From contig NZ_JAQZAL010000002.1 in NCBI RefSeq assembly GCF_028737205.1, positions 124,001 to 188,000 on the forward strand: a stretch of 64,000 nt of DNA, read 5' to 3'. Numbering within the stretch: the stretch's first letter is position 1; every line of letters starts with the position of its first letter. Of the stretch, positions 1 to 64,000 are shown piece by piece. The notes beneath the pieces were generated by a model. That model saw only the letters and a program-made list of their open reading frames with translations. It did no database searches and was not told where the DNA came from. Made by a program: the position numbers and the translations under genes. The stretch is from Actinomycetospora lutea. GTDB lineage: Bacteria > Actinomycetota > Actinomycetes > Mycobacteriales > Pseudonocardiaceae.

Positions 1-1075
1 TCTGCAGCACCTTGCGGACCAGCCGCTTGCGGATGGCCTGGATCTGGCGGTCCTGCTGGAGGATCTCGCGGGAGACGTTGAGCGAGAGGTCGGCCGCGTC
101 GACGACGCCCTTGACGAAGCGCAGGTACTCGGGGACGAGCGCCTCGCAGTCGTCCATGACGAACACGCGCTTGACGTAGAGCTGCACGCCGCGCCGGGCC
201 TCGCGCATGAACAGGTCCATCGGCGCGTGCGAGGGCAGGAACAGCAGGCCCTGGTACTCGAACGTGCCCTCGCCCGAGAGCCGCATGGTCTCCAGCGGCT
301 CCTGCCAGTCGTGGCTGACGTGGCGGTAGAACTCGGTGAGCTCCTCGTCGGTGACCTCGGAGCGCGGCCGGGCCCACAGCGCCTGGCGGGAGTTGATCGG
401 CTCGGTGTCGCCGTCCTCGGCCGACTCGCTCGTGACCAGCCGGATCGGCCAGGTGATGAAGTCCGAGTAGCGCTTGACGATGCGCCGCACGGTCTCGGGC
501 CTGGCGTAGTCGTGGAGGCTGTCCTCCGCGTCCTCGGGCTTGAGGTGCAGCGTGATGGCGGTGCCCTGCGGGGCGTCCGCGACCGGCTCGAGGGTGTAGG
601 TGCCCTCGCCGGTGGACTCCCAGTGCACGCCCTCGTCGGTGCCGGCCTTGCGGGTCACCATCTCGACCCGGTCGGCGACCATGAAGCTCGAGTAGAAGCC
701 GATGCCGAACTGGCCGATGAGGTCCTCGGCCTGCTGCGCGTCCTGGGCCTCGCGCATCTGCGCGAGCATCTCGGCGGTGCCCGACTTCGCGATCGTCCCG
801 ATCAGCTCGACGACCTCGTCGCGGGTCATGCCGATGCCGTTGTCGCGGACGGTCAGCGTGCGGGCCTCGGCGTCCTGCTCCAGCTCGATGCGCAGGTCCG
901 AGGTGTCGACCTCGAGGTCCTTGTCGTGGTACGAGGCGAGCCGCAGCTTGTCCAGCGCGTCGGATCCGTTGGAGATCAGCTCGCGCAGGAAGACGTCCTT
1001 GTCCGAGTAGATCGAGTGGATCATCAACTGGAGCAGCTGACGGGCCTCGGCCTGGAACTCGATCGTCTCGCTCAT
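1..1075 (-). CDS. htpG: Chaperone HtpG (Hsp90), C-terminus cut by window edge
   Basis: Cytosolic ATP-dependent Hsp90-family chaperone. The reverse strand from 1075 reads MSETIEFQAEARQLLQLMIH and continues with the GHKL ATPase signatures of Hsp90: ELISNGSDALDKLR (N-box), DNGIGM (residues about 80-85) and a glycine-rich GQFGIGFYSSFM lid. The middle domain follows and the frame is still open at base 1, so roughly the first 358 of about 630 residues are present. The ATG has a purine-rich GGGAGAGGA site just upstream. It appears monocistronic; the 240 bp before it hold no gene I can support. Confidence 0.96.
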   Translation of the reverse strand, partial: MSETIEFQAEARQLLQLMIHSIYSDKDVFLRELISNGSDALDKLRLASYHDKDLEVDTSDLRIELEQDAEARTLTVRDNGIGMTRDEVVELIGTIAKSGTAEMLAQMREAQDAQQAEDLIGQFGIGFYSSFMVADRVEMVTRKAGTDEGVHWESTGEGTYTLEPVADAPQGTAITLHLKPEDAEDSLHDYARPETVRRIVKRYSDFITWPIRLVTSESAEDGDTEPINSRQALWARPRSEVTDEELTEFYRHVSHDWQEPLETMRLSGEGTFEYQGLLFLPSHAPMDLFMREARRGVQLYVKRVFVMDDCEALVPEYLRFVKGVVDAADLSLNVSREILQQDRQIQAIRKRLVRKVLQ

Positions 1076-1315
1076 GCGTCCTCTCCCTGGTGCGTGGCCG
1101 TTCCCGCCCAGGATATCGACCGCCGCGACCGGGCCCGCCGGGCCGGCCGTCCGACCCCGTGGTGCCGCCCGCCTCGCCCTCGTGCTCGCGGGGTGGAGGA
1201 CGGTGCTGCGGGTGGACGGCACGCCCTCGAGGCCGACCCGGACGCGGTCTCGCGAGCATCGCGACGGCGACGGCCGCGGCGGCATGATCCGCCCCGGTGC
1301 TCGGGCCGCCCGATG

Positions 1316-1714
1316 TCAGCGGGCTCGCGGAGCACCCGGGACGATCACGGGCCGCGCGCGCACGGCCCACCACGCCAGGGCCACGGCCGTCGCGACGATC
1401 GCCACGCCGAGCGGGACGTGCGCGGCGAGGACGCCGGTGTAGCCGATCGCCACCTGCGCGACCTCCGCGACCACGAGCGCCGCCGACACCGCGATCGGCC
1501 AGGGCGACAGTCGCCCCGGGCGCCAGGCCAGCACCGCGAGCGGGACCTGGAGCATCGCCACGAGCAGCAGGGTGCCGCCGACGGCCTGGTGCACGACCAG
1601 CCCCGCCGCCGACGCCTGCAGCAGCGCGCCGGCGGCGAACGCCTGGGCGACGGTCATCGCCGCGTGCAGCACCGCGACCACCCGGAAGGCGCCGACCGCC
1701 AGCGCCTCAACCAT
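1316..1714 (-). CDS. Small four-helix membrane protein downstream of multicopper oxidase
   Basis: 132 residues, almost entirely hydrophobic, with four predicted membrane helices (about 8-30, 38-62, 72-94 and 98-118). Conserved-looking histidines lie in HQAVGG (about 42) and AHVPLG (about 99), at the start of helices 2 and 4. That placement resembles heme- or metal-binding membrane proteins such as half of a CtaA/COX15 unit, but this is only a resemblance. The ATG overlaps the end of the multicopper oxidase gene by 8 bp, so the two are co-transcribed and the protein may serve the same copper or respiratory function. No family assigned with certainty. Confidence 0.7.
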   Translation of the reverse strand: MVEALAVGAFRVVAVLHAAMTVAQAFAAGALLQASAAGLVVHQAVGGTLLLVAMLQVPLAVLAWRPGRLSPWPIAVSAALVVAEVAQVAIGYTGVLAAHVPLGVAIVATAVALAWWAVRARPVIVPGAPRAR

Positions 1715-3161
1715 GGTCGTGGCCCGTGACCGTCCCGGGGCGCTGCCCCGGCGCGAGGACGAGGAACTGGAGCATCATGCCGTCGTCCTCGTGACGCAGC
1801 ATGTGGCAGTGGATCATGTACGGCACCTCCGGGTCGGCGTACGGACCGACGCGCACGAGCACCCGGACGGTGCGCCCGGGCGGGACCGCGACGGTGTCCT
1901 TCCACGCCCGCTCCCCCGGCGACAGCACCTGCAGCCGGGCGTCGTGCACGTGGACGTTGTGCGGCAGCGTGTGCCGGTTGGTGAGCTCCCAGACCTCGGT
2001 CGCGCCGGTCTCGAGCACCTCGTCGACGCGGCGCACGTCCATCGCCAGCCCGTTGATCCGGTTGCCGGACAGGTCGAAGCGGCGGGTGCGCAGCGCGGCG
2101 GACTCCGCGAGCGGCGCCTCGCGCGACAGCACCGCCGGCACCGCGGGCGAGGACTCCAGCCGGTCGGCGGGGCGCAGTTCGAGCAGGTCGAGGGTGTCGT
2201 GCCCACCGGCCGCGGCCGCGATCCCGTTGACGGCGCCGAGGTCGTCGGGCAGCGAGCGCAGCACCGTCCGGCGGCCCGGCGCGCACTCGACGACGATCTC
2301 GGCCCGCTCCCCCGGGGTGAGCAGGACGTCGGGCACCACGCGCGGCGACGGGAGCAGGCCGCCGTCCGTGCCGACGAGGGTGACCGGGTCGCCCGCGGAC
2401 ACCCGGTAGCTGCGCGCCGGCGACGCGTTGAGCACCCGCAGGCGGACGCGGGTGGTGCGCACGTCGAGGTACGGCGCGACCGTCCCGTTGACCAGCACCG
2501 TGTCGCCGAGCAGCCCGACCGCGTTGCGGTGCGCGGTGTCGAAGCTCCCGTCCGGGGCGAAGCTGCGGTCGGTCAGCACGACGGGCACGTCGTCGACGCC
2601 GTAGCGGTCGGGCAGGTCGACCGGGACGTCGTCGTCGACGAGGAAGAGCCCGGCGAGCCCGCGGTGCACGTGCCGTTCGGTCGCCCCGTGCGGGTGCGGG
2701 TGGTACCAGAGCGTGGCGGCGGGCTGGTCGATGCGCCAGGACGCCTCCCAGCTCGCGCCGGGCGCGATCGGCTGGTGCGGACCGCCGTCCACGGCGGCCG
2801 GCAGGGTCATGCCGTGCCAGTGGGTCGTCGTGGTCTCGGGCAGGCGGTTGGTCACGCGCACGGTGACCTCGTCGCCGCGCCGGGCCCGGATCGTCGGGCC
2901 GCCGAACGCGAGGCCGCCGTAGCCCCAGGTCGGCGTGGTCGGGCCGTCGAGGAACGCGCTCTCGCCGGGCGCGGCGGTGAGGTCGACGACGACGTGCCCG
3001 GCCTCGCGCCGCACCGGCGCGAGCGGCGGGATCGCGAGCGGGCGCTGCGCGGGCCGGCGGACCACCGGCGGGGCACCGGACGCGCAGCCCGTCGCGGCCA
3101 GTCCGACGACGGCGCCGGCGGCGAGCGTGGCACCGAGGAAGCGGCGGCGGGAGAGGGGCAC
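1707..3161 (-). CDS. Multicopper oxidase, Tat-exported lipoprotein-like
   Basis: Three-cupredoxin-domain oxidase of the CueO/bilirubin-oxidase group, expected to oxidise Cu(I) or phenolic substrates with reduction of O2 to water outside the cytoplasm. The start (GTG) gives a twin-arginine leader, SRRRFLGATLAAGA, followed by LAATGC, so the mature protein may be lipid-anchored at Cys26. Copper ligands are all visible: HWH (114-116), HPHPH (154-158), HNVHVH, and the C-terminal HCHMLRHEDDGM that supplies the type 1 and type 2/3 ligands. 484 residues is normal for a periplasmic laccase-type enzyme. It overlaps the downstream membrane-protein gene by 8 bp. A role in copper tolerance is inference. 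Confidence 0.93.
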   Translation of the reverse strand: MPLSRRRFLGATLAAGAVVGLAATGCASGAPPVVRRPAQRPLAIPPLAPVRREAGHVVVDLTAAPGESAFLDGPTTPTWGYGGLAFGGPTIRARRGDEVTVRVTNRLPETTTTHWHGMTLPAAVDGGPHQPIAPGASWEASWRIDQPAATLWYHPHPHGATERHVHRGLAGLFLVDDDVPVDLPDRYGVDDVPVVLTDRSFAPDGSFDTAHRNAVGLLGDTVLVNGTVAPYLDVRTTRVRLRVLNASPARSYRVSAGDPVTLVGTDGGLLPSPRVVPDVLLTPGERAEIVVECAPGRRTVLRSLPDDLGAVNGIAAAAGGHDTLDLLELRPADRLESSPAVPAVLSREAPLAESAALRTRRFDLSGNRINGLAMDVRRVDEVLETGATEVWELTNRHTLPHNVHVHDARLQVLSPGERAWKDTVAVPPGRTVRVLVRVGPYADPEVPYMIHCHMLRHEDDGMMLQFLVLAPGQRPGTVTGHDHG

Positions 3162-3255
3162 GGCACGCAGCGTCGCGAGCCGGAGGGTGCCGGGGCGTCG
3201 GCGTCACGACGTGTCCGCGGCGTACGCGCCCGGGCGTAGCGACCCCGGGACGCGG

Positions 3256-3927
3256 TCAGCGGGACGCGGCCGCGCGCGGGACGACGACCCCCGACTCGTA
3301 GGCGATCACCACGAGGGCCGCCCGGTCGCGCGCGTCGAGCTTGGTGAGCAGCCGGCCCACGTGGGTGCGGGCGGTCGCGGCGCTGATGACGAGGCGCGCG
3401 GCGATCTCGTCGTTGGTCAGCCCGGCGCCGACGAGCGCGAGCACCTCGCGCTCGCGGCGGGTGAGGACGTCGAGGTGCGTCGCGCTCACCAGCGGCTGCG
3501 GGCGGGCGGCGAACTCGGCGATGAGGCGGCGGGTCACGGCCGGGGCGAGGAGCGCGTCGCCGCGGGCCACGAGCGCGATCGCCCGGACGAGGTCGGCGGG
3601 CTCGGCGTCCTTGAGCAGGAAGCCCGCCGCCCCGGCGCGCAGGGCGCGGTAGACGTACTCGTCGAGGTCGAAGGTCGTGAGCACGAGCACCGCCGTCCCC
3701 GCGAGCGCCGGGTCGGCGACGATCGTCTCCAGCGCGGTGAGCCCGTCGACGCCGGGCATGCGCACGTCCATCACGACCACGTCGGGGCGGTTCTCGCGCA
3801 CGAGCGCCACGGCCGCGGCCCCGTCCGCCGCCTCGCCGACGACGCCGAAGCCGTCCTCGGTCTCGAGCAGCACGCGCAGGCCCGCGCGGACGAGCTGCTG
3901 GTCGTCGGCCAGGGCGACCCGGATCAC
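3256..3927 (-). CDS. NarL/LuxR-family response regulator
   Basis: 224 residues. The N-terminal receiver has the acidic pair DD (about 7-8), the phospho-acceptor Asp in VVVMDVRMPGVDG, the conserved Thr in LTTF and the Lys in LLKDAEP. The C-terminal LuxR HTH (about 150-210) contains LTRREREVLALVGAGLTNDEI and ATARTHVGRLLTKL. The GTG start overlaps the stop of the upstream histidine kinase (GTGA), which fixes the start and shows the two form one transcript. Typical DesR/LiaR-type regulator paired with a HisKA_3 kinase; the stimulus is unknown. The multicopper oxidase lies 95 bp downstream in the same direction, but a functional link is speculative. Confidence 0.93.
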   Translation of the reverse strand: MIRVALADDQQLVRAGLRVLLETEDGFGVVGEAADGAAAVALVRENRPDVVVMDVRMPGVDGLTALETIVADPALAGTAVLVLTTFDLDEYVYRALRAGAAGFLLKDAEPADLVRAIALVARGDALLAPAVTRRLIAEFAARPQPLVSATHLDVLTRREREVLALVGAGLTNDEIAARLVISAATARTHVGRLLTKLDARDRAALVVIAYESGVVVPRAAASR

Positions 3928-5051
3928 GGCGCGCCGACCGGCGTCCGCGCCCCGCCGACCGGCAGCCACGCCTCGACGACGACGCCCACGGGCGTCGCGG
4001 TCACCGCGCAGCGCCCGCCGACGGCGGCGGCGTGCTCGTCCAGCCCGCGCAGCCCGTGGCCCGGGGTCAGCGCGTCGGTCGGGCCGCCGTCGTCGGCCAC
4101 CCGCACGCGCAGCTCGTCGGCGGACGGAGCGAGCTCGACCACGACCCGGTGCCCCCGGCGCGCGTGGCGCACCGCGTTCGTGACCGCCTCGCGCACGATG
4201 CGGAACGCCGCGCCGTCGACGGCCGGGGCGGGGCGCCCGACGACCTCGGGGCTCCCCCGCACCTCGACGTCCACCCCGGCGAGGCCCGCGACGCGCACGA
4301 CCTCGTCGAGGCGGTGCAGGCCCGGGGTGCCGGCGGGCTCGGCGTCGCGGAGCACGCCGAGGACGTTGCGCAGCTCGGCGAGGGCGGCGCTGCTGGCCTG
4401 CTTGATCTCCAGGAGTGCCGCCACGGCCTGCTCGGGCCGGCGGTCGGCGACGTGCGCGCCGACGCCGGCCTGCACCGCGATCATCGCCAGGCTGTGCGAG
4501 ACGACGTCGTGCACCTCGCGGGCCACCCGCAGCCGCTCCTGCTCGACGCGGCGCCGCGCCTGCTCCTGCGCCTGCTCGACCGCCGCGGTCTGGGCCCGCC
4601 GCAGGCCGCCGACCGCGACGCCGATCGCGACCGTCACCACGATCCACATGACGTGCTCGGGGGCGCTCGCCACCGGGCGGCCGTCGATGACGCGCTCGAG
4701 CCCGACCCAGACCACGAAGAGCAGCACGCCGACGCCGAGCGAGCGGGGCCAGCTCAGGCGGGTCGCGACCGTGTACATCGCCACGGCGACCATCAGTGAC
4801 GCCGGGCCGTCGGGGTAGGCGAGCCAGTAGTACGGCGCGACCGAGGCCAGGGTCAGCGCGAGCACCACCAGCGGGGCGCGGCGCCGCCCGGCGAGCACGA
4901 GGGCCGCGGCGGCGATCAGCAGGGCGCCGCCGGGCCACCACGGCCGGTCGGTCGGGGTCGCGGCGAGCGCGGTGCCCGCGACGCAGAAGGCGCCGAGCGC
5001 GGCGGCCAGCGCCACGTCGGTGCCGGCCGGTCGCCACGATCGGACATCCAT
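3924..5051 (-). CDS. Sensor histidine kinase (HisKA_3, NarL-system type)
   Basis: About 375 residues. The N-terminal half has several membrane helices with short loops (roughly residues 14-150), then a coiled coil rich in Gln/Arg/Glu, then the HisKA_3 H-box EVHDVVSHSLAMI with the phospho-His, and an HATPase_c domain with REAVTNAVRHA, VADDGGP and GHGLRGLDEHA. It should autophosphorylate and pass phosphate to the response regulator encoded next (4-bp overlap). I chose the ATG at 5051; an in-frame GTG two codons upstream and a longer open frame to 5159 exist, but the extra segment reads like untranslated leader. The 153 bp to ilvA form a divergent promoter region. Confidence 0.9.
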   Translation of the reverse strand: MDVRSWRPAGTDVALAAALGAFCVAGTALAATPTDRPWWPGGALLIAAAALVLAGRRRAPLVVLALTLASVAPYYWLAYPDGPASLMVAVAMYTVATRLSWPRSLGVGVLLFVVWVGLERVIDGRPVASAPEHVMWIVVTVAIGVAVGGLRRAQTAAVEQAQEQARRRVEQERLRVAREVHDVVSHSLAMIAVQAGVGAHVADRRPEQAVAALLEIKQASSAALAELRNVLGVLRDAEPAGTPGLHRLDEVVRVAGLAGVDVEVRGSPEVVGRPAPAVDGAAFRIVREAVTNAVRHARRGHRVVVELAPSADELRVRVADDGGPTDALTPGHGLRGLDEHAAAVGGRCAVTATPVGVVVEAWLPVGGARTPVGAP

Positions 5052-5204
5052 CCTCACCCCGGCGACGCTAGGGGCCGCCGGGGGCGCTGTCGTCAGCGTC
5101 GGGACGTACGCGACCCGGGGATCCGTCGGGGTCGCGCCGGTGCCCGGCCTCGGGGGCACCTACCATCGCGGGATCACCCCCGGACGACGAGGAGCGGGAC
5201 ACCC

Positions 5205-6479
5205 ATGGCGCGCGACGGCGGTACGACCTTCGAGAAGCAGGTGCTCGAGGCGTCGGAGCGTCTGGGCGGCATTGCCGAGCGGACCCCGCTGCAGCGCAAC
5301 CCGCGCCTGTCCGGCGCCACGGGCACCCAGGTGTGGTTCAAGCGCGAGGACCTCCAGGTCGGGCGCTCCTACAAGCTGCGCGGCGCCTACAACCTCATCA
5401 GCCAGCTCGACGACGAGGCCCGCGCGGCCGGCGTGGTGTGCGCGAGCGCGGGCAACCACGCCCAGGGCTTCGCGTTCGCCTGCGCGGCGCACCGCGTCCC
5501 CGGCCGCGTCGTCATCCCGTCGACCACGCCGCGCCAGAAGCGCGAGCGGATCGTCGCGCTCGGCGGCGACATGATCGACCTGGTGGTCGACGGCGACACC
5601 TACGACGAGTCCTCGGCCTCGGCGACGCGGTGGTCCGAGGACACCGGCGCGACGCTCGTCCCGGCCTTCGACGACACCCGCACGGTGGCGGGCCAGGCGA
5701 CGGTCGTGGCCGAGATCGTCGACCAGCTCGGCGAGGCGCCCGACACGATCGTCGTGCCGGTCGGCGGCGGCGGCCTGCTCGCCGGCACCGCCACCTGGCT
5801 GCAGGCCACCCACCCGCGCACCCGCGTGATCGGGGTCGAGCCCGCCGGCGCGCGCAACGTCGCCGCCGCCCTGCACGCCGGCAGCCCGGTGGTGCTCGAC
5901 GAGCACGGCTTCGACCGCTTCGTCGACGGCGCCGCGGTGCGCAAGGCCGGCGCGGTGACCTACCCGCTGATCCGCCGGTCGGGCGCCGAGCTCGTCGCCG
6001 TCGACGAGGGCCTGGTGTGCACCGAGATGCTCGCGCTCTACCAGTCCGACGGCATCATCGCCGAGCCCGCGGGCGCGCTGGCCGGCGCCGCGATCCGTCC
6101 CGACGGGCCGGGCGTGGACCTCGTGCCGGGCGAGACGGTGGTCGTCGTCCTCTCCGGCGGCAACAACGACGTCTCCCGGTACGCCGAGGTGATCGAGCGC
6201 TCGCTGCGCTTCCAGGGCCTCAAGCACTACTTCCTCGTCGACTTCCCCCAGGAGCCCGGGGCCCTGCGCCGCTTCCTCGACGAGGTGCTCGGGCCCGACG
6301 ACGACATCACCCGCTTCGAGTACGTCAAGAAGGACAACCGCGAGTCGGGGCCCGCGCTCGTCGGCGTGGAGATCGGCGCGCGCGACGACCTCGAGCCCCT
6401 CCTCGAGCGGATGGCGCGCTCGCCGCTGGAGATCGAGGCGCTGGAGCCCGGCTCGCCGGCGTTCCGGTTCCTCGTCTGA
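5205..6479 (+). CDS. ilvA: Threonine ammonia-lyase (threonine deaminase)
   Basis: Converts threonine to 2-oxobutyrate and ammonia, the first step of isoleucine synthesis. 424 residues, the size of actinobacterial IlvA. The PLP lysine is in GRSYKLRGAYN (about 55-60), the phosphate-binding loop is VGGGGLLAG, and SAGNHAQGFAFA matches fold type II enzymes. The last 90 residues (from about 335, LKHYFLVDFPQEPGALRRF) form the ACT-like regulatory domain that usually binds isoleucine or valine, so this is the biosynthetic rather than the short catabolic enzyme. Start: ATG with GAGGAGCGGG upstream. It stands alone, convergent with the GNAT gene 9 bp away. Confidence 0.95.
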   Translation: MARDGGTTFEKQVLEASERLGGIAERTPLQRNPRLSGATGTQVWFKREDLQVGRSYKLRGAYNLISQLDDEARAAGVVCASAGNHAQGFAFACAAHRVPGRVVIPSTTPRQKRERIVALGGDMIDLVVDGDTYDESSASATRWSEDTGATLVPAFDDTRTVAGQATVVAEIVDQLGEAPDTIVVPVGGGGLLAGTATWLQATHPRTRVIGVEPAGARNVAAALHAGSPVVLDEHGFDRFVDGAAVRKAGAVTYPLIRRSGAELVAVDEGLVCTEMLALYQSDGIIAEPAGALAGAAIRPDGPGVDLVPGETVVVVLSGGNNDVSRYAEVIERSLRFQGLKHYFLVDFPQEPGALRRFLDEVLGPDDDITRFEYVKKDNRESGPALVGVEIGARDDLEPLLERMARSPLEIEALEPGSPAFRFLV

Positions 6480-6488
6480 GGGACCCGT

Positions 6489-7025
6489 CTAGAGGTCGAG
6501 GGCCCAGCGCGTGGCGGGCGCCGACCACCCGGGCCCCTGGTACGGCTCGCCGTCGACGTGCCAGCCGCGGTGGGCGTAGAACGCCTGGGCGCCGGTGTTC
6601 GCGGTGTAGACCCACAGCGTCGCGCGGGCGAAGCCCGCCGCCGCGAGGTGCGCGACGCCGGCGTCGTGCAGCGCGCCGCCGGCGCCGGTACCGATCACCT
6701 CGGGGTCCAGGTAGAGCGTGTACAGCACGCCGCTGACCTCGACGGTGTCCCCGGCGAGCTCGGGGTCGCGCGACGGGCCGACGGTGCAGTAGCCCCGCAC
6801 CCGGCCCTGCGCGTCGTCCGCGACGAACACCGCCATCGGCTCGGGCGCGGCGATCGCGGTGCGGCGCACCTCGGCGATCTCGGCCGCGTCGAGGGCGTCG
6901 AGGCGCTCGTCGGCGACGATGCCGCGGTAGGTGTGCCGCCAGCCGGCGACGGTGATCTCGCCGATCCGGTCGGCGTCGGCCTCGACCGCACGGCGGATGG
7001 TCCAGCGCACGAGATCAGTCTGCAC
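6489..7025 (-). CDS. GNAT-family N-acetyltransferase
   Basis: 178 residues with the GNAT fold pattern: an N-terminal TIRRAVEADADRIGEI strand-helix, an AVFVADD strand, the acetyl-CoA loop region LYLDPEVIGTGAGGALHDAGVAHLA (a slightly degenerate Q/RxxGxG/A), and a C-terminal ATLWVYTANTGAQAFYAHRGW typical of RimI-like enzymes. Substrate unknown. GTG start, only 4 bp after the stop of the MFS gene, so probably translated from the same mRNA and perhaps modifying or protecting against the transported compound, which is inference from position only. Confidence 0.85.
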   Translation of the reverse strand: MQTDLVRWTIRRAVEADADRIGEITVAGWRHTYRGIVADERLDALDAAEIAEVRRTAIAAPEPMAVFVADDAQGRVRGYCTVGPSRDPELAGDTVEVSGVLYTLYLDPEVIGTGAGGALHDAGVAHLAAAGFARATLWVYTANTGAQAFYAHRGWHVDGEPYQGPGWSAPATRWALDL

Positions 7026-7029
7026 GCGA

Positions 7030-8292
7030 TCAGTCCTGGCCGACGGCCGCGCGGGCGGCGGCGACGCGCTCCGGCCCGGGTTCCGACGCGACGGGCGTGA
7101 CGGCGATCGCCGCGAGCGGGGCGAGCGCGGCGACGGCGAAGCCGACCGCGTAGCTCGAGACGCCGATCAGCGCGCCCAGCGCCGGTGGGGCGGCGGTGGC
7201 GACGATGTTCTGGGTGGTGTTCTGCACGCCGAGCGCGCGCCCCGACCACCCGTGCCCGGCGATCTCGGCGGTCGCGGTGAACGCGAGGCCGTTGTCGGCG
7301 ACGGTGATCACCGAGCCGGCGGCGATCCCGGCGACCGCGATCAGCCCGAGGGTGAGGTCGCCGGCCGCGAACACGAGCAGCACCGCGGCGCTGGCCACCG
7401 CGAGCTGGCGCATCGGGCGCAGGCGCGAGCCCACGCGGTCGGACCACCAGCCGCTCGCGATGCGCCCGCCCGCGCCCGCGATCTGGGCGGACGCGACGAA
7501 CACGCCGGCGGCGCCCGGCGACCAGCCCTGCTCGCGCACCAGGTACTCGAGCGAGAACGCCGACACCGCGAACTGCGGCAGCACGAGCAGCGCGCTCGCC
7601 GCGTGGACGCGGGGCAGCACCGCGGTGCGGTAGGGCGAGGCCGGCGGGGCCTCCCCCGGCGCGCGCGACACCCGCGGCGGGTCGGCGGCGACGAGCACCA
7701 CGACCACGGCGCACACGAGGCAGGCGAGCGCCGGCCCGCCGAGGGCGGGCAGCGGGCCCTCGCGCGCCGCGAGCGTCGGCAGCACCAGCCCGGCCGCGGC
7801 CACCCCGAGCGGCTGCGCGGTCTGGCGGATCCCCATCGCCAGGCCGCGCTCGTCGACGTCGAACCAGCCCATGATCAGGCGTCCGCTGGCGGCGTTCACC
7901 GAGGCGGCGCCGACGCCCGCGAGCACGAGCAGCCCGACGGTGGCCGCGAGCGACGGCGGCGCGAGGAGCGCGAGCGCCCCGGTGACGACGCCGCAGGCGC
8001 CGAGCCCGACGGCCATCGGCAGGCGCTCGCCGACCCGGTCGACCACCGCGCCCCAGGCGATCAGCGCCATCAGCAGCCCCAGCGTCGGGGCGGCCACGAC
8101 GATCCCGACCGCGGCGAGCGAGAGGCCGCGCTCGTCGCGCAGGCTCGGCACGAGGAACGGGACGCCGTACACCACGGCGGACGCGGCCGTCTGCGCGGCG
8201 ACGCCCGCGGCGAGGACGGCCCAGCGTCGGCGGGATGGCACGGCTCCCTGTTCTACGCCTCCCGCGCCCACGTTGCAGGAAAACCGTCCCAC
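7030..8292 (-). CDS. MFS transporter
   Basis: Twelve-helix major facilitator permease. Hydrophobic segments fill the protein from about residue 25, and the family loop motifs are visible: WGAVVDRVGERLP between helices 2 and 3, and GRIASGWWSDRVGSRLRP between helices 8 and 9. The pattern resembles NarK/oxalate-type or YbfB-type permeases more than sugar transporters. A GTG 17 codons later (8241) is an alternative start that would remove a non-membrane N-terminal tail; neither has an ideal ribosome site. Followed immediately by the GNAT gene. Confidence 0.86.
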   Translation of the reverse strand: MGRFSCNVGAGGVEQGAVPSRRRWAVLAAGVAAQTAASAVVYGVPFLVPSLRDERGLSLAAVGIVVAAPTLGLLMALIAWGAVVDRVGERLPMAVGLGACGVVTGALALLAPPSLAATVGLLVLAGVGAASVNAASGRLIMGWFDVDERGLAMGIRQTAQPLGVAAAGLVLPTLAAREGPLPALGGPALACLVCAVVVVLVAADPPRVSRAPGEAPPASPYRTAVLPRVHAASALLVLPQFAVSAFSLEYLVREQGWSPGAAGVFVASAQIAGAGGRIASGWWSDRVGSRLRPMRQLAVASAAVLLVFAAGDLTLGLIAVAGIAAGSVITVADNGLAFTATAEIAGHGWSGRALGVQNTTQNIVATAAPPALGALIGVSSYAVGFAVAALAPLAAIAVTPVASEPGPERVAAARAAVGQD

Positions 8293-8305
8293 ATCGTGAG
8301 AACGG

Positions 8306-10198
8306 TCAGCGTGACGTCAGTCCCACGAGGAGGTCGGCGCGCCGGTCGGCGTCCTCGGCGCGGGCGTGGTGCGACCAGGCGACGAGCACCGCGATCACCG
8401 CGCCGAGCAGCGGCAGGTCGCCCAGCAGCCAGGCCAGGGCACCGGCGAGGTGCTGGTCGGCGAGCAGGTCCGGCGCCCACGGCAGGCGCAGGCGCACGAA
8501 GAAGTCGTCGACGAAGACCTGCCCGCTCCCCCCGTCCGCCGGGAGCACCGGGGTGCGCGACACCGGGTGGTCGGCCGCGAGCAGGGCCAGCCCGACGAGC
8601 GCGTGCACCGGCATGGAGGCGAGGAGAAACGTCAGCCGGGCGATCGGGGGCAGGCCCGGCCCGTCCGGCGGCCCGGCGACCAGCGGGCCGAGGAACAGCA
8701 CCCCGACCAGCAGGAACCACAGGGTCATCAGCGGCTGCAGCCAGCCCAGCGGCTGGGTCAGCGCGAACACGGGGGTGAGGTAGAGCAGCGCCGGCGACCC
8801 GACGACCAGCACCAGCGCCACGGCGGGGTGGCTCGCCCGGCGCGGCGTCGGCGCGGCGAGCAGGTGCTCGAGCCACTCCGCGGGTCCTTCCCGCGAGCCC
8901 TCGGGCAGCGTGCGCCGGGCCAGGACGACCGGCGCGCCGAGCGCCCAGAGCAGCGGGACGGCGGTGGCGACGAGCATGTGTCCCGCGATGTGGACGCTGA
9001 GCACCGCCGGCCCGTAGCGCCCCAGCCCCGACGAGGTCGCGACGACGAGCAGCGCGCAGCCCGCGAACCACGCCACCGCGCGCCCCCGCGGCCAGCGCGC
9101 CCCCTCGCGGGCCAGCCGGCGCAGCCCGGCGGCGTACAGCGCGGCGAGGACGACGGCCAGGGTCAGCGTCGTGAGCTCGGGGCGCCAGGAGGTCGCGAGC
9201 ACCGCCGGCGTCGGCGGCGCCGCCAGCCCGTAGCCGAGGAGCGCGGTCGGGGTGCTCGTCGCGCCCGGCGCCTGCACCGGCGGCACCGCCCGGGTGGCGA
9301 CCGCCGACAGGCCCACCACGGCGGCGAGCACCGCCAGCTCCACCGGCCACGCCACCCGCCCGGTGCGGCGGCGCCACAGCACCCCGCCGGCCACGAGGGA
9401 CAGGGCGGCGCCGAGCAGCACGAGGACCGTCCAGTCGAGGCCCGCGCCGGGTCCGCCCGGACCGCTCAGGGCGACGATCGCGGCCAGGGCCCCCGAGGCG
9501 ACGGTGACGATGCCGGCGGCCGTGCCGATCCGCGCGGCGCGCCACCACTCGCGAGCACCGCCCCGCACGACCACCAGCACCCCGAGCGTGCCGAGCCACA
9601 CCGCGGCGGCCACGACGTGGAACGCGGTGCTCGACAGGGCGAGGTCGCGGCCCACGCCGTCGGCGGCGTGCCCGGTGGCCACCGGCACCAGCACCGTGGC
9701 CACCGCGAGCGCGAGCACCCCGGCGCCGCCGCTCCAGCACCGGACCTCGCCGGCCGCCACCGCCGTCGCGACGCCCAGCACGGCGGCGACCAGCCAGCCG
9801 ACCGGCTCGCCGCGCGCGAGCATGGTCGTGACGAGATCCGGGCCGAGCGGGACGTGCCCGCCCAGCGAGTCGGCCAGCGACGCGGGCACCGACAGCGCCG
9901 CGCCCGCCGCCCCGACCCAGCCCGCCCACCGGGCGATGGCCAGGGCGCGGCGCCCGGTCGGGCTGAACGCGGTGGTGCCGACCGCCGGCGTGGCGACGAC
10001 CAGCGCCACCAGCAGGCCGCCGACGGTCGCGGCGCCGGCGAGGTCGACGACCGTGCGCAGCACCGGCACGAGCACGCGGACCAGGACGCCCGGGTCGGCG
10101 AGGCCGAGGTCGGGATAGCCGACCGGGCCGCGGACCAGCACCGCGACGGCCGCGGCGACCAGGCCCACGCCCGCGGCGAGGGCGGCGCCGCGTCTCAC
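8306..10198 (-). CDS. CopD-CtaG fusion: copper-related membrane protein and cytochrome oxidase assembly domain
   Basis: About 630 residues with some 15 membrane helices. The N-terminal half matches CopD-type copper-resistance membrane proteins (ALSSTAFHVVAAAVWLGTLGVLVV, with a membrane histidine). The C-terminal half (from about 370) matches caa3_CtaG, with SVHIAGHMLVATAVPLLWALGAPV, MTLWFLLVGVLFLGPL, SMPVHALVGLALL and LADQHLAGALAWLLGDLP, whose histidines are probable copper ligands. Such fusions are common in actinobacteria and are linked to copper delivery to cytochrome oxidase. The GTG start overlaps the preceding gene's stop (GTGA), so both belong to one transcript. Confidence 0.9.
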   Translation of the reverse strand: MRRGAALAAGVGLVAAAVAVLVRGPVGYPDLGLADPGVLVRVLVPVLRTVVDLAGAATVGGLLVALVVATPAVGTTAFSPTGRRALAIARWAGWVGAAGAALSVPASLADSLGGHVPLGPDLVTTMLARGEPVGWLVAAVLGVATAVAAGEVRCWSGGAGVLALAVATVLVPVATGHAADGVGRDLALSSTAFHVVAAAVWLGTLGVLVVVRGGAREWWRAARIGTAAGIVTVASGALAAIVALSGPGGPGAGLDWTVLVLLGAALSLVAGGVLWRRRTGRVAWPVELAVLAAVVGLSAVATRAVPPVQAPGATSTPTALLGYGLAAPPTPAVLATSWRPELTTLTLAVVLAALYAAGLRRLAREGARWPRGRAVAWFAGCALLVVATSSGLGRYGPAVLSVHIAGHMLVATAVPLLWALGAPVVLARRTLPEGSREGPAEWLEHLLAAPTPRRASHPAVALVLVVGSPALLYLTPVFALTQPLGWLQPLMTLWFLLVGVLFLGPLVAGPPDGPGLPPIARLTFLLASMPVHALVGLALLAADHPVSRTPVLPADGGSGQVFVDDFFVRLRLPWAPDLLADQHLAGALAWLLGDLPLLGAVIAVLVAWSHHARAEDADRRADLLVGLTSR

Positions 10199-10611
10199 GG
10201 GTCGATCTCGCTCGGGTAGCGGGCGCGGTACTCGTCGAGGTGTTGGGACTTGCAGACGTGCTGTTCCTTCTCGTTCTGCGCCTGGCGCATGCACTCGTCG
10301 AGCGTGCGCACGCCGCCGGTCTCGAGGTAGGTGACGGCGCCGGCGAGGGTGCTCCACTCGACGGCCACCGCGATCGCGACGGCGACGAGTCCCAGGGCGA
10401 GCCCCGTGAGCGGCCCCCGGCGGGAGCCGTCCCGGCCGCGCAGGCGTGCGACGGCGACCAGGGCCACGGCCACCGCGACCAGCCCCAGCGCCAGTCCGCC
10501 CCACCCCGTCCACGCGCTGACCAGCGCCATCACGCCCAGCACGGGCGCCGCGACGACGATCCCGGGGCGCCGGCGCTCGGCGGCCGTCGTCGCGTCGGGT
10601 TCCGGGGGCAC
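10195..10611 (-). CDS. Small membrane protein with extracytoplasmic Cys pair (DUF4190-like)
   Basis: 138 residues from a GTG. A charged N-terminus (PPEPDATTAAERRRP) precedes two helices in a hairpin (about 18-55, VLGVMALVSAWTGWGGLALGL) and a third hydrophobic segment (about 70-88), an arrangement like DUF4190 proteins. The C-terminal 45 residues are polar and contain two cysteines in LDECMRQAQNEKEQHVCKSQ, spaced to form a disulfide or a metal site if exposed outside. Its stop overlaps the start of the CopD-CtaG gene by 4 bp, suggesting a linked role in copper or oxidase assembly; this is inference. Confidence 0.72.
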   Translation of the reverse strand: MPPEPDATTAAERRRPGIVVAAPVLGVMALVSAWTGWGGLALGLVAVAVALVAVARLRGRDGSRRGPLTGLALGLVAVAIAVAVEWSTLAGAVTYLETGGVRTLDECMRQAQNEKEQHVCKSQHLDEYRARYPSEIDP

Positions 10612-10718
10612 GCTCCGATCGTGGCAAGAGCGCGCCGTGTCCCCGGCCCCGGGGTGCCGCCGCGGGTGGTCGGTGTCCGGAAAGTGCGGCGGCGTCCGGA
10701 GTGTTCGGCGCCGGGCCC

Positions 10719-11717
10719 TCAGCCCGGCGGCGCGAAGCCCGAGGACGGTCCCGCCGAGCCCGGCGGCGCCGACGACCCCGGCGGGGCGCCCGGGGCCCAC
10801 CGCGACGCGGGCGAAGCGCCCGCCGCCGCGCCGGACCAGGGCGACGTCGGCGCCGGGGCCGGTCCGGAGGGCGGGGCCGGTGCGGAGGGCGGGGCCGGGC
10901 CGTTCACCGGTGCGCCGGACGAGGGCGGGGGGACGGGAGCCGGAGCCCCGGCCCACGGCGACCCGCCCAGCCGCTCGGTCTCGCGGCGCCGGCGCTCGCC
11001 CAGCACGGCGAGCAGGTAGGCCTCGGGCGGGGTGCCGGGCGGCGGGGGCGGCGCGACGCGGGCGGCGACGTCGGCGGCGAGCCGCCCGCCGAGCTGGGCG
11101 CGCATCGGCGGGGCGAGCTGGGCGGCGCGCACGAGGAACTGGCGGGCGGCGAGGGCGAGGTCGTCGGGGAGGTCGGCGAGCTCGCAGCGCTGCGCCCAGC
11201 CGGCGAGACGGGGATCCGGCGGCGGGAGGCCGGGCAGCCCCGTGCGCGGGAGGCGTTCGCGGACGACCACGGTGCCGGCCAGCAGGTCGCCGACCCGCTG
11301 GCCGCGGGCCGTGCTCGCCGACACGACGATGCCGATCACGCCGGTGAAGAACGAGAGCAGCCCGAAGTCGACGATGAACCCGGCGAGCGCGCGGGCCAGC
11401 GCGTGGCGGAAGACGATCGGGCCGCCGTCGGTGCGGACCACCCGCAGGCCCATCGCGTACTTCCCGGGCGACCGGCCGCGGGTCAGCGTCTCCCAGAGCA
11501 GCGGGTAGCCCACGAACACCCCGACGACGATCGCGAGGCCCGCGGCGGCGGCCAGCGCGTCGTCGACCTCGGAGCCGGCCAGCTCGACCACCAGCAGCAC
11601 GCCGAGCAGCAGCACGAGCATGATCAGGATGTCGAGGCCGATCGCCAGCGCCCGGCTGGGCAGGCGGGCGGTGCGCACGTCCAGCTCGACGGCCTCGCCG
11701 ATCACCACCCGGTCCAC
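10719..11717 (-). CDS. RDD-family membrane protein with proline-rich tail
   Basis: 332 residues. The RDD domain fills residues 10-165: the start VVIGEAVELDVRTARLPSRALAIGLDILIM holds the conserved Arg and Asp, and GRSPGKYAMGLRVV is the second family signature. Three to four membrane helices. After about residue 220 the chain becomes a low-complexity Pro/Ala/Gly/Ser tail, so the cytoplasmic part is probably disordered. In mycobacteria an RDD protein (Rv3695) sits beside a SpoIIM-like protein and the moxR2/DUF58 genes; here the SpoIIM-like gene is divergent 49 bp away and the MoxR operon is 3 kb away, so the same functional module seems conserved but split. Confidence 0.86.
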   Translation of the reverse strand: MDRVVIGEAVELDVRTARLPSRALAIGLDILIMLVLLLGVLLVVELAGSEVDDALAAAAGLAIVVGVFVGYPLLWETLTRGRSPGKYAMGLRVVRTDGGPIVFRHALARALAGFIVDFGLLSFFTGVIGIVVSASTARGQRVGDLLAGTVVVRERLPRTGLPGLPPPDPRLAGWAQRCELADLPDDLALAARQFLVRAAQLAPPMRAQLGGRLAADVAARVAPPPPPGTPPEAYLLAVLGERRRRETERLGGSPWAGAPAPVPPPSSGAPVNGPAPPSAPAPPSGPAPAPTSPWSGAAAGASPASRWAPGAPPGSSAPPGSAGPSSGFAPPG

Positions 11718-11766
11718 GGCGCCATCGTGCCAGCGCCCGTCGGGGGCCGGTGGGAGGATCGCGGTC

Positions 11767-12774
11767 GTGGACGTCGACGCCTACGTGGCCGCGCACCGGC
11801 CCGCGTGGGACCGCCTCGCGGACCTGCTCGACCGCCGCCGGTGGACGGGCGCGGAGGTCGACGAGGCGGTGGCGCTCTACGAGCGCACGGCCACCCACCT
11901 CTCGGTCGTGCGCTCCACCTCGCCCGACCCGGCGCTGGTCGCCCGGCTGTCGACGCTGGTCGCGCGGGCCCGCACGGCGATCACCGGGTCGACGACGGCG
12001 TCGTGGCGGGACCTCACCCGGTTCGCCACGGTCGGGTTCGCGGTGGCGCTGGCCGCCTCGTGGCGGTGGTGGCTGACGACGCTGGCGGTGTCGTCGGTGG
12101 TCATGGTGGCGGTCGGGGTGTGGGTCGCCCGCTCCCCCGACGTCCAGGCCGCGCTGCTGCCCCCGGAGGAGACCCGGCGGCTGGTCGAGGAGGACTTCGC
12201 GTCCTACTACAGCTCCGACCCGGCGTCGTCGTTCGCCGCCCGGGTGTGGACCAACAACGCCTGGATCGCCGCCATCTGCCTCGTCTCGGGCGTGCTGATC
12301 CTCCCGGTGCTCTGGGTGATGCTCCAGAACGTCGTCAACATCGGGGTCTCCGGCGGCATCCTCGCCGCCAACGGCCGCGCCGACCTGTTCTTCGGGCTGA
12401 TCACCCCCCACGGCCTGCTCGAGCTCACCGCGCTGTTCGTCGCGGCCGGGGCGGGGATGCGGCTCGGGTGGGCGTGGATCGATCCGGGGCCGCTCCCGCG
12501 CTCCGAGTCGCTGGCCCGCCAGGGACGCACCACGGTCGGCATGGCGCTCGGCGTGGCGGTGCTGCTGGCGATCTCGGGCGTCATCGAGGCGTTCGTGACA
12601 CCCTCGGGGCTGCCGACCGCGGCCCGCATCGGCATCGGGGTGCTCGCCGAGCTGGGCTTCGTCGCCTACGTGCTCTGGGGTGCGGCCCTCGTGCGGCGCC
12701 ACGGGGCCACCGCGCCGTCGCTCGCCGACCTCGCCGCCGATCGGCGCGGCGCCGTCCTCCCAGCCGCGGGCTGA
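11767..12774 (+). CDS. Stage II sporulation protein M-like membrane protein (DUF95)
   Basis: 335 residues. The N-terminal 80 are a helical soluble segment (RPAWDRLADLLDR, ALYERTATHLSVVRS), as in the SpoIIM/DUF95 family of non-sporulating actinobacteria (mycobacterial Rv3694c type). Membrane helices follow at about 85-120, 160-195, 205-235 and 255-320, with the family segment FAARVWTNNAWIAAICLVSGVL and FFGLITPHGLLELTALFVA. The GTG start has a good GGGAGG site 8 bp upstream. Divergent from the RDD gene; probably works with it and the MoxR/DUF58 operon in envelope processes, but the actual activity is unknown. Confidence 0.88.
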   Translation: MDVDAYVAAHRPAWDRLADLLDRRRWTGAEVDEAVALYERTATHLSVVRSTSPDPALVARLSTLVARARTAITGSTTASWRDLTRFATVGFAVALAASWRWWLTTLAVSSVVMVAVGVWVARSPDVQAALLPPEETRRLVEEDFASYYSSDPASSFAARVWTNNAWIAAICLVSGVLILPVLWVMLQNVVNIGVSGGILAANGRADLFFGLITPHGLLELTALFVAAGAGMRLGWAWIDPGPLPRSESLARQGRTTVGMALGVAVLLAISGVIEAFVTPSGLPTAARIGIGVLAELGFVAYVLWGAALVRRHGATAPSLADLAADRRGAVLPAAG

Positions 12775-12778
12775 ACCG

Positions 12779-13345
12779 ATGGGCACCGTCCACGACGACC
12801 TGCTCGTCGGGCTGCGCCGCGCCCGCGACCGGATCGACCGCCACTACGCCGACCCGCTCGACCTCGACGCCCTCGCCGCGACCGCGGGCTTGTCCAAGTA
12901 CCACTTCCTGCGCTGCTTCGCCCGCACCTACGGCCTCACCCCGCACGCCTACCTCACCGAGCGCCGCGTGGAGCGCGCGCAGGACCTGCTGCGCGCCACC
13001 AACCTCACGGTCACCGAGGTGTGCTGGCTCGTCGGCTACTCGGGCCTCGGGTCGTTCTCGACGCGCTTCCGCCGCCTCGTGGGCTGCAGCCCGTCGGAGT
13101 ACCAGGCGCGCTGGGCGGCGACGGGCCCGCCGCGCATCCCGGGGTGCTTCGTGATGATGCACGGGCTCTCCGACCGCGCAGCGGAGCGGAGCCGGTCCGT
13201 CGACTCCGACCGCGCAGCGGAGCGGAGCCGGTCCGTCGACTCCGACCGCGCAGCGGAGCGGAGCCGGTCCATCGACTCCGACCGCGACCGCGCAATTCCG
13301 GAGAAGCCGGTGGGGGCCCGCCCGCCGGGACAATCCTCCGCATGA
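12779..13345 (+). CDS. AraC-family transcriptional regulator with repeat-bearing C-terminal tail
   Basis: 188 residues. The AraC/XylS HTH pair occupies residues 8-108: LDLDALAATAGLSKYHFLRCFARTYGLTPHAYLTERRVERAQDLL for the first HTH, VTEVCWLVGYSGLGSFSTRFRRLVGCSPSEYQ for the second. No ligand domain, so it belongs to the small AraC regulators often encoded directly before a VOC protein, as here; the stop overlaps the VOC start (ATGA). The tail after residue 125 is odd: it holds three copies of SDRAAERSRSVD made by a 36-bp tandem repeat and looks disordered. The functional protein may not need it. Confidence 0.88.
   Translation: MGTVHDDLLVGLRRARDRIDRHYADPLDLDALAATAGLSKYHFLRCFARTYGLTPHAYLTERRVERAQDLLRATNLTVTEVCWLVGYSGLGSFSTRFRRLVGCSPSEYQARWAATGPPRIPGCFVMMHGLSDRAAERSRSVDSDRAAERSRSVDSDRAAERSRSIDSDRDRAIPEKPVGARPPGQSSA
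13169..13276 (+). repeat. Three tandem copies of a 36-bp unit inside the AraC-type gene
   Basis: Units at 13169-13204, 13205-13240 and 13241-13276; the first two are identical and the third differs by one base (gtccgt to gtccat). A further partial copy (tccgaccgcg) begins at 13277. The unit length is a multiple of three, so the repeat keeps the reading frame and adds 12 residues per copy. The core gcgcagcggagcggagcc is itself repetitive. No spacers differ between copies, so it is not a CRISPR. Confidence 0.97.
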
Positions 13346-13770
13346 TCACCAACATCTCGCTGTTCACGCTGTACGTCACCGACCAGGACGACGCGAAGAA
13401 GTTCTACTGCGACGTGATGGGGTTCGTGGAGGGCACCGACGTCAGCATGGGCGAGGGCTTCCGCTGGGTGACCGTCAAGCACCCGCGGCAGCCGGAGCTC
13501 GAGGTGACGCTGATGGTCCCGGGCCCGCCGCTCAACGAGGAGATGGCCGGCGCCGTCCGCCGCGCGCTCGCGAGCGGCAGCATGGGCGGCTTCGGGCTCA
13601 CCACCGACGACTGCCGCGGCGAGTACGAGCGCCTCACCGAGCTCGGCGTCGAGTTCACCCAGGAGCCCTCCGAGCGGCCCTACGGCATCGAGGCCGTCAT
13701 GCGCGACAACTCCGGCAACTGGCTGGTCCTCGTGGAGCCCCGGGAGTTCAGCCCGGCCGACTTCGGCTGA
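13342..13770 (+). CDS. VOC-family (glyoxalase/bleomycin-resistance fold) protein
   Basis: 142 residues with the paired beta-alpha-beta-beta-beta modules of the vicinal oxygen chelate superfamily: SLFTLYVTDQDDAKKFYCDVMGF starts module 1 and GGFGLTTDDCRGEYERLTELGVEF starts module 2, ending GIEAVMRDNSGNWLVLVEP, where Glu is a likely metal ligand. The substrate cannot be read from sequence; relatives include glyoxalases, dioxygenases and resistance proteins. It is translationally coupled to the AraC regulator by a 4-bp overlap, a common pairing in actinobacteria. Confidence 0.9.
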   Translation: MITNISLFTLYVTDQDDAKKFYCDVMGFVEGTDVSMGEGFRWVTVKHPRQPELEVTLMVPGPPLNEEMAGAVRRALASGSMGGFGLTTDDCRGEYERLTELGVEFTQEPSERPYGIEAVMRDNSGNWLVLVEPREFSPADFG

Positions 13771-13812
13771 GCGGCTTCGGCCGGCCCCGCCGAGCTGGCA
13801 ACCTCTGGGGTC

Positions 13813-14643
13813 GTGGACGCACAGGCGGAGCAGACCGCGGCCTGGAACGGCACCGGCGGCGACGCCTGGGTGCGCCTCCAGCCCCTCCTCGACGCGACGT
13901 ACGCCCCGGTGGAGGAGCTGCTCGTCGGCCGGGTGGCGGCCGCGGCGGGGGGCTCGTCGCCGACGGTCCTCGACGTGGGGTGCGGGACCGGCGCGACGAC
14001 CCTGGCGCTCGCGCGGCGGCTCGGCCCGTCGGCGCGCTGCGTCGGGGTCGACCTCTCCGAGCCGATGATCGAGCTCGCCCGCCGACGGGCCGGGGACGGC
14101 GCGGTCGAGTTCCTCGTGGCCGACGCCGGGCGCCACCCGTTCGCCCCGGGCGGCGCGGACGTGATCGCGTCGCGGTTCGGGGTGATGTTCTTCGACGACC
14201 CGGTGGCGGCGTTCGCGAACCTGCGCGCCGCCACCCGCCCCGGCGGTGCCCTGCGCGCGGTCGTCTGGCGCACGCCGCGGGAGAACCCGTTCATGACGCG
14301 CGCCGGGGAGGCCGCCCCGCCCCTGCTCGAGGTGCCGCCGTGGGTGCCCGACGCCCCCGGTCCGTTCGCCCTCGCCGACCCCGACCGGACCCTGGGCCTG
14401 CTGCGCGCCGCGGGCTGGGCGACGGCGACCGCCGACCCGGTCGACCTCCCGTGCGGGTTCGCGGAGCGCGACCTCGACGACTACGTCGGCACCATGGGAC
14501 CGGTGGGCCGCGCGCTGGCCGGGCGGGACGCGGCGACCCGCGCGCAGGTCCTCGAGCACGTCCGGCCCGCGTTCGACGAGTTCCGCTCCGAGGGCGAGAT
14601 CCGGTTCACGGCGAAGTGCTGGCTGCTGTGGGCGCAGGCGTGA
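13813..14643 (+). CDS. Class I SAM-dependent methyltransferase
   Basis: 276 residues from a GTG. SAM-binding motif I is VLDVGCGTGATTLALARRLG (about 53-72), the acidic end of strand 2 is VGVDLSEPMIELAR, and motif II/post I features follow (FLVADAGRHPFAPGGADVIASRFGVMFF). The arrangement matches the UbiE/Methyltransf_25 group. There is no cofactor or ring-binding hallmark that would give the substrate. 43 bp after the VOC gene, possibly in the same transcript; convergent with the DUF58 gene with a 1-bp gap. Confidence 0.9.
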   Translation: MDAQAEQTAAWNGTGGDAWVRLQPLLDATYAPVEELLVGRVAAAAGGSSPTVLDVGCGTGATTLALARRLGPSARCVGVDLSEPMIELARRRAGDGAVEFLVADAGRHPFAPGGADVIASRFGVMFFDDPVAAFANLRAATRPGGALRAVVWRTPRENPFMTRAGEAAPPLLEVPPWVPDAPGPFALADPDRTLGLLRAAGWATATADPVDLPCGFAERDLDDYVGTMGPVGRALAGRDAATRAQVLEHVRPAFDEFRSEGEIRFTAKCWLLWAQA

Positions 14644-14644
14644 C

Positions 14645-15952
14645 TCAGAGCCGGCCCGCCGCCTTGAGCGCCAGATAGCGGTCGGCGACGGCCGGGGGCA
14701 GGTCGTCGGGCGCCGCGTCGACGATCTCCACCCCGCGGCGGGCCAGGCGCTCGGCGGTGCGGCGGCGGGCGTCGCGGGCGGTGCCGGCCGCGGCGGCGGT
14801 ATACACGGCCTCGGCGTCGCCGCGCCCGGCGGCCATCGTCGCGAGCTCCGGGTCGGCGACCGCGGCCAGCAGCAGGGTGTGCCGGCGCAGCAGCGCGCCC
14901 AGGACCGGGTCGAGGCCCTCGGTCACCGCCGCCTCCTCCAGTCCGGTGACCAGGACGACCAGGCTGCGCCGCCCGGCGCGCGCGAGGGCCGCGGCGGCGA
15001 GCAGGCGCATGTCGGTCTCGACCAGGCGCGGCTCGAGCGGCGCCATCGCGGTGACCAGCGCGGGCAGCAGGTCGCGCTGCGTCGCGCCCAGCACGGACGC
15101 GCGCACCTCGCGGTCGAGGGCGAGCAGGTCGACGCGGTCGCCGCCGCGCGAGGCCAGGGCGGCGAGCAGCAGGGCGGTGTCGAGCGCCGCATCCAGCCGG
15201 GGCGCGTCACCGACCCGCCCCGCGGCGCTGCGCCCGGTGTCGATGACGACGAGCACGTGGCGGTCACGCTCGGGGCGCCAGGTCCGGACGACGAGGTCGT
15301 GCGAGCGCGCCGAGGCCCGCCAGTCGATCGAGCGGACGTCGTCGCCCGCGACGTACTCGCGCAGCGAGTCGAACTCGGTGCCCTGCCCCCGCACCTGGAT
15401 CGCGCGGCGCCCGTCGAGCTCGCGCAGCCGGGCCAGCCGCGAGGGCAGGTGGCGGCGCGAGCCGAAGCCCGGGAGCACGCGCACCCGCGCCGGCACGACC
15501 CGCCGGCCCTGGCGGGCGCCGAGCCCGAGCGGTCCGAGCGAGCGCAGGGTGACCCGCACGGCGTCGCGGTCGCCGCGCCGGGTCGGGGCCAGGGTGGAGA
15601 CGACCCGGCGCCGCTCCCCCGCCGGCACGACCAGCCGGTGCCGTGCGGGCGTCGCACCGGCCGAGGGCTCCCAGGCGTCGCGCAGCAGCACGACCGCGCG
15701 GCGCCGCGCCGGGTTCGCGACACGCAGCGCGACCTGGACCGACTCGCCGAGGCGCACGCTGGTCACGCCGTCGGGGTCCTGCTCGCGGTCGAGGCGCAGG
15801 GTCCCCACCGGCACCGCGGCCAGCGCGTCGGCGATCGCCGCGAGGGCGAGCACGCCGGACACGACGAGCACCCCGGTCCCCGACGGCCAGAGCAGGCCGA
15901 CGACCAGCGCGCCCAGCGCGACGAGCAGCGCGAGGCGCCCGGTGACCGCCAT
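14645..15952 (-). CDS. DUF58 protein with N-terminal membrane anchor
   Basis: 435 residues. Two membrane helices (about 5-45) are followed by a beta-rich segment and then the DUF58 core: LREYVAGDDVRSIDWRASARSHDLVVRTWRPERDRHVLVVIDTGRSAAG, where the D-x-R-x-I-D-W motif is the family signature and HVLVVIDTGRS is the VWA-like metal-site region. It is the usual partner of MoxR AAA+ ATPases, thought to help in maturation or assembly of envelope or metal-containing complexes. Last gene of a five-gene operon, 3 bp after moxR; corresponds in position to mycobacterial Rv3693. Confidence 0.92.
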   Translation of the reverse strand: MAVTGRLALLVALGALVVGLLWPSGTGVLVVSGVLALAAIADALAAVPVGTLRLDREQDPDGVTSVRLGESVQVALRVANPARRRAVVLLRDAWEPSAGATPARHRLVVPAGERRRVVSTLAPTRRGDRDAVRVTLRSLGPLGLGARQGRRVVPARVRVLPGFGSRRHLPSRLARLRELDGRRAIQVRGQGTEFDSLREYVAGDDVRSIDWRASARSHDLVVRTWRPERDRHVLVVIDTGRSAAGRVGDAPRLDAALDTALLLAALASRGGDRVDLLALDREVRASVLGATQRDLLPALVTAMAPLEPRLVETDMRLLAAAALARAGRRSLVVLVTGLEEAAVTEGLDPVLGALLRRHTLLLAAVADPELATMAAGRGDAEAVYTAAAAGTARDARRRTAERLARRGVEIVDAAPDDLPPAVADRYLALKAAGRL

Positions 15953-15955
15953 GGT

Positions 15956-16972
<1,017 letters not shown>

Positions 16973-16976
16973 CCGA

Positions 16977-18173
16977 TCACGCGGACCCCCCGGAGGAGTC
17001 GGCGGCCGTGTCCCGCACGGCGCGGCGCAGCCCGTCGAGGTCGCCGGCGAGCGCGACCAGCGCCGGGTCGTCGGGCGGGACCGGACCCTCGAGCAGGGCC
17101 GCGACGTCGGCCGGCGGCCTCCCGGTGCGGGCGGTGACGGCGTCCACCACGGCCGCGGTCCCGCCGCCGCGCGGCACCCCGAGACGGGCGGCGAGCTCGC
17201 GGACCGCCTCGGCCCGCAGCGCCGCGGCGGCACGGTCGCGGGCCCCGGCGCGGCGGTAGAGCCGGGCGCGGCCGCGCACGGTCTCCCCGGCGGGCACGAC
17301 GACGGGCAGGTCCTCGGTCACGACGGGCCCGAGCCGCCGGCCCCGCCACAGGGCGACCGCGATCCCGGCGACGAGCAGCTGCAGCGGACCCCAGATCCAC
17401 CCGGCCGGCAGGAGCTCGGAGGTGCTGCGCTCCTGGCCGGGCTCCGCGGGCGGCGGGACCGGCAGGTACCAGAGCATCTCGGGGTGCGCGCCGAGCAGGT
17501 TGAGCGCGAGCGCGGCGTTGCCCCGTTCGTCGAGGGCGTCGTTGGTGAACGGGGTCGCGTCGCCCACCACCGTCACCGTGCGCCCGCGCTCGGGCACGCC
17601 GACCAGCGAGGCCGCCCCGGTCGGCCCGTCCGTGGGGTAGCAGCGCACGGCAGCGGGGACCGCCGGGTCGACGCCGTAGGCCGCGCCCGCGAGGTCGACG
17701 GGCCCGGCGCGCACGGCGGCGGGCAGGGCGCACGCCGGCTCGGTGGGCTCGGGCAGCTCGATGAGCTCGGTGCGCACGCCGGGGGCCAGCGCGGCCAGGG
17801 AGCGCTCGTCGGGGCGCACGAGCACGACGTCGGCCCCCGACGCGGCGAGGGCGTCGCGCTGGCGCGTGCTCATGCGCTCGGGGAAGGCGACGAACACCGT
17901 GCGGCCGGGTGCGGCGGTGGCCGGGTCGAGGTCGTCGACCGCCCGGACCCGCACCCCCTGGTCCTCGAGCAGCCGGGCCAGCGCCCGCGCGCCGTCGGGC
18001 GAGGCGCCCTCGGGGCTGAGGTCGCCGACGCGCGGGGCGGCGGTGAGCACCGCGACCAGGAGCGCGGCGCCGAGCACCAGCGCGACGATCAGCACCGGCC
18101 CGCGCCAGCGCCGGGCCCTCGCCGCGAACGCGCCGTTCGCTGCGTCGCCGCGCGCGAGGTCCCCGGTGATCAC
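16977..18173 (-). CDS. DUF4350 membrane protein of the MoxR operon
   Basis: 398 residues. Membrane helix at about 24-46, then an extracytoplasmic domain with the DUF4350 pattern (DGARALARLLEDQGVRVRAVDDLDPA, TVFVAFPERMSTRQRDALAASGADVVLV, VVGDATPFTNDALDERGNAALALNLLG), a second helix near 290-308, and a cytoplasmic helical tail. The fold is related to glutamine-amidotransferase-like domains but no catalytic triad is evident. GTG start overlapping the DUF4129 stop by 4 bp. Function unknown; always found with MoxR/DUF58/DUF4129. Confidence 0.9.
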   Translation of the reverse strand: MITGDLARGDAANGAFAARARRWRGPVLIVALVLGAALLVAVLTAAPRVGDLSPEGASPDGARALARLLEDQGVRVRAVDDLDPATAAPGRTVFVAFPERMSTRQRDALAASGADVVLVRPDERSLAALAPGVRTELIELPEPTEPACALPAAVRAGPVDLAGAAYGVDPAVPAAVRCYPTDGPTGAASLVGVPERGRTVTVVGDATPFTNDALDERGNAALALNLLGAHPEMLWYLPVPPPAEPGQERSTSELLPAGWIWGPLQLLVAGIAVALWRGRRLGPVVTEDLPVVVPAGETVRGRARLYRRAGARDRAAAALRAEAVRELAARLGVPRGGGTAAVVDAVTARTGRPPADVAALLEGPVPPDDPALVALAGDLDGLRRAVRDTAADSSGGSA

Positions 18174-18835
18174 GCGGCGCCCACCGCGCGGGTGGCGGTC
18201 ACGGCGGCGTCGATCTCGCGCAGGCGGGCGTCGGCGGCGGCATCGGCACCGCGCCCCCCGTACACCGTCTCGTCGAACCGGCGGGCGGCCTCGAGCAGGT
18301 CGTCGGCGACGGCGGGCAGCGCGCGCCCGCCCTCGCGCGCGGCGTCGCCGGCGGTGCGGCCCTGCCGGGGCTCGAGGATCGTGCGCTCCTCGAGCGACCG
18401 GACGATCGCGCGCATGCGCTCGCGGACCGCGTCGTCGAACGCGCCGGCCGTCGCGTGCCCGTCGGCGAGGCGGCGGTGCTCGTCGGCGCTCCGCTCGCTG
18501 TCGCCCAGCACCGGGGCCCGAGCCGCCGCCGTCCGCGCGATCCGCCCGAACCGCCGGCGCACGACGACGACCACGACCACGAGCAGCACCAGGAGCACGA
18601 GCAGCCCCCACCCGCCGCCGGGCGAGATCCCGGAGGCGGCGCGCAGCAGATCCTCCAGGCGCCGCGTGATCCACCGCAGCAGCTCCTGCACCGGATCGGG
18701 CGCCGCCTCCTGGTAGACGCGTCCGGAGAGCTCCTCGCGGGCCAGCTCGCGGGCGGGGTCGGCGCCGATGTCGATCGGCACGGCCCCGGGCGCCGGCGCC
18801 CCGGGCCCCGGCACCGCGGGCCCCACCGGAGCCAT
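18170..18835 (-). CDS. DUF4129 membrane protein of the MoxR operon
   Basis: 221 residues. A Pro/Gly/Ala-rich N-terminus is followed by IDIGADPARELAREELSGRVYQEA, a single long membrane helix (about 93-113, WGLLVLLVLLVVVVVVV) and a cytoplasmic helical domain with EHRRLADGHATAGAFDDAVRERMRAIVRSLEERTIL, the DUF4129 signature. Sometimes called a transglutaminase-like-associated domain; no enzyme residues are visible. The ATG at 18835 sits 10 bp after the preceding stop and its own stop overlaps the next gene's GTG. Confidence 0.88.
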   Translation of the reverse strand: MAPVGPAVPGPGAPAPGAVPIDIGADPARELAREELSGRVYQEAAPDPVQELLRWITRRLEDLLRAASGISPGGGWGLLVLLVLLVVVVVVVRRRFGRIARTAAARAPVLGDSERSADEHRRLADGHATAGAFDDAVRERMRAIVRSLEERTILEPRQGRTAGDAAREGGRALPAVADDLLEAARRFDETVYGGRGADAAADARLREIDAAVTATRAVGAA

Positions 18836-18845
18836 CAGCGACTCA

Positions 18846-20315
18846 TCAGCGGGGCCCGACCGCGGCCCGCTGCAGCTCGATGTCGAAGCCCTCGCGGCGC
18901 ATGCGCTGGTCGACGTAGAGCAGGCCGGTGACCCCGGCCTGGAACGGCGTCGTGAGCGTGCTCGCGATGATCGACCCCAGCGCCGTCGCGAGCAGCACCC
19001 CGAGCGGCATCCCCGAGGCGCCCGACAGGCCGCCGCCCGCACTGAACGCGGCGACGCCGCCCACGATCGAGAACGGGATCGTGATCACGAAGGCCACGAA
19101 GGCGGCGATGATCGCCCCGAGCAGCTGGATGCCGAGCACCGGCCACCACCGCCCCTTGACGAGGAACCACGACCGGCGCAGCGCCTCGGTGACACCGACG
19201 CCCTCGAGGACGTAGGCGGGCGCGGCCAGGGAGAGCGAGACCCCGACCCAGATCAGGACCACGAGGGCGGCGAGCACGCCGATGCCGATGACGACCCAGC
19301 CGAGCGTGGGGTCGACGAGCAGGAGCAGGAGCCCCGGGATCGCGCCCACGAGCAGGATGCCGATCGCGATCAGGGCGATGAGCAGCGAGAGCCCGATGAC
19401 GCCCAGGATGCGGGGCTGCGCGGCGCGCCAGGTCTCTCCCGCGTCGACCGGGGCGCCGAGCACCGAGCGGCTGATGACCACCATGAGGATGCCGGTGAGC
19501 ACCGACGTCGCGACGAGGGTGACGATCCCGCCGCCGAGCGACGACGCGCCCGTGCCGGCGATCTGCCCGGTGACCCGGGAGAGGTCGGGCGAGCCACCCA
19601 GCGGCGTCGGCGTCGCGTTCGGGACCAGCAGCGTCAGCACGAGCTGGGCCAGCGTGCTGATCACGGCCACGACCGCCGACCAGCCCAGCACGATCTTCGG
19701 GTGCGCGCGGATGTAGCCGAGCGCGCCGTCGAGGATCTCGCCGAGCCCCAGCGGGCGCAGCGGCACGATCCCGGGCTTCGGCGCGCGGGGCGGCATACCG
19801 CCGCCCGGCTGACCGAACCCCGGCTGACCGGCGGGCTGACCGTAGCCGGGCTGGCCGTAGCCGGGCTGGCCGTAGCCGGGCTGGCCGTAGCCGGGCTGGC
19901 CGTAGCCCGGCTGGCCACCGGGGGCGCCGTACCCGGGTTGCTGTCCGTAGCCGGCCTGCTGCCCGTACCCGGGCTGGCCGTAGCCCGGCTGGCCACCGGG
20001 GGCGCCGTACCCGGGCTGCTGCCCGTACCCCGGTTGCTGCCCGTAGCCCGGTTGCTGCCCGTAGCCCGCCCCGCCGTAGCCGGGCTGCTGGCCCGGGCCG
20101 GGCTGCTGGCCCGGGCCGGGCTGCTCGCCGCCGGGCGGCCCCGCAGCGGTCGGCTGGTCGCCGCCACCTCCCGGATCCCAGGCCGGGACCGAGGACGGGC
20201 CGGGCGTGCCGTGCGGCGGGGTCGGCTCGCCGTTCTCACCGTTGCCGCTGGACGAGCCGGACGAGCTGGAGCCCGACGACTCGGGCGTCGGGTCGGACGA
20301 CGACGGACCACTCAC
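18846..20315 (-). CDS. Multi-helix membrane protein with long GYGQP-repeat N-terminus
   Basis: About 490 residues from a GTG. The first 175 residues are low complexity: Ser/Gly, then many copies of the pentapeptide [10 protein letters not shown] and ending [12 protein letters not shown]. The rest is a membrane domain of about six helices beginning [28 protein letters not shown], which resembles the glycerophosphodiester phosphodiesterase membrane-domain (GDPDase_memb/DUF7544) group. No catalytic domain is attached. It heads the operon with DUF4129, DUF4350, MoxR and DUF58. The repeats are encoded by near-identical 15-bp units, so length variation between strains is likely. Confidence 0.85.
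19841..20120 (-). repeat. 15-bp coding repeats (GYGQP units)
   Basis: Units such as cgtagccgggctggc recur exactly about five times at 19841-19915 and in looser form up to about 20120, interrupted by the insert ccaccgggggcgccgtac. They encode the Tyr/Gly/Gln/Pro region of the membrane protein on the reverse strand. Confidence 0.9.
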
Positions 20316-20440
20316 CAGGGCACGCTCCCCTCTCTGCGCCGGTGACTCCCCGCGCCGGACCGATGACGCGGTGATCGTGCCACGCGTGCGCGCACGGCAC
20401 GCGTGAACGACCGCCACCGTGTGTCTGCCACGATCCTCCG

Positions 20441-21031
20441 GTGGCCCTGCACTCCGCGATGTGGCGACGGCTCGACATCTCCGACGGCCTGGCGCACGGC
20501 GCCCTCTCCGACTACACCCCGGACGCGACGCACCGCGACGGCGCCCACCTGCTCGACGGCTCGGCGGTCATGCGCGACGACGCGGGGGCGTGGTCGCTGC
20601 GGTACTCGGTGATCGCCGACCGGTCCTGGCTGACCCGCACGGTGTTCGTGGAGGTGCTCGCCGACGACGGGCTCGAGCGGGTCACCCTCGAGGTCGACCC
20701 GCGCGGCGAGTGGTCCCTCGACGGCCGCCCCTGGCCCGACCTGCGGGGCTGCACCGACATCGACGTCTCGGCCTCGCCGCTGACGAACACGCTGCCCGTC
20801 CGCCGCCTCGACCTCCCGGTCGGCGGCGAGGCGGCCATCGACGTGGCCTGGCTCGACGTGCCCTCGCTCGCCGTGCACCGCGTGCGCCAGGTCTACCGGC
20901 GGGGCCCCGACGACGCCCGCGGGCTCGCGACCTACACCTACGCCGACCCGACCTACGGCGAGTTCGGCGTCACCGTCGACCCGGTGGGGATGGTCATCGC
21001 GTATCAGGGCCTGTTCACGCGGGTGGCCTGA
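20441..21031 (+). CDS. Putative glycolipid-binding protein (PF06475-type)
   Basis: 196 residues, cytoplasmic, no signal peptide. The composition and order [58 protein letters not shown] and [28 protein letters not shown] match the Glycolipid_bind family, defined by a Pseudomonas protein structure. The biochemical role is not established. GTG start without a clear ribosome site; an ATG at 20459 is possible. Stands in a divergent pair with the MoxR operon. Confidence 0.85.
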
Positions 21032-21081
21032 GTACCGTCGACCGGGACACCCGCAGCAGGACGACAGGAGCGCGCTGGATC

Positions 21082-21750
21082 GTGGCCCCGCTGCGTCTCC
21101 CCTCCGGCCCCGCCCGGTGGTTCCTGCTGGCCGCCGTGCTGCTCGCGCTGGTGGCCGTCGCCCTCACCGTCCCGGTGCCCGCGCCGCTCGAGGTGCGCGA
21201 CCGCGTCGCGGCGCTGGGGACGTGGGCCCCGGTGACGTTCCTGCTGGTCCACACCCTGGTGACGACGACGCCGGTGCCGCGCACCGCGTTCTCGCTGTCC
21301 GCCGGGCTGCTGTTCGGCCCGTGGCTGGGCGTGGGTCTGTGCCTCGTCGCGAGCGTCGTCTCGGCCGCGGCGGGGTTCGCGATCTCGCGGCGCCTCGGGG
21401 GCCGCGCGGTGCGCCGTCTCGGGCCGGGGCGGGTGCGCATGCTCGAGGAACGGCTGAGCTCGCGGGGCCTGCTCGCGGTGATCTCGGCGCGCTTCGTGCC
21501 GTTCATCCCGTTCGCCCCGCTGAACTACACGTTCGGGGTGACGAGCGTGTGGTGGCGGCACTACCTGGTCGGCACGGCGATCGGGCTGGTGCCCGGGACC
21601 GCGGCGGTCGTGCTCTTCGGCGACGCGGTGACCGGCTCGCTGTCCCCGGGCCTGCTGGCCGTCTTCGCGGTCAGCGGCACGCTCGGGGTCCTCGGCGTCA
21701 CCCTCTGCGCGCGCACACCCGTCGAGCCGGTGGATCCCGACGAGGCCTGA
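21082..21750 (+). CDS. TVP38/TMEM64 (SNARE-associated/DedA-like) membrane protein
   Basis: About 222 residues with six hydrophobic segments. The family signature is clear: SLSAGLLFGPWLGVGLCLVASVVSAAAGFAISRRLG followed by RFVPFIPFAPLNYTFGVTSV, with the re-entrant Pro-rich loop of VTT/DedA-type lipid scramblase or transporter folds. GTG start 50 bp after the glycolipid-binding gene with AGGAG about 11 bp upstream, so the two may be co-transcribed and both touch lipids (inference). Confidence 0.86.
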   Translation: MAPLRLPSGPARWFLLAAVLLALVAVALTVPVPAPLEVRDRVAALGTWAPVTFLLVHTLVTTTPVPRTAFSLSAGLLFGPWLGVGLCLVASVVSAAAGFAISRRLGGRAVRRLGPGRVRMLEERLSSRGLLAVISARFVPFIPFAPLNYTFGVTSVWWRHYLVGTAIGLVPGTAAVVLFGDAVTGSLSPGLLAVFAVSGTLGVLGVTLCARTPVEPVDPDEA

Positions 21751-21756
21751 GGGCCG

Positions 21757-22080
21757 TCAGCTCCCGGGCGGCGGCGCGGGCTCGGTGGGCGGCTGGGGCG
21801 CCTCGCCCACGCTGGTCCGCGGGCCCTCGGTCGGCCGCGGGCCCTCCTCGGGGCGCGGCTCGTTCGACGGCGCGATCGGGGCCAGCGGGTCGGGCGTGAT
21901 GACGCCGGGCTGGGGCGCGGGACCGGGCGGCGGGAAGCCCTCGGTCGAGTAGTCGTTCGGGCTCGACGGCGACCCCGGGGCGGGCTCGGCGGGGAACACG
22001 CAGGCGCTCAGGGCCACGCCCGCGGCGAGCAGCACGCCCACCAGAGCCGCCGTGCGCCCGGCCGTCCGTCGGTTCGCCAC
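21757..22080 (-). CDS. Small proline-rich lipoprotein
   Basis: 107 residues. N-terminal signal ANRRTAGRTAALVGVLLAAGVALSAC ends in the lipobox LSAC (Cys about 26), so it is probably lipidated and exported. The rest is almost only Pro, Glu, Gly, Ser and Thr (PRPEEGPRPTEGPRTS), with no fold evident. The GTG start has an excellent GGGAGGACCTGCA ribosome site, which argues it is a real gene. No recognised family. Confidence 0.72.
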   Translation of the reverse strand: MANRRTAGRTAALVGVLLAAGVALSACVFPAEPAPGSPSSPNDYSTEGFPPPGPAPQPGVITPDPLAPIAPSNEPRPEEGPRPTEGPRTSVGEAPQPPTEPAPPPGS

Positions 22081-22169
22081 TGCAGGTCCTCCCGGCTCCC
22101 CCGCCGGTCCTCCGCCGGCGGCGCGCAGACGGTATCGCGTCGCCGCCCCCGTCGCCGTCCTCGCCCCAT

Positions 22170-22209
22170 GTGAGCGATCTTCGGGGCTATCGCCCCGAAC
22201 ATCGCTCAC
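22170..22209 (-). terminator. Strong hairpin downstream of the CrtU-like gene
   Basis: Arms gtgagcgat (22170-22178) with atcgctcac (22201-22209), and ttcggggc (22180-22187) with gccccgaa (22192-22199), separated by one C-C mismatch and a 4-nt loop. It includes the stop codon of the CrtU-like gene (22206-22208). There is no T-run, which is usual for actinobacterial intrinsic terminators. Confidence 0.8.
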
Positions 22210-23726
22210 GAGGACCGGGGAGCCAGGATCCCGCGCGGGCGGATCGAGCGCATCGGTTCGGGCGCGACGCCCTCCTCGCGCAGGACGTCGTTGGCGGCGG
22301 TGACCGCCGTGACCGCGGCCCGCTCCATCAGCGCGGACGGCACGTCGCACGCCACCCAGTCCCCGGCCAGGCGCAGCCCGCGCGCGTCGGTGAGGACGCC
22401 GGGGCGCACCAGGTGGTAGCCGGGGTCGAAGCCCGGCGCGTTGGTGTAGCAGTAGGACTCGGCGTCGAGCACGCGCAGGTCGGCGGCCTCGGGCCACAGG
22501 GCCGCGAGCTCCTCGCGCATCATCGCCACCAGCTCGTCGACCGACACCCCGGGCGGGCAGGCGTAGGAGTGCAGCTCCAGCACCGAGCGCCCGGGACCCG
22601 CCCAGCGCGCCGACCCGCCCTCGAGGCGGTGGAACAGCGTCACCGAATCGAGGACGCGCTCGCGGGTGACGCCGGTGAACACCGCCCGGCCCGGGTCGAC
22701 GTCGCCCTCGCAGAACAGGCGCGCCACGACGTAGGGCTCGCCGCTGGGCAGGGCGGAGATCCGCCGCGCGAGGCCCGGCGCGGCCGCGACCAGCTCGGGC
22801 GAGGCGGCGACGAGGTCCCGGGTGGCGGGCACGTCGGTGGCCACCACGAGGTGGCGGGCGTGGCGGGCGGGCTCGTGCTCGACGTCGACCGCCCAGCCCC
22901 GCGCGCCGTCGGGACGGAGCGACACCGCCCGCGCGCCGGTCGTGACGCCCGCCCCGTGCTTCTCCAGCAGGCGGGTGAACGGCTCCCACAGCGCCGTGCG
23001 GTAGTCCTCGACCGGGGCGTCCATGCCCAGGCCCTCGGGGTTGGCGGTGAAGTAGAAGTGGCACATGGCCAGGAACTCGGCCGCCGAGTAGCGCTGCTCG
23101 ACGTTGAAGAACGAGTGCGCGAAGACCTCGAAGAGCATCGCGCGCCCGCGGTCGGAGAAGCCCAGGCCGTCGAGGAGCTCCGCGGCGGTGCGGTGGTCGT
23201 GCTCGGCGTAGGTGCGCACGGGGTCGTAGCGCAGCATCGCGAGCGCCTCGTCGGGGTCGACGTGGCGCAGCTCGCGCAGCTTGAAGCTGGGGCTGCGCAG
23301 CACGAGCGCGACGAGGTTGAGCAGCGGCGTGCGGGGCAGCGCGGTGAAGTCCTCGGACTCCCAGCCCACCGACGGGCGGCTCGCGATCGGGTAGCCGCCG
23401 ACGTCGCGCAGGAAGCCGAGGTCGGGGTCGAGGCGGCGCAGGACGTCGCGCAGCGTGTAGTACTGCCGGAAGAATCCGTGGTAGCCGTGCTCGACCACCA
23501 CCTCGCTGCCGTCGGACAGCCGCCGGTCCCAGGTGCCCAGGCGCCCGCCCAGGTGCGGCGCCGCCTCGAGCAGCTCGACCTGCACGCCCCGCTCGGCGAG
23601 CACGAGCGCGGCGCTCACCCCGGCGATGCCGCCGCCGACGACCACCGCCGTGGCGTCCGGCCCGACACGCTGCGGGAGGTCGGGGCGGGGAGGGACGTGC
23701 TGGTGGAGGTGGCGGGAGGCGGACAC
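22206..23726 (-). CDS. FAD-dependent carotene-desaturase/CrtU-like oxidoreductase
   Basis: 506 residues. The dinucleotide fold VVVGGGIAGVSAALVLAERG (about 28-47) is followed by VELLEAAPHLGGRLGTWD, as in phytoene-desaturase relatives. The stretch VVVEHGYHGFFRQYYTLRDVLRRLDP and RTYAEHDHRTAAELLD closely resembles actinobacterial CrtU (carotenoid phi-ring synthase); the C-terminal FAD contact is RLAGDWVACDVPSALMERA. No crtE, crtB, crtI or crtY lies nearby, so a carotenoid role is not shown and another isoprenoid-like substrate is possible. The GTG start is a choice; the frame stays open further upstream. Divergent from thuA with a shared motif between. Confidence 0.82.
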   Translation of the reverse strand: MSASRHLHQHVPPRPDLPQRVGPDATAVVVGGGIAGVSAALVLAERGVQVELLEAAPHLGGRLGTWDRRLSDGSEVVVEHGYHGFFRQYYTLRDVLRRLDPDLGFLRDVGGYPIASRPSVGWESEDFTALPRTPLLNLVALVLRSPSFKLRELRHVDPDEALAMLRYDPVRTYAEHDHRTAAELLDGLGFSDRGRAMLFEVFAHSFFNVEQRYSAAEFLAMCHFYFTANPEGLGMDAPVEDYRTALWEPFTRLLEKHGAGVTTGARAVSLRPDGARGWAVDVEHEPARHARHLVVATDVPATRDLVAASPELVAAAPGLARRISALPSGEPYVVARLFCEGDVDPGRAVFTGVTRERVLDSVTLFHRLEGGSARWAGPGRSVLELHSYACPPGVSVDELVAMMREELAALWPEAADLRVLDAESYCYTNAPGFDPGYHLVRPGVLTDARGLRLAGDWVACDVPSALMERAAVTAVTAANDVLREEGVAPEPMRSIRPRGILAPRSS

Positions 23727-23796
23727 GAGCGCGACCCTAACCGCGCGGGTCGCACTGTTCCGGATGAGCGCGGTGCTCGTAGAGTCCACCTCACTA

Positions 23797-23816
23797 GTCG
23801 TTAAGGTCCCGACGAC
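23797..23816 (+). promoter_or_regulatory. Copy G of the shared 20-bp element, upstream of thuA
   Basis: GTCGTTAA-GGTC-CCGACGAC. The outer arms GTCGT/ACGAC are perfectly palindromic and TAGTCGT at its left is shared with copies A and B. It lies between the divergent CrtU-like and ThuA genes, 12 bp before the ThuA start. Three positions differ from the best copies, so this is a weaker member. Confidence 0.5.
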
Positions 23817-23828
23817 GGGAGTCCCCTC

Positions 23829-24536
23829 GTGCGTGCTGTGGTGCTGTCCGGAGGCTTGACGCACGACTTCCCCGCCACCACGTCCTGCCTGACCGCGCTG
23901 CTGGCCCCGCTGGGTGTCGCGTCGGAGGTCCACGAGGGCGTCGACGGCGTCGACGAGGCCTTCCTCGCCCTGCCGGGCGCCGACCTCCTCGTCGTCAACG
24001 CGCTGCGCTGGACGATGACCGGGCCCGGCGTCCCCGACCGCTACCGCGAGCAGGCCGACGCGGAGGGCGCGAGCCCCTCGGCGGCGGCGCGCGCGGCGTT
24101 CGCCGACCACCTGGCCGGCGGCGGCGGCGTGCTCGCGGTGCACACGGCGGCCCTGTGCTTCGACGACTGGCCGGAGTGGGGTGCCGCGCTCGGTGCGCGC
24201 TGGGTCTGGGGGCGTTCCCAGCACCCGCCGCTGGGCCCGGAGATCGACGTGTCGGTGGTCGGCGACGGCGACCTCGTCGGCGGTGTGGAGGGCTTCTCGC
24301 TGGTGGACGAGGTCTACGGCGACATGGACCTCGCCGGCGACCTCGATCCCCAGCTCGCCGCGCCCCAGCCCGTCACCGACGGCCGGACCATGCCGCTGCT
24401 GTGGGCCCGCGAGCACGGCGGCGGGCGCGTGGTCTACGACGCGCTCGGGCACCACCCGCCGTCGTACGCGGTGCCCGAGCACGCGGAGATCGTCACCCGG
24501 GCGGCGCGGTGGGCCCTCGGTGGCCGAGGTGGCTGA
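23829..24536 (+). CDS. ThuA-domain protein
   Basis: 235 residues, cytoplasmic. VVLSGGLTHDFPATTSCLTALL, ADLLVVNALRW and GGGVLAVHTAALCFDDWPEWGAALGARWVWGRSQHPPLG fit the ThuA-like fold (trehalose-utilisation family, related to class I glutamine amidotransferases). ThuA proteins accompany sugar or polyol oxidation, but the precise reaction is unknown. GTG start with GGGAG upstream. Followed with a 17-bp overlap by a TIM-barrel gene and then an SDR, forming a three-gene unit. Confidence 0.85.
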   Translation: MRAVVLSGGLTHDFPATTSCLTALLAPLGVASEVHEGVDGVDEAFLALPGADLLVVNALRWTMTGPGVPDRYREQADAEGASPSAAARAAFADHLAGGGGVLAVHTAALCFDDWPEWGAALGARWVWGRSQHPPLGPEIDVSVVGDGDLVGGVEGFSLVDEVYGDMDLAGDLDPQLAAPQPVTDGRTMPLLWAREHGGGRVVYDALGHHPPSYAVPEHAEIVTRAARWALGGRGG

Positions 24537-25290
24537 TCACCCCCTGTCGCTCTCGGCCGGCTGCGTCCTCGACGTCGAGCCCGCCGAGGTCGTGGCCCTC
24601 GCGGCCGCGGGCGGCTACGACCTGGCCGGGGTCCGCCTGGCCGACCCCCGCGCCCAGCGCCCCGCGGTCGTCCGCGCCCTCGCGCAGCACCCGGTCGGCC
24701 TGCTCGACGTCGAGGTCGTCCGGCTCGGCGCCGCCCCCCTGAGCGACCACGACCGCGCCCTCGCCGACGTCGCCGCCGAGCTGGGCGCGCGGTTCCTGCT
24801 CACCGTCTCCGACGACCCCGACGAGGACGTCACTACCGCGCGCGTCGCGGAGCTGGCGGCCCTCCTGCGCGGCGCGCCCACCCGCGTCGCCCTCGAGCCG
24901 ATGCGGTTCACCGGCGTCCGCACGCGCGAGGCGGCCGAGCGGATCGCGCGCGCGGCGGGTGCCACCGTGCTCCTCGACCCGCTGCACCTGCACCGCACCG
25001 GCGACGACCTCGCCCGCCCCGCCGACCCGGCCCTCACCGGGTACGCGCAGCTGACCGACGTCGCCGCGCCGGCCACCACGCCGGACGACCTCGCGCACGA
25101 GGCCCGCCACGACCGGGTCCCGCCCGGCGAGGGCGGGCTGGACCTGCGCGGCTTCGTGGCGGGCCTGCCTCCGGCCGTCCCGCTCGCGGTCGAGGTCCAG
25201 TCCGACCGGCTGCGGGCGACCACCGCACCCCTGGAGCGCGCGCTGCTGCTGTGTCGCGCCGCCCGCACCGTCCTGGGAGGGACCCCCTGA
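24520..25290 (+). CDS. TIM-barrel protein, sugar-phosphate isomerase/epimerase-like (AP endonuclease 2 fold)
   Basis: 256 residues. Alternating strands and helices with VALEPMRFTGVRTREAAERIARAAGATVLLDPLHLHRTG (a metal-ligand Glu and Asp-x-x-His typical of xylose-isomerase-like barrels) and YAQLTDVAAP, ending PLAVEVQSDRL (Glu). These acidic/His positions match the metal site of the IolE/hydroxypyruvate-isomerase-like family. Substrate unknown. The start is either GTG 24520 or GTG 24529, both overlapping ThuA. Its stop shares one base with the following SDR start. Confidence 0.8.
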   Translation: MAEVADHPLSLSAGCVLDVEPAEVVALAAAGGYDLAGVRLADPRAQRPAVVRALAQHPVGLLDVEVVRLGAAPLSDHDRALADVAAELGARFLLTVSDDPDEDVTTARVAELAALLRGAPTRVALEPMRFTGVRTREAAERIARAAGATVLLDPLHLHRTGDDLARPADPALTGYAQLTDVAAPATTPDDLAHEARHDRVPPGEGGLDLRGFVAGLPPAVPLAVEVQSDRLRATTAPLERALLLCRAARTVLGGTP

Positions 25291-26048
25291 TGGCACGACC
25301 GATCGCCGGCATGTCCGTGCTCGTCACCGGAGGGGGCTCGGGCATCGGCGAGACCGTGGTGACGCGCCTGGCCGCCGCCGGCGCGCGGGTGACGCTGACC
25401 GGCCGCCGGGCGGAGAAGATCGCGGCGGTGGCGGAGCGGTCGGGCGCGCGGCCGGTCGCGGGCGACGTCACCGTCGACGCCGACCGTCGCGCGATGGTCG
25501 ACGCCGCCGTGGAGCACGGCGGCGGGCTCGACGCGGTCGTGCACGCGGCGGGCAACATGTACCGGGGGCCGCTCGCCGAGCTCACCGAGCAGGGCCTGCA
25601 CGACGTCTTCGCCTCCAACACGGTGGCGCCGATGCTGCTCACGGGCCTGGCGCTCCCCCACCTCGTCGCCGCGCGGGGGGCGGTCGTGTTCTTCGGGTCC
25701 GTGCACACCCAGCGCGCCTTCCCCGGCGCGGCCCCCTACGCGGCGACCAAGGGCGCGCTGGAGACGCTGACCGGGGTGCTCGCCGCCGAGCTGGGCCCGC
25801 AGGGCGTGCGGGTGAGCTGCGTGCGCCCGGGCGGCGTGCTCACCGAGATCAACCAGCGGGCGGGCCTGTTCGACGACGCCACGGCCGCCGAGCGGATGCA
25901 GTCCCTCGGCCCCGCGCACGCCCTGGGCCGGCCGGGCACCACCGACGAGGTCGCCGAGGCCGTCGAGTACCTGCTCGGCGCGGAGTGGGTCACCGGCAAC
26001 GTGCTCACCGTCGACGGCGGCCTCGGCCTGGGCGTCACCCAGGCCTGA
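25290..26048 (+). CDS. Short-chain dehydrogenase/reductase
   Basis: 252 residues. NAD(P)-binding TGGGSGIGE (about 13-21), the NAG-equivalent VVHAAGN, catalytic Ser in FFGSVHTQRA and YAATK for the catalytic Tyr and Lys, and the C-terminal GNVLTVDGGLGLG. A classical SDR of the FabG-like group. GRRAEK after strand 2 favours NADP(H). Third gene of the thuA unit, probably oxidising or reducing a sugar-like or hydroxylated intermediate (inference). Convergent with the TrmB-type regulator, 18 bp apart. Confidence 0.9.
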   Translation: MARPIAGMSVLVTGGGSGIGETVVTRLAAAGARVTLTGRRAEKIAAVAERSGARPVAGDVTVDADRRAMVDAAVEHGGGLDAVVHAAGNMYRGPLAELTEQGLHDVFASNTVAPMLLTGLALPHLVAARGAVVFFGSVHTQRAFPGAAPYAATKGALETLTGVLAAELGPQGVRVSCVRPGGVLTEINQRAGLFDDATAAERMQSLGPAHALGRPGTTDEVAEAVEYLLGAEWVTGNVLTVDGGLGLGVTQA

Positions 26049-26066
26049 CGCCCACCGACGGGAGGC

Positions 26067-26942
26067 CTACCTACGGCGGCGGCGGGCAGGCGCGCCGCGC
26101 CCGCCGAGCTGGAGCAGCGCCGCCGGGATGCCGTGGTCGGCGCGCAGGCGCTGGATCGCGGGGTCGTTGGCCCAGAACGTCTCGAAGTCCTCGGGCGCGA
26201 GCTTCTCGGCGATGAGGTGCATGGCGATGTCGTGGCGCACGTACTCGACGGCCACGAGCACGACCGCGGGGTCGTCGGTGAACACGCCCCAGGCGTCCTC
26301 ACCCACCACGCCGCCGATGACGGCCTGCTCGCGGTCGGCGGCGACCACCAGCAGCCGGCAGCCCAGGTTCTCCAGCGCCACCTCCGGGCTCGAGAAGCGG
26401 TGCACGGTCGTGGTGCCGACCGGCTCGGCGTCCTCGCCGAAGCTCACCACGGAGACGTCGACGCCCTCGTTCTCCGCCCGCCGGGCCGCGGCCTTGAGCG
26501 GCGCGAGCTCGGCGGGCCAGCCGGAGAGGAACAGGTCGTTGCGGGCCGCGCCGACGACGTCCTCGGCGCGCGCGAGCAGGGAGTCGCGGTCGGTGAGGTT
26601 GTGGACGATGCGCACCTGCGGCGGCGCCGCGAGCCGGGGCAGCTCGGTGCCGAGCGCGTCCATCGACGCGTCGAACTCCCGGCGCATCCGCTCGAGCAGC
26701 GACGCGGGCGGCAGCGACAGGTAGCCGACGCTGCTCTCGCCGGTGTGCACCTCGTACGCGGCGCCGCGGCCGACGAGCTTGCCGAGCGTCTCGTAGACGG
26801 TGCTACGCGGCACGCCCGACCGCTTGGCGACCTCGTAGCCGTTCAGCGGGGTCCCGGCGGCCACCAGGGCGACGTAGGCCTTGGCCTCGTAGCCCGACAT
26901 GCCGAGACGCCCGAGCTCGTCGATGACGCTCTGCTGCGACAT
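26067..26942 (-). CDS. TrmB-family transcriptional regulator
   Basis: 291 residues. The N-terminal winged helix reads LGMSGYEAKAYVALVAAGTPLNGYEVAKRSGVPRSTVYETLGKLVGRGAAYE, the classic TrmB HTH. A coiled-coil linker (SLLERMRREFDASMDAL) leads to a phospholipase-D-like/sugar-binding effector half with FLSGWPAELAPLKAAARRAENEGVDVSVVSFG. It is encoded 28 bp after an SDR gene in the same direction. As the only regulator inside the 22-45 kb island it is the best candidate to bind the repeated 20-bp element, but no direct evidence links them. Confidence 0.88.
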   Translation of the reverse strand: MSQQSVIDELGRLGMSGYEAKAYVALVAAGTPLNGYEVAKRSGVPRSTVYETLGKLVGRGAAYEVHTGESSVGYLSLPPASLLERMRREFDASMDALGTELPRLAAPPQVRIVHNLTDRDSLLARAEDVVGAARNDLFLSGWPAELAPLKAAARRAENEGVDVSVVSFGEDAEPVGTTTVHRFSSPEVALENLGCRLLVVAADREQAVIGGVVGEDAWGVFTDDPAVVLVAVEYVRHDIAMHLIAEKLAPEDFETFWANDPAIQRLRADHGIPAALLQLGGRGAPARRRRR

Positions 26943-26970
26943 GGCTCCATCGTTCCAGGTCGGGGGGCGG

Positions 26971-27744
26971 TCACTCGGCAGGCGCGTCGCTGCGCGCCCG
27001 CGGCATCGCGTTGAGGGCGCCGCGGGTGATGCCGCCGTCGACCGCGAGGGTCTGGCCGGTGATGTAGGCCGCCTTCTCCGAGCCGAGGAAGAGCACGGTC
27101 TCGGCGACGTCCTGCGCGGTGCCGAGGCGCCCCAGCGGCACGCGGCCCGAGCGCAGGCGCCGGACCTCGGGGTCGGCGTAGATCGCGTCCGACATCCCGG
27201 CGTCGATGAGGCCCGGCGCGACGGCGTTGGCGCGGATCCCGTGGGCGCCCCACTCCAGGGCCATGTGCTCGGTGAGCATGACGACGCCGGCCTTCGACGA
27301 CGTGTACGCGCCGGCCCCGGGGGCGGCGGCCAGCCCGTTGATCGAGGAGATGTTGACGATCGCCCCGCCGGCCGACTCCGCGATCATCCGCTCGGCGGCC
27401 ACCCGCGCGACGAGGAACGTGCCGGTGAGGTTGACGTCGAGCGCGGCGCGCCAGTCGGCCGCCGCCAGCTCGAGCAGCGGGCCGAAGCGCACGATGCCGG
27501 CGTTGTTGACCACGAGCGCCGGGGCGGCGGGGAGCTCGCCCATCGCCGCGCGCACCGAGCTCTCGTCGGTGACGTCCACGGCCAGCGGCACGCACGCCTC
27601 GCCGATCTCCGCCGCGACGGCGCGGACGGCCTCGCCGTCGAGGTCCCACGCCGCGACGCGGTAGCCCTCCTTCGCCGCGTGTCGGGCCAGGACGGCCCCG
27701 ATCCCGCGGCCGGCCCCGGTGATCACTGCCCACGTCGTCGTCAC
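26971..27744 (-). CDS. Short-chain dehydrogenase/reductase
   Basis: 257 residues, with TGAGRGIGA (about 10-18), NNAGIV, the catalytic ISSINGLAAAPGAGAYTSSKAG (Ser, Tyr, Lys) and GQTLAVDGGITRG. AWDLDGEAV after strand 2 has Asp, which favours NAD(H). Similar to glucose-1-dehydrogenase and 3-oxoacyl-ACP reductase-like enzymes; substrate unknown. GTG start lies only 7 nt after a TAGCGT box, so its mRNA is probably leaderless. Shares a transcript with the TrmB gene downstream. Confidence 0.91.
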   Translation of the reverse strand: MTTTWAVITGAGRGIGAVLARHAAKEGYRVAAWDLDGEAVRAVAAEIGEACVPLAVDVTDESSVRAAMGELPAAPALVVNNAGIVRFGPLLELAAADWRAALDVNLTGTFLVARVAAERMIAESAGGAIVNISSINGLAAAPGAGAYTSSKAGVVMLTEHMALEWGAHGIRANAVAPGLIDAGMSDAIYADPEVRRLRSGRVPLGRLGTAQDVAETVLFLGSEKAAYITGQTLAVDGGITRGALNAMPRARSDAPAE

Positions 27745-27757
27745 GGTAACGACGCTA
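27737..27757 (-). promoter_or_regulatory. Leaderless promoter and weak copy F of the 20-bp element
   Basis: On the reverse strand TAGCGT (27757-27752) matches the actinobacterial -10 TANNNT and ends 7 nt before the SDR start codon at 27744. The overlapping GTCGTCAC-GGTA-ACGACGCT keeps seven of eight left-arm bases of the shared element but only part of the right arm. Confidence 0.45.
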
Positions 27758-27832
27758 GTGCCGCTGATCGGTCGCGTCCATCACCTCGCGGAGGTTCACG
27801 GCTGTGCGAGACTGAGACGCACGGCACCGATA

Positions 27833-27852
27833 GTCGTCAGCAGCCTGACGGC
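27833..27852 (+). promoter_or_regulatory. Copy A of the shared 20-bp element
   Basis: GTCGTCAG-CAGC-CTGACGGC, with perfect inner arms GTCAG/CTGAC. It ends 23 bp before the amidohydrolase ATG, where a repressor would cover the transcription start. The preceding TAG makes a 10-base match, TAGTCGTCAG, with copy B. Confidence 0.65.
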
Positions 27853-27875
27853 GAATCCTCCGGGGAGGCGCGGAG

Positions 27876-29237
27876 ATGGCCAGCATCCTGATCCACGGCG
27901 GCACGGTCGTCGACGGCACCGGCGCGCCGGCACGTCCCGGGGAGGACGTCCTGGTGCGCGACGGCCGCATCGCCGCCCTGGGCGCGGACGCCGCGGCGGG
28001 CGCCGACGAGGCCACCGAGCGCGTCGACGCGACCGGTCGCACGGTGATGCCCGGACTCATCGACGCCCACACCCACCTCACCTTCGGCGAGCCCACCGGC
28101 AACGACGAGCTCTTCAACCACCGCACCGAGGCCTACAGCTCGATGCTCTCGGCCTACAACGCGCGCAAGGTGCTGCGCGCCGGCGTCACGAGCGTCCTCG
28201 ACGCCGACTGCCTGTGGAACATCGGCTGCGAGCTCCGGGACGCCATCGAGGCCGGCATCGTCGAGGGCCCGCGGATGCGCGCCGGGGGTCAGGCGCTCAT
28301 GACCATGCTGGGCGGCACGGCCGGCCGGATGATCAAGGACGAGGGCACCACGGGGTACGCCACCGTCGTCACCGGCCGGGACGTGATGGTCAACGAGATC
28401 CGCCGGCAGATCAAGTACGGGGTCGACTGGATCAAGATCATGGTCACCGGCCTGATCCCGTCGATGAAGGGCCCCGAGGTCAAGGTCTGGAACATCGACG
28501 AGCTGCGCACCGTCTGCGACACCGCGCACGAGCTCAACACCAAGGTCGTCGCCCACTGCCGCAACTCCGACTCCACCCGTGACGCCGCCCGGGCCGGGGT
28601 CGACCTGATCTACCACGCCTCCTACCTCGACGACGAGGCGATCGAGGCCGTCGTCGAGGCGGGCGCGTCGATGTGTCCGACGTTCACGCTGCTGGGCAAC
28701 CTCGCCGACTACGGCGCGCGGATCGGCACCGCGCCCGAGCTGCTCGACGTGTTCCGCGCCGAGATCGAGGTGACGGCGAAGCAGCTCACCAAGGCGCACG
28801 CCGCCGGCGTCCGGTTCCTCACCGGCTCCGAGACCGGCTTCGCGGTCACCCCGGTCGGCGAGTGGCACGCCCGCGAGCTGGAGATGTTCGTCGACTACAT
28901 GGGCATGACGCCGATGGAGGCGATCGTCGCCGCCACCCGCAACGGCGCGTTCGCGATGCGCATGGAGGGCCCCGATGGCGGAGTCGGCACGCTCGAGACC
29001 GGCCGGATCGGCGACGTCCTGGTCGTCGACGGCGACCCGCTGCGCGACGTCACGGTGCTGCAGGACAAGGAGCGGATCGTCGAGGTGATCAAGGAGGGCC
29101 GGCGGACCGACCTGGTCACGCCGATCCCCGAGCACCGCCAGCGCGCCTCCGACCAGGTCCGCTTCCTCGCCGCGTGCCCGCTGACGCGCTCCCTCGCGCT
29201 CACCGAGGAGGACCTCGAGCGCATGTCGCATGTCTAG
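27876..29237 (+). CDS. Amidohydrolase-superfamily metal-dependent hydrolase
   Basis: 453 residues. N-terminal beta-sandwich [33 protein letters not shown], then the metal motif [11 protein letters not shown] (HxH), KIMVTGLI with a likely bridging Lys region, VVAHCRNS and [10 protein letters not shown] for the further His ligands, and SETGFAVT containing the usual late acidic position. This is the prolidase/imidazolonepropionase-like branch. The substrate is unknown. The C-terminus is long (about 40 residues past the sandwich). Preceded by copy A of the shared element and overlapping the next hydrolase by 8 bp. Confidence 0.88.
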
Positions 29238-30234
29238 GCCGGGCGGCGGGGGCGGCGTCCTCGACGTCCACGCCCACGCCGTCCTGCGCTCGTCGGAGGG
29301 CGCGGCCGGGGCGGCCGGGCCGGAGCTCGGGACGTCCGACGACGGGCGGCCGTTCTACCGGGTCGGCGACTACGTCCTGCACGGCGTGCGCTACGAGGGC
29401 AGCCCGTTCATGGACCTCGACCTGCGCCTCGCGGCGATGGACGCGGCCGGGATCGGGCGCCAGCTCCTCTCCCCCAACCCCCTGACCTACTTCGGGGACC
29501 TGCCCGTCGACGACGCCGTCTCCTTCGCCCGCCGGCACAACGACGGCCTCGCCGCGCTCGTCGCGGAGCACCCCGACCGGCTGCTCGCGGCCGCCCAGCT
29601 GCCCGTCCAGGACGTGGCCGACAGCATCACCGAGGCCCGCCGCGCGGTGCGCGACCTCGGCATGAGCGCGATCTACCTCGACACCGACCCGGCCGGGCGC
29701 ACCCTCGACGACCCGGCGCTCGACCCGCTGTACGAGGCGGTCGTGGACCTCGACGTCCCGCTGTTCGTGCACCCCTCGCCGATCGGTCCGGACGGCCCGC
29801 CCGCCGATCCGCGGCTGCGCCGCTTCGACCTCGACCTGCAGTGCGGCTTCGCGTACGACGAGACGCTCGCGGTCGCCGCGCTCGTCTTCGGCGGCGTGCT
29901 CGAGCGCCATCCCGGCCTCGACGTGTGCCTGTCGCACGGGGGCGGCGCCGCCGCCTTCCTCGCCGGCCGGTTCGCCCGGGCGGCGCGCAAGCGGCCGTGG
30001 GCGTCCGAGGCGCTGCGTGAGCAGGGCTTCGCGCCGTGGTTCCGGCGGCTGTGGTTCGACGTCCACGTGCACGACGAGGGCTCGGTGGCCCTGCTGCGCG
30101 AGCGCGCCGACCCGGCCCACCTGGTGTTCGGCACCAACTTCGCGGGCTGGGACTCCGACGCCGACGACACCCCGACCGGCCCGTTCGCGCAGGAGCTGAC
30201 CGCCAACGCGGAGCGCCTGCTGCGGCTCAGCTAG
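29230..30234 (+). CDS. Amidohydrolase-2 / ACMSD-like metal-dependent hydrolase or decarboxylase
   Basis: 334 residues. [10 protein letters not shown] gives the first metal pair, VPLFVHPSP the third ligand, [12 protein letters not shown] the fourth and [11 protein letters not shown] the late Asp, matching the aminocarboxymuconate-semialdehyde-decarboxylase/amidohydrolase 2 family. GRQLLSPNP and [12 protein letters not shown] are also family features. Such enzymes decarboxylate or hydrolyse ring-derived acids; which applies here is unknown. ATG start overlaps the preceding hydrolase; its 3' end overlaps the convergent MFS gene by 8 bp. Confidence 0.86.
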
Positions 30235-31546
30235 GCAGCGGGCGCCGCGCCGTCTCCCGGAGCGCCAGCACGGCGGGCAGCGAGACCACGGCCAGGATCA
30301 TCACGTAGTACGCGCCGACCATCGTCGACCCGGTGGCACCGCCGAGCCAGGTCAGCAGGTACGGCGCGGAGCCGCCGAAGAGCGCGACCGACAGGTTGTA
30401 GGTGATGCCGTGGCCGCTCACCCGGACCCGGGTCGGGAAGAGCTCGACGAGGGCGGCGTTGATCACCGCGGCGTAGGCGCCGGCGAGCAGCCCGAACAGC
30501 ACCAGGCCGCAGGCGATCAGCCCGAACGTGCCCGAGGTGATGAGCAGGAAGCTCGGGTACGACAGCACGAGCAGCCCGACGAGGCTGGTCAGCAGCACGG
30601 TCCGGCGCCCGACCCGGTCGGACAGCCAGGCCCCGCCGACCTCGGCGACCAGGCAGGCCGCCAGCGCGATCACCGACGGCGCGAAGGCCTGGAGACCCTT
30701 CAGTTGCAGGCTGCGGGTCGCGAAGCTCGGGAGGTAGCCGACGATCATGTAGAACGACGACGCGTTCGCCGCGACCAGGAAGAACGCGATGGCGAGCAGG
30801 CGGCGCTGCTCGCGCCCGGCCAGCGCCGCGCGGACGGGGTTCGCGGCGCGGGTGCGCTCCTCGCGCAGCGCGAGGAAGTAGGGCGTCTCGTCGAGCTTCT
30901 GGCGGATGTAGAGCCCGATGAGCCCGAGCGGCAGCGCCACGAGCAGCGGGATCCGCCAGCCCCACGACTGCATCTGCTCGGTGGAGAGGGTCAGCAGCAT
31001 GACCCCGGGGATCAGGCTGCCGAGCAGCGTCCCGACCACCGCGCCGACCGAGATCATCCCGACGAACAGGCCCCGGCGGTTCGCCGGCGCGTGCTCGGCG
31101 ACGAACGAGACCGCCCCGGAGATCTCGCCGCCGGCCGAGACCCCCTGCACGAAGCGCAGGAGCACGAGCAGCGCCGGCGCGGCCAGCCCGATCGCCGCGT
31201 AGCCCGGCAGCAGGCCCATGAGCGCCGTCGCCGCGGACATCAGCAGCACCGTGAGCGCGAGCGTGCGCTTGCGCCCGATCCGGTCGCCCACCGCGCCCCA
31301 GACGAACCCGCCGAGCGGGCGGGCGAAGAACGCGACGGCGAACACCGCGAGCGTGGACAGCAGCGCGGTCGTCGGGGCGACCGACGGGAAGAACACCGCC
31401 GCGAGCGTCGTGGCGAGCACGGCGTAGACCGAGAACTCGTAGAACTCGACGAGCGAGCCGATGACGCCGCCGGCGAGCAGGCGCCGCAGCGCCCGGCGGG
31501 TGGCCGGGTCCTCGGCGGCGGGGAGGGCGGTCGATTCCGTGGACAT
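30227..31546 (-). CDS. MFS transporter, metabolite:H+ symporter type
   Basis: 439 residues, twelve helices. Signatures: FFARPLGGFVWGAVGDRIGRKRTL (loop 2-3), LRFVQGVSAGGEISGAVSFVAEHAPANRRGLFVG (helix 4-5, typical of the ShiA/KgtP/ProP group), and AWLSDRVGRRTVLL (loop 8-9). The family imports organic acids, shikimate or aromatic compounds with protons, so it may bring in the island's substrate. A clear TTTACA-18-TAACGT promoter with an embedded shared element precedes it. Confidence 0.9.
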   Translation of the reverse strand: MSTESTALPAAEDPATRRALRRLLAGGVIGSLVEFYEFSVYAVLATTLAAVFFPSVAPTTALLSTLAVFAVAFFARPLGGFVWGAVGDRIGRKRTLALTVLLMSAATALMGLLPGYAAIGLAAPALLVLLRFVQGVSAGGEISGAVSFVAEHAPANRRGLFVGMISVGAVVGTLLGSLIPGVMLLTLSTEQMQSWGWRIPLLVALPLGLIGLYIRQKLDETPYFLALREERTRAANPVRAALAGREQRRLLAIAFFLVAANASSFYMIVGYLPSFATRSLQLKGLQAFAPSVIALAACLVAEVGGAWLSDRVGRRTVLLTSLVGLLVLSYPSFLLITSGTFGLIACGLVLFGLLAGAYAAVINAALVELFPTRVRVSGHGITYNLSVALFGGSAPYLLTWLGGATGSTMVGAYYVMILAVVSLPAVLALRETARRPLPS

Positions 31547-31579
31547 GGCGCTCCCGGACGTCGTCGTGGCGGGTGGCTA

Positions 31580-31610
31580 GACGTTAGGGAGCTGACGACG
31601 CTCGTGTAAA
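31580..31610 (-). promoter_or_regulatory. MFS promoter overlapped by copy C of the shared element
   Basis: Reverse strand: TTTACA (31610-31605), 18-bp spacer, TAACGT (31586-31581). The element, read on the same strand as GTCGTCAG-CTCC-CTAACGTC (31599-31580), fills the spacer and covers the -10, the ideal place for repression. Confidence 0.65.
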
Positions 31611-31619
31611 GAGTCGCGG

Positions 31620-32366
31620 CTAGAGCAGGCCCTGGTACGCGCCGCCGTCCACCGGGATCGCCGCGCCGGTGACGAAGCCCGCGTCCTGCCCGCAGAGGAA
31701 CGCGACGAGCGCCGCGCACTCCCCCGGGTCGCCGAGGCGCCGGGCCGGGACGTCGGCGAGGGCGGCCGCGCGCAGGTCGGGGTCGGCGTAGACCGAGCGC
31801 ACCCGGTCGGTGTCGTGCAGGCCGGGCAGCACCGAGTTCACCGTGACCCCGTCGGCGGCCACCTCGCGGGCGAGCGTGCGCAGGAAGCCGGTCGCGCCGG
31901 CCCGGGCGGTGTTCGACAGCGCGAGGTTCGGGTAGGGCTGGCGCACACCCAGCGAGGTGATGGCGACGACCCGGCCCCAGCCGCGCTCGCACATGCCCGG
32001 CACCGCGGCCAGGCACATCCCGACCACGGCGAGCAGGCTGCGGTCCAGCGCGGCCTGGTAGTCGCCGAGCGCGGTGTCGGCGACGCGTCCCGGGCGGGGC
32101 CCCGGGCCGTTAACGACGAGGATGTCCGGCGCACCGTGGCGCGCCTCGACGTCCCTCACGAACCCGGCCGCGGCCTCCGGGTCGGTGAGGTCGGCGACGA
32201 CCCAGTCGGTGCCCAGCTCGGCGGCGGCGGCCTCGGCACGCCCGGCGTCGGAGCCGCAGATCGTCACCGCGGCCCCCTCGGCGACCAGCGCCGCCGCGCA
32301 CGCCCGTCCCAGCCCCGCCGTGCCCGCGGCCACCGCCGCGCGCCGTCCCCGGATTCCCAGGTCCAC
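31620..32366 (-). CDS. SDR-fold protein with altered catalytic residues
   Basis: 248 residues. The cofactor site is changed to AAGTAGLGRA (usually TGxxxGIG) and VVNGPGP replaces NNAG. At the active site ITSLGVRQPYPNLALSNTARAGATGF aligns with the usual Ser...Tyr-x-x-x-Lys, but Tyr and Lys are replaced (S-N-T-A-R). The fold is intact and the C-terminal GAAIPVDGGAYQGLL is normal. It belongs to an SDR subgroup seen in actinobacteria with this substituted motif and may not be a classical dehydrogenase. 36 bp after the ferredoxin gene, so part of the P450 operon. Confidence 0.85.
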   Translation of the reverse strand: MDLGIRGRRAAVAAGTAGLGRACAAALVAEGAAVTICGSDAGRAEAAAAELGTDWVVADLTDPEAAAGFVRDVEARHGAPDILVVNGPGPRPGRVADTALGDYQAALDRSLLAVVGMCLAAVPGMCERGWGRVVAITSLGVRQPYPNLALSNTARAGATGFLRTLAREVAADGVTVNSVLPGLHDTDRVRSVYADPDLRAAALADVPARRLGDPGECAALVAFLCGQDAGFVTGAAIPVDGGAYQGLL

Positions 32367-32402
32367 GTGCCCTCCCGCTCCCCCGACCGCTCCCCCGACC
32401 GT

Positions 32403-32633
32403 TCAGGTCGCGAAGATGTCGATCTCGTCGCCAGTGTCGGCATCGAACACCAGCAGCGCCCCGGACGGGCAGGCGCGGGCCAGGCGGAGCGCGGCGTCGT
32501 CGGGCAGCGGTGGCGCGCCGGGCACACCCTGCGCGACCTCCTCGTCGTCGAACCGGAACCGGTCGGGGTACTCGGCCACGCAGCGGCCCGAGCTGATGCA
32601 GATCTCCCCGTCGACCTCGATGCGGTACGTCAT
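32403..32633 (-). CDS. 3Fe-4S-type ferredoxin, P450 partner
   Basis: 76 residues. Three cysteines fit a [3Fe-4S] cluster: Cys12 and Cys18 in CISSGRC, and Cys55 in RACPSGAL, with Ser at the position where a fourth ligand would lie. RIEVDGEICISSGRC and the acidic surface are typical of small actinobacterial ferredoxins that feed electrons to cytochromes P450. The ATG overlaps the P450 stop by 4 bp, so it is almost certainly the redox partner of that enzyme. No ferredoxin reductase is present in the window. Confidence 0.92.
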   Translation of the reverse strand: MTYRIEVDGEICISSGRCVAEYPDRFRFDDEEVAQGVPGAPPLPDDAALRLARACPSGALLVFDADTGDEIDIFAT

Positions 32634-33829
32634 CCGAGCAGCACCGGGTAGGTCGCCCAGTAGGGGCGGGCGGTGGTGGTGTCGCGCTCCGGCGGGTGGT
32701 CCGGGTCGGGGCGGACGCCGGCGGCGAACAGCTGGCCGACGGCGCCGGTGACGAGCCCGAACAGGTGGGTGTCGGGATCGGTGTCGCCGCGGGCCACGAC
32801 CCCGGCGGCCAGGTCCTGCCCGATGCAGACGTGCATGCCGGCCGCGAAGCTCAGTCCGAACGGGGCGACGCCCGGCGGCAGCGTCCGGTCGGGGTCGAAG
32901 GCGGCCGCGTCGGGACCGAACAGCGTCACGTCGCGGTTCACCGCCTGCAGGTCGATCACCACGGTGGCGCCCTCGGGGATCGTCGTGCCCGAGCGCAGCG
33001 TCACCGGGGCGAGCGCGCGCCGCATCCCGACCGGGCTCGACGGGTTGAGGCGGACGGTCTCGTGCACGCAGCGCTGCACGAACAACGGGTCGGTGTGGGC
33101 GTCGGCGCGCTCGGGGTGCTCGGCGAACCAGCCCAACATGTGGTCGACGGTCCGGACGAACGCCGTCGCGCTCGTGTGCGCGCCGGCGAGCAGGTAGAAC
33201 GCGACCTCGCGGCGGACCACGTGGTGCGGCAGGCCGAGCTCGTCGGCGTGCCGGAGCAGGGTCGCGAGCACGTCGCGGGGCAGCTCCACCCCCTGGTCCA
33301 GCATCTCCCGTCGCCGGGCGATCGAGGGCGCGAGGAACTCGGCGTCCCAGTCCTCGAGCGCGCGGGCCACCTCGGCGGCCTTCGCGGCCTTGTCCCCGGT
33401 GGCGTGCGCCAGCGTCGCGCCCTCGATGAACCGCATCATGTGCGCGTGCAGCCGGGCCGTCTCGGCCGCCGTGCCCTCCGGGCGGTCGATGCCCGCGGTG
33501 AGCGCGGCGAGGTTGAGCATCAGCTCGTGGCCCAGGTGCACGAGGTCGACCCGGCCCGCGGCGACGTACGGGGCGAGCGTGTCCGCGGTGACGCCGGGGA
33601 ACAGGTCGCGCTCGTAGCGCTCGAACACCTCCCGGCGGAACATGCGGTTCTCCACGCGGCGCCGGTCGCGGTGCTCGGTGCCGTGCAGGTTCACCAGCAC
33701 GTCGGCCATCACGACCTCGCCCTCGTCGTAGAGCGACTGGCGCAGGTCGCGGCTGCGGTAGGCGTCCTTGGCGTCGGCGAACGTGCTCAGGGTGACGACG
33801 GCCGACTCCCCGGTGGCGGCTGTGGTCAC
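32630..33829 (-). CDS. Cytochrome P450 with His in the I-helix acid position
   Basis: About 399 residues. Heme-binding loop FGLSFAAGMHVCIG with Cys335, and ExxR at Glu257-Arg260 (HETVR). The I-helix reads LLAGAHTSATAF: His218-Thr219 replace the Asp/Glu-Thr pair that delivers protons to bound oxygen in most P450s. N-terminal region is short (no membrane anchor), so it is soluble. I prefer the GTG at 33829, which has GGAGG 5 bp upstream, over the ATG at 33841. It is closely similar to the P450 at 37603. It forms an operon with ferredoxin and the altered SDR. Confidence 0.92.
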   Translation of the reverse strand: MTTAATGESAVVTLSTFADAKDAYRSRDLRQSLYDEGEVVMADVLVNLHGTEHRDRRRVENRMFRREVFERYERDLFPGVTADTLAPYVAAGRVDLVHLGHELMLNLAALTAGIDRPEGTAAETARLHAHMMRFIEGATLAHATGDKAAKAAEVARALEDWDAEFLAPSIARRREMLDQGVELPRDVLATLLRHADELGLPHHVVRREVAFYLLAGAHTSATAFVRTVDHMLGWFAEHPERADAHTDPLFVQRCVHETVRLNPSSPVGMRRALAPVTLRSGTTIPEGATVVIDLQAVNRDVTLFGPDAAAFDPDRTLPPGVAPFGLSFAAGMHVCIGQDLAAGVVARGDTDPDTHLFGLVTGAVGQLFAAGVRPDPDHPPERDTTTARPYWATYPVLLG

Positions 33830-33860
33830 GGTGTCCTCCATCGACCGGGCGGGTCCCTGG

Positions 33861-33888
33861 ACGGTAGTCGTCAGTCTACTGACGTCAA
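33861..33888 (-). promoter_or_regulatory. P450 promoter with copy B of the shared element in its spacer
   Basis: Reverse strand: TTGACG (33888-33883), 16-bp spacer, TACCGT (33866-33861). The element GTCGTCAG-TCTA-CTGACGTC (33867-33886, given on the plus strand) fills the spacer and has perfect GTCAG/CTGAC arms. It includes the last codons of the upstream Gfo/Idh gene, so this promoter sits inside coding sequence and can uncouple the P450 operon from the genes before it. Confidence 0.68.
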
Positions 33889-34920
33889 ACCGCCGTCCAC
33901 CGCGTCGGCGATCCGCAGGGCGGCGACGCCGTCGGCGAAGGTCGGCAGGTCCGCGGCCGGAGCGCCGTCGGCCACGTGCGCGACCAGCGTCCGGACGAGC
34001 CGGGTGAAGGGCTCGGTGGCCGTGCCCTCGGCGGCGACGAGCTCCCCGGTCTCCTCGCCGGTGCGCGCCCCGGAGAGCCGCACGGGGAAGTGGCCGGTGT
34101 GCCCGGCGGCCTCGGCGACGAGGACACCCTCGGCGCCGTGCGCGACCAGCCGCCACCCCCCGCCCCCGGGCGCGACCCAGGAGCTGTGCACCGAGCACAG
34201 GGCGCCGTCGGCCGTGCGCGCGGTCCACGCGGCCGAGTCGACGCTGTCGGCCGGCAGCGGCCCGTCCGGGCCCGGCCACGTCGGCGCGCGGCGCGCCACC
34301 AGCCCGCGGACGTCGCCGAGGTCGCCGAAGACCCACCGCACGATGTCGGCGGTGTGCAGGCCGTGCACCCGCAGCGAGCTCGCCCCGTGCGCGGCGTCGG
34401 CGCACCATCCCGACCCGCGCACGGCGGCGGGGTTCGTGAACGTCGGGTAGAACGCCTGCACCGCGACGTTGTCGACCCGGCCGATCCAGCCGTCCTGCAC
34501 CCGGCGGCGCAGCTCGGCGAGGCCCGGCCAGAACCGGGACTGCATGTCGACCGCGGCGACCCGCCCGGCGGCGTCGGCCGTCGCCGCCATCTCGAGGCCC
34601 TCCTCGGTCGACCGGGCCAGCGGGGCCTCGCACAGCACGTGCTTGCCGGCCCCCAGCGCGGCGCCGACCATCGCCGCGTGCCGGCTCGGGCGGGTCGCGA
34701 CGTCCACGAGGTCGACCCCGGGGTCGGCGCAGAGGGCCTCGAAGCCCACGTGGGCCCGCGGGACGCCGTGGGTGCGGGCGGCCTCGTCGGCGGTCTCGCG
34801 GTGCGCGGTGGCGACCGCCGCGAGCTCGACGATTCCCTCGCGCGCCAGGGCGGCGTAGACCGGCAGGTGGGTGGCGGCCGCGTAGTGCAGGCCGACGACC
34901 CCGACGCGCAGCGGCGTCAT
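33871..34920 (-). CDS. Gfo/Idh/MocA-family oxidoreductase-like protein
   Basis: 349 residues. Rossmann start RVGVVGLHYAAATHLPVY (about 5-22), then VDLVDVATRPSRHAAMVGAALGAGKHVLCEAPLARS. The family's EKP motif, whose Lys binds cofactor and substrate, is EAP here, so activity may differ from a normal NAD(P) dehydrogenase. The C-terminal alpha/beta domain contains RVHGLHTADIVRWVFGD with the catalytic-type His. The ATG overlaps the LLM gene stop by 4 bp, making it third in the operon that starts with the flavoprotein at 37448. Confidence 0.88.
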   Translation of the reverse strand: MTPLRVGVVGLHYAAATHLPVYAALAREGIVELAAVATAHRETADEAARTHGVPRAHVGFEALCADPGVDLVDVATRPSRHAAMVGAALGAGKHVLCEAPLARSTEEGLEMAATADAAGRVAAVDMQSRFWPGLAELRRRVQDGWIGRVDNVAVQAFYPTFTNPAAVRGSGWCADAAHGASSLRVHGLHTADIVRWVFGDLGDVRGLVARRAPTWPGPDGPLPADSVDSAAWTARTADGALCSVHSSWVAPGGGGWRLVAHGAEGVLVAEAAGHTGHFPVRLSGARTGEETGELVAAEGTATEPFTRLVRTLVAHVADGAPAADLPTFADGVAALRIADAVDGGLTSVD

Positions 34921-35933
34921 GCGGGGACCGCGGGTCGGTCGACCGCGGGCAGCACCTCGTTCCCGAACAGCTCCATGGCCGCCAGGACCGAACGGTGGTC
35001 CGGGCCGGTGGGGTACCGGAAGATCATCAGGAAGTCGTCGACGCCCGCCCCGTCCTGGAAGCGCCCGATCGTCTCGACGCACTCCTCGGGCGTGCCGAAC
35101 ACGAACCGGTCGCGGACGAACTCCTCGAGGGTGATCTGGTCGGCGCTCGTGACGCCCGGCAGGTCGGTGATGGCGCCGTAGTCGAAGAGCGTGCGGGCCA
35201 TCGCGAGCGCCGTGTCGCCGAAGAGCTCGAGCGCCTGCTCGCGCGAGGTGTAGGGCCAGCAGAAGCGGATGGCGGTGACGTGCGGACGCCGCCCGGCGGC
35301 CAGCGCGGCGGCGCGGTAGTCCGCGGCCATCGCCGTCATGGTGTCCAGCGACATGAGCGCGTTGGTGATCCAGCCGTCACCGAGGCGCCCGGCGCGGCGC
35401 AGCCCGCCGGGCGTCCAGGCCGCGAGGTGCAGCGGGACGCCGTCGGGCTGCAGCGGGCGGGGCAGGACGGCCTGGTCGGCGAAGTGGTGCAGCTGGTCGT
35501 CGAAGGAGAAGCGCTCCTGGGTGTGGGCGGCCCGCACGATGCGCACGGTCTCGTCGAAGCGCTGGGCCCGGTCGTCCCACGGCACCCCGGCCGCGGTGTA
35601 GTCGACGGGCATGTAGCCGGCGCCGAGCCCGAGCCACGCGCGCCCGCCGGAGAGCTGGTCGAGGATCGCGGCGTCCTGGGCGAGGACGACCGGCGCGTAG
35701 AGCGGCGCGATGGCGATCGCCGTCCCCACCCGGACGCGCTGCGTGCGGGCGGCGATGGCGAACGCGAGGTGCAGCGGCGCACCGAAGTACTCCTCGGAGT
35801 CCTTGTGCTCCGTGGTCAGCGCGGCCGAGAAACCGAGCCGGTCGGCGGCCTCGGCCTGCTCCAGGATCTCCGCGAGCGTGGTCTGCGGCTCGCCGGTCAC
35901 CTGGCCCTGCGTGAACAACACTCCGACCGACAT
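34917..35933 (-). CDS. LLM-class (luciferase-like) flavin oxidoreductase
   Basis: 338 residues, single TIM barrel of the bacterial luciferase-like family that uses reduced FMN or F420. Evidence: VGVLFTQGQ, RVRVGTAIAIAPLYAPVVLAQDAAILDQLSGGRAWLGLGAGYMPVDY and PLHLAAWTPGGLRRAGRLGDGWI, the standard LLM segments, with GTPEECVETIGRFQDGAGVDDFLMIF near the end. Cannot tell FMN monooxygenase from F420 dehydrogenase by motif. Translationally coupled to the Gfo/Idh gene. A second LLM lies at 39191, and together they suggest two oxidative steps. Confidence 0.9.
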   Translation of the reverse strand: MSVGVLFTQGQVTGEPQTTLAEILEQAEAADRLGFSAALTTEHKDSEEYFGAPLHLAFAIAARTQRVRVGTAIAIAPLYAPVVLAQDAAILDQLSGGRAWLGLGAGYMPVDYTAAGVPWDDRAQRFDETVRIVRAAHTQERFSFDDQLHHFADQAVLPRPLQPDGVPLHLAAWTPGGLRRAGRLGDGWITNALMSLDTMTAMAADYRAAALAAGRRPHVTAIRFCWPYTSREQALELFGDTALAMARTLFDYGAITDLPGVTSADQITLEEFVRDRFVFGTPEECVETIGRFQDGAGVDDFLMIFRYPTGPDHRSVLAAMELFGNEVLPAVDRPAVPA

Positions 35934-35972
35934 CGTCGTCTCCTCGAGGGTGGGGGCCGTGCTCAGCTGGGG

Positions 35973-37448
35973 TCAGGAGGTGGGGTCGGGCGCGGGCTCG
36001 GGGTCGGGGTCGAGGTGCACGAGGGCGATGCGGGTGTCGAGCATGCTCGGCAGGCCCGCGTGCAGGACCGACCCGTGGCCGCCGCCGCCCGTGACGTCCC
36101 GCGCCACGGCGCGCCCGGCGACCCGCCCGAGCGTGAAGCCGCCGCTGATGTGGATCCCGCCGAGGTCGGAGACGGGGTTGAGCCCGCCCACGCAGTCGCC
36201 GGCGGCGAACAGGCCCGGGATGGCGTCGCCGAAGACGTCGAGGACCTGCAGGTCGGTGGTGACGCGGAAGCCCCCGCAGCAGAAGTTGATGCCCTCGACC
36301 ATGGGGACCGCGGTGAACGGCGGCCGGGTGCACGTCCGGCGCCCGGGCGGCAGCACCACGCGGCCGAAGTCCGGGTCGCGGTCGGCCGACGTGCCCGCGA
36401 GGAAGTCGTTCCACCGCGCGACGGTGCCCTCGAGCGCGGCCGCCGGGACGTCGATGGCCGCGGCCAGCTCGGCGAGGCTGCCCGCGGAGACCGGCGGCTC
36501 GGGCATCTGGCTGATCAGGGTGGCCTTCTCCCGGAAGACCTCGTCGTCGACGACGTACCAGGCGCGCCGACCGGGCTGCTCGTGGAGGCGGTCGACGCGC
36601 TCCTCGTAGGGCCCGGCCTCGTCGTGGAACCGCTCGCCCCCGACGTTCACCGCGATCGCGTCCTCCACCACCGAGGAGGAGACGATGACCAGCGGCGGCA
36701 CGAACGTCATGTTCACGAGGTCACCGCCGACGGCCTGGCCGAGCAGGTGGCCGTCGCCGCGGCAGGTGTCGATGCCCAGGTAGGGCGCGCGCGACACCGC
36801 CACCGGCTGGAAGCGGCGCCGCAGCTCGGGGTTGGCCTGGTAGCCCCCGGTCGCCAGCACGGCACCGCGGCGGGCGGTGATCTCGAGGGGCGCGCCGTCG
36901 GCGAGCCGGTGGGCCCGGACCCCGGTGACGCGGCCGTCGCGCACCACCAGCCGGTCGGCCACCGTGCCGTACCGGACCGTGACGCCGGGGCGCTCCACGT
37001 CGCGCCGGAAGGCCCGGCCGAGCATCCAGCTGTCCTCCACCGCGGCCATCCGGTCGACGGTGTGCTGGCGCGGGCGCGGGATGAAGCGGCTGAAGCGCAC
37101 GCCGCGCTCGGTGAGCTGCCGGTAGGTCTCGGCGCTCTCCCGGGCGAACAGCCGCACCAGGTCCTCGTCCCACTCGACACCGAACCGGTCGTGCGCCTGC
37201 TCGACCATCGCGCGGGCGTCGGCGACGAAGGTCTCCTCGTCGTCGGTGATGCCCTGGTCGCGCTGCATCGCGGAGTCGACGAAGGCCAGGTAGCCGGTGG
37301 ACCAGACCGCGTTGCCCCCGATGTGGTCCATCGCCTCGAGCACGACGACGGACGCGCCCTCGTCGGCCGCGGCCGCGATGGCCGCCATGCCGGCGGGACC
37401 GGCGCCGAGCACGACCACGTCGGCGGCGAGCGTCTCGACCTCGGGCAC
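35973..37448 (-). CDS. FAD-binding (fumarate reductase / ketosteroid-dehydrogenase-like) oxidoreductase
   Basis: About 491 residues. FAD motif VVVLGAGPAGMAAIAAAADEG with VVVLEAMDHIGGNA, an internal AVLATGGYQANPELRRRF, and the C-terminal IPGLFAAGDCVGGLNPVSDLGGIHISGGFTLGRVAGR identify the FAD_binding_2 (FrdA/KstD/urocanate reductase) family. These reduce or introduce C=C bonds next to carbonyls. No covalent flavin motif and no heme domain. The start at 37448 (GTG with GGGAG 5 bp upstream) is preferred to GTG 37490, which would abut the probable -10. It leads the LLM and Gfo/Idh genes. Confidence 0.88.
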   Translation of the reverse strand: MPEVETLAADVVVLGAGPAGMAAIAAAADEGASVVVLEAMDHIGGNAVWSTGYLAFVDSAMQRDQGITDDEETFVADARAMVEQAHDRFGVEWDEDLVRLFARESAETYRQLTERGVRFSRFIPRPRQHTVDRMAAVEDSWMLGRAFRRDVERPGVTVRYGTVADRLVVRDGRVTGVRAHRLADGAPLEITARRGAVLATGGYQANPELRRRFQPVAVSRAPYLGIDTCRGDGHLLGQAVGGDLVNMTFVPPLVIVSSSVVEDAIAVNVGGERFHDEAGPYEERVDRLHEQPGRRAWYVVDDEVFREKATLISQMPEPPVSAGSLAELAAAIDVPAAALEGTVARWNDFLAGTSADRDPDFGRVVLPPGRRTCTRPPFTAVPMVEGINFCCGGFRVTTDLQVLDVFGDAIPGLFAAGDCVGGLNPVSDLGGIHISGGFTLGRVAGRAVARDVTGGGGHGSVLHAGLPSMLDTRIALVHLDPDPEPAPDPTS

Positions 37449-37511
37449 GGCGTCTCCCGCTAGGTTGGGTCCGGTGGTGGGGCGGGTCACAGAGTGGGGA
37501 GATCACCGAGC

Positions 37512-37531
37512 GGCGTCAAGCACCTGACGAC
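37512..37531 (-). promoter_or_regulatory. Copy D of the shared element, with a -35 box for the flavoprotein operon
   Basis: Read on the reverse strand: GTCGTCAG-GTGC-TTGACGCC. The TTGACG in its right arm (37519-37514) can be a -35, followed after 17 bp by CACTCT as a -10 for the gene starting at 37448. On the other side it lies upstream of the promoter for the P450 at 37603, so it may serve both. Confidence 0.6.
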
Positions 37532-37542
37532 GTCCGGCCTAC

Positions 37543-37571
37543 TCGACCCGGCCGGGGCGCGTTGCTAGCGT
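37543..37571 (+). promoter_or_regulatory. Likely promoter of the P450 operon at 37603
   Basis: TCGACC (37543-37548), 17-bp spacer, TAGCGT (37566-37571). The -10 fits TANNNT and the spacing is ideal, although the -35 matches only moderately. The ribosome site AGGGAG precedes the TTG start by 7 bp. Confidence 0.5.
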
Positions 37572-37602
37572 CGTTAGTCACGCCACGCCGAGGGAGTGTG
37601 CC

Positions 37603-38811
37603 TTGCCCACGATCACGCTGGACCGCTACGCCGACGTCCGCGAGGCCTACCGCCAGCACGACCTCGAGCAGGCGCTCTACGACGCCGGCGGCGTGGTGAT
37701 GGCCGACTGCCTGCTCGTGCTGCACGGCGCCGCGCACCGCACCCGGCGCCGCGTGGAGAACCGGCTGTTCCGCCGCGGGACGTTCCGGCACTGGGAGCAC
37801 ACGTTCCTGCGCGACGTCGTCACCGACACCCTCGCCCCGTTCGTCGCCGCCGGCCGGGCCGACCTGCTCGAGCTCGGCTACCGCACGGTGATGAACCTGA
37901 CCGCGATGGTCGCCGGCGTCGACCGCTCCACCACCGCCGGCGACGACCACACGGCCGAGACCGACGCCCTCTACCGCTTCGCGAAGAAGTTCTCCGAGGG
38001 CGCCACGCTCGTGCACACCACCCGGGACCCCGACGAGGTCCGCGCCGAGGTCGCCGACGCGCTCCAGGAGTTCGACCGGATCTTCCTGACGCCCTCGATC
38101 GCCCGCCGCGAGGCCCTGCTGGCGCAGCTGGCCGCCGGGGAGATCACCGAGGACGACCTGCCCCGCGACGTCCTCACCGCGCTGCTGCGCAACACCGAGG
38201 AGCTCGGCCTCGACCGGGACATGCTGCGCCGCGAGGTCGCCTTCTACCTGCAGGCCGGCTCGCACAGCACCGCCGACGCCTTCTCCCACGCCGTCGACGA
38301 CTGGTTCGCCTGGTCCGCCCGCGACCCCGAGGCGGCCGAGGAGGCCCGCCACGACCCGGCCCTGCTGCAGGCCTGCGTGTACGAGACGCTGCGCCTGCAC
38401 CCGGCGAGCCCCGTGGCGCGGCGCCGGGCCCTCGCGCCGATCGCCCTGCGCGGCGGCACCGAGATCCCGGAGGGCGCCGAGGTCGTGCTCGACATCGCCG
38501 CCGCCAACCGCGACCCGGCGATCTTCGACCGGCCCGCGGAGTACGACCCGGCGCGCGACGTCCCCGCCGACGTGCCGCGCTGGGGCCACGCCTTCGGCGG
38601 CGGGATGCACGCCTGCATCGGCACCGAGCTCGCGGGCGGGGTGCCGGCGGCCTCGGACCGCGAGGGCGCCCAGGTCCTCGGCACCGTCACCCTCATGCTC
38701 GACGCCCTGCTCGCGGCCGGTGCGCGCCCCGACCCGGCGGCGCCGCCGGTGCGCGACCCGCACTCGGCGCGGGACCACTTCGCGTCCTACCCGGTGGTGT
38801 TCCCGCAGTGA
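37603..38811 (+). CDS. Cytochrome P450, twin of the 32630 enzyme, His in the I-helix
   Basis: 402 residues from a TTG. Heme loop FGGGMHACIG with Cys338; ExxR at Glu261-Arg264. I-helix YLQAGSHSTADAF has His221-Ser222 where Asp/Glu-Thr is usual. It shares long stretches with the P450 at 32630, for example DTLAPFVAAGR and AFYL-AG-H, so the two are paralogues from a duplication. No ferredoxin is adjacent; it could use the one at 32403. Followed with GTGA overlap by a SnoaL-like gene and then an LLM gene. The region after the Cys has the unusual insertion GGVPAASDREGAQ. Confidence 0.91.
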   Translation: MPTITLDRYADVREAYRQHDLEQALYDAGGVVMADCLLVLHGAAHRTRRRVENRLFRRGTFRHWEHTFLRDVVTDTLAPFVAAGRADLLELGYRTVMNLTAMVAGVDRSTTAGDDHTAETDALYRFAKKFSEGATLVHTTRDPDEVRAEVADALQEFDRIFLTPSIARREALLAQLAAGEITEDDLPRDVLTALLRNTEELGLDRDMLRREVAFYLQAGSHSTADAFSHAVDDWFAWSARDPEAAEEARHDPALLQACVYETLRLHPASPVARRRALAPIALRGGTEIPEGAEVVLDIAAANRDPAIFDRPAEYDPARDVPADVPRWGHAFGGGMHACIGTELAGGVPAASDREGAQVLGTVTLMLDALLAAGARPDPAAPPVRDPHSARDHFASYPVVFPQ

Positions 38812-39194
38812 CCGCCCCGCCGGTCGTCACCCGGTTCCTCGCCGCGGTCGAGGCGCGCGACCCCGACGCGGCCGGGGCCTGCTTCACCGAGGACGGGACG
38901 TGGGCGAACGTGCCGCACCCGCCGGTGGTCGGGCCCGCGGGCGTGCGGGGCATGCTCGCGCCGATCCTGGCGCGCTCGCAGTGGGTGCGCTGGGACATCG
39001 TCACCGCCGCGCACACTCCGGAGCGCTCGTGGCTCGAGCGGGTCGACCGCTTCGGCATCGACGGCACGGAGTACGCGGTCGCGTGCCACGGCGTCGTCGA
39101 GGTGGACCCGGATCGCGACCTGATCACCGACTTCCGCGACTACGTCGACCTCGGCGAGTGGCGCGCGCGGCTCGGCACCGTCCTGCAGCGGTGA
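38808..39194 (+). CDS. SnoaL/NTF2-like protein
   Basis: 128 residues with the cone-shaped NTF2-like pattern: VTRFLAAVEARDPDAAGACFTEDGTWANVPHPPVVGPAGVRGML at the start and TEYAVACHGVVEVDPDRDLITDFRDYVDLGEWRARL at the end. The acidic RDYVDLGEW segment resembles limonene-1,2-epoxide hydrolase relatives, where Asp and Arg open an epoxide; with a P450 just before it, hydrolysis or isomerisation of an oxygenated product is plausible but unproven. Overlaps both neighbours by 4 bp (GTGA), so it is tightly co-translated. Confidence 0.84.
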   Translation: MTAPPVVTRFLAAVEARDPDAAGACFTEDGTWANVPHPPVVGPAGVRGMLAPILARSQWVRWDIVTAAHTPERSWLERVDRFGIDGTEYAVACHGVVEVDPDRDLITDFRDYVDLGEWRARLGTVLQR

Positions 39195-40174
39195 CCGACG
39201 AGCTGCGGATCGGCCTCGGCCTGTGGAGCGGGCAGCACGGCGACCCCACCGACGCCGTCGCGCTCGCGCGGGCGGGCGAGGACGCCGGGTTCGACGCCTT
39301 CTGGGTCACCGAGCACCACGGCCTGCCCGACGGCTACCTGCCCTCGCCGCTCACGGTGCTCGCCGCCTGCGCGTCCGTCACGCGCCGGATCGAGCTGGCG
39401 ACGGGCGTGGTGCTGGCGCCCCTGCACCACCCGCTGCGCCTCGCCGAGGACGCCGCACTCGTCGACCGGCTCAGCGGCGGGCGGCTGCTGCTCGGCCTGG
39501 GGCTCGGGTACGCCGAGCACGAGTACCGCGCGTTCGGCGTCGACCCGGCCACCCGCGGGGCGCGCCTCGAGGCCCTGGTCGCGGCGCTGCGGGCGGCCGG
39601 GACCGGCGAGCCCTTCTCCGCGCCGGCGCTGGGGCTGCACGACGTGCGGGTCACCCCGACCCCGTCGCGCCCGATCCCGCTCTGGCTCGGCGGGTACGCC
39701 GACCGCGCCGTCGCCCGGGCCGGGCGCCTCGCCGACGGGCACCTGGTCGGGCGGGGCGAGCCCGGGATCGTCGACGCCGCCTCGCGGACCCTGGCGACCG
39801 TCCGCGACCCGGGCGACCCCGCCTTCGTCCGCGGCGTCGTCGTCACCTGCGTGCTCGACGCGCCGGGCGGCGGCGCCTCGCAGGCCCGCGCCGGATACGC
39901 CCGCGCCCAGCAGGCCTACGAGGCGATCCAGCGCGGGCGGGCGGTCTACGCGGGGCTCGCGGACCCCGTCGCGGCGACCGACGTCGACGCCCACCTCCAG
40001 GTCCGCGGCGACGTCGACGACGTCGTCGCCGGGCTGCGCGCCGTCGTGGCGTCGCTCGCGGCGTGGTCGCGGGTCCACCTCGTGGTCCGCCTGCTGTTCG
40101 CCGAACCGGACCTGGACACCGCCCGGACCCGCGTCGCGACCTTCGGCGAGCGGGTCCTCCCCCACCTGCGCTGA
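39191..40174 (+). CDS. LLM-class flavin oxidoreductase
   Basis: 327 residues. LRIGLGLWSGQHGDPTDAVALARAGEDAGFDAFWVTEHHG begins the barrel (EHH is a typical LLM active-site stretch), then RIELATGVVLAPLHHPLRLAEDAALVDRLSGGRLLLGLGLGY and PIPLWLGGYADRAVARAGRLADGHL. Cofactor FMNH2 or F420H2 unresolved. It is the third gene after the P450 at 37603 and is the counterpart of the LLM at 34917 on the other side of the divergent promoter. Confidence 0.9.
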   Translation: MTDELRIGLGLWSGQHGDPTDAVALARAGEDAGFDAFWVTEHHGLPDGYLPSPLTVLAACASVTRRIELATGVVLAPLHHPLRLAEDAALVDRLSGGRLLLGLGLGYAEHEYRAFGVDPATRGARLEALVAALRAAGTGEPFSAPALGLHDVRVTPTPSRPIPLWLGGYADRAVARAGRLADGHLVGRGEPGIVDAASRTLATVRDPGDPAFVRGVVVTCVLDAPGGGASQARAGYARAQQAYEAIQRGRAVYAGLADPVAATDVDAHLQVRGDVDDVVAGLRAVVASLAAWSRVHLVVRLLFAEPDLDTARTRVATFGERVLPHLR

Positions 40175-40183
40175 GGAGAGCCC

Positions 40184-40644
40184 GTGGAGAGCCTGGACCC
40201 CGACGACCGCGTCGCGATCACCGACGTGCTCGCGCTGTACTGCGAGCGGATCGACGAGTACGACATGGACGCCGTCGTGGACCTGTTCACCGCCGACGCC
40301 GTCATGGACTTCGGTCCGGGGCGGGGCGGGGTGCTGCGCGGCCGGGAGGCGCTGCGGGCCCGGTTCGCGGGCGGTCAGGCGGGCTTCCGGCGGACCCACC
40401 ACCACCTCGGCCAGGTGCGGCTGACCGCGGCCGCCGATGGGCGGGCGCACGGGTGTCGTCCTGCTCGGCGGGCCACGAGCGCCACGACGGCACGCAGTGG
40501 CGGATCGGCCTGCGCTACGTCGACGTGCTGGTCCGCGAGGAGACGTGGCGGATCGCCGAGCGCCGCATCGAGGCCGCGCTGGTCGAGGACGGCCCGCGCG
40601 AGGGGTGGACGTGGATCGCCCGCCGCGAGCCGGAGCACGGCTGA
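40184..40644 (+). pseudogene. SnoaL/NTF2-like gene with a frameshift near 40440-40452
   Basis: The first 85 residues (ESLDPDDRVAITDVLALYCERIDEYDMDAVVDLFTADAVMDFG, FRRTHHHLGQVRLTAAADGRA) are a good SnoaL-like N-terminus, with the Tyr/Asp and His-His positions of the family. The matching second half, RVSSCSAGHERHDGTQWRIGLRYVDVLVREETWRIAERRIEAAL, is in the -1 frame and ends at 40644. One base appears missing between 40439 and 40452. If the base is truly absent, translation in the first frame meets no stop and runs into the downstream SDR. A sequencing error is the alternative. Confidence 0.75.
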
Positions 40645-40647
40645 GCC

Positions 40648-40686
40648 TTGCCGCGCCGGGACGTGCGGCGTTAGCGTCCTCACGAC
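40648..40686 (+). promoter_or_regulatory. Promoter of the SDR-P450-SnoaL operon with copy E of the shared element
   Basis: TTGCCG (40648-40653), 18-bp spacer, TAGCGT (40672-40677). The element at 40667-40686, GGCGTTAG-CGTC-CTCACGAC, covers the -10; its reverse complement GTCGTGAG-GACG-CTAACGCC keeps the arm layout of the other copies with one change in the left arm. Confidence 0.58.
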
Positions 40687-40726
40687 GCATGACCGGCGTC
40701 ACTCGACGAGGAGAGCGGAGGGTCCG

Positions 40727-41569
40727 ATGGCGGCGGTACTGCGGGGGCTCGAGGGCAAGAACGTCCTGATCACGGGCGCGGCGAAGGGCCAGGGGCTCAG
40801 CCACGCGCTGGCGTTCGCGGACGCCGGGGCCGACATCGCCGCCCTCGACATCACCGACCCGATCCCCGACATCTATCCCCTCGCCACGGGCCAGATGCTC
40901 GAGGAGACCGTGCAGGCCGTCGAGGGCCGCGGGCGGCGCTGCCTGCCGCTGTCCTGCGACATCCGCGACGAGAGCCAGGTCGAGGCCTCGGTGGCCAAGG
41001 CGCTCGACCACTTCGACGGCCGCATCGACATCCTCGTCAACAACGCCGGCGTCGCCGCGCTGGACACCATCCAGGGCATGCGCAGCCACGTCATGGACGC
41101 CGTGATCGACACGATCCTCAAGGGCCACATGTACGTGGCGAAGTACGTGGTCCCGAACATGATCGGCCGGCGCTCCGGCAAGATCATCAACATCTCCTCG
41201 GGCGTCACCGGCTCCGGGCACGCGCAGCTCTCGCACTACGTCGCCGCCAAGCACGCGATCCAGGGCCTGACCTCGGCGTGGGCCTTCGAGCTCGCGGAGT
41301 TCGGCATCAACGTCAACGCCATCGCGCCGGCCACCATCAAGCCGGGCGAGGGCCAGGGCTCGGGCATGGTGCTGGGCCTCGCGGGCGAGGTCGGCATGAC
41401 CCCCGACGACGCCTACGAGATGTTCTCCGCGGCGGGCAACATGCCCGGCGACAAGTGGCGCACCGAGGTCTCCGACATCACCGACGCGGTGCTGTTCCTG
41501 GCCTCCGACAACGCCGACCAGATCACCGGGCACATCCTGCGCGTCGACGCCGGGCAGGGGGCCAAGTAG
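40727..41569 (+). CDS. SDR oxidoreductase resembling the mycofactocin-coupled group
   Basis: 280 residues. Cofactor loop ITGAAKGQGLSHALAFADAGADI resembles the GAARGQGRSHA signature of SDRs that depend on mycofactocin, and the insert DPIPDIYPLATGQMLEETVQAVEGRGRRCL is also typical of that group. NNAGVAAL, ISSGVTGSG and HYVAAKHAI supply the NAG, Ser, Tyr and Lys. Start: ATG with GGAGGG 5 bp upstream, and a good promoter before it. Followed 3 bp later by a P450, whose alcohol product it could oxidise (inference). No mycofactocin biosynthesis gene is in the window. Confidence 0.88.
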   Translation: MAAVLRGLEGKNVLITGAAKGQGLSHALAFADAGADIAALDITDPIPDIYPLATGQMLEETVQAVEGRGRRCLPLSCDIRDESQVEASVAKALDHFDGRIDILVNNAGVAALDTIQGMRSHVMDAVIDTILKGHMYVAKYVVPNMIGRRSGKIINISSGVTGSGHAQLSHYVAAKHAIQGLTSAWAFELAEFGINVNAIAPATIKPGEGQGSGMVLGLAGEVGMTPDDAYEMFSAAGNMPGDKWRTEVSDITDAVLFLASDNADQITGHILRVDAGQGAK

Positions 41570-41572
41570 CCG

Positions 41573-42859
41573 ATGACCACCGGGACGCGCCCCACCAAGC
41601 CGATCTTCGACCAGGACCAGGACGCCATGCGGTGTCCGTATCCGCAGTACGCGCAGCTGCGCCGTGAGGCGCCGGTGTTCCACGACCCGGAGTACCACAT
41701 CTACGTCGTGACCCGGCACGCGGACATCGAGAAGGTCAACACCCAGCCCCGCCTGTTCTCCAGCCAGAACCCGATGGGGCCGACGGTGTCGGGCGCGATC
41801 GCGGCGGTCGGCCGGGCGCTCTCCGACGTGACCCCGGAGTTCGCCGAGCGCGTCCGGGTCGTCATGAGCCGCGGCGACGTCCTGTTCACCCAGGACCCGC
41901 CCGACCACAGCCGGCACCGGCGCATCCTCAACAAGGCGCTCACGCCGCGCTCGGTCGCGCGGATCGAGCCGCGCATCCGGGAGCTGTGCCACGGCCTCGT
42001 CGACGGCTTCGCGGTGTCCGGCGACGAGGGCGAGGTCGACCTCGTCCCGGCCTACTGCTCCCCCGCGCCCGTGCAGGCGCTGGCGACCCTGCTCGGGGTC
42101 CCGGTGGAGAACTCGGGTGACTTCGCGCGCTGGGCGGACGCGATCAACGCCGCGATCGGCACGGCGATGACCGACGAGGCGCTGCTCGCGACGCTGGAGA
42201 CCCAGATCGAGTTCTGGACCTTCTTCGAGGACGAGATCGCCGACCGCACCCAGAACCCGCGCGACGACCTGCTGACCGCGGTCGTGCAGGCCCGCAACGA
42301 GGGCGACGCGCCCCTGACGCCGAACGAGATGGTCGGGTTCTGCAGCCAGCTCATCGGCGCCGGGGCGGACACCACCACGAAGCTGATCTCCTCGTTCATG
42401 CTGATGCTCTGCGAGAGCCCGGAGCTCATGGCGCAGGTGCGGGCCCACCCCGAGGAACTCGGCCGCTACCTCGAGGAGGCGCTGCGGCTCGAGTCGCCGG
42501 TGCAGGGGCTCTTCCGCGTGGCCACCGCCGACACCGAGCTCGGCGGCGTCGCGATCCCGGCGGGCGCGCACGTCTGGGTCGTCTACGCCTCCGGCAACCG
42601 GGACGAGGAGGTCTTCGCGCAGCCCGACACCTTCGACCCGTCCCGTGAGCGCCTGCGCTCGCACCAGGCGTTCGGTCACGGGCCGCACTCGTGCATCGGG
42701 GCGCCGCTGGCCCGGTCGGTCGCCCGGATCGCCTTCGAGGTCCTCGTCGAGCGCCTCGATGACATCGCGCTCGCCGAGCCGGACTTCGTGCCGCGGTACG
42801 ACCCGAGCTACATCATGCACGGGATGCAGCACCTGCCGCTGACCTTCAGGGCACGGTGA
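41573..42859 (+). CDS. Cytochrome P450 (canonical)
   Basis: 428 residues, soluble. I-helix GAGADTTT with Asp266-Thr267, ExxR at Glu302-Arg305, heme loop FGHGPHSCIG with Cys374, and DPPDHSRHRRILNKALTP as the C-helix segment. It therefore has the normal oxygen-activation residues, unlike the two other P450s here, and differs from them throughout. Coupled to the preceding SDR (3-bp gap) and the following SnoaL-like gene (GTGA overlap). Substrate unknown; resembles actinobacterial CYP families acting on terpenoids or steroids, without enough to assign. Confidence 0.94.
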   Translation: MTTGTRPTKPIFDQDQDAMRCPYPQYAQLRREAPVFHDPEYHIYVVTRHADIEKVNTQPRLFSSQNPMGPTVSGAIAAVGRALSDVTPEFAERVRVVMSRGDVLFTQDPPDHSRHRRILNKALTPRSVARIEPRIRELCHGLVDGFAVSGDEGEVDLVPAYCSPAPVQALATLLGVPVENSGDFARWADAINAAIGTAMTDEALLATLETQIEFWTFFEDEIADRTQNPRDDLLTAVVQARNEGDAPLTPNEMVGFCSQLIGAGADTTTKLISSFMLMLCESPELMAQVRAHPEELGRYLEEALRLESPVQGLFRVATADTELGGVAIPAGAHVWVVYASGNRDEEVFAQPDTFDPSRERLRSHQAFGHGPHSCIGAPLARSVARIAFEVLVERLDDIALAEPDFVPRYDPSYIMHGMQHLPLTFRAR

Positions 42860-43359
42860 GCGCGGACCTGGCCGACCTGCAGCGCCGACTCGAGGTCCTC
42901 GAGGCCGAGTCGGCGCTGCACCGGCTGCGCAACCGATTCCACGAGTACGTCAACACCGACCGGTGGGACGAGATCGGCGGCCTGTTCGCGCCGGACGCCG
43001 AGCTCGACTACTCCTACCTGGGGGCGGCGTCCGGGCGCGCGGCGATCACCGAGTTCTTCGCGGCGATCCCGCGGCTGCTCCCCGCCGGCCCGGGACAGGA
43101 GGCGGGCAAGCCGTTCGTGCGCCAGTTCATCCACGGCCACGACGTCGCGATCGACGGCGACACGGCGACGGGCACGAGCTTCCTGTTCGCCACGCCGATC
43201 TACCACGGGCAGAGCTTCGTGCTGGCCGGGCGCTTCGCCGACACCTACACGCGGGTCGCCGGCGCGTGGCTGTTCGCGCGCGTCGCGCTGGAGATCTACT
43301 ACTCGGTGCCGGTCAGCGAGGGCTGGGCGGGCCCGGACCGGCACCGCATGTCGCTCTGA
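42856..43359 (+). CDS. SnoaL/NTF2-like protein
   Basis: 167 residues from a GTG overlapping the P450 stop. An N-terminal helix LADLQRRLEVLEAESALHRLRNRFHEYVNTDRWDEIGGLFAPDAELDY is the SnoaL_4 hallmark, followed by RQFIHGHDVAIDGDTATGTSFLFATPIYHGQSFVLAGRFADTYTRVAGAWLFARVALEIYY. The His in HGHDV and the Asp/Tyr of the helix line the usual pocket. Relatives include ring-hydroxylating-enzyme-like small subunits and cyclases. Position directly after a P450 suggests action on its product. Confidence 0.86.
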   Translation: MSADLADLQRRLEVLEAESALHRLRNRFHEYVNTDRWDEIGGLFAPDAELDYSYLGAASGRAAITEFFAAIPRLLPAGPGQEAGKPFVRQFIHGHDVAIDGDTATGTSFLFATPIYHGQSFVLAGRFADTYTRVAGAWLFARVALEIYYSVPVSEGWAGPDRHRMSL

Positions 43360-43399
43360 CAGGAGTGCACGCGTAGCCCTCCTGTCCCCAGGGCACTCC
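43358..43399 (+). terminator. Two mutually exclusive hairpins before the aldehyde dehydrogenase
   Basis: gacaggag (43358-43365) pairs with ctcctgtc (43379-43386). Alternatively ggagtgc (43362-43368) pairs with gcactcc (43393-43399). They share the ggag segment, so only one can form at a time. The region includes the end of the SnoaL stop codon and could be a partial terminator or attenuator for the ALDH gene. Confidence 0.5.
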
Positions 43400-43447
43400 G
43401 CCGTCCGACCGGCCCCGCGCGTCGGGGCAGCTGACGGGAGGGGACCC

Positions 43448-44917
43448 ATGGCCGAGACGGACCGCGAACGCCGAGTGATCGACGAGGTCACCAAGGGCCT
43501 GATCATCGGCGGGTCGGTGCGCGACGCGACCGACGGGCGGACGTTCGGTGTCGAGGACCCCTCGACCGGCGAGCTCCTCTGCGACGTCGCCGACGCCTCG
43601 CCCGAGGACGGGATGGCCGCGCTCGACGCCGCCGCGGCCGCCCAGCCCTCCTGGGCGGCCACCGCCCCGCGCGAGCGCGGCGAGATCCTGCGCCGTGCCT
43701 TCGAGCTGGTCACCGAGCGGGCCGACGAGATCGCCCTGCTCATGACCCTCGAGATGGGCAAGCCCCTCGCCGAGTCGAAGGCGGAGATCACCTACGCCGC
43801 CGAGTTCTTCCGCTGGTTCTCCGAGGAGACCGTGCGCATCGCCGGCGAGTGGAAGGTCAACGCGACGGGCAGCGGCCGGGTGCTCGTGATGCGCCAGCCG
43901 ATCGGACCGTGCCTGCTGATCACGCCCTGGAACTTCCCGCTGGCCATGGGCACCCGCAAGATCGGCCCGGCGATCGCGGCGGGCTGCACCATGGTGATCA
44001 AGCCGGCCGGGCTCACGCCGCTGACGATCCTCAAGCTCGCCGACATCCTCGCCGAGGCCGGTCTGCCCGACGGCGTCCTCAACGTCGTCACCACGTCCTC
44101 CACCGGCAAGGTGATGGAGCCGCTGATCCGCGACGGGCGCATCCGCAAGCTCTCGTTCACCGGGTCCACCGAGGTCGGGCGCCGGCTGATCGAGCAGTCC
44201 GCCGAGCAGGTGCTCAAGACCTCGATGGAGCTCGGCGGCAACGCCCCGTTCGTCGTGTGCGCCGACGCCGACGTCGACGAGGCCGTGGCGGGCGCGATGC
44301 TCGCCAAGATGCGCAACATCGGCGAGGCGTGCACCGCGGCCAACCGCTTCTACGTGCACGCCGACATCGCCGAGGAGTTCACGAAGAAGCTCACCGAGCG
44401 CATGGGCGACATGAGGGTGGGCCGCGGCACCGAGGAGGGCGTGGAGGTCGGCCCGCTGGTGGAGGCCGACCAGCGCGACAAGGTCGCCGAGCTCGTCGAC
44501 GACGCCGTCCAGAAGGGGGCGGTCGTCCGCACGGGCGGCGAGGTGCCCTCGGGCGCGGGCTACTTCTACCCGCCGACGGTGCTCGCCGACGTGCCGACCT
44601 CGGCGCGCCTGGCCAAGGAGGAAATCTTCGGCCCGGTGGCGCCGATCTTCACGTTCACCGAGGACGACGACGCGATCCGGGCCGCCAACGACACCGAGTT
44701 CGGCCTGGTCAGCTACCTGTACACCCGCGATCTCAGCCGGGCGGTCCGCCTGTCCGAGCGGCTCGAGGCCGGCATGGTCGGGCTCAACCAGGGCATGGTC
44801 TCCAACGCCGGCGCGCCGTTCGGCGGCTGGAAGCAGTCGGGCCTGGGCCGCGAGGGCGGCAGCGTCGGTATCGAGGAGTACCTGGAGATCAAGTACGTCG
44901 CGATGACCGTGGAGTGA
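43448..44917 (+). CDS. Aldehyde dehydrogenase, succinate-semialdehyde-dehydrogenase-like
   Basis: 489 residues. WNFPLAMGTRKIGPAIAAGCTMVIKPAGLTPLT (cofactor site), KLSFTGSTEVGRRLIEQSAEQVLKTSMELGGNAPF (general-base Glu) and MRNIGEACTAANRF with the nucleophilic Cys. LEMGKPLAESKAEI and KEEIFGPVAPIFTF fit the GabD/NAD-dependent succinate-semialdehyde dehydrogenase branch. It oxidises an aldehyde to the acid with NAD(P)+. Strong GGGAGGGG ribosome site. It may end the P450 pathway of this island, or serve the 4-hydroxybutyrate operon at 55-57 kb. Confidence 0.93.
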   Translation: MAETDRERRVIDEVTKGLIIGGSVRDATDGRTFGVEDPSTGELLCDVADASPEDGMAALDAAAAAQPSWAATAPRERGEILRRAFELVTERADEIALLMTLEMGKPLAESKAEITYAAEFFRWFSEETVRIAGEWKVNATGSGRVLVMRQPIGPCLLITPWNFPLAMGTRKIGPAIAAGCTMVIKPAGLTPLTILKLADILAEAGLPDGVLNVVTTSSTGKVMEPLIRDGRIRKLSFTGSTEVGRRLIEQSAEQVLKTSMELGGNAPFVVCADADVDEAVAGAMLAKMRNIGEACTAANRFYVHADIAEEFTKKLTERMGDMRVGRGTEEGVEVGPLVEADQRDKVAELVDDAVQKGAVVRTGGEVPSGAGYFYPPTVLADVPTSARLAKEEIFGPVAPIFTFTEDDDAIRAANDTEFGLVSYLYTRDLSRAVRLSERLEAGMVGLNQGMVSNAGAPFGGWKQSGLGREGGSVGIEEYLEIKYVAMTVE

Positions 44918-44924
44918 AGCCGCC

Positions 44925-46691
44925 TCACCGGTTCCGGGGGTCGCCCTCGGGGAGGTGCTCGGGACCGGCAGCCCCGGCCGCCGCCTCGCCGACGGCGGGG
45001 GCCGAGGTCCCGATGTGACCCTCGAGCCGGAGCCGCTCGGCCATGTGCGGGTAGTGCAGCTCGAACGCGGGGCGCTCGGAGCGGATGCGCGGCAGCTCGG
45101 TGAAGTTGTGCCGCGGGGGCGGGCACGAGGTGGCCCACTCCAGCGAGTTGCCGTGCCCCCAGGGGTCGTCGACCTCCACCGGGCGCCCGAAGCGGTAGCT
45201 GTGGAACACGTTCCACAGGAACGGCAACGTGGACGCCCCGAGGATGAACGCCCCGATCGTGGAGATCGTGTTCAGGACGGTGAACCCGTCGGTGGCCGCG
45301 TAGTCCGCGTAGCGGCGCGGCATGCCCTCGTTGCCCACCCAGTGCTGCACCAGGAACGTCATGTGGAACCCGATGAACGTCAGCCAGAAGTGGAACTTGC
45401 CCACGCGCTCGTCCATCATCCGGCCGGTCATCTTCGGGAACCAGAAGTAGATCCCGGCGTAGGTGGCGAACACGATCGTGCCGAACAGCACGTAGTGGAA
45501 GTGCGCCACCACGAAGTACGAGTCCGACACGTGGAAGTCCAGCGGCGGGCTGGCCAGCAGCACGCCCGTGAGGCCGCCGAACAGGAACGTCACCAGGAAG
45601 CCCACCGCGAACAGCATCGGCGTCTCGAACGTCAGCTGGCCGCGCCACATGGTGCCGATCCAGTTGAAGAACTTGATGCCGGTCGGCACGGCGATGAGGT
45701 AGGTCGTGAAGGCGAAGAACGGGAGCAGCACCGCCCCCGTGGCGAACATGTGGTGCGCCCACACGGCCACCGAGAGCGCCCCGATCGCCACGGTGGCGAA
45801 CACGAGGGTCTTGTAGCCGAAGATCGGCTTGCGGCTGAACACCGGGAAGACCTCGGTGACGATGCCGAAGAACGGCAGCGCGACGATGTAGACCTCGGGG
45901 TGCCCGAAGAACCAGAACAGGTGCTGCCACAGGATCGCCCCGCCGTGCTCGGGCGCGAACAGCTGGGCGCCGAGGTGCCGGTCCGCCTCCAGACCGAGCA
46001 GCGCCGCGGTGAGGATCGGGAACACCATCAGCACGAGGATGACCGTCACCAGGATGTTCCAGGTGAAGATCGGCATCCGGAACATGGTCATGCCCGGGGC
46101 GCGCAGGCAGACGATGGTGGTGACGAAGTTGACGCCGCCGAGGATGGTGCCCAGACCGGCGACGACCAGGCCGAGCAACCACAGGTCGGCGCCGAGGCCC
46201 GGCGAGTGCGTGATGCCCGACAGCGGGGTGTAGGCGAACCAGCCGAAGGCGGCGGCGCCGTCCGGGGTGAAGAACCCGGTCAGCACGATGGTCCCGCCGA
46301 AGAGGAACAGCCAGTACGAGAAGGCGTTGAGCCGCGGGAACGCGACGTCGGGGGCGCCGATCTGCAGCGGGACGATGTAGTTGGCGAAGCCGAACAGGAT
46401 CGGTGTCGCGTAGAGCAGCAGCATGATCGTGCCGTGCATGGTGAACAGCTGGTTGTACTGGTCCACCGACAGGATCTGGAGACCCGGCTGGGCCAGCTCG
46501 GCGCGCATCAGCAGCGCCATGAGCCCGCCGACCATGAAGAACGCGAACGACGTGACGAGGTACAGGATCGCGATGTCCTTGGGGTCCGTCGTGCGCAGGT
46601 AGTGCGCGAACCCCGTCCCGCGTCTCGCCCTGCGCGCCGGGTAGGGCGTGGTGACGATCGGCGTGGGTGCCCGGCGTGCGGTGGTCGCCAT
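44925..46691 (-). CDS. ctaD: Cytochrome c oxidase subunit I
   Basis: 588 residues, twelve-helix heme-copper oxidase core of the aa3 complex. [23 protein letters not shown] contains the Cu-B His and the cross-linked Tyr, WAHHMFATG the further Cu-B histidines, and HFHYVLFGT the heme ligands near the C-terminal side. The K- and D-channel residues lie in the usual surroundings ([13 protein letters not shown]). It accepts electrons from cytochrome c and pumps protons. Monocistronic, with subunits II-IV elsewhere. Convergent with the ALDH gene, 7 bp apart. Confidence 0.97.
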
Positions 46692-46748
46692 GGTCGGCAG
46701 AGCTCCTCGGTCCCGGCGACGGATAACGAGGTGTGGAAGTGGCCCAGC

Positions 46749-47798
46749 TCACACGGTAGGAGCGGCTCCGGGCCCGGGCAAGAGGTCGCCGACGAGGTAC
46801 TCGCCCTCGAGGCGGTGGGGCGCCGGGGTGTCGTGCAGGACGAGCAGGCCCTCCGGCAGGACGGCGAGCCCCTCGGGGCGGTCGCAGCCGCGGCCCACCG
46901 CCACCTCGGTGACCAGTTCGACCTCGCCCGCGGTGATCGCCGGCGGGAGGGGGGTCGCCGCCGCCCCGCGCAGGCGCAGGACGCGCGCCGGGCCGTCGAG
47001 CACCATCGTCGGCCCGGCCAGCACGAGCAGGTCGTCGCCGTCACGCGCCAGGTCGCGCACGCCGAGTCCCTCGAGGTCCACGAAGTGCTTGCTCAGGCCG
47101 TCGAGCACGAGCTTCGGGCCCTCGGCGTGCACCGCGACCTCGAGCAGCACCGCCCACCCGCGCAGCACCGGGCCGCGCAGCCCGAGGACCACGCCCCCGC
47201 CGTGGTGCGCCGCGCGCACCGCGACGCCCTCGATGTCGAACCCGTTGTCCTTGCCCGGGATGCCGAGGAACGGCCCGAGGTGCTCGTCGTCGGCGAGCGC
47301 GCCCCACAGCCCCCGCCGGCCCGACGGCAGCCGCGCGGCCTCGCCGAGCCCGGGGACCTCCGTGCCCGCGCGCACGGTCCGCGGCCCGTCCGGGCCGTCG
47401 CGCAGGGGCAGGCGGGCGAGCACCCGGCGGGAGCGCTCCGGGGAGACGTCCGCGATCCTCGGCCCGACCTCGTCGGGCGGGGTACCGGGACGGACCCGCT
47501 TGCGCTTGGCGCTGTGGGAGCCGGCGACCCAGAGGCAGCCGTCGACCACGTCGAGGCCCTCCGCGTCGACCTCGTCCTCGGGCTCGCCCTTCAGCGCCAC
47601 CGCCTCGGTGAGCGGGACCTCCTCGGGCGCCTCCCAGCCCAGCGACCCGCCGCCGGGCTCGCGACGCAGCCGCAGCAGGGCGGAGCCCTCGTCGGGGGCG
47701 AGGAACATGGTGTCGCCCGTGACCGCGACGCCGGACAGGTCGACGCCGGCGGTCGGGGCGTAGGCGCCGAGCTCCAGGCGCACCGGCAGCGGGTTCAT
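46749..47798 (-). CDS. DUF3616-domain protein
   Basis: About 349 residues, no signal peptide. VDLSGVAVTGDTMFLAPDEGSALLRL, DVVDGCLWVAGSHSAKRKRV, DNGFDIEGVAVR, GLRGPVLRGWAVLLEV and RPEGLAVLPEGLLVLHD match DUF3616, which folds as a beta-propeller-like structure with repeated EG(L/V) turns. Function unknown. I prefer the ATG at 47798, which has GAGG 8 bp upstream, to the GTG at 47807. Eleven bp after the stop of a lipoprotein gene in the same direction. Confidence 0.85.
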   Translation of the reverse strand: MNPLPVRLELGAYAPTAGVDLSGVAVTGDTMFLAPDEGSALLRLRREPGGGSLGWEAPEEVPLTEAVALKGEPEDEVDAEGLDVVDGCLWVAGSHSAKRKRVRPGTPPDEVGPRIADVSPERSRRVLARLPLRDGPDGPRTVRAGTEVPGLGEAARLPSGRRGLWGALADDEHLGPFLGIPGKDNGFDIEGVAVRAAHHGGGVVLGLRGPVLRGWAVLLEVAVHAEGPKLVLDGLSKHFVDLEGLGVRDLARDGDDLLVLAGPTMVLDGPARVLRLRGAAATPLPPAITAGEVELVTEVAVGRGCDRPEGLAVLPEGLLVLHDTPAPHRLEGEYLVGDLLPGPGAAPTV

Positions 47799-47808
47799 CG
47801 CGTCCACC

Positions 47809-48204
47809 TCAGCGCTTCTGGAACGTGAAGACGGCCGTGCGGCCGTCGGACGACTCGAGGCGCACGGTCGACCCGTCCTCCACGAACGACCCGCCCTGCG
47901 GGATGCGCGTGACGGTGCCGTCGTCCTCGACGTCGACCCAACCGGGCCCGATGGCGTTCACTCCGAAGTCCACGCCGTCATTGTTCCGCGCCGGGCGCCG
48001 TGTGGTGCTGCTGCTGCGCGTCCGGGTCGACTGGTTCGCGTCGGGCTGGGAGACCTCGACCGGGGCGCCGCTGACCGTCGCCCGGCACGTGGCGCCGCTG
48101 CAGCTCACCGAGGTGCTGCTGCCGCCGCTGCAGCCGGCGAGCAGGCTGCCCGCGAGGACGACGAGGGCCAGCGCGCCGGCGGGGGAACCGAAGGGGGCGA
48201 TCAT
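47809..48204 (-). CDS. Small secreted lipoprotein
   Basis: 131 residues. Signal peptide with the lipobox LLAGC (Cys about 25), then SGGSSTSVSCSGATCRATV with a possible disulfide, a Ser/Thr/Arg linker, and a C-terminal region GVNAIGPGWVDVEDDGTVTRIPQGGSFVEDGSTVRLESSDGRTAVFTF that looks like a small beta-domain. No known family recognised. Probably co-transcribed with the DUF3616 gene downstream. Confidence 0.75.
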   Translation of the reverse strand: MIAPFGSPAGALALVVLAGSLLAGCSGGSSTSVSCSGATCRATVSGAPVEVSQPDANQSTRTRSSSTTRRPARNNDGVDFGVNAIGPGWVDVEDDGTVTRIPQGGSFVEDGSTVRLESSDGRTAVFTFQKR

Positions 48205-48247
48205 GCCCGCTGTGACGGTCCGAGCCGGCCGGAATGTTCCGGGCGGA

Positions 48248-49027
48248 TCAGGTCAGCGTGTCGACCAGGACCCGCGCCAGGTCCGCCGGCTCCCAGCCGT
48301 GCTCGGCGCCCGGCACCTCGCCGCGCTCCGCGTCGGGCAGCGCGGCGGCCAGCGCGTCGGCGGCCTCGACGAGGAACGGCCAGGCGGTGCTGCCGGTGAG
48401 CACGGTGGTCGGCACGGTCACCCGCGCCAGGGTGCCGTCGGCCAGCGCGTCGCCCGCCCACGCCAGCGCCTCGGCGTCCGCGGCCATCGTGGGCGCGATC
48501 CGCAGGTAACGCTCGCGGTCGGGCCCGGCGAGCATCGCGTCGAGCCACTCCGCGGGCATGCCGTCCATGGCGAAGCGCAGCGCGGCCTCGTGCTCGCCCG
48601 CCGCGGCGCGCTCGACGATGCCGTCGTGCCAGGCGCGCGCCTCGTCGCCGCCGTCGGTGCCGACCGGCACTTCCCACAGCACCAGCGCGTCGACGCCCGG
48701 CATCTGCGCCGCGGCGGCCAGCGCGATCGCCCCGCCCGAGGAGCTGCCGTAGAGCGCGGCCCGCCCGCCCAGCTCGTCGACCAGGGCCCGGATCGCCGCG
48801 ATCTCCCCGGCGAGCGTGAACGGGGCCTCGCCGGTCGACTCGCCCCGGCCGGGCCGGTCGTGGTGCACGACGTCGAGGCCGCGGCCGGCGAGCTCGCTGG
48901 TCAGCGCGCGCGTCGCCGGGTCGGTGACCCGCATCTGGCCGAGCCCGCCGACGAGCACCAGCGGGCGACCGCCCGACCCCTCGCGGTCGTAGGCGATCCG
49001 GCGCCCGTCGTCGGTGCGGACGTACAC
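48248..49027 (-). CDS. Alpha/beta hydrolase
   Basis: 259 residues. LVLVGGLGQMRVTDP (oxyanion-side loop), HHDRPGRGEST, the nucleophile elbow YGSSSGGA (G-x-S-x-G), an Asp around VPTTVLTGSTAW, and His in GAEHGW complete the triad of the canonical hydrolase-1 family. Could be an esterase, lactonase or haloperoxidase-like enzyme. GTG start, directly after the gltX stop, so translation is probably coupled to gltX. Confidence 0.88.
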   Translation of the reverse strand: MYVRTDDGRRIAYDREGSGGRPLVLVGGLGQMRVTDPATRALTSELAGRGLDVVHHDRPGRGESTGEAPFTLAGEIAAIRALVDELGGRAALYGSSSGGAIALAAAAQMPGVDALVLWEVPVGTDGGDEARAWHDGIVERAAAGEHEAALRFAMDGMPAEWLDAMLAGPDRERYLRIAPTMAADAEALAWAGDALADGTLARVTVPTTVLTGSTAWPFLVEAADALAAALPDAERGEVPGAEHGWEPADLARVLVDTLT

Positions 49028-49028
49028 C

Positions 49029-50705
49029 TCAGCCCGCCGAGCTCGCCAGGGCCCGCAACCGGCGGACGACCTCGTCGGCACCGAGCGCTCGGGTGACCTC
49101 GTAGAGGTCCGGACTGCGCTGCGCCCCGGTGATCGCCACGCGGGCCACGTTGGCGGCGTCGCGCAGCATGCCGGGGTAGGCGTCCGGGTCCTTCTTGTAC
49201 GTCTTCGGGTTCGGGGCGAAGCCGTGCCGGCTCGCGAGGTCGCGGATCTGCTGGAACCAGGTCGGCTGGTCGCCGTCGTGGGTGTAGGTGTCCGCCAGAT
49301 CCGCGGCGACGGTGCGCACCAGCGACGGGTCGAGGCCGCCGAAGCGCTCGTCGGCGGGGTCGGTGACGTCGGTGAAGAGCTCGGGGAAGAAGAAGCCGTA
49401 GGCCTCGCGGAAGTCCGACCACTTCGCGAGGTCCTTGCGCGGGTTCTCCACGCCGACCCGCTCGACGTCGATCGCGGCCGCCGCGAGCTCGGGGTTCGCG
49501 TCGAGCACCTTGACGATCTCGGGGTCGTACTCCGCGGCCCACACCCGCACGCCGGCGAGCACGTCCGGCCCGGGCAGCGCGGCGATGTGGTCGGCGGAGA
49601 TGTCGGAGAGCTTCACTGTGTCGACCAGCGGGCCGGCGAGCCCGAACTCGTCGAGGCGCAGCGGCGTGACCAGTGCTTCGGGCAGCGGCATGTCCGCGAG
49701 GCGGGGGTTGGCGAGCCCGCGCAGGTAGTACTGCACCGCGGGCACCGGGAACCCGGCCTCGAGGTAGAAGTCGACCGACGCCTCGGGGTCCTTGCGCTTC
49801 GACAGCTTGCGCTTCGACCCGCCCTCCTGCTTCATCAGCGGCGCGAGGTGCGCGTAGTCGACCGGCTCGAAGCCCAGCGCGGCGAACAGCTGACGGTGCG
49901 TCGGCACCGACGAGAGCCACTCCTCGGTGCGCACGACCAGGTTCGTGCGCATGAGGTGGTCGTCGACGGCGTGCGCGAAGTGGTAGGTCGGGAGGCGTAC
50001 GGGGCTCTCCGAGGTCTTGAGGATGACCACGTCGTTGTGGTTGTCCTCCATCTCGACGCGTCCGCGCAGGCGGTCGGTGAACGCGAACCGCTCCCCCACC
50101 TTGCCTTCGGACCGGAACCGCGCCACCCAGGGCTTGCCGGCGTCGAGAGCTGCCTGGACGTCCTCGGGCGAGGCGTCCCGCCACGGTGCCCAGCGGCCGT
50201 AGTAGCCGGTGGGCAGCTTGAGCGTGCGCTGCGCGCCGGAGATCTCCGCGAGCTCGTCCTTGGTGGCGAAGTCCGGGTAGGCCTTCCCCTGGCGCATGAG
50301 CTCGCGGACGTAGGCCTGGTAGATCGCCGCGCGCGCCGACTGGTGGTAGGGGCCGTAGTCGCCGCGCGGGGCCGCGAGCGCTCCGATCTCCAGGTCGCCC
50401 TCGTCGGGCACCAGGTCGAACGCCTCGAACGCGCGCCGGAACTGCTCGTCGGCGCCCTCGACCTCGCGGCTCTGGTCGGTGTCCTCGATGCGCAGCACGT
50501 AGACGCCGTCGGTCGAGTGCGCGAGGTCGCGCGACACCATCGCGGTGTACAGGCCGCCGATGTGCACGAACCCCGTCGGGCTCGGGCCGAAGCGCGTCAC
50601 CAGCGCGCCGTCGGCCAGCGCGCGGGGGGGATAGCGCTCCTCGAGCTCGGCGGGCTCGGGCAGGTCGGCCGGGAACAGGCCGTCGACGAGGGCGCGATCG
50701 AGCAT
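49029..50705 (-). CDS. gltX: Glutamyl-tRNA synthetase of divergent (clostridial-like) type
   Basis: 558 residues, longer than the usual 490 of actinobacterial GluRS. Class I motifs are present: RFGPSPTGFVHIGGLYTA (HIGH at 48-51) and KLSKRK (300-305) for KMSKS; RIEDTDQSREVEGA binds glutamate. The segment SKRKLSKRKDPEA and the phrase YHFAHAVDDHLMRTNLVVRTEEWLSSVPTHRQLFAALGF resemble the long GluRS form that I associate with clostridia rather than the standard actinobacterial enzyme. It could be the sole GluRS or a second, transferred copy; only a genome search can tell. ATG start. Confidence 0.9.
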   Translation of the reverse strand: MLDRALVDGLFPADLPEPAELEERYPPRALADGALVTRFGPSPTGFVHIGGLYTAMVSRDLAHSTDGVYVLRIEDTDQSREVEGADEQFRRAFEAFDLVPDEGDLEIGALAAPRGDYGPYHQSARAAIYQAYVRELMRQGKAYPDFATKDELAEISGAQRTLKLPTGYYGRWAPWRDASPEDVQAALDAGKPWVARFRSEGKVGERFAFTDRLRGRVEMEDNHNDVVILKTSESPVRLPTYHFAHAVDDHLMRTNLVVRTEEWLSSVPTHRQLFAALGFEPVDYAHLAPLMKQEGGSKRKLSKRKDPEASVDFYLEAGFPVPAVQYYLRGLANPRLADMPLPEALVTPLRLDEFGLAGPLVDTVKLSDISADHIAALPGPDVLAGVRVWAAEYDPEIVKVLDANPELAAAAIDVERVGVENPRKDLAKWSDFREAYGFFFPELFTDVTDPADERFGGLDPSLVRTVAADLADTYTHDGDQPTWFQQIRDLASRHGFAPNPKTYKKDPDAYPGMLRDAANVARVAITGAQRSPDLYEVTRALGADEVVRRLRALASSAG

Positions 50706-50735
50706 GAGGCCCGATCCTACGAGGTGCCGGCGCCC

Positions 50736-51950
50736 TCAGACGGTGTCGGGCAGGTCCCCGGTGGCGTGGCGTCCCGCGGCGCCGTTCGACTCCGCCGAGG
50801 GTCGGGTTCCGCTGCGCTCCACCTCCGGGGGCTCCGCGGAGGTCGCGGCCTCGGCGCGCTGCTCGGCGGCGGCGACGACCTTGGCGATCTCCGGGTCGGT
50901 GCTGGTGTCGAACCAGTCGGCGACGTCGGCGTCGGTCTCGCCGGGCCGCGCGATCGGGGTGCCGTCGTCCGGCGAGGGCGTGTAGCGGAAGACGCCGTCC
51001 TCGCCGGGCGCGCCCAGCATCTTGGTGAAGCCCTCGAGCGCCTTGCCGAAGTCGCTGGGCACCATCCAGACCTTGTTGGCCTCGCCCTGCGCCATCTGCG
51101 GCAGCGTCTGCAGGTACTGGTAGGCCAGCATCTCCGGGGTCGGGCGGCCGGCCTTGATGGCGGCGAAGGTCTTCTCGATGGCCTTGGCCTCGCCCTGCGC
51201 CTGGTAGTACTGCGCCGCCCGCTCGCCCTGGGCGCGCAGCATCGTGGACTGCCGGTCGGCCTCGGCCTCGAGGATGGCGGCCTGCTTCGCGCCCTCGGCG
51301 GAGAGGATCGCGGCCTGCTTGTTGCCCTGGGCCTGGGCGATCGCCGCCTCGCGGTGGCCCTCGGCGGTGAGGATCATCGCCCGCTTCTCGCGGTCGGCCT
51401 TCATCTGCCGCTCCATCGAGTCCTGGATCGACGGCGGCGGGTCGATGGCCTTGAGCTCGACGCGCACCACCCGCAGGCCCCACGGCCCCGTGGCGTCGTC
51501 GAGGGCGCGGCGCAGGCGCGAGTTGATCGTCTCCCGGGAGGTCAGCGCCTCCTCCAGGCTCATGCCGCCGACGACGTCGCGCAGCGTCGTCGTGGTGAGC
51601 TGCTGGACGCCGTTGATGTAGTCGGAGATCTCGTAGACGGCGTTGCTCGGCTCGGTGACCTGGTAGTAGACGACGGTGTCGATCGAGACCGTCAGGTTGT
51701 CCTGGGTGATCACCGGCTGCGGCGGGAACGAGACGACCTGCTCCCAGAGCGCCACCCGCTCGCGGATGCGGTCGATGAACGGCACGAGGAAGGTCAGCCC
51801 GGGGGCCGCGGTGCGCTGGTAGCGCCCGAGCCGCTCTATGACCGCGGCCTCGGCCTGGCGGACCACCGTGATGCTCTTGACCACCGCCGTGATGATGAGG
51901 ATCAGCGCCGCGGCGATGACCACGTAGAGCACGAGCGTCGCGGGCTCCAT
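50736..51950 (-). CDS. SPFH/Band-7 (stomatin/HflK-like) membrane protein
   Basis: 404 residues. N-terminal membrane helix (about 6-26), then the Band-7 domain (VVRQAEAAVIERLGRYQRTAAPGLTFLVPFIDRI; VYYQVTEPSNAVYEISDYINGVQQLTTTTLRDVVGGMSLEEALTSRETIN). A long helical region follows with repeated EA/QA segments (GHREAAIAQAQGNKQAAILSAEGAKQAAI) that forms the coiled-coil cage wall, and an Asp/Glu-rich tail. SPFH proteins organise membrane microdomains or protease complexes. It overlaps the NfeD gene by 1 bp, the usual partner. Confidence 0.93.
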   Translation of the reverse strand: MEPATLVLYVVIAAALILIITAVVKSITVVRQAEAAVIERLGRYQRTAAPGLTFLVPFIDRIRERVALWEQVVSFPPQPVITQDNLTVSIDTVVYYQVTEPSNAVYEISDYINGVQQLTTTTLRDVVGGMSLEEALTSRETINSRLRRALDDATGPWGLRVVRVELKAIDPPPSIQDSMERQMKADREKRAMILTAEGHREAAIAQAQGNKQAAILSAEGAKQAAILEAEADRQSTMLRAQGERAAQYYQAQGEAKAIEKTFAAIKAGRPTPEMLAYQYLQTLPQMAQGEANKVWMVPSDFGKALEGFTKMLGAPGEDGVFRYTPSPDDGTPIARPGETDADVADWFDTSTDPEIAKVVAAAEQRAEAATSAEPPEVERSGTRPSAESNGAAGRHATGDLPDTV

Positions 51951-52456
51951 CAGCTCTCTCCCTGGAGGGGCGGGCGGGACGGGTGGTGCGGGCCGGACGA
52001 CGGCCCGGTGACCACGGCGGTCGCCCCGCGGATGTCGACGACGACCACGGGGTCGCCGGTGGCCAGTGCGTCGCCGTCGTGGAGGGCACGTGCCGTCCAC
52101 AGCGCGCCGCCGATGCGCACGGTGCCGGCGTCGCCCGCGGTGATCGCGTCGACGACCTCGGCGTCGACACCGAGCAGCGCCTGCGGGCCGGCGTTCACGC
52201 CCTCGGGGCGGTCGGTGCGGAAGCGGCGCTGCAGCGCGGGGCGCGCGAGCAGGATCAGCACCAGGGCGGACAGGCCGAAGACGGCGACGTCGACCCCGAG
52301 CGGGGCACCGAGCGCGGAGGCCCCGGCGGTGACGAGCGCGGCGAGCCCGAGCATGAGCAGGACGAAGGTGCCGGTCACGAGTTCGACCGCGACGAGCACC
52401 ACCCCCGCGATCGCCCACAGCAGCGGGATCACACCGGCGAGTGTGCCAGAGACCAC
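51950..52456 (-). CDS. NfeD-family membrane protein
   Basis: 168 residues. Three helices at about 8-28, 33-50 and 54-72 (WAIAGVVLVAVELVTGTFVLLMLGLAALVTAG) are followed by the cytoplasmic OB-fold domain of NfeD: LLGVDAEVVDAITAGDAGTVRIGGALWTARALHDGDALATGDPVVVVDIRGATAVV. It lacks the N-terminal protease of long NfeD proteins. Works with the SPFH protein encoded directly downstream. GTG start. Confidence 0.9.
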   Translation of the reverse strand: MVSGTLAGVIPLLWAIAGVVLVAVELVTGTFVLLMLGLAALVTAGASALGAPLGVDVAVFGLSALVLILLARPALQRRFRTDRPEGVNAGPQALLGVDAEVVDAITAGDAGTVRIGGALWTARALHDGDALATGDPVVVVDIRGATAVVTGPSSGPHHPSRPPLQGES

Positions 52457-52473
52457 TTGCCGCGAGCGTGAGT

Positions 52474-53418
52474 TCAGGGATCGACGGTGACGAAGTCGAT
52501 CAACTGCTCCATCGCCGTGATCAGGGGCGTCTCGAGGTCGTTCCAGCTCGACACCGCCGACAGCACCCGGCGGGCCCCGGCCCGCTCGTCACCCCAGCCC
52601 AGCGCCTCGCACACCCCGCGCTTCCACTCGATCCCGCGCGGGATCGTGGGCCAGGCGCGGATGCCGACGGTGGCGGGCTTCACGGCCTCCCAGATGTCGA
52701 TGTAGGGGTGGCCGAGCACGAGCACGTGGGCGGCCGCCGGGCCGAGCTCGCGGCGCAGCCCCTCGGCGATGCGCGACTCCTTGGACCCGGTGACGAGGTG
52801 GTCGACCAGCACCCCGAGGCGCCGGTCCGGGCCGGGCCCGAACTCCCGCGCGGCCTCGACGAGCACGTCCGCACCGTGCAGGGGCTCGACGACGACGCCC
52901 TCGACGCGCAGGTCGTGGCCCCAGACCCGCTCGACGATCTCGGCGTCGTGCAGGCCCTCGACCCAGATCCGGTGCGGCAGCGCGGTCCTCGCGCGGACGT
53001 CCTCGACGCGCCGCGACCCCGACGCCGAGCGCTGCGGGGCCTTCTCGGTGGCCGCCGACCGCTGGGGCGGGACGAGGGTCGCCGGGCGCCCCTCGTGGAG
53101 GAACGCGGCGGGCTTGTTCGGGAAGAGCCGGCGGCGCCCGGCGGCGTCCTCGAGCACGACCTCGCGGATGTCGGCGCGGATCACCGCGCCGCAGAAGGTC
53201 TCCGCGGCGTCCTCGACGACCAGCCCCGGCTCGGCGACGACGGTGACGACCTCGCGGGCCGGCCTGTGCGGCGCGAGCCCCGGCAGCCCGCCGGTGCGCC
53301 CGGCACCCGACGACGGACCGCCGCCACCCCGGGACGGCGCGCGCACCGCCCCGCCGGTCGAACGGAATCCGGGGTCGCCGGTGGAGCCGTGCATCCCCCG
53401 GCCCTGCGTTCTCGCCAC
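52474..53418 (-). CDS. DUF3097 protein
   Basis: 314 residues, cytoplasmic, conserved mainly in actinobacteria. The N-terminal 50 residues are Gly/Pro/Arg-rich. The core includes LVVEDAAETFCGAVIRADIREVVLEDAAGRRRLFPNKPAAFLHEGRPATL and, later, HRIWVEGLHDAEIVERVWGHDLRVEGVVVEPLHGADVL and HVLVLGHPYIDIWEAVKPATVG, whose Glu and Asp-x-Asp pattern resembles a Toprim-like fold. No demonstrated function. Divergent from the hypothetical gene at 53713, across a palindrome-rich 294-bp gap. Confidence 0.88.
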   Translation of the reverse strand: MARTQGRGMHGSTGDPGFRSTGGAVRAPSRGGGGPSSGAGRTGGLPGLAPHRPAREVVTVVAEPGLVVEDAAETFCGAVIRADIREVVLEDAAGRRRLFPNKPAAFLHEGRPATLVPPQRSAATEKAPQRSASGSRRVEDVRARTALPHRIWVEGLHDAEIVERVWGHDLRVEGVVVEPLHGADVLVEAAREFGPGPDRRLGVLVDHLVTGSKESRIAEGLRRELGPAAAHVLVLGHPYIDIWEAVKPATVGIRAWPTIPRGIEWKRGVCEALGWGDERAGARRVLSAVSSWNDLETPLITAMEQLIDFVTVDP

Positions 53419-53491
53419 GGAGGGAAGCTATCCGCGCACGGTGATCGTCCGGGGTCGACACGCCCGCGCGCCCTCGCCTCTCTGTGGAGCG

Positions 53492-53614
53492 AGGGTCACC
53501 CTGGCTGCGTGGGACGCAGCGAGGGAGTCCCTCGCTCGCCGGTGAACCTCGCGAGGGTGCTGACGGCGCGGCGACGCTCGCGACACTCTCGAGAGATCAA
53601 GGTGGCGAGCTCGC
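53492..53614. repeat. Run of six palindromes in a 294-bp intergenic region
   Basis: From left: agggt-c-accct (53492-53502); gctgcgt-ggg-acgcagc (53504-53520); agcgaggga-g-tccctcgct (53518-53536); cctcgcgagg (53547-53556); ctctcgagag (53586-53595); gcgagctcgc (53605-53614). Four share the core ctcgc/gcgag. The gap between DUF3097 (53418) and the next gene (53713) holds no ORF I support. This may encode a structured RNA, be a multiple operator, or be a REP-type element. Confidence 0.8.
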
Positions 53615-53712
53615 GTGTCACGAGAGGCACGTAGCGCAGGATCCACGGCCTCGACGGCTGCGGAACGTGCCGCTCGCCTCGGGGGGAACGACGTCTCGGG
53701 GGCCCCGGTACC

Positions 53713-54513
53713 GTGGATCGGGTGCCTTGTGCGAGTGCCTCCCTGGCCGTGTGGACCGCGGCGTGGCTCGCCGGCTCCGCCGCGGCCGACGACGTCCTCG
53801 ACGCGCTGGGTCCGTGGTCCGAGGCGCACGACGTCGTCGCCGCCGATGCCGCGACCGCGGCGGTGACCGACCTGCCGACCCCGGACCACCCCGGCGCCGG
53901 CCTCGCGACCCTCCTCGTGCTCGCCCGTCAGCGGGTGTCGCCGATCGGACCCGACGCGCGGCTCGTCATGCCCGCGCCCGGCGACGTCCGCGGGCTGCCC
54001 GGGCCCGACGCGCTGCGGGTCGCGGCGATGGAGGCCGGCGAGTGCGCGGTGCTGGCCGGGGCGGGGCTCGCCACCGTGCCGGCCCCGGTCGCCGACGGTG
54101 TCCTGCGCTGGACCGTGCACCTCGTCGACGAGGTGCCGCCCGCCGCGCACCCGAGCCTTTCCGACGCCGAGCACGACCTGCGCGGCTCGGTGCGCGACGC
54201 CGCGGACACCCTCGCCGCCATGGACGTGGCGCGCCCGCGGGCCGGGGTGCGCGAGGAGATCGCCGCCGCGCTGCGGCGCCGGCCGCACGCGACCTGGCCC
54301 GCCGGCACGCCCGGACGCCCGCTACGGGTGCTCCAGCACGCCGACGAGGTCGAGGCGATCCTCGTGGCGGCGTCCGGCGACGACCCGGGCGGCGCGGTGT
54401 CCGCCTCGGCGACGCTGGCCCGCACCGACGCGTTGCGCCCGCTCGCGACCGCGGTGCGCGCGGCTCGGGTGGCGGCCGTCGCCGAGACCGTGCGGGCGCT
54501 GACCGCCGCCTGA
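53713..54513 (+). CDS. Hypothetical protein of actinobacterial type
   Basis: 266 residues, helical, Ala/Asp/Arg-rich, no signal or membrane segment. ASLAVWTAAWLAGSAAADDVLDALGPWSEAHDVVAADAATAAVTDLPTPD begins the protein, and DLRGSVRDAADTLAAMDVARPRAGVREEIAAALRR lies in the centre. Two start codons (GTG 53713 and GTG 53722) are in frame. Codon use and the strong GC3 bias are normal for the window, supporting a real gene. I do not recognise a family with known function. Confidence 0.75.
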   Translation: MDRVPCASASLAVWTAAWLAGSAAADDVLDALGPWSEAHDVVAADAATAAVTDLPTPDHPGAGLATLLVLARQRVSPIGPDARLVMPAPGDVRGLPGPDALRVAAMEAGECAVLAGAGLATVPAPVADGVLRWTVHLVDEVPPAAHPSLSDAEHDLRGSVRDAADTLAAMDVARPRAGVREEIAAALRRRPHATWPAGTPGRPLRVLQHADEVEAILVAASGDDPGGAVSASATLARTDALRPLATAVRAARVAAVAETVRALTAA

Positions 54514-54539
54514 CCCGCAGGCCGGGCGGCGGTCAGCAC

Positions 54540-54989
54540 CTAGTGCCCGTGGCCGTGCCCGTGGCCGTGACCGTGACCGTGGCCGGAGGCCCCGCCCCCG
54601 GACTCCTTCGTCGGTGCGGGATCGGGCGAGGAGTGGCCGATGTACGGCTCCCCCGCCCGCAGGGGCGCCTGCTCGTAGCGACCCTCGTGGGCCGCCACGG
54701 GACGGGTGTCCCCGCGGAGCTCGGGGTGCTTGGCCTCGAGCTTCTGGCGCTGGTCCCACTGCCGCTGCAGACCGGTGACGTACTCCCGGTCGCCGCGGTA
54801 GGTGCCCTTCCAGGTCTGGGGCATGTACTCCTTGGACGGCCCCGGGTCGGCGGTCCCGTGCAGGGCGGGGCGGGACGGCACCTTGCGCGTCTCGCCACCG
54901 CACTCCGGGCACGCCGGCGCGGGGGCGTCCCGGCCGATCAACCGCTCGAAACGCAGGCCGCAGTCGCAGCGGTAGTCGTAGATCGGCAC
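54540..54989 (-). CDS. FmdB-family zinc-ribbon protein with a Gly-His tail
   Basis: 149 residues. The N-terminal FmdB zinc ribbon PIYDYRCDCGLRFERLIGRDAPAPACPECGGE holds Cys8/Cys10 and Cys27/Cys30. The middle is a charged region (YMPQTWKGTYRGDREYVTGLQRQWDQRQKLEAKHPELRG). The chain ends in seven Gly-His pairs encoded by a 42-bp hexanucleotide repeat (54543-54584), probably binding Zn, Ni or Cu. FmdB proteins sit near formamide, methanol and alcohol oxidation genes and are thought to regulate them. It is 19 bp after the transhydrogenase gene and is probably co-transcribed with it. Confidence 0.85.
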   Translation of the reverse strand: MPIYDYRCDCGLRFERLIGRDAPAPACPECGGETRKVPSRPALHGTADPGPSKEYMPQTWKGTYRGDREYVTGLQRQWDQRQKLEAKHPELRGDTRPVAAHEGRYEQAPLRAGEPYIGHSSPDPAPTKESGGGASGHGHGHGHGHGHGH

Positions 54990-55008
54990 GGTGTCACCCC
55001 CTCTCGGG

Positions 55009-56301
55009 CTACCAGTTCTCGATCGACTTGCGGAAGATGTCCGCGAGGTCGTCCTCGGTGGGCATCTTGGGGCAGGTGGCCAGGAGCCGCTGCTGCTTCA
55101 TCGTCCCGTCCACCAGGTCGGGGATGTCGCCCTCACCGAAGCCGACCTCGCCGATCCCGTTGGGGATGTGGATGTCGCGCATCAGCTCGGTGACCACGTA
55201 CGGCAGCTGCTCCGACGCGTCGTTCTGCGTCTCGGCGTTCGGCCCGAGCATCCGCGCCGCCGCCATGTGCCGGTCGGGCGCCGCCTCGAAGCTGAAGCGG
55301 AACGCCTCCGGCGCGGTCAGCGACACCGACATGCCGTGCGGGACCATCGGCTCGTCCTGCGGGTAGCCGGCCGGGTGGAAGTCCCGCACCTGCCCGGCGA
55401 TCGGGTAGGCGTTGGCGTGCGGGATGTGCACTCCCGAGTTGCCGAATCCCATCCCGGCGAACGTCGCCGCCATCATCATGTCCATCCGGGCGTCGACGTC
55501 CTCCTCCCCGCGCTCGACCGCGGTGCGGAACGAGCGGGCCAGCAGCGACATCGACTTCTCGCACCACAGGTCCGAGACCGGGTTGGAGCCGCAGTAGGTC
55601 ACCCGCTCCTCGGGCTTCTTGCGGTCGAACGTCGTGTACCAGCGCGCCGTGTACGACTCGAGCGCGTGGCAGACGATGTCCATCCCCGACGCCGCGGTGA
55701 CCTCCGGCGGGAGCGTCATCGTCAGCAGCGGGTCGACCACGGCCATCGTCGGGCGCAGCCGCCAGTGGCTGATGCCGGTCTTCACGCGCAGCGAGAGCAC
55801 GTCGAGGATGCACATCGCCGTGGACTCCGAGCCCGTGCCCGCGGTGGTGGGCACCGCGATGAGGGGCTTGAGCTGACCAGGCGGCACTTGCGCCTTGCCC
55901 ACCGGCTTGTTGATGTAGTCCATCAGGTCGCCGGGGTGGGTGGTCAGCAGGTTGACGGCCTTGGCGGTGTCGATCGCCGACCCGCCGCCCACCGCCACGA
56001 ACCCGTCCCACGGGCCCTGTTCGGTGGCGTAGCCGACGGCCTTGTTCATCGAGTCGTCGGTGGGCTCGACGTGGACACCGTCGAAGATCTCGACGGTCAT
56101 GTCGTAGCGGCGGATCTGGTCGGCGATGCGGTCGGGCAGGCCCGTCTGCTGCATGCCGGGGTCGGTGATCAGCAGGATCCGCTTCGCGCCGTACTGGGCG
56201 AGGTCGAATCCGATCTCGTCGCAGGCGCCCGCGCCGAACTTCAGCGGCGGGGCGCCCCACGTGAACACCGATTCTTCGGTGGGAACCGGGGGGACGGTCA
56301 T
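55009..56301 (-). CDS. Iron-containing alcohol dehydrogenase, hydroxyacid-oxoacid transhydrogenase type
   Basis: 430 residues. FGAGACDEIGFDLAQYGAKRILLITDPG and VEPTDDSMNKAVGYA open the Rossmann half; VAVGGGSAIDTAKAVNLL binds nucleotide; GSNPVSDLWCEKSMSLLA, AGMGFGNSGVHIPHANAYPIAGQVRDFHPAGYP and VPHGMSVSLTAPEAF provide the Asp/His metal site. The order and wording closely follow human ADHFE1/HOT (for example GSNPISDIW), an enzyme that transfers hydride from 4-hydroxybutyrate to 2-oxoglutarate. Coupled to the lactonase upstream (17-bp gap), it likely oxidises 4-hydroxybutyrate (inference). Confidence 0.9.
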   Translation of the reverse strand: MTVPPVPTEESVFTWGAPPLKFGAGACDEIGFDLAQYGAKRILLITDPGMQQTGLPDRIADQIRRYDMTVEIFDGVHVEPTDDSMNKAVGYATEQGPWDGFVAVGGGSAIDTAKAVNLLTTHPGDLMDYINKPVGKAQVPPGQLKPLIAVPTTAGTGSESTAMCILDVLSLRVKTGISHWRLRPTMAVVDPLLTMTLPPEVTAASGMDIVCHALESYTARWYTTFDRKKPEERVTYCGSNPVSDLWCEKSMSLLARSFRTAVERGEEDVDARMDMMMAATFAGMGFGNSGVHIPHANAYPIAGQVRDFHPAGYPQDEPMVPHGMSVSLTAPEAFRFSFEAAPDRHMAAARMLGPNAETQNDASEQLPYVVTELMRDIHIPNGIGEVGFGEGDIPDLVDGTMKQQRLLATCPKMPTEDDLADIFRKSIENW

Positions 56302-56318
56302 ACCGGTGAGCTCCTCGA

Positions 56319-57143
56319 TCAGGTGTAGTGGCCGCCGCCGTTGCCCACGGTCTTGAGCTGGTGGATCTGCTCGGCGTCGTGCCCGAAGACGACGGTCGCG
56401 TTGGTCTTCTCGGCGACGCCGCGGATCTTCTCCACCGACGAGTAGAACTGCCCCATGTCGTTGACGATGGCGGCGGGCGTGGTGGGCGGGCCGTAGCTCT
56501 CGCCCATGTAGACGGCGTCCGAGGTGAAGATCATCGTGCCGGTGTCGGGCAGGTCGACCTGCATCGACATCGTGCCCGGTGTGTGGCCCGGGGTCTGGAG
56601 CAGCGTCACGCCGGGGAGGAACTCGGTGTCGCCCGACACCGTCTCCCAGTCGAGCTCCTCGTAGTCCGTCTTGAGGTGGGCGCCGTTGAACAGGCCGTCG
56701 AAGCCGAACGCCCAGTCCTTCTCCTTGTCGCTGCAGATCAGCTTGGCCGACGAGTCCTTGAACATGTCGGCGTTGCCGCAGTGGTCGAAGTGCAGGTGCG
56801 AGAGCACGACGTAGTCGATCTGGTCGACACCGATGCCGAGCTGGCGCAGTCGCGAGTCGAGGTACTCGTCCTCGTTGACCTTCTCGTAGGGGAAGAAGTC
56901 CTGCAGGCCCGTCGGGCCCCAGCGCTCCTCCCAGTCGCGGGGGCAGCTGGTGTCCCAGAGCAGGGTGCCGTCGGGGGTCTCGACGAGCACCGTGTGCGTA
57001 GGGACGTCGGCCCACTCGGTGGGCTGGTCCCGCATCTGCCGGGGGCGGATCGAGCGCCCCGGCTTGAGGAGCAACCACGTCAGGTCCGCGGTCATCATGC
57101 CGCAGTCCAGGATGCTCACCTTGATCTCGCCACTCGCCGCCAT
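56319..57143 (-). CDS. Metallo-beta-lactamase-fold lactonase (AHL/gamma-butyrolactone type)
   Basis: 274 residues. The metal site HLHFDH is His116-x-His118-x-Asp120-His121, followed by QTPGHTPGTMS, TSDAVYMGESYG and VVFGHDAEQI as the remaining ligands. The scaffold resembles the AiiA/AttM(BlcC) lactonases, which open acyl-homoserine-lactone or gamma-butyrolactone rings. The ATG at 57143 has an excellent GGAGGAG site. First gene of the lactonase-transhydrogenase-FmdB unit, which fits butyrolactone to 4-hydroxybutyrate to semialdehyde; quorum quenching is also possible. Confidence 0.84.
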   Translation of the reverse strand: MAASGEIKVSILDCGMMTADLTWLLLKPGRSIRPRQMRDQPTEWADVPTHTVLVETPDGTLLWDTSCPRDWEERWGPTGLQDFFPYEKVNEDEYLDSRLRQLGIGVDQIDYVVLSHLHFDHCGNADMFKDSSAKLICSDKEKDWAFGFDGLFNGAHLKTDYEELDWETVSGDTEFLPGVTLLQTPGHTPGTMSMQVDLPDTGTMIFTSDAVYMGESYGPPTTPAAIVNDMGQFYSSVEKIRGVAEKTNATVVFGHDAEQIHQLKTVGNGGGHYT

Positions 57144-57201
57144 CAGCGCTCCTCCGCGTGCCGCGTGCCGATCGGGGGACGCGGCCGGGACGCCGCACCG
57201 A

Positions 57202-57228
57202 TGATGCATGCATCACCGACCACGTGAT
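57202..57228 (-). promoter_or_regulatory. Palindromic operator candidate upstream of the lactonase operon
   Basis: TGATGCATGCATCA (57202-57215) is a perfect 14-bp palindrome, and ATCAC (57212-57216) is repeated as GTGAT (57224-57228) in opposite orientation. It lies about 60 bp before the lactonase ATG, within the 200-bp gap to hemH, where a metabolite-sensing repressor could bind. Confidence 0.5.
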
Positions 57229-57345
57229 GGCGGACACTAGCGACGCTCACGATCATCGGCAAACGGTAGGAAGTCCGAGCGTTTCGCGAGTTTTGCGTCT
57301 CCCCCTGCTGCTCCATCGGGGTGATCAGAGTCATCTGGGCGGCGA

Positions 57346-58422
57346 CTAGCGGGAGGGGCGCTTCGCAGGCTCGCAGCACCCCGGGTGGCACAGGGCGCCG
57401 TTGCAGCCCACCCCCGCCCGCGGCGCCGTCCCGAGCTCGCGGGGCGTGGCGCCGTCGACCTGCTCGGCGATCAGCTCGACGACCATCTCGACGAAGCGGG
57501 GGTCGGAGCCGGCGCTCGCGGCGCGGGCGAACCCCATCCCGAGCTTCTCGGCGTGCTCGGCGGCCTCGTTGTCGAGGTCCCAGAGGACCTCGAGGTGGTC
57601 GGACACGAACCCGACCGGGCTGACGACGACCTCGCCGACGCCGCGGTCGTGCAGGTCGTCGAGGTGGTCGACGATGTCGGGCTCGAGCCACGGGATCTGC
57701 GGCGGCCCGGAGCGCGACTGCCACACGAGGTCGTGCTCGGGCGCGTCCACGGCCTCGGCGACCAGGCGCGCGGCCTCGCTCATCTGCCGCGAGTAGCGGT
57801 GCCCGCTCTCCTCGGGCGGCCCGGCGGTGCGGTCGGCCGACTCGGGGATGGAGTGCGCCGTGAACACGAGCCGTGCCCGGTGACCCGCGTCGAGGCGCTC
57901 CCGGGCGGCCCGCACCCCGTCGGCGACGGACGCGACGAACAGCGGGTGGTCGTAGAAGTGGCGCAGCTTCACCAGGTCGGGCGCGGAACCGGTGCGGTCG
58001 ATCGCCGCCTCGCGGGCCCGGGCGATGTCCTCGTGGTACTGGCGGCAGGCCGAGTACCCGCCGTAGGCGCTGGTCGCGAACACCAGCGCGCGCCGGACGC
58101 CGTCGCGGGCCATCGCCTCGACGGTGTCCTCGGCGAGCGGGTGCCAGTTGCGGTTGCCGAAGTAGACGGGCAGGTCGCGCCCGGACTCGCGCAGCGCGCG
58201 GGAGAGGTCGGCGACGAGGCGGCGGTTCAGCTCGTTGATCGGGCTGACGCCCCCGAAGTGCTGGTAGTGCTCCTCGACGACGTCGAGCCGCTCGGGCGGC
58301 ACCCCGCGGCCCCGCGTGACGTTCTCGAGGAACGGGCGGACCTCGTCGGGGCCCTCCGGACCGCCGAAGGACAGGACGAGCACGGCGTCGTAGGGGGCCT
58401 CAGCACTCACGAGGTCCAGCAT
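57346..58422 (-). CDS. hemH: Ferrochelatase
   Basis: 358 residues. Inserts Fe(II) into coproporphyrin or protoporphyrin. LVLSFGGPEGPDEVRPFLENVTRGRGVPPERL is the family start; FTAHSIPESADR contains the catalytic His and HEDIARAREA and SPVGFVSDHLEVLWDLDNEA the conserved Glu and metal loop. The C-terminus has GCNGALCHPGCCEP, cysteines that suggest the [2Fe-2S] cluster found in actinobacterial ferrochelatases. Third gene after fabG and inhA, as in mycobacteria; ATG start. Confidence 0.95.
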   Translation of the reverse strand: MLDLVSAEAPYDAVLVLSFGGPEGPDEVRPFLENVTRGRGVPPERLDVVEEHYQHFGGVSPINELNRRLVADLSRALRESGRDLPVYFGNRNWHPLAEDTVEAMARDGVRRALVFATSAYGGYSACRQYHEDIARAREAAIDRTGSAPDLVKLRHFYDHPLFVASVADGVRAARERLDAGHRARLVFTAHSIPESADRTAGPPEESGHRYSRQMSEAARLVAEAVDAPEHDLVWQSRSGPPQIPWLEPDIVDHLDDLHDRGVGEVVVSPVGFVSDHLEVLWDLDNEAAEHAEKLGMGFARAASAGSDPRFVEMVVELIAEQVDGATPRELGTAPRAGVGCNGALCHPGCCEPAKRPSR

Positions 58423-58462
58423 CCCCCCGGACGCCGGGAGCTACACGACGAGACCGACCCAG

Positions 58463-59227
58463 CTAGGCGCCCATCGCGTGGTAGCCGCCGTCGGCGTGCA
58501 CGACCTCGCCGGTGGTGGCGGGCAGCCAGTCCGAGAGCAGCGCGCAGATCGTCCTCGCGACGGGCGTGGGGTCCTCGAGGTCCCAGCCCAGCGGCGAGCG
58601 CTGCACCCAGGCCTCCTCGAAGGTGTCGAAGCCCGGGATCGACTTCGCGGCCATGGTGCGCACCGGGCCGGCGGCGACGAGGTTCGCGCGGATGCCCTCG
58701 GGCCCCAGGTCGCGGGCCAGGTAGCGCGTGGTGGCCTCGAGTGCGGCCTTGGCGACGCCCATCCAGTCGTAGCCGGGCCAGGCGACGGTGTTGTCGAAGT
58801 CCATGCCGACCAGCGACGAGCCGCGCCCCAGCAGCGGCTTGCAGGCCATCGCGAGCGACTTGAACGAGTACGCCGAGACCTCGACCGCCGTCGCGACGTC
58901 GGACCACTCGGTGTGGAGGAAGTTGCCGCCCAGGGCGTCCATCGGCGCGAAACCGATCGAGTGCAGGACGCCGTCGAGGCCGTCGACGTGCTCGCGCACC
59001 CGGTCGGCGAGGCCGTCGAGGTGCTCCTGGTTCTGCACGTCCAGCTCGATGACCGGCGCCTCCTGCGGGAGCCGCTGCGCGACCCGCTTGACCAGCGACA
59101 GGCGCCCGAAGCCGGTGAGGACGACGGTGGCACCCGCCTCCTGGGCCGCCTTCGCCGCGTGGAAGGCGATCGACGCGTCGGTGATGATCCCGGTGACCAG
59201 GATCCGCTTGCCCTCGAGCAGGCTCAC
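58463..59227 (-). CDS. inhA: Enoyl-ACP reductase (InhA)
   Basis: 254 residues. NADH-dependent reductase of type II fatty-acid synthesis. GIITDASIAFHAA (about 13-25) is the special nucleotide loop of InhA/FabI; HSIGFAP includes Ser90, the counterpart of InhA Ser94; PGYDWMGVAKAALE has the catalytic Tyr153 and Lys160. GPVRTMAAKSIPGF forms the substrate-binding loop. Its place between fabG and hemH supports the InhA identity over a general FabI. GTG start, 25 bp after the fabG stop. Confidence 0.96.
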   Translation of the reverse strand: MSLLEGKRILVTGIITDASIAFHAAKAAQEAGATVVLTGFGRLSLVKRVAQRLPQEAPVIELDVQNQEHLDGLADRVREHVDGLDGVLHSIGFAPMDALGGNFLHTEWSDVATAVEVSAYSFKSLAMACKPLLGRGSSLVGMDFDNTVAWPGYDWMGVAKAALEATTRYLARDLGPEGIRANLVAAGPVRTMAAKSIPGFDTFEEAWVQRSPLGWDLEDPTPVARTICALLSDWLPATTGEVVHADGGYHAMGA

Positions 59228-59252
59228 TGTGGCTCCGTCCGTGTGGGTGTCT

Positions 59253-61229
<1,977 letters not shown>

Positions 61230-62201
61230 CTAGGGGAGCCGTTGCCCCGTCACGATCGCCGTGGCGGCCCCGAGCACGACGAGGATCGTGGCCGCGAGGA
61301 ACCAGCGCCCGGACAGGTCGACCGTGCGCTCCTCGTAGCCCACCTGCTCGGCGAGGTTGGCGTAGGTCTCGCGCAGGTCGAGCTCGGTGGACGCGCGGCG
61401 GAAGTCGCCGCCGGAGAGCTGGGCGATCTCGCGCATCTGGTCGTCGGCGACGGCCACCGACACCGGCCGCCCGTCGATCTCGATCTCGCCGTACTCGGTG
61501 CCGAACGAGATCGCCGAGATCGGCACGCCGGCGGCCCGGGCCTCGGCGGCGGCCGGGAAGGCGCCCCGGTCGTCGGCGGGGTCGGTGGTCGGCGTCGTCT
61601 GCTTGCCGTCGGAGAGCAGGATGATCCGCGCCGGCGGCGGGCCCTCGGGGCCGCGGATCTGGGTGCCGAACGCCCGGATCGCGGCGAGGCTCGCGCGGAT
61701 CGCGTCGCCGGTGCCCGTCGACTCGGCGAGCTGGAGGCTGCCGATCGCGTTCTTCACCGCCTGCCGGTCGGTGGTCGGGGTGACGAGCGTGCTCGGCGTC
61801 GCCGCGAACGACGAGAGCCCGAGGTTGATCCCGGCGGGCAGCTGGTCGGCGAACGCGGAGGCGGCGGTCTGGGCGACCTGCAGGCGCGAGGGCTCGACGT
61901 CGGTGGCGCGCATCGAGAGCGACACGTCGATGGTCAGCATCACCGTCGCGCGGTTGCGGGGCACCTGCGCGGTGCCCTGCGGGCCGGCCAGCGCGATCGT
62001 CATGAGCACCAGTGCGACCAGCACGAGCGCCATCGGGACGTGGCGCCACCGGCCGGGGCCCTTCGGGGCCACGCGCTCGAGCAGCGCGAGGTTGGTGAAG
62101 CGCATCGTGTAGCGCTGCCGGCGCCGGTTGATCCACCAGTAGCCGACCGCCAGCGCGGCCACGACCAGCAGGAACAGGAACCACCAGGGGTGCGCGAACA
62201 T
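61230..62201 (-). CDS. VWA-domain membrane protein (BatA-like)
   Basis: 323 residues. HPWWFLFLLVVAALAVGYWWINRRRQRYTMRF is the usual start of Rv1481-like proteins. The VWA domain begins at VMLTIDVSLSMRATDVEPSRL, with the MIDAS DxSxS (DVSLS), Thr in ESTGTGDAI and Asp in LLSDGKQT, so metal-ion adhesion is intact. A C-terminal helix (FLAATILVVLGAATAI) gives a second membrane span. The start shares one base with the DUF58 stop. Probably assembles envelope complexes with MoxR and DUF58. Confidence 0.92.
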   Translation of the reverse strand: MFAHPWWFLFLLVVAALAVGYWWINRRRQRYTMRFTNLALLERVAPKGPGRWRHVPMALVLVALVLMTIALAGPQGTAQVPRNRATVMLTIDVSLSMRATDVEPSRLQVAQTAASAFADQLPAGINLGLSSFAATPSTLVTPTTDRQAVKNAIGSLQLAESTGTGDAIRASLAAIRAFGTQIRGPEGPPPARIILLSDGKQTTPTTDPADDRGAFPAAAEARAAGVPISAISFGTEYGEIEIDGRPVSVAVADDQMREIAQLSGGDFRRASTELDLRETYANLAEQVGYEERTVDLSGRWFLAATILVVLGAATAIVTGQRLP

Positions 62202-63319
62202 CAGCGCCTCACCCCCGTGCCGGTCCCCACCGTCTCGGGCACGCGCCCCGTCGTCGCCCCGCCGGACCAGCCCCGCTTGCGGGCCACGGCGAAGCGCACG
62301 ACGTCGGCGATCCAGTCGCGGTCGGTGCGCAGCACGAGGTGCCCGGCGCCGCAGGCGCGCAGGGCCGCGGCGACGCGCTCGCGGTGGGCGGCGGCCTCGG
62401 CGGCGAAGCGGCGGCGCAGCGTGGGGGTGGTGGTGACCTCGCGGTGCCGCCCGGTCTCGGGGTCGGCGAGCACGACCGTGCCGACGTCGGGGAGCTCCTC
62501 GTCGCGCGGGTCGACGACCTCGACGGCGAGCAGGTCGTGGCGCGCGCGCAGGGCCCGCATCGCGCGCTCCCAGTCGACGTCGCCGAGGAAGTCCGACACG
62601 ACGACGACCAGCCCCCGGCGCCGCGGCGGGCGGCGCAGGGCCTCGAGCGCGCCGGGCAGGTCGCCGCGCGTGCCCTCCGGTGCGGGGCGGGTGGACGCGA
62701 TCCGGCGCAGCAGGTCGCGCGTGGCCGCGTCGCCGCCGCGGGCGGGCAGGCGCAGCGTCTCGGCGCCGGTGGCGACGACGGCGCCGATGCGGTTGCCGCC
62801 GCCCCGGGTCAGGTGCGCGACGGCGGCGCAGGCGGCGACGGCGAGGTCGCGCTTCTCGCAGGCCGCGGTGCCGAAGTCGAGGCTCGGCGAGAGGTCGACG
62901 ACGAGCTGGGTCTCCAGCTCGCGGTCGGCGATCGTCTCGCGGATGTGGGGCTCGGTGGTGCGCGCGGTGACCGACCAGTCCATGCGCCGCACGTCGTCGC
63001 CGGGCTGGTAGACCCGCGGCTCGCCGGCCTCGGTGCCCGGTCCGGGGACGAGGCCCAGGTGGTTGCCCTGCAGCAGCCCGTCGAGGCGGCGCCGGACGGT
63101 GAGCTCGAGCGTGCGCAGGGACGCCGAGAGCCGCGCCTGGGTGCGCTCCCCGGCCACCTCGCCCGGGCCGGACGGCACCGGCGAGGTCGGCGGCGGCGCC
63201 CACGACGGGCGCGGACCGCCGGCCGGGCTCTCCGCCGGCGGCGCGGCCGGCGGTCGCGGCCCGGGTTCGGGGACCTGCGCGGAGGGTGTCTCGTCGGGCG
63301 GGTCCCCCGGGGACGTCAC
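62201..63319 (-). CDS. DUF58 protein (moxR1 locus)
   Basis: 372 residues. A proline-rich N-terminal 60 residues precede the DUF58 core QGNHLGLVPGPGTEAGEPRVYQPGDDVRRMDWSVTARTTEPHIRETIADRELETQLVVDLSPSLDFG: the D-x-R-x-x-D-W and DLSPSLDFG (VWA-like MIDAS) motifs are as in Rv1480. No membrane helix, unlike the DUF58 protein at 14645. GTG start overlapping the MoxR stop by 4 bp. Confidence 0.93.
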   Translation of the reverse strand: MTSPGDPPDETPSAQVPEPGPRPPAAPPAESPAGGPRPSWAPPPTSPVPSGPGEVAGERTQARLSASLRTLELTVRRRLDGLLQGNHLGLVPGPGTEAGEPRVYQPGDDVRRMDWSVTARTTEPHIRETIADRELETQLVVDLSPSLDFGTAACEKRDLAVAACAAVAHLTRGGGNRIGAVVATGAETLRLPARGGDAATRDLLRRIASTRPAPEGTRGDLPGALEALRRPPRRRGLVVVVSDFLGDVDWERAMRALRARHDLLAVEVVDPRDEELPDVGTVVLADPETGRHREVTTTPTLRRRFAAEAAAHRERVAAALRACGAGHLVLRTDRDWIADVVRFAVARKRGWSGGATTGRVPETVGTGTGVRR

Positions 63320-64000
63320 CGCCCCGCCGCCGGCACGGGCGCCGGACCCATCCCGACCGGGCGGGCCGACACCTGCGGCAGCGGGACGGTCTGCAGGACG
63401 CGGGTGACGACGTGGTCGACCGGCACGCCGTCGGCGAGCGCGTCGTAGGAGAGAACGAGGCGGTGGCGCAGCACGTCCGGCGCGATGTCGACGACGTCCT
63501 GCGGCAGCACGTAGTCGCGGCCGCGGACCAGCGCGAGGGCCCGCGCGCCGGCGATGATGCCCAGCGAGGCGCGCGGCGAGGCCCCGTAGGCCACCCAGCC
63601 GCCGACGTCGCCCATCCCGTGCTCGGCGGGCGAGCGCGTCGCCACGACCAGGCGCACGACGTAGTCGACGAGCGCGTGGTGGACGAACACCTGGGACGCC
63701 ACGTCCTGCAGGCGGCGCAGCTCGACGGGGTCGAGGACGCGGTGCGGCGACGGCGGGCTCACGCCCATCCGGTAGACGATCTCGCGCTCCTCGTCGGCCG
63801 TCGGGTACTCGACGAGGATCTTGAACAGGAAGCGGTCGCGCTGCGCCTCGGGGAGCGGGTAGACGCCCTCGTTCTCGATCGGGTTCTGGGTGGCGAGCAC
63901 GAGGAACGGGTCGGGCATCGCGTGGGTCTCGCCGCCGATGGAGACGTGGCGCTCGGCCATCACCTCGAGCATCGCCGACTGCACCTTCGCCGGCGCGCGG
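63316..64000 (-). CDS. MoxR-family AAA+ ATPase (moxR1), N-terminus cut by window edge
   Basis: The C-terminal 227 or so residues are present, reading in from base 64000. RAPAKVQSAMLEVMAERHVSIGG is the region after Walker B, VLATQNPIENEGVYPLPEAQRDRFLFK gives sensor 1 and the arginine finger zone, and YVLPQDVVDIAPDVLRHRL the lid domain. The Walker A part lies outside the window. With DUF58, VWA and the nearby fabG-inhA it matches the mycobacterial moxR1 locus (Rv1479-Rv1481). Confidence 0.94.
   Translation of the reverse strand, partial: RAPAKVQSAMLEVMAERHVSIGGETHAMPDPFLVLATQNPIENEGVYPLPEAQRDRFLFKILVEYPTADEEREIVYRMGVSPPSPHRVLDPVELRRLQDVASQVFVHHALVDYVVRLVVATRSPAEHGMGDVGGWVAYGASPRASLGIIAGARALALVRGRDYVLPQDVVDIAPDVLRHRLVLSYDALADGVPVDHVVTRVLQTVPLPQVSARPVGMGPAPVPAAGR

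Follow-up and report, generated by a model that had tools for sequence, protein, structure and literature searches.

A catabolic island in the 64,000-nucleotide stretch of the Actinomycetospora lutea genome analysed here (the window) carries a 20-bp palindromic element, GTCGTYAG-N4-CTRACGNC, whose existence is confirmed. Its best reading is as an operator, quite probably that of the TrmB-family transcription factor encoded within the island (26067–26942), a bacterial member of a family known chiefly from archaea. The sites, their conservation, their location at promoters and their co-occurrence with trmB were computed; binding, the sign of control and the inducer we infer, with TrmB as the most likely binder because the element keeps company with its gene.

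The exact pattern occurred three times in the 6.53-Mb genome, at sites B, C and D only, all within the island, and five of the eight places with at most one mismatch likewise fell inside its 17 kb, so that the genome-wide density is not random. The six sites listed by an earlier, sequence-only reading were all found at their positions (Table 1). Its statement that A and B share TAGTCGTCAG was mistaken: A reads TAGTCGTTAA, and the two sites with TAGTCGTCAG in common are B and D; the weak site that it had placed at 27737–27756 exists but is better placed at 27734–27753, and it had missed both the further weak site at 37570–37589 and the overlap of operator D with the 3′ end of the Gfo/Idh/MocA gene (33871–34920, minus strand). 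At up to three mismatches, the window held 22 strand-matches, and 100 dinucleotide shuffles averaged 11.9 (maximum 21; none reached 22). The count at this stringency is mostly background, the signal residing in the class with no or one mismatch. Symmetry was imposed on the score matrix, and the 20 Actinomycetospora sites used to train it include the six of the window, which makes the window scores of these six circular. Since operators A (20.8) and F (21.0) barely top the best of 30 simulated windows (20.2) with a matrix trained on both, the case for them is conservation. We therefore placed the weight on unfitted pattern counts, alignments and other genera rather than on window matrix scores. 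Genes were called with a simple codon-usage script.

Table 1 Predicted operators and genes of the island (window positions; mismatches are to GTCGTYAGNNNNCTRACGNC on the better strand)
Feature	Position	Strand	Remarks
Operator A	23797..23816	+	Before the ThuA–TIM barrel–SDR operon; GTCGTTAAGGTCCCGACGAC, two mismatches
Weak operator w	27734..27753	-	Start of the SDR2–trmB operon; one good arm TAGCGTCGTTA, poor second arm
Operator B	27833..27852	+	Amidohydrolase promoter; exact match
Operator C	31580..31599	-	MFS transporter gene promoter; exact match
Operator D	33867..33886	-	P450a promoter; exact match; 7/7 genomes
Operator E	37512..37531	-	Flavoprotein–LLM–Gfo operon promoter; one mismatch
Weak operator G	37570..37589	+	P450b promoter, divergent from E; GCTAGCGTCGTTAG; score 10.6
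Operator F	40667..40686	+	Covers the −10-like TAGCGT of the SDR4–P450c operon; one mismatch
ThuA-like protein	23829..24536	+	PF06283
Xylose isomerase-like TIM barrel protein	24523..25290	+	PF01261
SDR1	25281..26048	+	Scanned as 25251–26048
TrmB-family regulator	26067..26942	-	Proposed binder; PF01978, PF11495
SDR2	26971..27744	-	First gene of the trmB operon; domain scan
AmH1, metal-dependent amidohydrolase	27876..29237	+	Prolidase/ochratoxinase group
AmH2	29230..30234	+	Amidohydro_2 family
MFS transporter	30227..31546	-	Best NCBIfam model metabolite/H+ symporter, 362.6 bits, below cut-off of 443.45
P450a–ferredoxin–SDR3 operon	31620..33838	-	
Flavoprotein–LLM1–Gfo/Idh/MocA operon	33871..37448	-	Flavoprotein FAD_binding_2, scanned as 35973–37490
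P450b–SnoaL1–LLM2 operon	37603..40174	+	
SDR4–P450c–SnoaL3	40727..43359	+	SDR4 closest to NCBIfam mycofactocin-coupled SDR, 243.9 bits, below cut-off of 300

Alignment of the orthologous promoters of seven Actinomycetospora genomes revealed that the arms are kept with few exceptions and that the N4 drifts; the conservation at orthologous loci on which the regulon depends thus held, and the regulon was not refuted. Eight internal or downstream gene starts scored at most 3.4 in these genomes, corresponding to background. Operator A reached at least 19.4 in all seven genomes and is the perfect palindrome GTCGTCAGCTTCCTGACGAC at the equivalent position in G013, G005 and G008. Operator B scored 23.1–25.9 in G000, G016 and G012 and 12.0–15.6 in the remaining four, its counterpart lying 114–125 bp from the divergent SDR2–trmB start in related Actinomycetospora loci. 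Operator C was kept in six of the seven (absent from G008), operator E in all three genomes with the flavoprotein gene at that place, and operator F in all three where SDR4 has its own promoter, being absent in the four where SDR4 follows SnoaL1. For weak operator w, the full site scored just 11.9, the TAGCGTCGTTACC block was unchanged in all seven genomes and the good arm adjoins a −10-like box, making it a candidate autoregulatory half-site. The CGTCGTTA segment of weak operator G was retained in 7/7 genomes.

Across 18 genomes of the genus, 19 of the 21 exact places lay inside the seven trmB islands. Allowing one mismatch yielded 79 strand-matches in the seven trmB-containing genomes (reversed control 1) and 53 in the 11 trmB-less ones (reversed control 5); as the trmB-less genomes exceed the control too, the reversed pattern underrates the background. 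Several off-island copies in the genome that holds the window were rejected as targets. The intergenic copy C25:24608, flanked by an LLM gene and a thiolase/ChsH2-type pair, recurred at the orthologous promoters of G000 and G016 only and, being unconserved in the trmB-containing G012 and G005, was not counted; it was likewise missing from the trmB-less G007 and G006. Copy C55:1224 lies 42 nt before a transposase gene, and two more, C13:4087 and C29:196388, fall within coding sequence. G007 and G015, both without trmB, have their exact copies where two convergent genes overlap at their ends. In the window itself, the best two off-island matches, at 55940 (iron-containing alcohol dehydrogenase gene) and 46117 (gene 44925–46691), are both coding, in agreement with the earlier remark that housekeeping promoters lack the element. 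Single look-alikes are common in coding DNA, GTCGTCAGCAGGTTGACGGC being one example of a copy that recurs in coding sequence across many genomes.

We extended the analysis to 24 TrmB-orthologue loci (TrmB at least 74% identical), which are related and in part near-identical, so that the binomial value obtained for them is an overstatement. Here 82 of 88 sites were intergenic and six coding, with intergenic bases accounting for 56,920 of 463,534 (12%) and an overlap of up to 12 bp with a called gene allowed as intergenic. At least one site was present in 22 of the 24 loci, and 77 of the 82 intergenic sites faced a gene start within 350 nt; five faced none, two of these between convergent genes. 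In 34 paralogue loci (TrmB 52–68% identical, 673 kb), two sites reached a score of 14 and none 18. Because the loci were fetched by TrmB, the co-occurrence of site and trmB is partly built in. The consensus derived from 60 sites of other genera was GWCGTYAG-N4-CTRACGWC. Together, the conserved sites at orthologous promoters, their intergenic and gene-start-facing placement far beyond chance and the few promoter copies in genomes of the genus without trmB strongly support the proposed dedicated regulon joining the ThuA, amidohydrolase, transporter, P450 and flavoprotein operons.

The trmB transcription unit was preceded by a site (score at least 14) in 15 of 23 loci scored, and five of the eight without one belong to Nonomuraea, Microbispora or Microtetraspora, whose trmB promoters have a poor site (4.9–9.9). 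The window's trmB unit has the conserved half-site at 27734 with site B upstream. For two of three Nonomuraea genomes, every exact match of a slightly wider pattern fell in the island; the sole exact match in the third (G273) was coding and off the island. Loci L094 and L234 (TrmB 78%, few island genes) yielded no site. The element serves non-homologous transporters, lying directly before the MFS gene in the window and 72 nt before a Liv-type ABC operon in Nonomuraea, and in P. dioxanivorans-type islands a different MFS gene follows ThuA by 3–7 nt in an operon headed by the ThuA site. Site L083:11008 was rejected as an MFS promoter site, as it lies between convergent gene ends and the MFS gene instead follows ThuA in the operon.

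Among 200 family genomes, P450a (E ≤1e-100) was present in nine and TrmB of at least 75% identity in eight, all eight shared; the ninth P450a genome (G145, P450a 59%) lacked both a TrmB match at E 1e-90 and a site within the 4 kb surrounding P450a. This presence and absence supports the island as a unit, and because TrmB and P450a come and go together, TrmB is inseparable from the island by presence alone. A looser pattern matched in 130 of the 200 genomes, only eight of them with TrmB of at least 75% identity, the individual matches being listed in part.

All four Pseudonocardia genomes carry one near-perfect site heading an 11-gene operon, the last gene of which encodes a second TrmB (57–58% identical). 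Mapped onto a tree of 75 TrmB rows, the label "motif" requires four changes compared with a shuffled mean of 23.5, and the second TrmB clusters with motif-less paralogues; as judged from this tree, the sites therefore do not follow a single TrmB clade. That leaves either an old code, with paralogues that lack local targets, or two separate gains of the sites. In 11 paralogue genomes we found zero to two places each, nine in total, of which three are coding, four intergenic without a facing gene start, and two upstream of a gene, at 516 nt and 15 nt. The closer one, in Spirillospora albida (L249), precedes an RPE65-type oxygenase gene and is a lead only. Tentatively, and with more doubt than confidence, we consider that one actinobacterial TrmB subfamily may read a single 20-bp code older than the split between the island TrmB and the second TrmB. 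In that case, the operators would be common to the two P. dioxanivorans TrmBs, which would cross-regulate two catabolic operons, with trans targets perhaps including the site before a flavin oxidoreductase gene (L189:9251), forming a bacterial TrmB network for the oxidative breakdown of a natural compound rather than sugars.

The island TrmB matches the PF01978 winged-helix domain with 55.9 bits (cut-off 25.6, residues 12–66) and the PF11495 effector domain marginally, with 23.4 bits (cut-off 22.2), for residues 118–209 only. Its AlphaFold2 model (mean pLDDT 82.9, pTM 0.59) comprises a winged helix-turn-helix, a long helix (79–104) and a carboxy-terminal α/β domain falling in the PF11495 region. 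Y50 and the acidic E51 of the recognition helix are invariant in 21 sequences. The closest solved sequence is P. furiosus TrmB (3QPH; E 4.7e-5, residues 9–139).

Whether TrmB itself reads the element bears on an unlikely alternative, in which the island operator is bound by a protein encoded elsewhere (e.g. of the TetR, GntR or MarR type) and TrmB has another role. Such a binder would fit the recognition helix PRSTVYETLGKLV, which is identical in most TrmB paralogues, themselves with no good site within ~10 kb, so that the helix leaves the absence of sites there unexplained; it would also fit the sites not mapping to one TrmB clade, and P. endophytica (L098, L240), where TrmB (74–76%) and several island genes are kept and no site was found. 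Against this, the same site stands before the second TrmB operon, and promoter copies are few in trmB-less genomes of the genus, where 12 of 15 near-sites were coding and three intergenic, compared with 0 of 10 coding in trmB-containing ones (at most two loci per genome; the trmB-containing genomes contributed exact matches, and four or more of the 12 are one copy in orthologous genes). Furthermore, Pfam/NCBIfam scans of the island genes gave no DNA-binding gene other than trmB, as the sequence-only reading had held, and in the window the closest regulators seen besides TrmB, of the AraC type (12779) and LuxR type (3256), are both more than 10 kb away (18 of 43 called flanking genes scanned). 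As the candidate binder, TrmB is supported by co-occurrence and by the second Pseudonocardia operon.

The position of the sites at promoters suggests that TrmB acts as a repressor. A dimer held by the long helix after the winged helix-turn-helix would contact both arms (GTCGTYAG / CTRACGAC), with a recognition helix on each, across the 4-bp spacer. As judged by eye, operator D fills the 16-bp spacer between a −35 TTGACG (33888–33883), which it overlaps by 4 bp, and a −10 TACCGT (33866–33861), which it leaves outside, and operator C lies downstream of a −35 TTTACA (31610–31605), covering the −10 TAACGT (31586–31581). Because several sites lie in the −35/−10 spacer or over the −10, we propose that binding would block RNA polymerase at six or more promoters, that of the trmB operon among them. 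A pathway substrate or early intermediate could bind the carboxy-terminal domain and release TrmB, which would switch on uptake, P450/flavin oxidation, amidohydrolase and SDR steps together.

That TrmB binds as an activator, or in both ways by position like archaeal TrmBL1 and Tgr, is rather improbable. Passages of PMC4158304 describe archaeal TrmB relatives acting either way by site position, and with promoter boxes indistinct by eye at A, B and E, the geometry there does not decide the sign of control; at C, D and F, however, a site in the spacer or over the −10 makes activation unlikely save by a MerR-like spacer distortion, and the spacers of D (16 bp) and C (18 bp) are near normal. It is very doubtful that the element is the promoter motif of an alternative sigma factor, even though it sits at promoters and TAGCGT-like −10 boxes recur alongside: its position varies relative to the −10, which D leaves outside, and the palindrome is perfect at the ThuA promoter of three genomes and near-perfect before the second TrmB operon, the matrix-found sites giving no independent proof of symmetry because the matrix was made symmetric. 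Chance occurrence of a GC-rich palindrome common in the genome, which the window count at three mismatches (just twice the shuffle mean), the widespread coding copies and the looser-pattern matches might suggest, is already refuted by the intergenic and promoter-facing bias and orthologous conservation, along with the exact copies.

The arrangement resembles the KstR and KstR2 cholesterol regulons, in which a dedicated repressor binds a palindrome at catabolic-island operons with P450s, SDRs and KstD-like flavoproteins. KstR and KstR2 belong to the TetR family and read other motifs, whereas no TetR-family match was obtained among the island genes scanned (Pfam/NCBIfam). The predicted co-regulation marks the genes, transporter included, of an uncharacterised catabolic pathway; as to the substrate, a paper listed for the gene set dealt with fungal salicylate catabolism. 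TrmB proteins make up ~0.5% of bacterial transcription factors according to passages of PMC9426492, and among the matches listed, none of the titles and abstract beginnings reported a mapped operator for a bacterial TrmB. A defined operator with a conserved regulon would allow a direct test of bacterial TrmB DNA recognition and sensing.

As for TrmBL1 and Tgr of Thermococcales (passages of PMC4158304), one predicted TrmB-type protein would act through one palindrome at many metabolic promoters; their TGM motif, TATCAC-N5-GTGATA, lies at glycolytic and other sugar-metabolism genes and differs from the island motif in sequence and spacing. The same passages describe P. furiosus TrmB as repressing uptake genes from an operator, TACT-N3-AGTA, on the core promoter until released by maltose or trehalose. 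Neither archaeal operator is matched by the 60-site consensus of other genera. With P. furiosus TrmB, the island protein shares an amino-terminal winged helix-turn-helix and Tyr50, followed by Glu51 in the island TrmB and Asp51 in P. furiosus, and would share a coiled-coil-type helix, a putative carboxy-terminal effector domain and a palindromic operator at the core promoter. In contrast, the island operator spans 20 bp with GC-rich arms (GTCGTYAG-N4-CTRACGAC), the host is bacterial, and the predicted targets are P450, amidohydrolase, SDR and flavoprotein genes.

All six 20-bp palindromes proposed by the sequence-only reading (sites A–F) were found in the window. The pattern GTCGTYAGNNNNCTRACGNC is matched exactly by B, C and D, with one mismatch by E and F and with two by A; the stretch TAGTCGTCAG, assigned in that reading to A and B, is common to B and D instead. 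Its weak site (w) does exist, albeit at a different best placement, and a second weak site (G) was located. Exact matches in the whole genome number three, namely B, C and D, and five of the eight places with at most one mismatch lie inside the island, while at two mismatches 43 + 38 strand-matches compare with 16 + 18 for the reversed pattern. Two look-alikes were observed within coding sequence of the window; a near relative of the one in the alcohol dehydrogenase gene, GTCGTCAGCAGGTTGACGGC, is repeated across many genomes of the genus, so that a pattern-only scan would be misled. Among the island genes scanned, the TrmB-family protein was the one regulator found. Between LLM2 and SDR4, the SnoaL-like gene is apparently frame-broken in the present assembly: its opening frame continues into SDR4, giving a single entry in the ORF list, and relatives match just part of its length.

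Coordinates of the window, the island and the features discussed (plain coordinates refer to the window)
Feature	Location	Description
Window	C29:124001-188000	contig C29 of the 6.53-Mb draft genome
Island	~23.8-44.9 kb	ThuA, TIM-barrel, four SDR, two amidohydrolase, one MFS, three P450, ferredoxin, two LLM-type, one Gfo/Idh/MocA, one FAD_binding_2, three SnoaL-like and one aldehyde dehydrogenase genes
Site A	23797	ThuA promoter
trmB	26067-26942 (-)	TrmB-family regulator
Weak site w	27734-27753
Site B	27833	promoter of AmH1 (metal-dependent amidohydrolase)
Site C	31580	MFS promoter
Site D	33867	P450a promoter
Site E	37512	flavoprotein promoter
Weak site G	37570-37589
SnoaL-like gene	40184-40644
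ORF into SDR4	40184-41569
Site F	40667	SDR4 promoter
Look-alike	46117-46136	coding, gene 44925-46691
Look-alike	55940-55959	coding, iron-containing alcohol dehydrogenase
Second-TrmB operon	L179:6400-16183	P. dioxanivorans (G179); operator at head, L179:6304
Intergenic site	L189:9251-9270	P. dioxanivorans (G179)
Site before RPE65-type gene	L249:1501-1520	Spirillospora albida

Within Actinomycetospora, trmB is carried by 7 of 18 genomes; each of these has the island, and its sites occupy the same promoters apart from a few promoter-specific exceptions; the conservation at orthologous loci expected of the proposed regulon was thus observed. In promoter alignments both arms stay constant and the central four positions vary freely, site B having CAGC, CCCC or CATC between identical arms. 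Scored with a symmetric matrix trained on 20 sites of the genus, including the six of the window, the ThuA, P450a and P450b promoters reached at least 19.4 in 7/7 genomes (the P450b site being shared with a divergent gene), and the MFS promoter at least 26.3 in six, G008 having none. The divergent promoter between AmH1 and SDR2, the first gene of the trmB operon, scored 23.1–25.9 in three genomes and 12.0–15.6 in four, and the flavoprotein and SDR4 promoters at least 21.0 in the three genomes possessing them. Eight internal or downstream control starts (SDR3, Gfo, LLM1, LLM2, P450c, ALDH, SDR1, TrmB) never exceeded 3.4.

At up to one mismatch, strand-matches number 79 in the seven trmB-carrying genomes (1 for the reversed pattern) and 53 in the 11 lacking trmB (5 for the reversed pattern), which makes this control an overly lenient standard. 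The two groups differ in where near-sites lie: 12 of 15 are coding in genomes lacking trmB compared with 0 of 10 in those carrying it, counting at most two loci per genome and, for the latter set, exact matches, with some coding copies representing one copy in orthologous genes.

Scanning the TrmB alignment against 84,980 species, each represented by a single genome, yielded 58 loci. The unfitted pattern GTCGTYAGNNNNCTRACGAC with up to two mismatches gave 70 sites, every one in loci whose TrmB is at least 74% identical, compared with none reversed; three mismatches gave 46 versus 10. By matrix, the 24 loci at or above 74% hold 82 intergenic sites in 56,920 bases and 6 coding ones in 406,614 bases (L094 and L098 have no site), and the 34 loci at 52–68% hold two weak sites. 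A gene start is faced within 350 nt by 77 of the 82. Despite widely differing gene order, sites keep to transcription-unit starts in Actinomycetospora, Pseudonocardia, Nonomuraea, Microbispora and Microtetraspora. The window has an MFS symporter directly behind a site, Nonomuraea has a Liv-type ABC system in that position, and in P. dioxanivorans-type islands a different MFS gene comes after ThuA, within the operon that the ThuA site precedes. Gene clustering of 25 island loci left only TrmB, SDR2 and ThuA reaching 24/25. Sixty distinct sites of other genera, found with the matrix, give the consensus GWCGTYAG-N4-CTRACGWC. With a slightly wider pattern, all exact matches in two Nonomuraea genomes fell inside the island, and a third genome had a single match, coding and off island. 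In S. albida, reached via a TrmB paralogue locus, a gene for an RPE65-type oxygenase begins 15 nt after GTCGTCATGCCTCTAACGAC. By eye, the trmB paralogue of Streptosporangium shows, close to its start, a conserved inverted repeat of its own, TTTAG-N7-CTAAA or something very similar (upstream of trmB in L101, L103, L105, L106, L111, L130 and L131).

P. dioxanivorans and three other Pseudonocardia encode a second TrmB, 57–58% identical to that of the window; its gene closes an operon of 11 genes that also includes a Liv-type ABC transporter and SDR2, SDR1 and flavoprotein paralogues. In all four, a single near-perfect site (25.8–27.5) lies ~76–82 nt before the first gene. Nine non-island TrmB loci of Pseudonocardia (L183-L186, L231, L233, L235-L237) have no site. 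Islands L230 and L232 (G228 and G212; TrmB 69–71%) carry one or two drifted sites in which GTCGCTAG/CTAGCGAC-like arms replace CTRACGAC, as if operator and regulator had changed together. An intergenic near-perfect GTCGTCAAGGTCCTAACGAC in P. dioxanivorans, 92 nt before an Oxidored_FMN gene and far from both trmB genes, is a possible trans target.

Taken together, the 20-bp element is almost certainly an operator, and TrmB is its likely binder. That something else binds it is appreciably less probable, yet several points count that way: the same recognition helix occurs in most TrmB paralogues, and these have no sites close by; the distribution of sites does not follow a single TrmB clade; no sites occur in P. 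endophytica, where TrmB and genes of the island are present; and TrmB presence is inseparable from island presence. These points hold our confidence in TrmB below that in the operator.

By eye, D occupies the spacer between TTGACG and TACCGT, C extends over its spacer as well as the -10 hexamer TAACGT, F overlies TAGCGT, and w and G each have one arm beside TAGCGT. This placement is probably that of a repressor which, on its promoter sites, would exclude RNA polymerase. From gene content and the solved structures matching AmH1, which include Cc2672, prolidases and ochratoxinase, we would guess a cyclic or amide-bearing natural compound as inducer. Among the matches listed in a search of titles and abstract openings, we found neither a bacterial TrmB with a mapped operator nor a description of this gene set. 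The TrmB family includes repressors and activators, and archaeal TrmB motifs are also palindromes (PMC4158304). In the predicted structure of the window TrmB, a winged HTH is followed by a helix of 26 residues and, C-terminally, an alpha/beta domain, an arrangement that would match the one reported for P. furiosus TrmB (PMC4158304), its best solved relative (3QPH).
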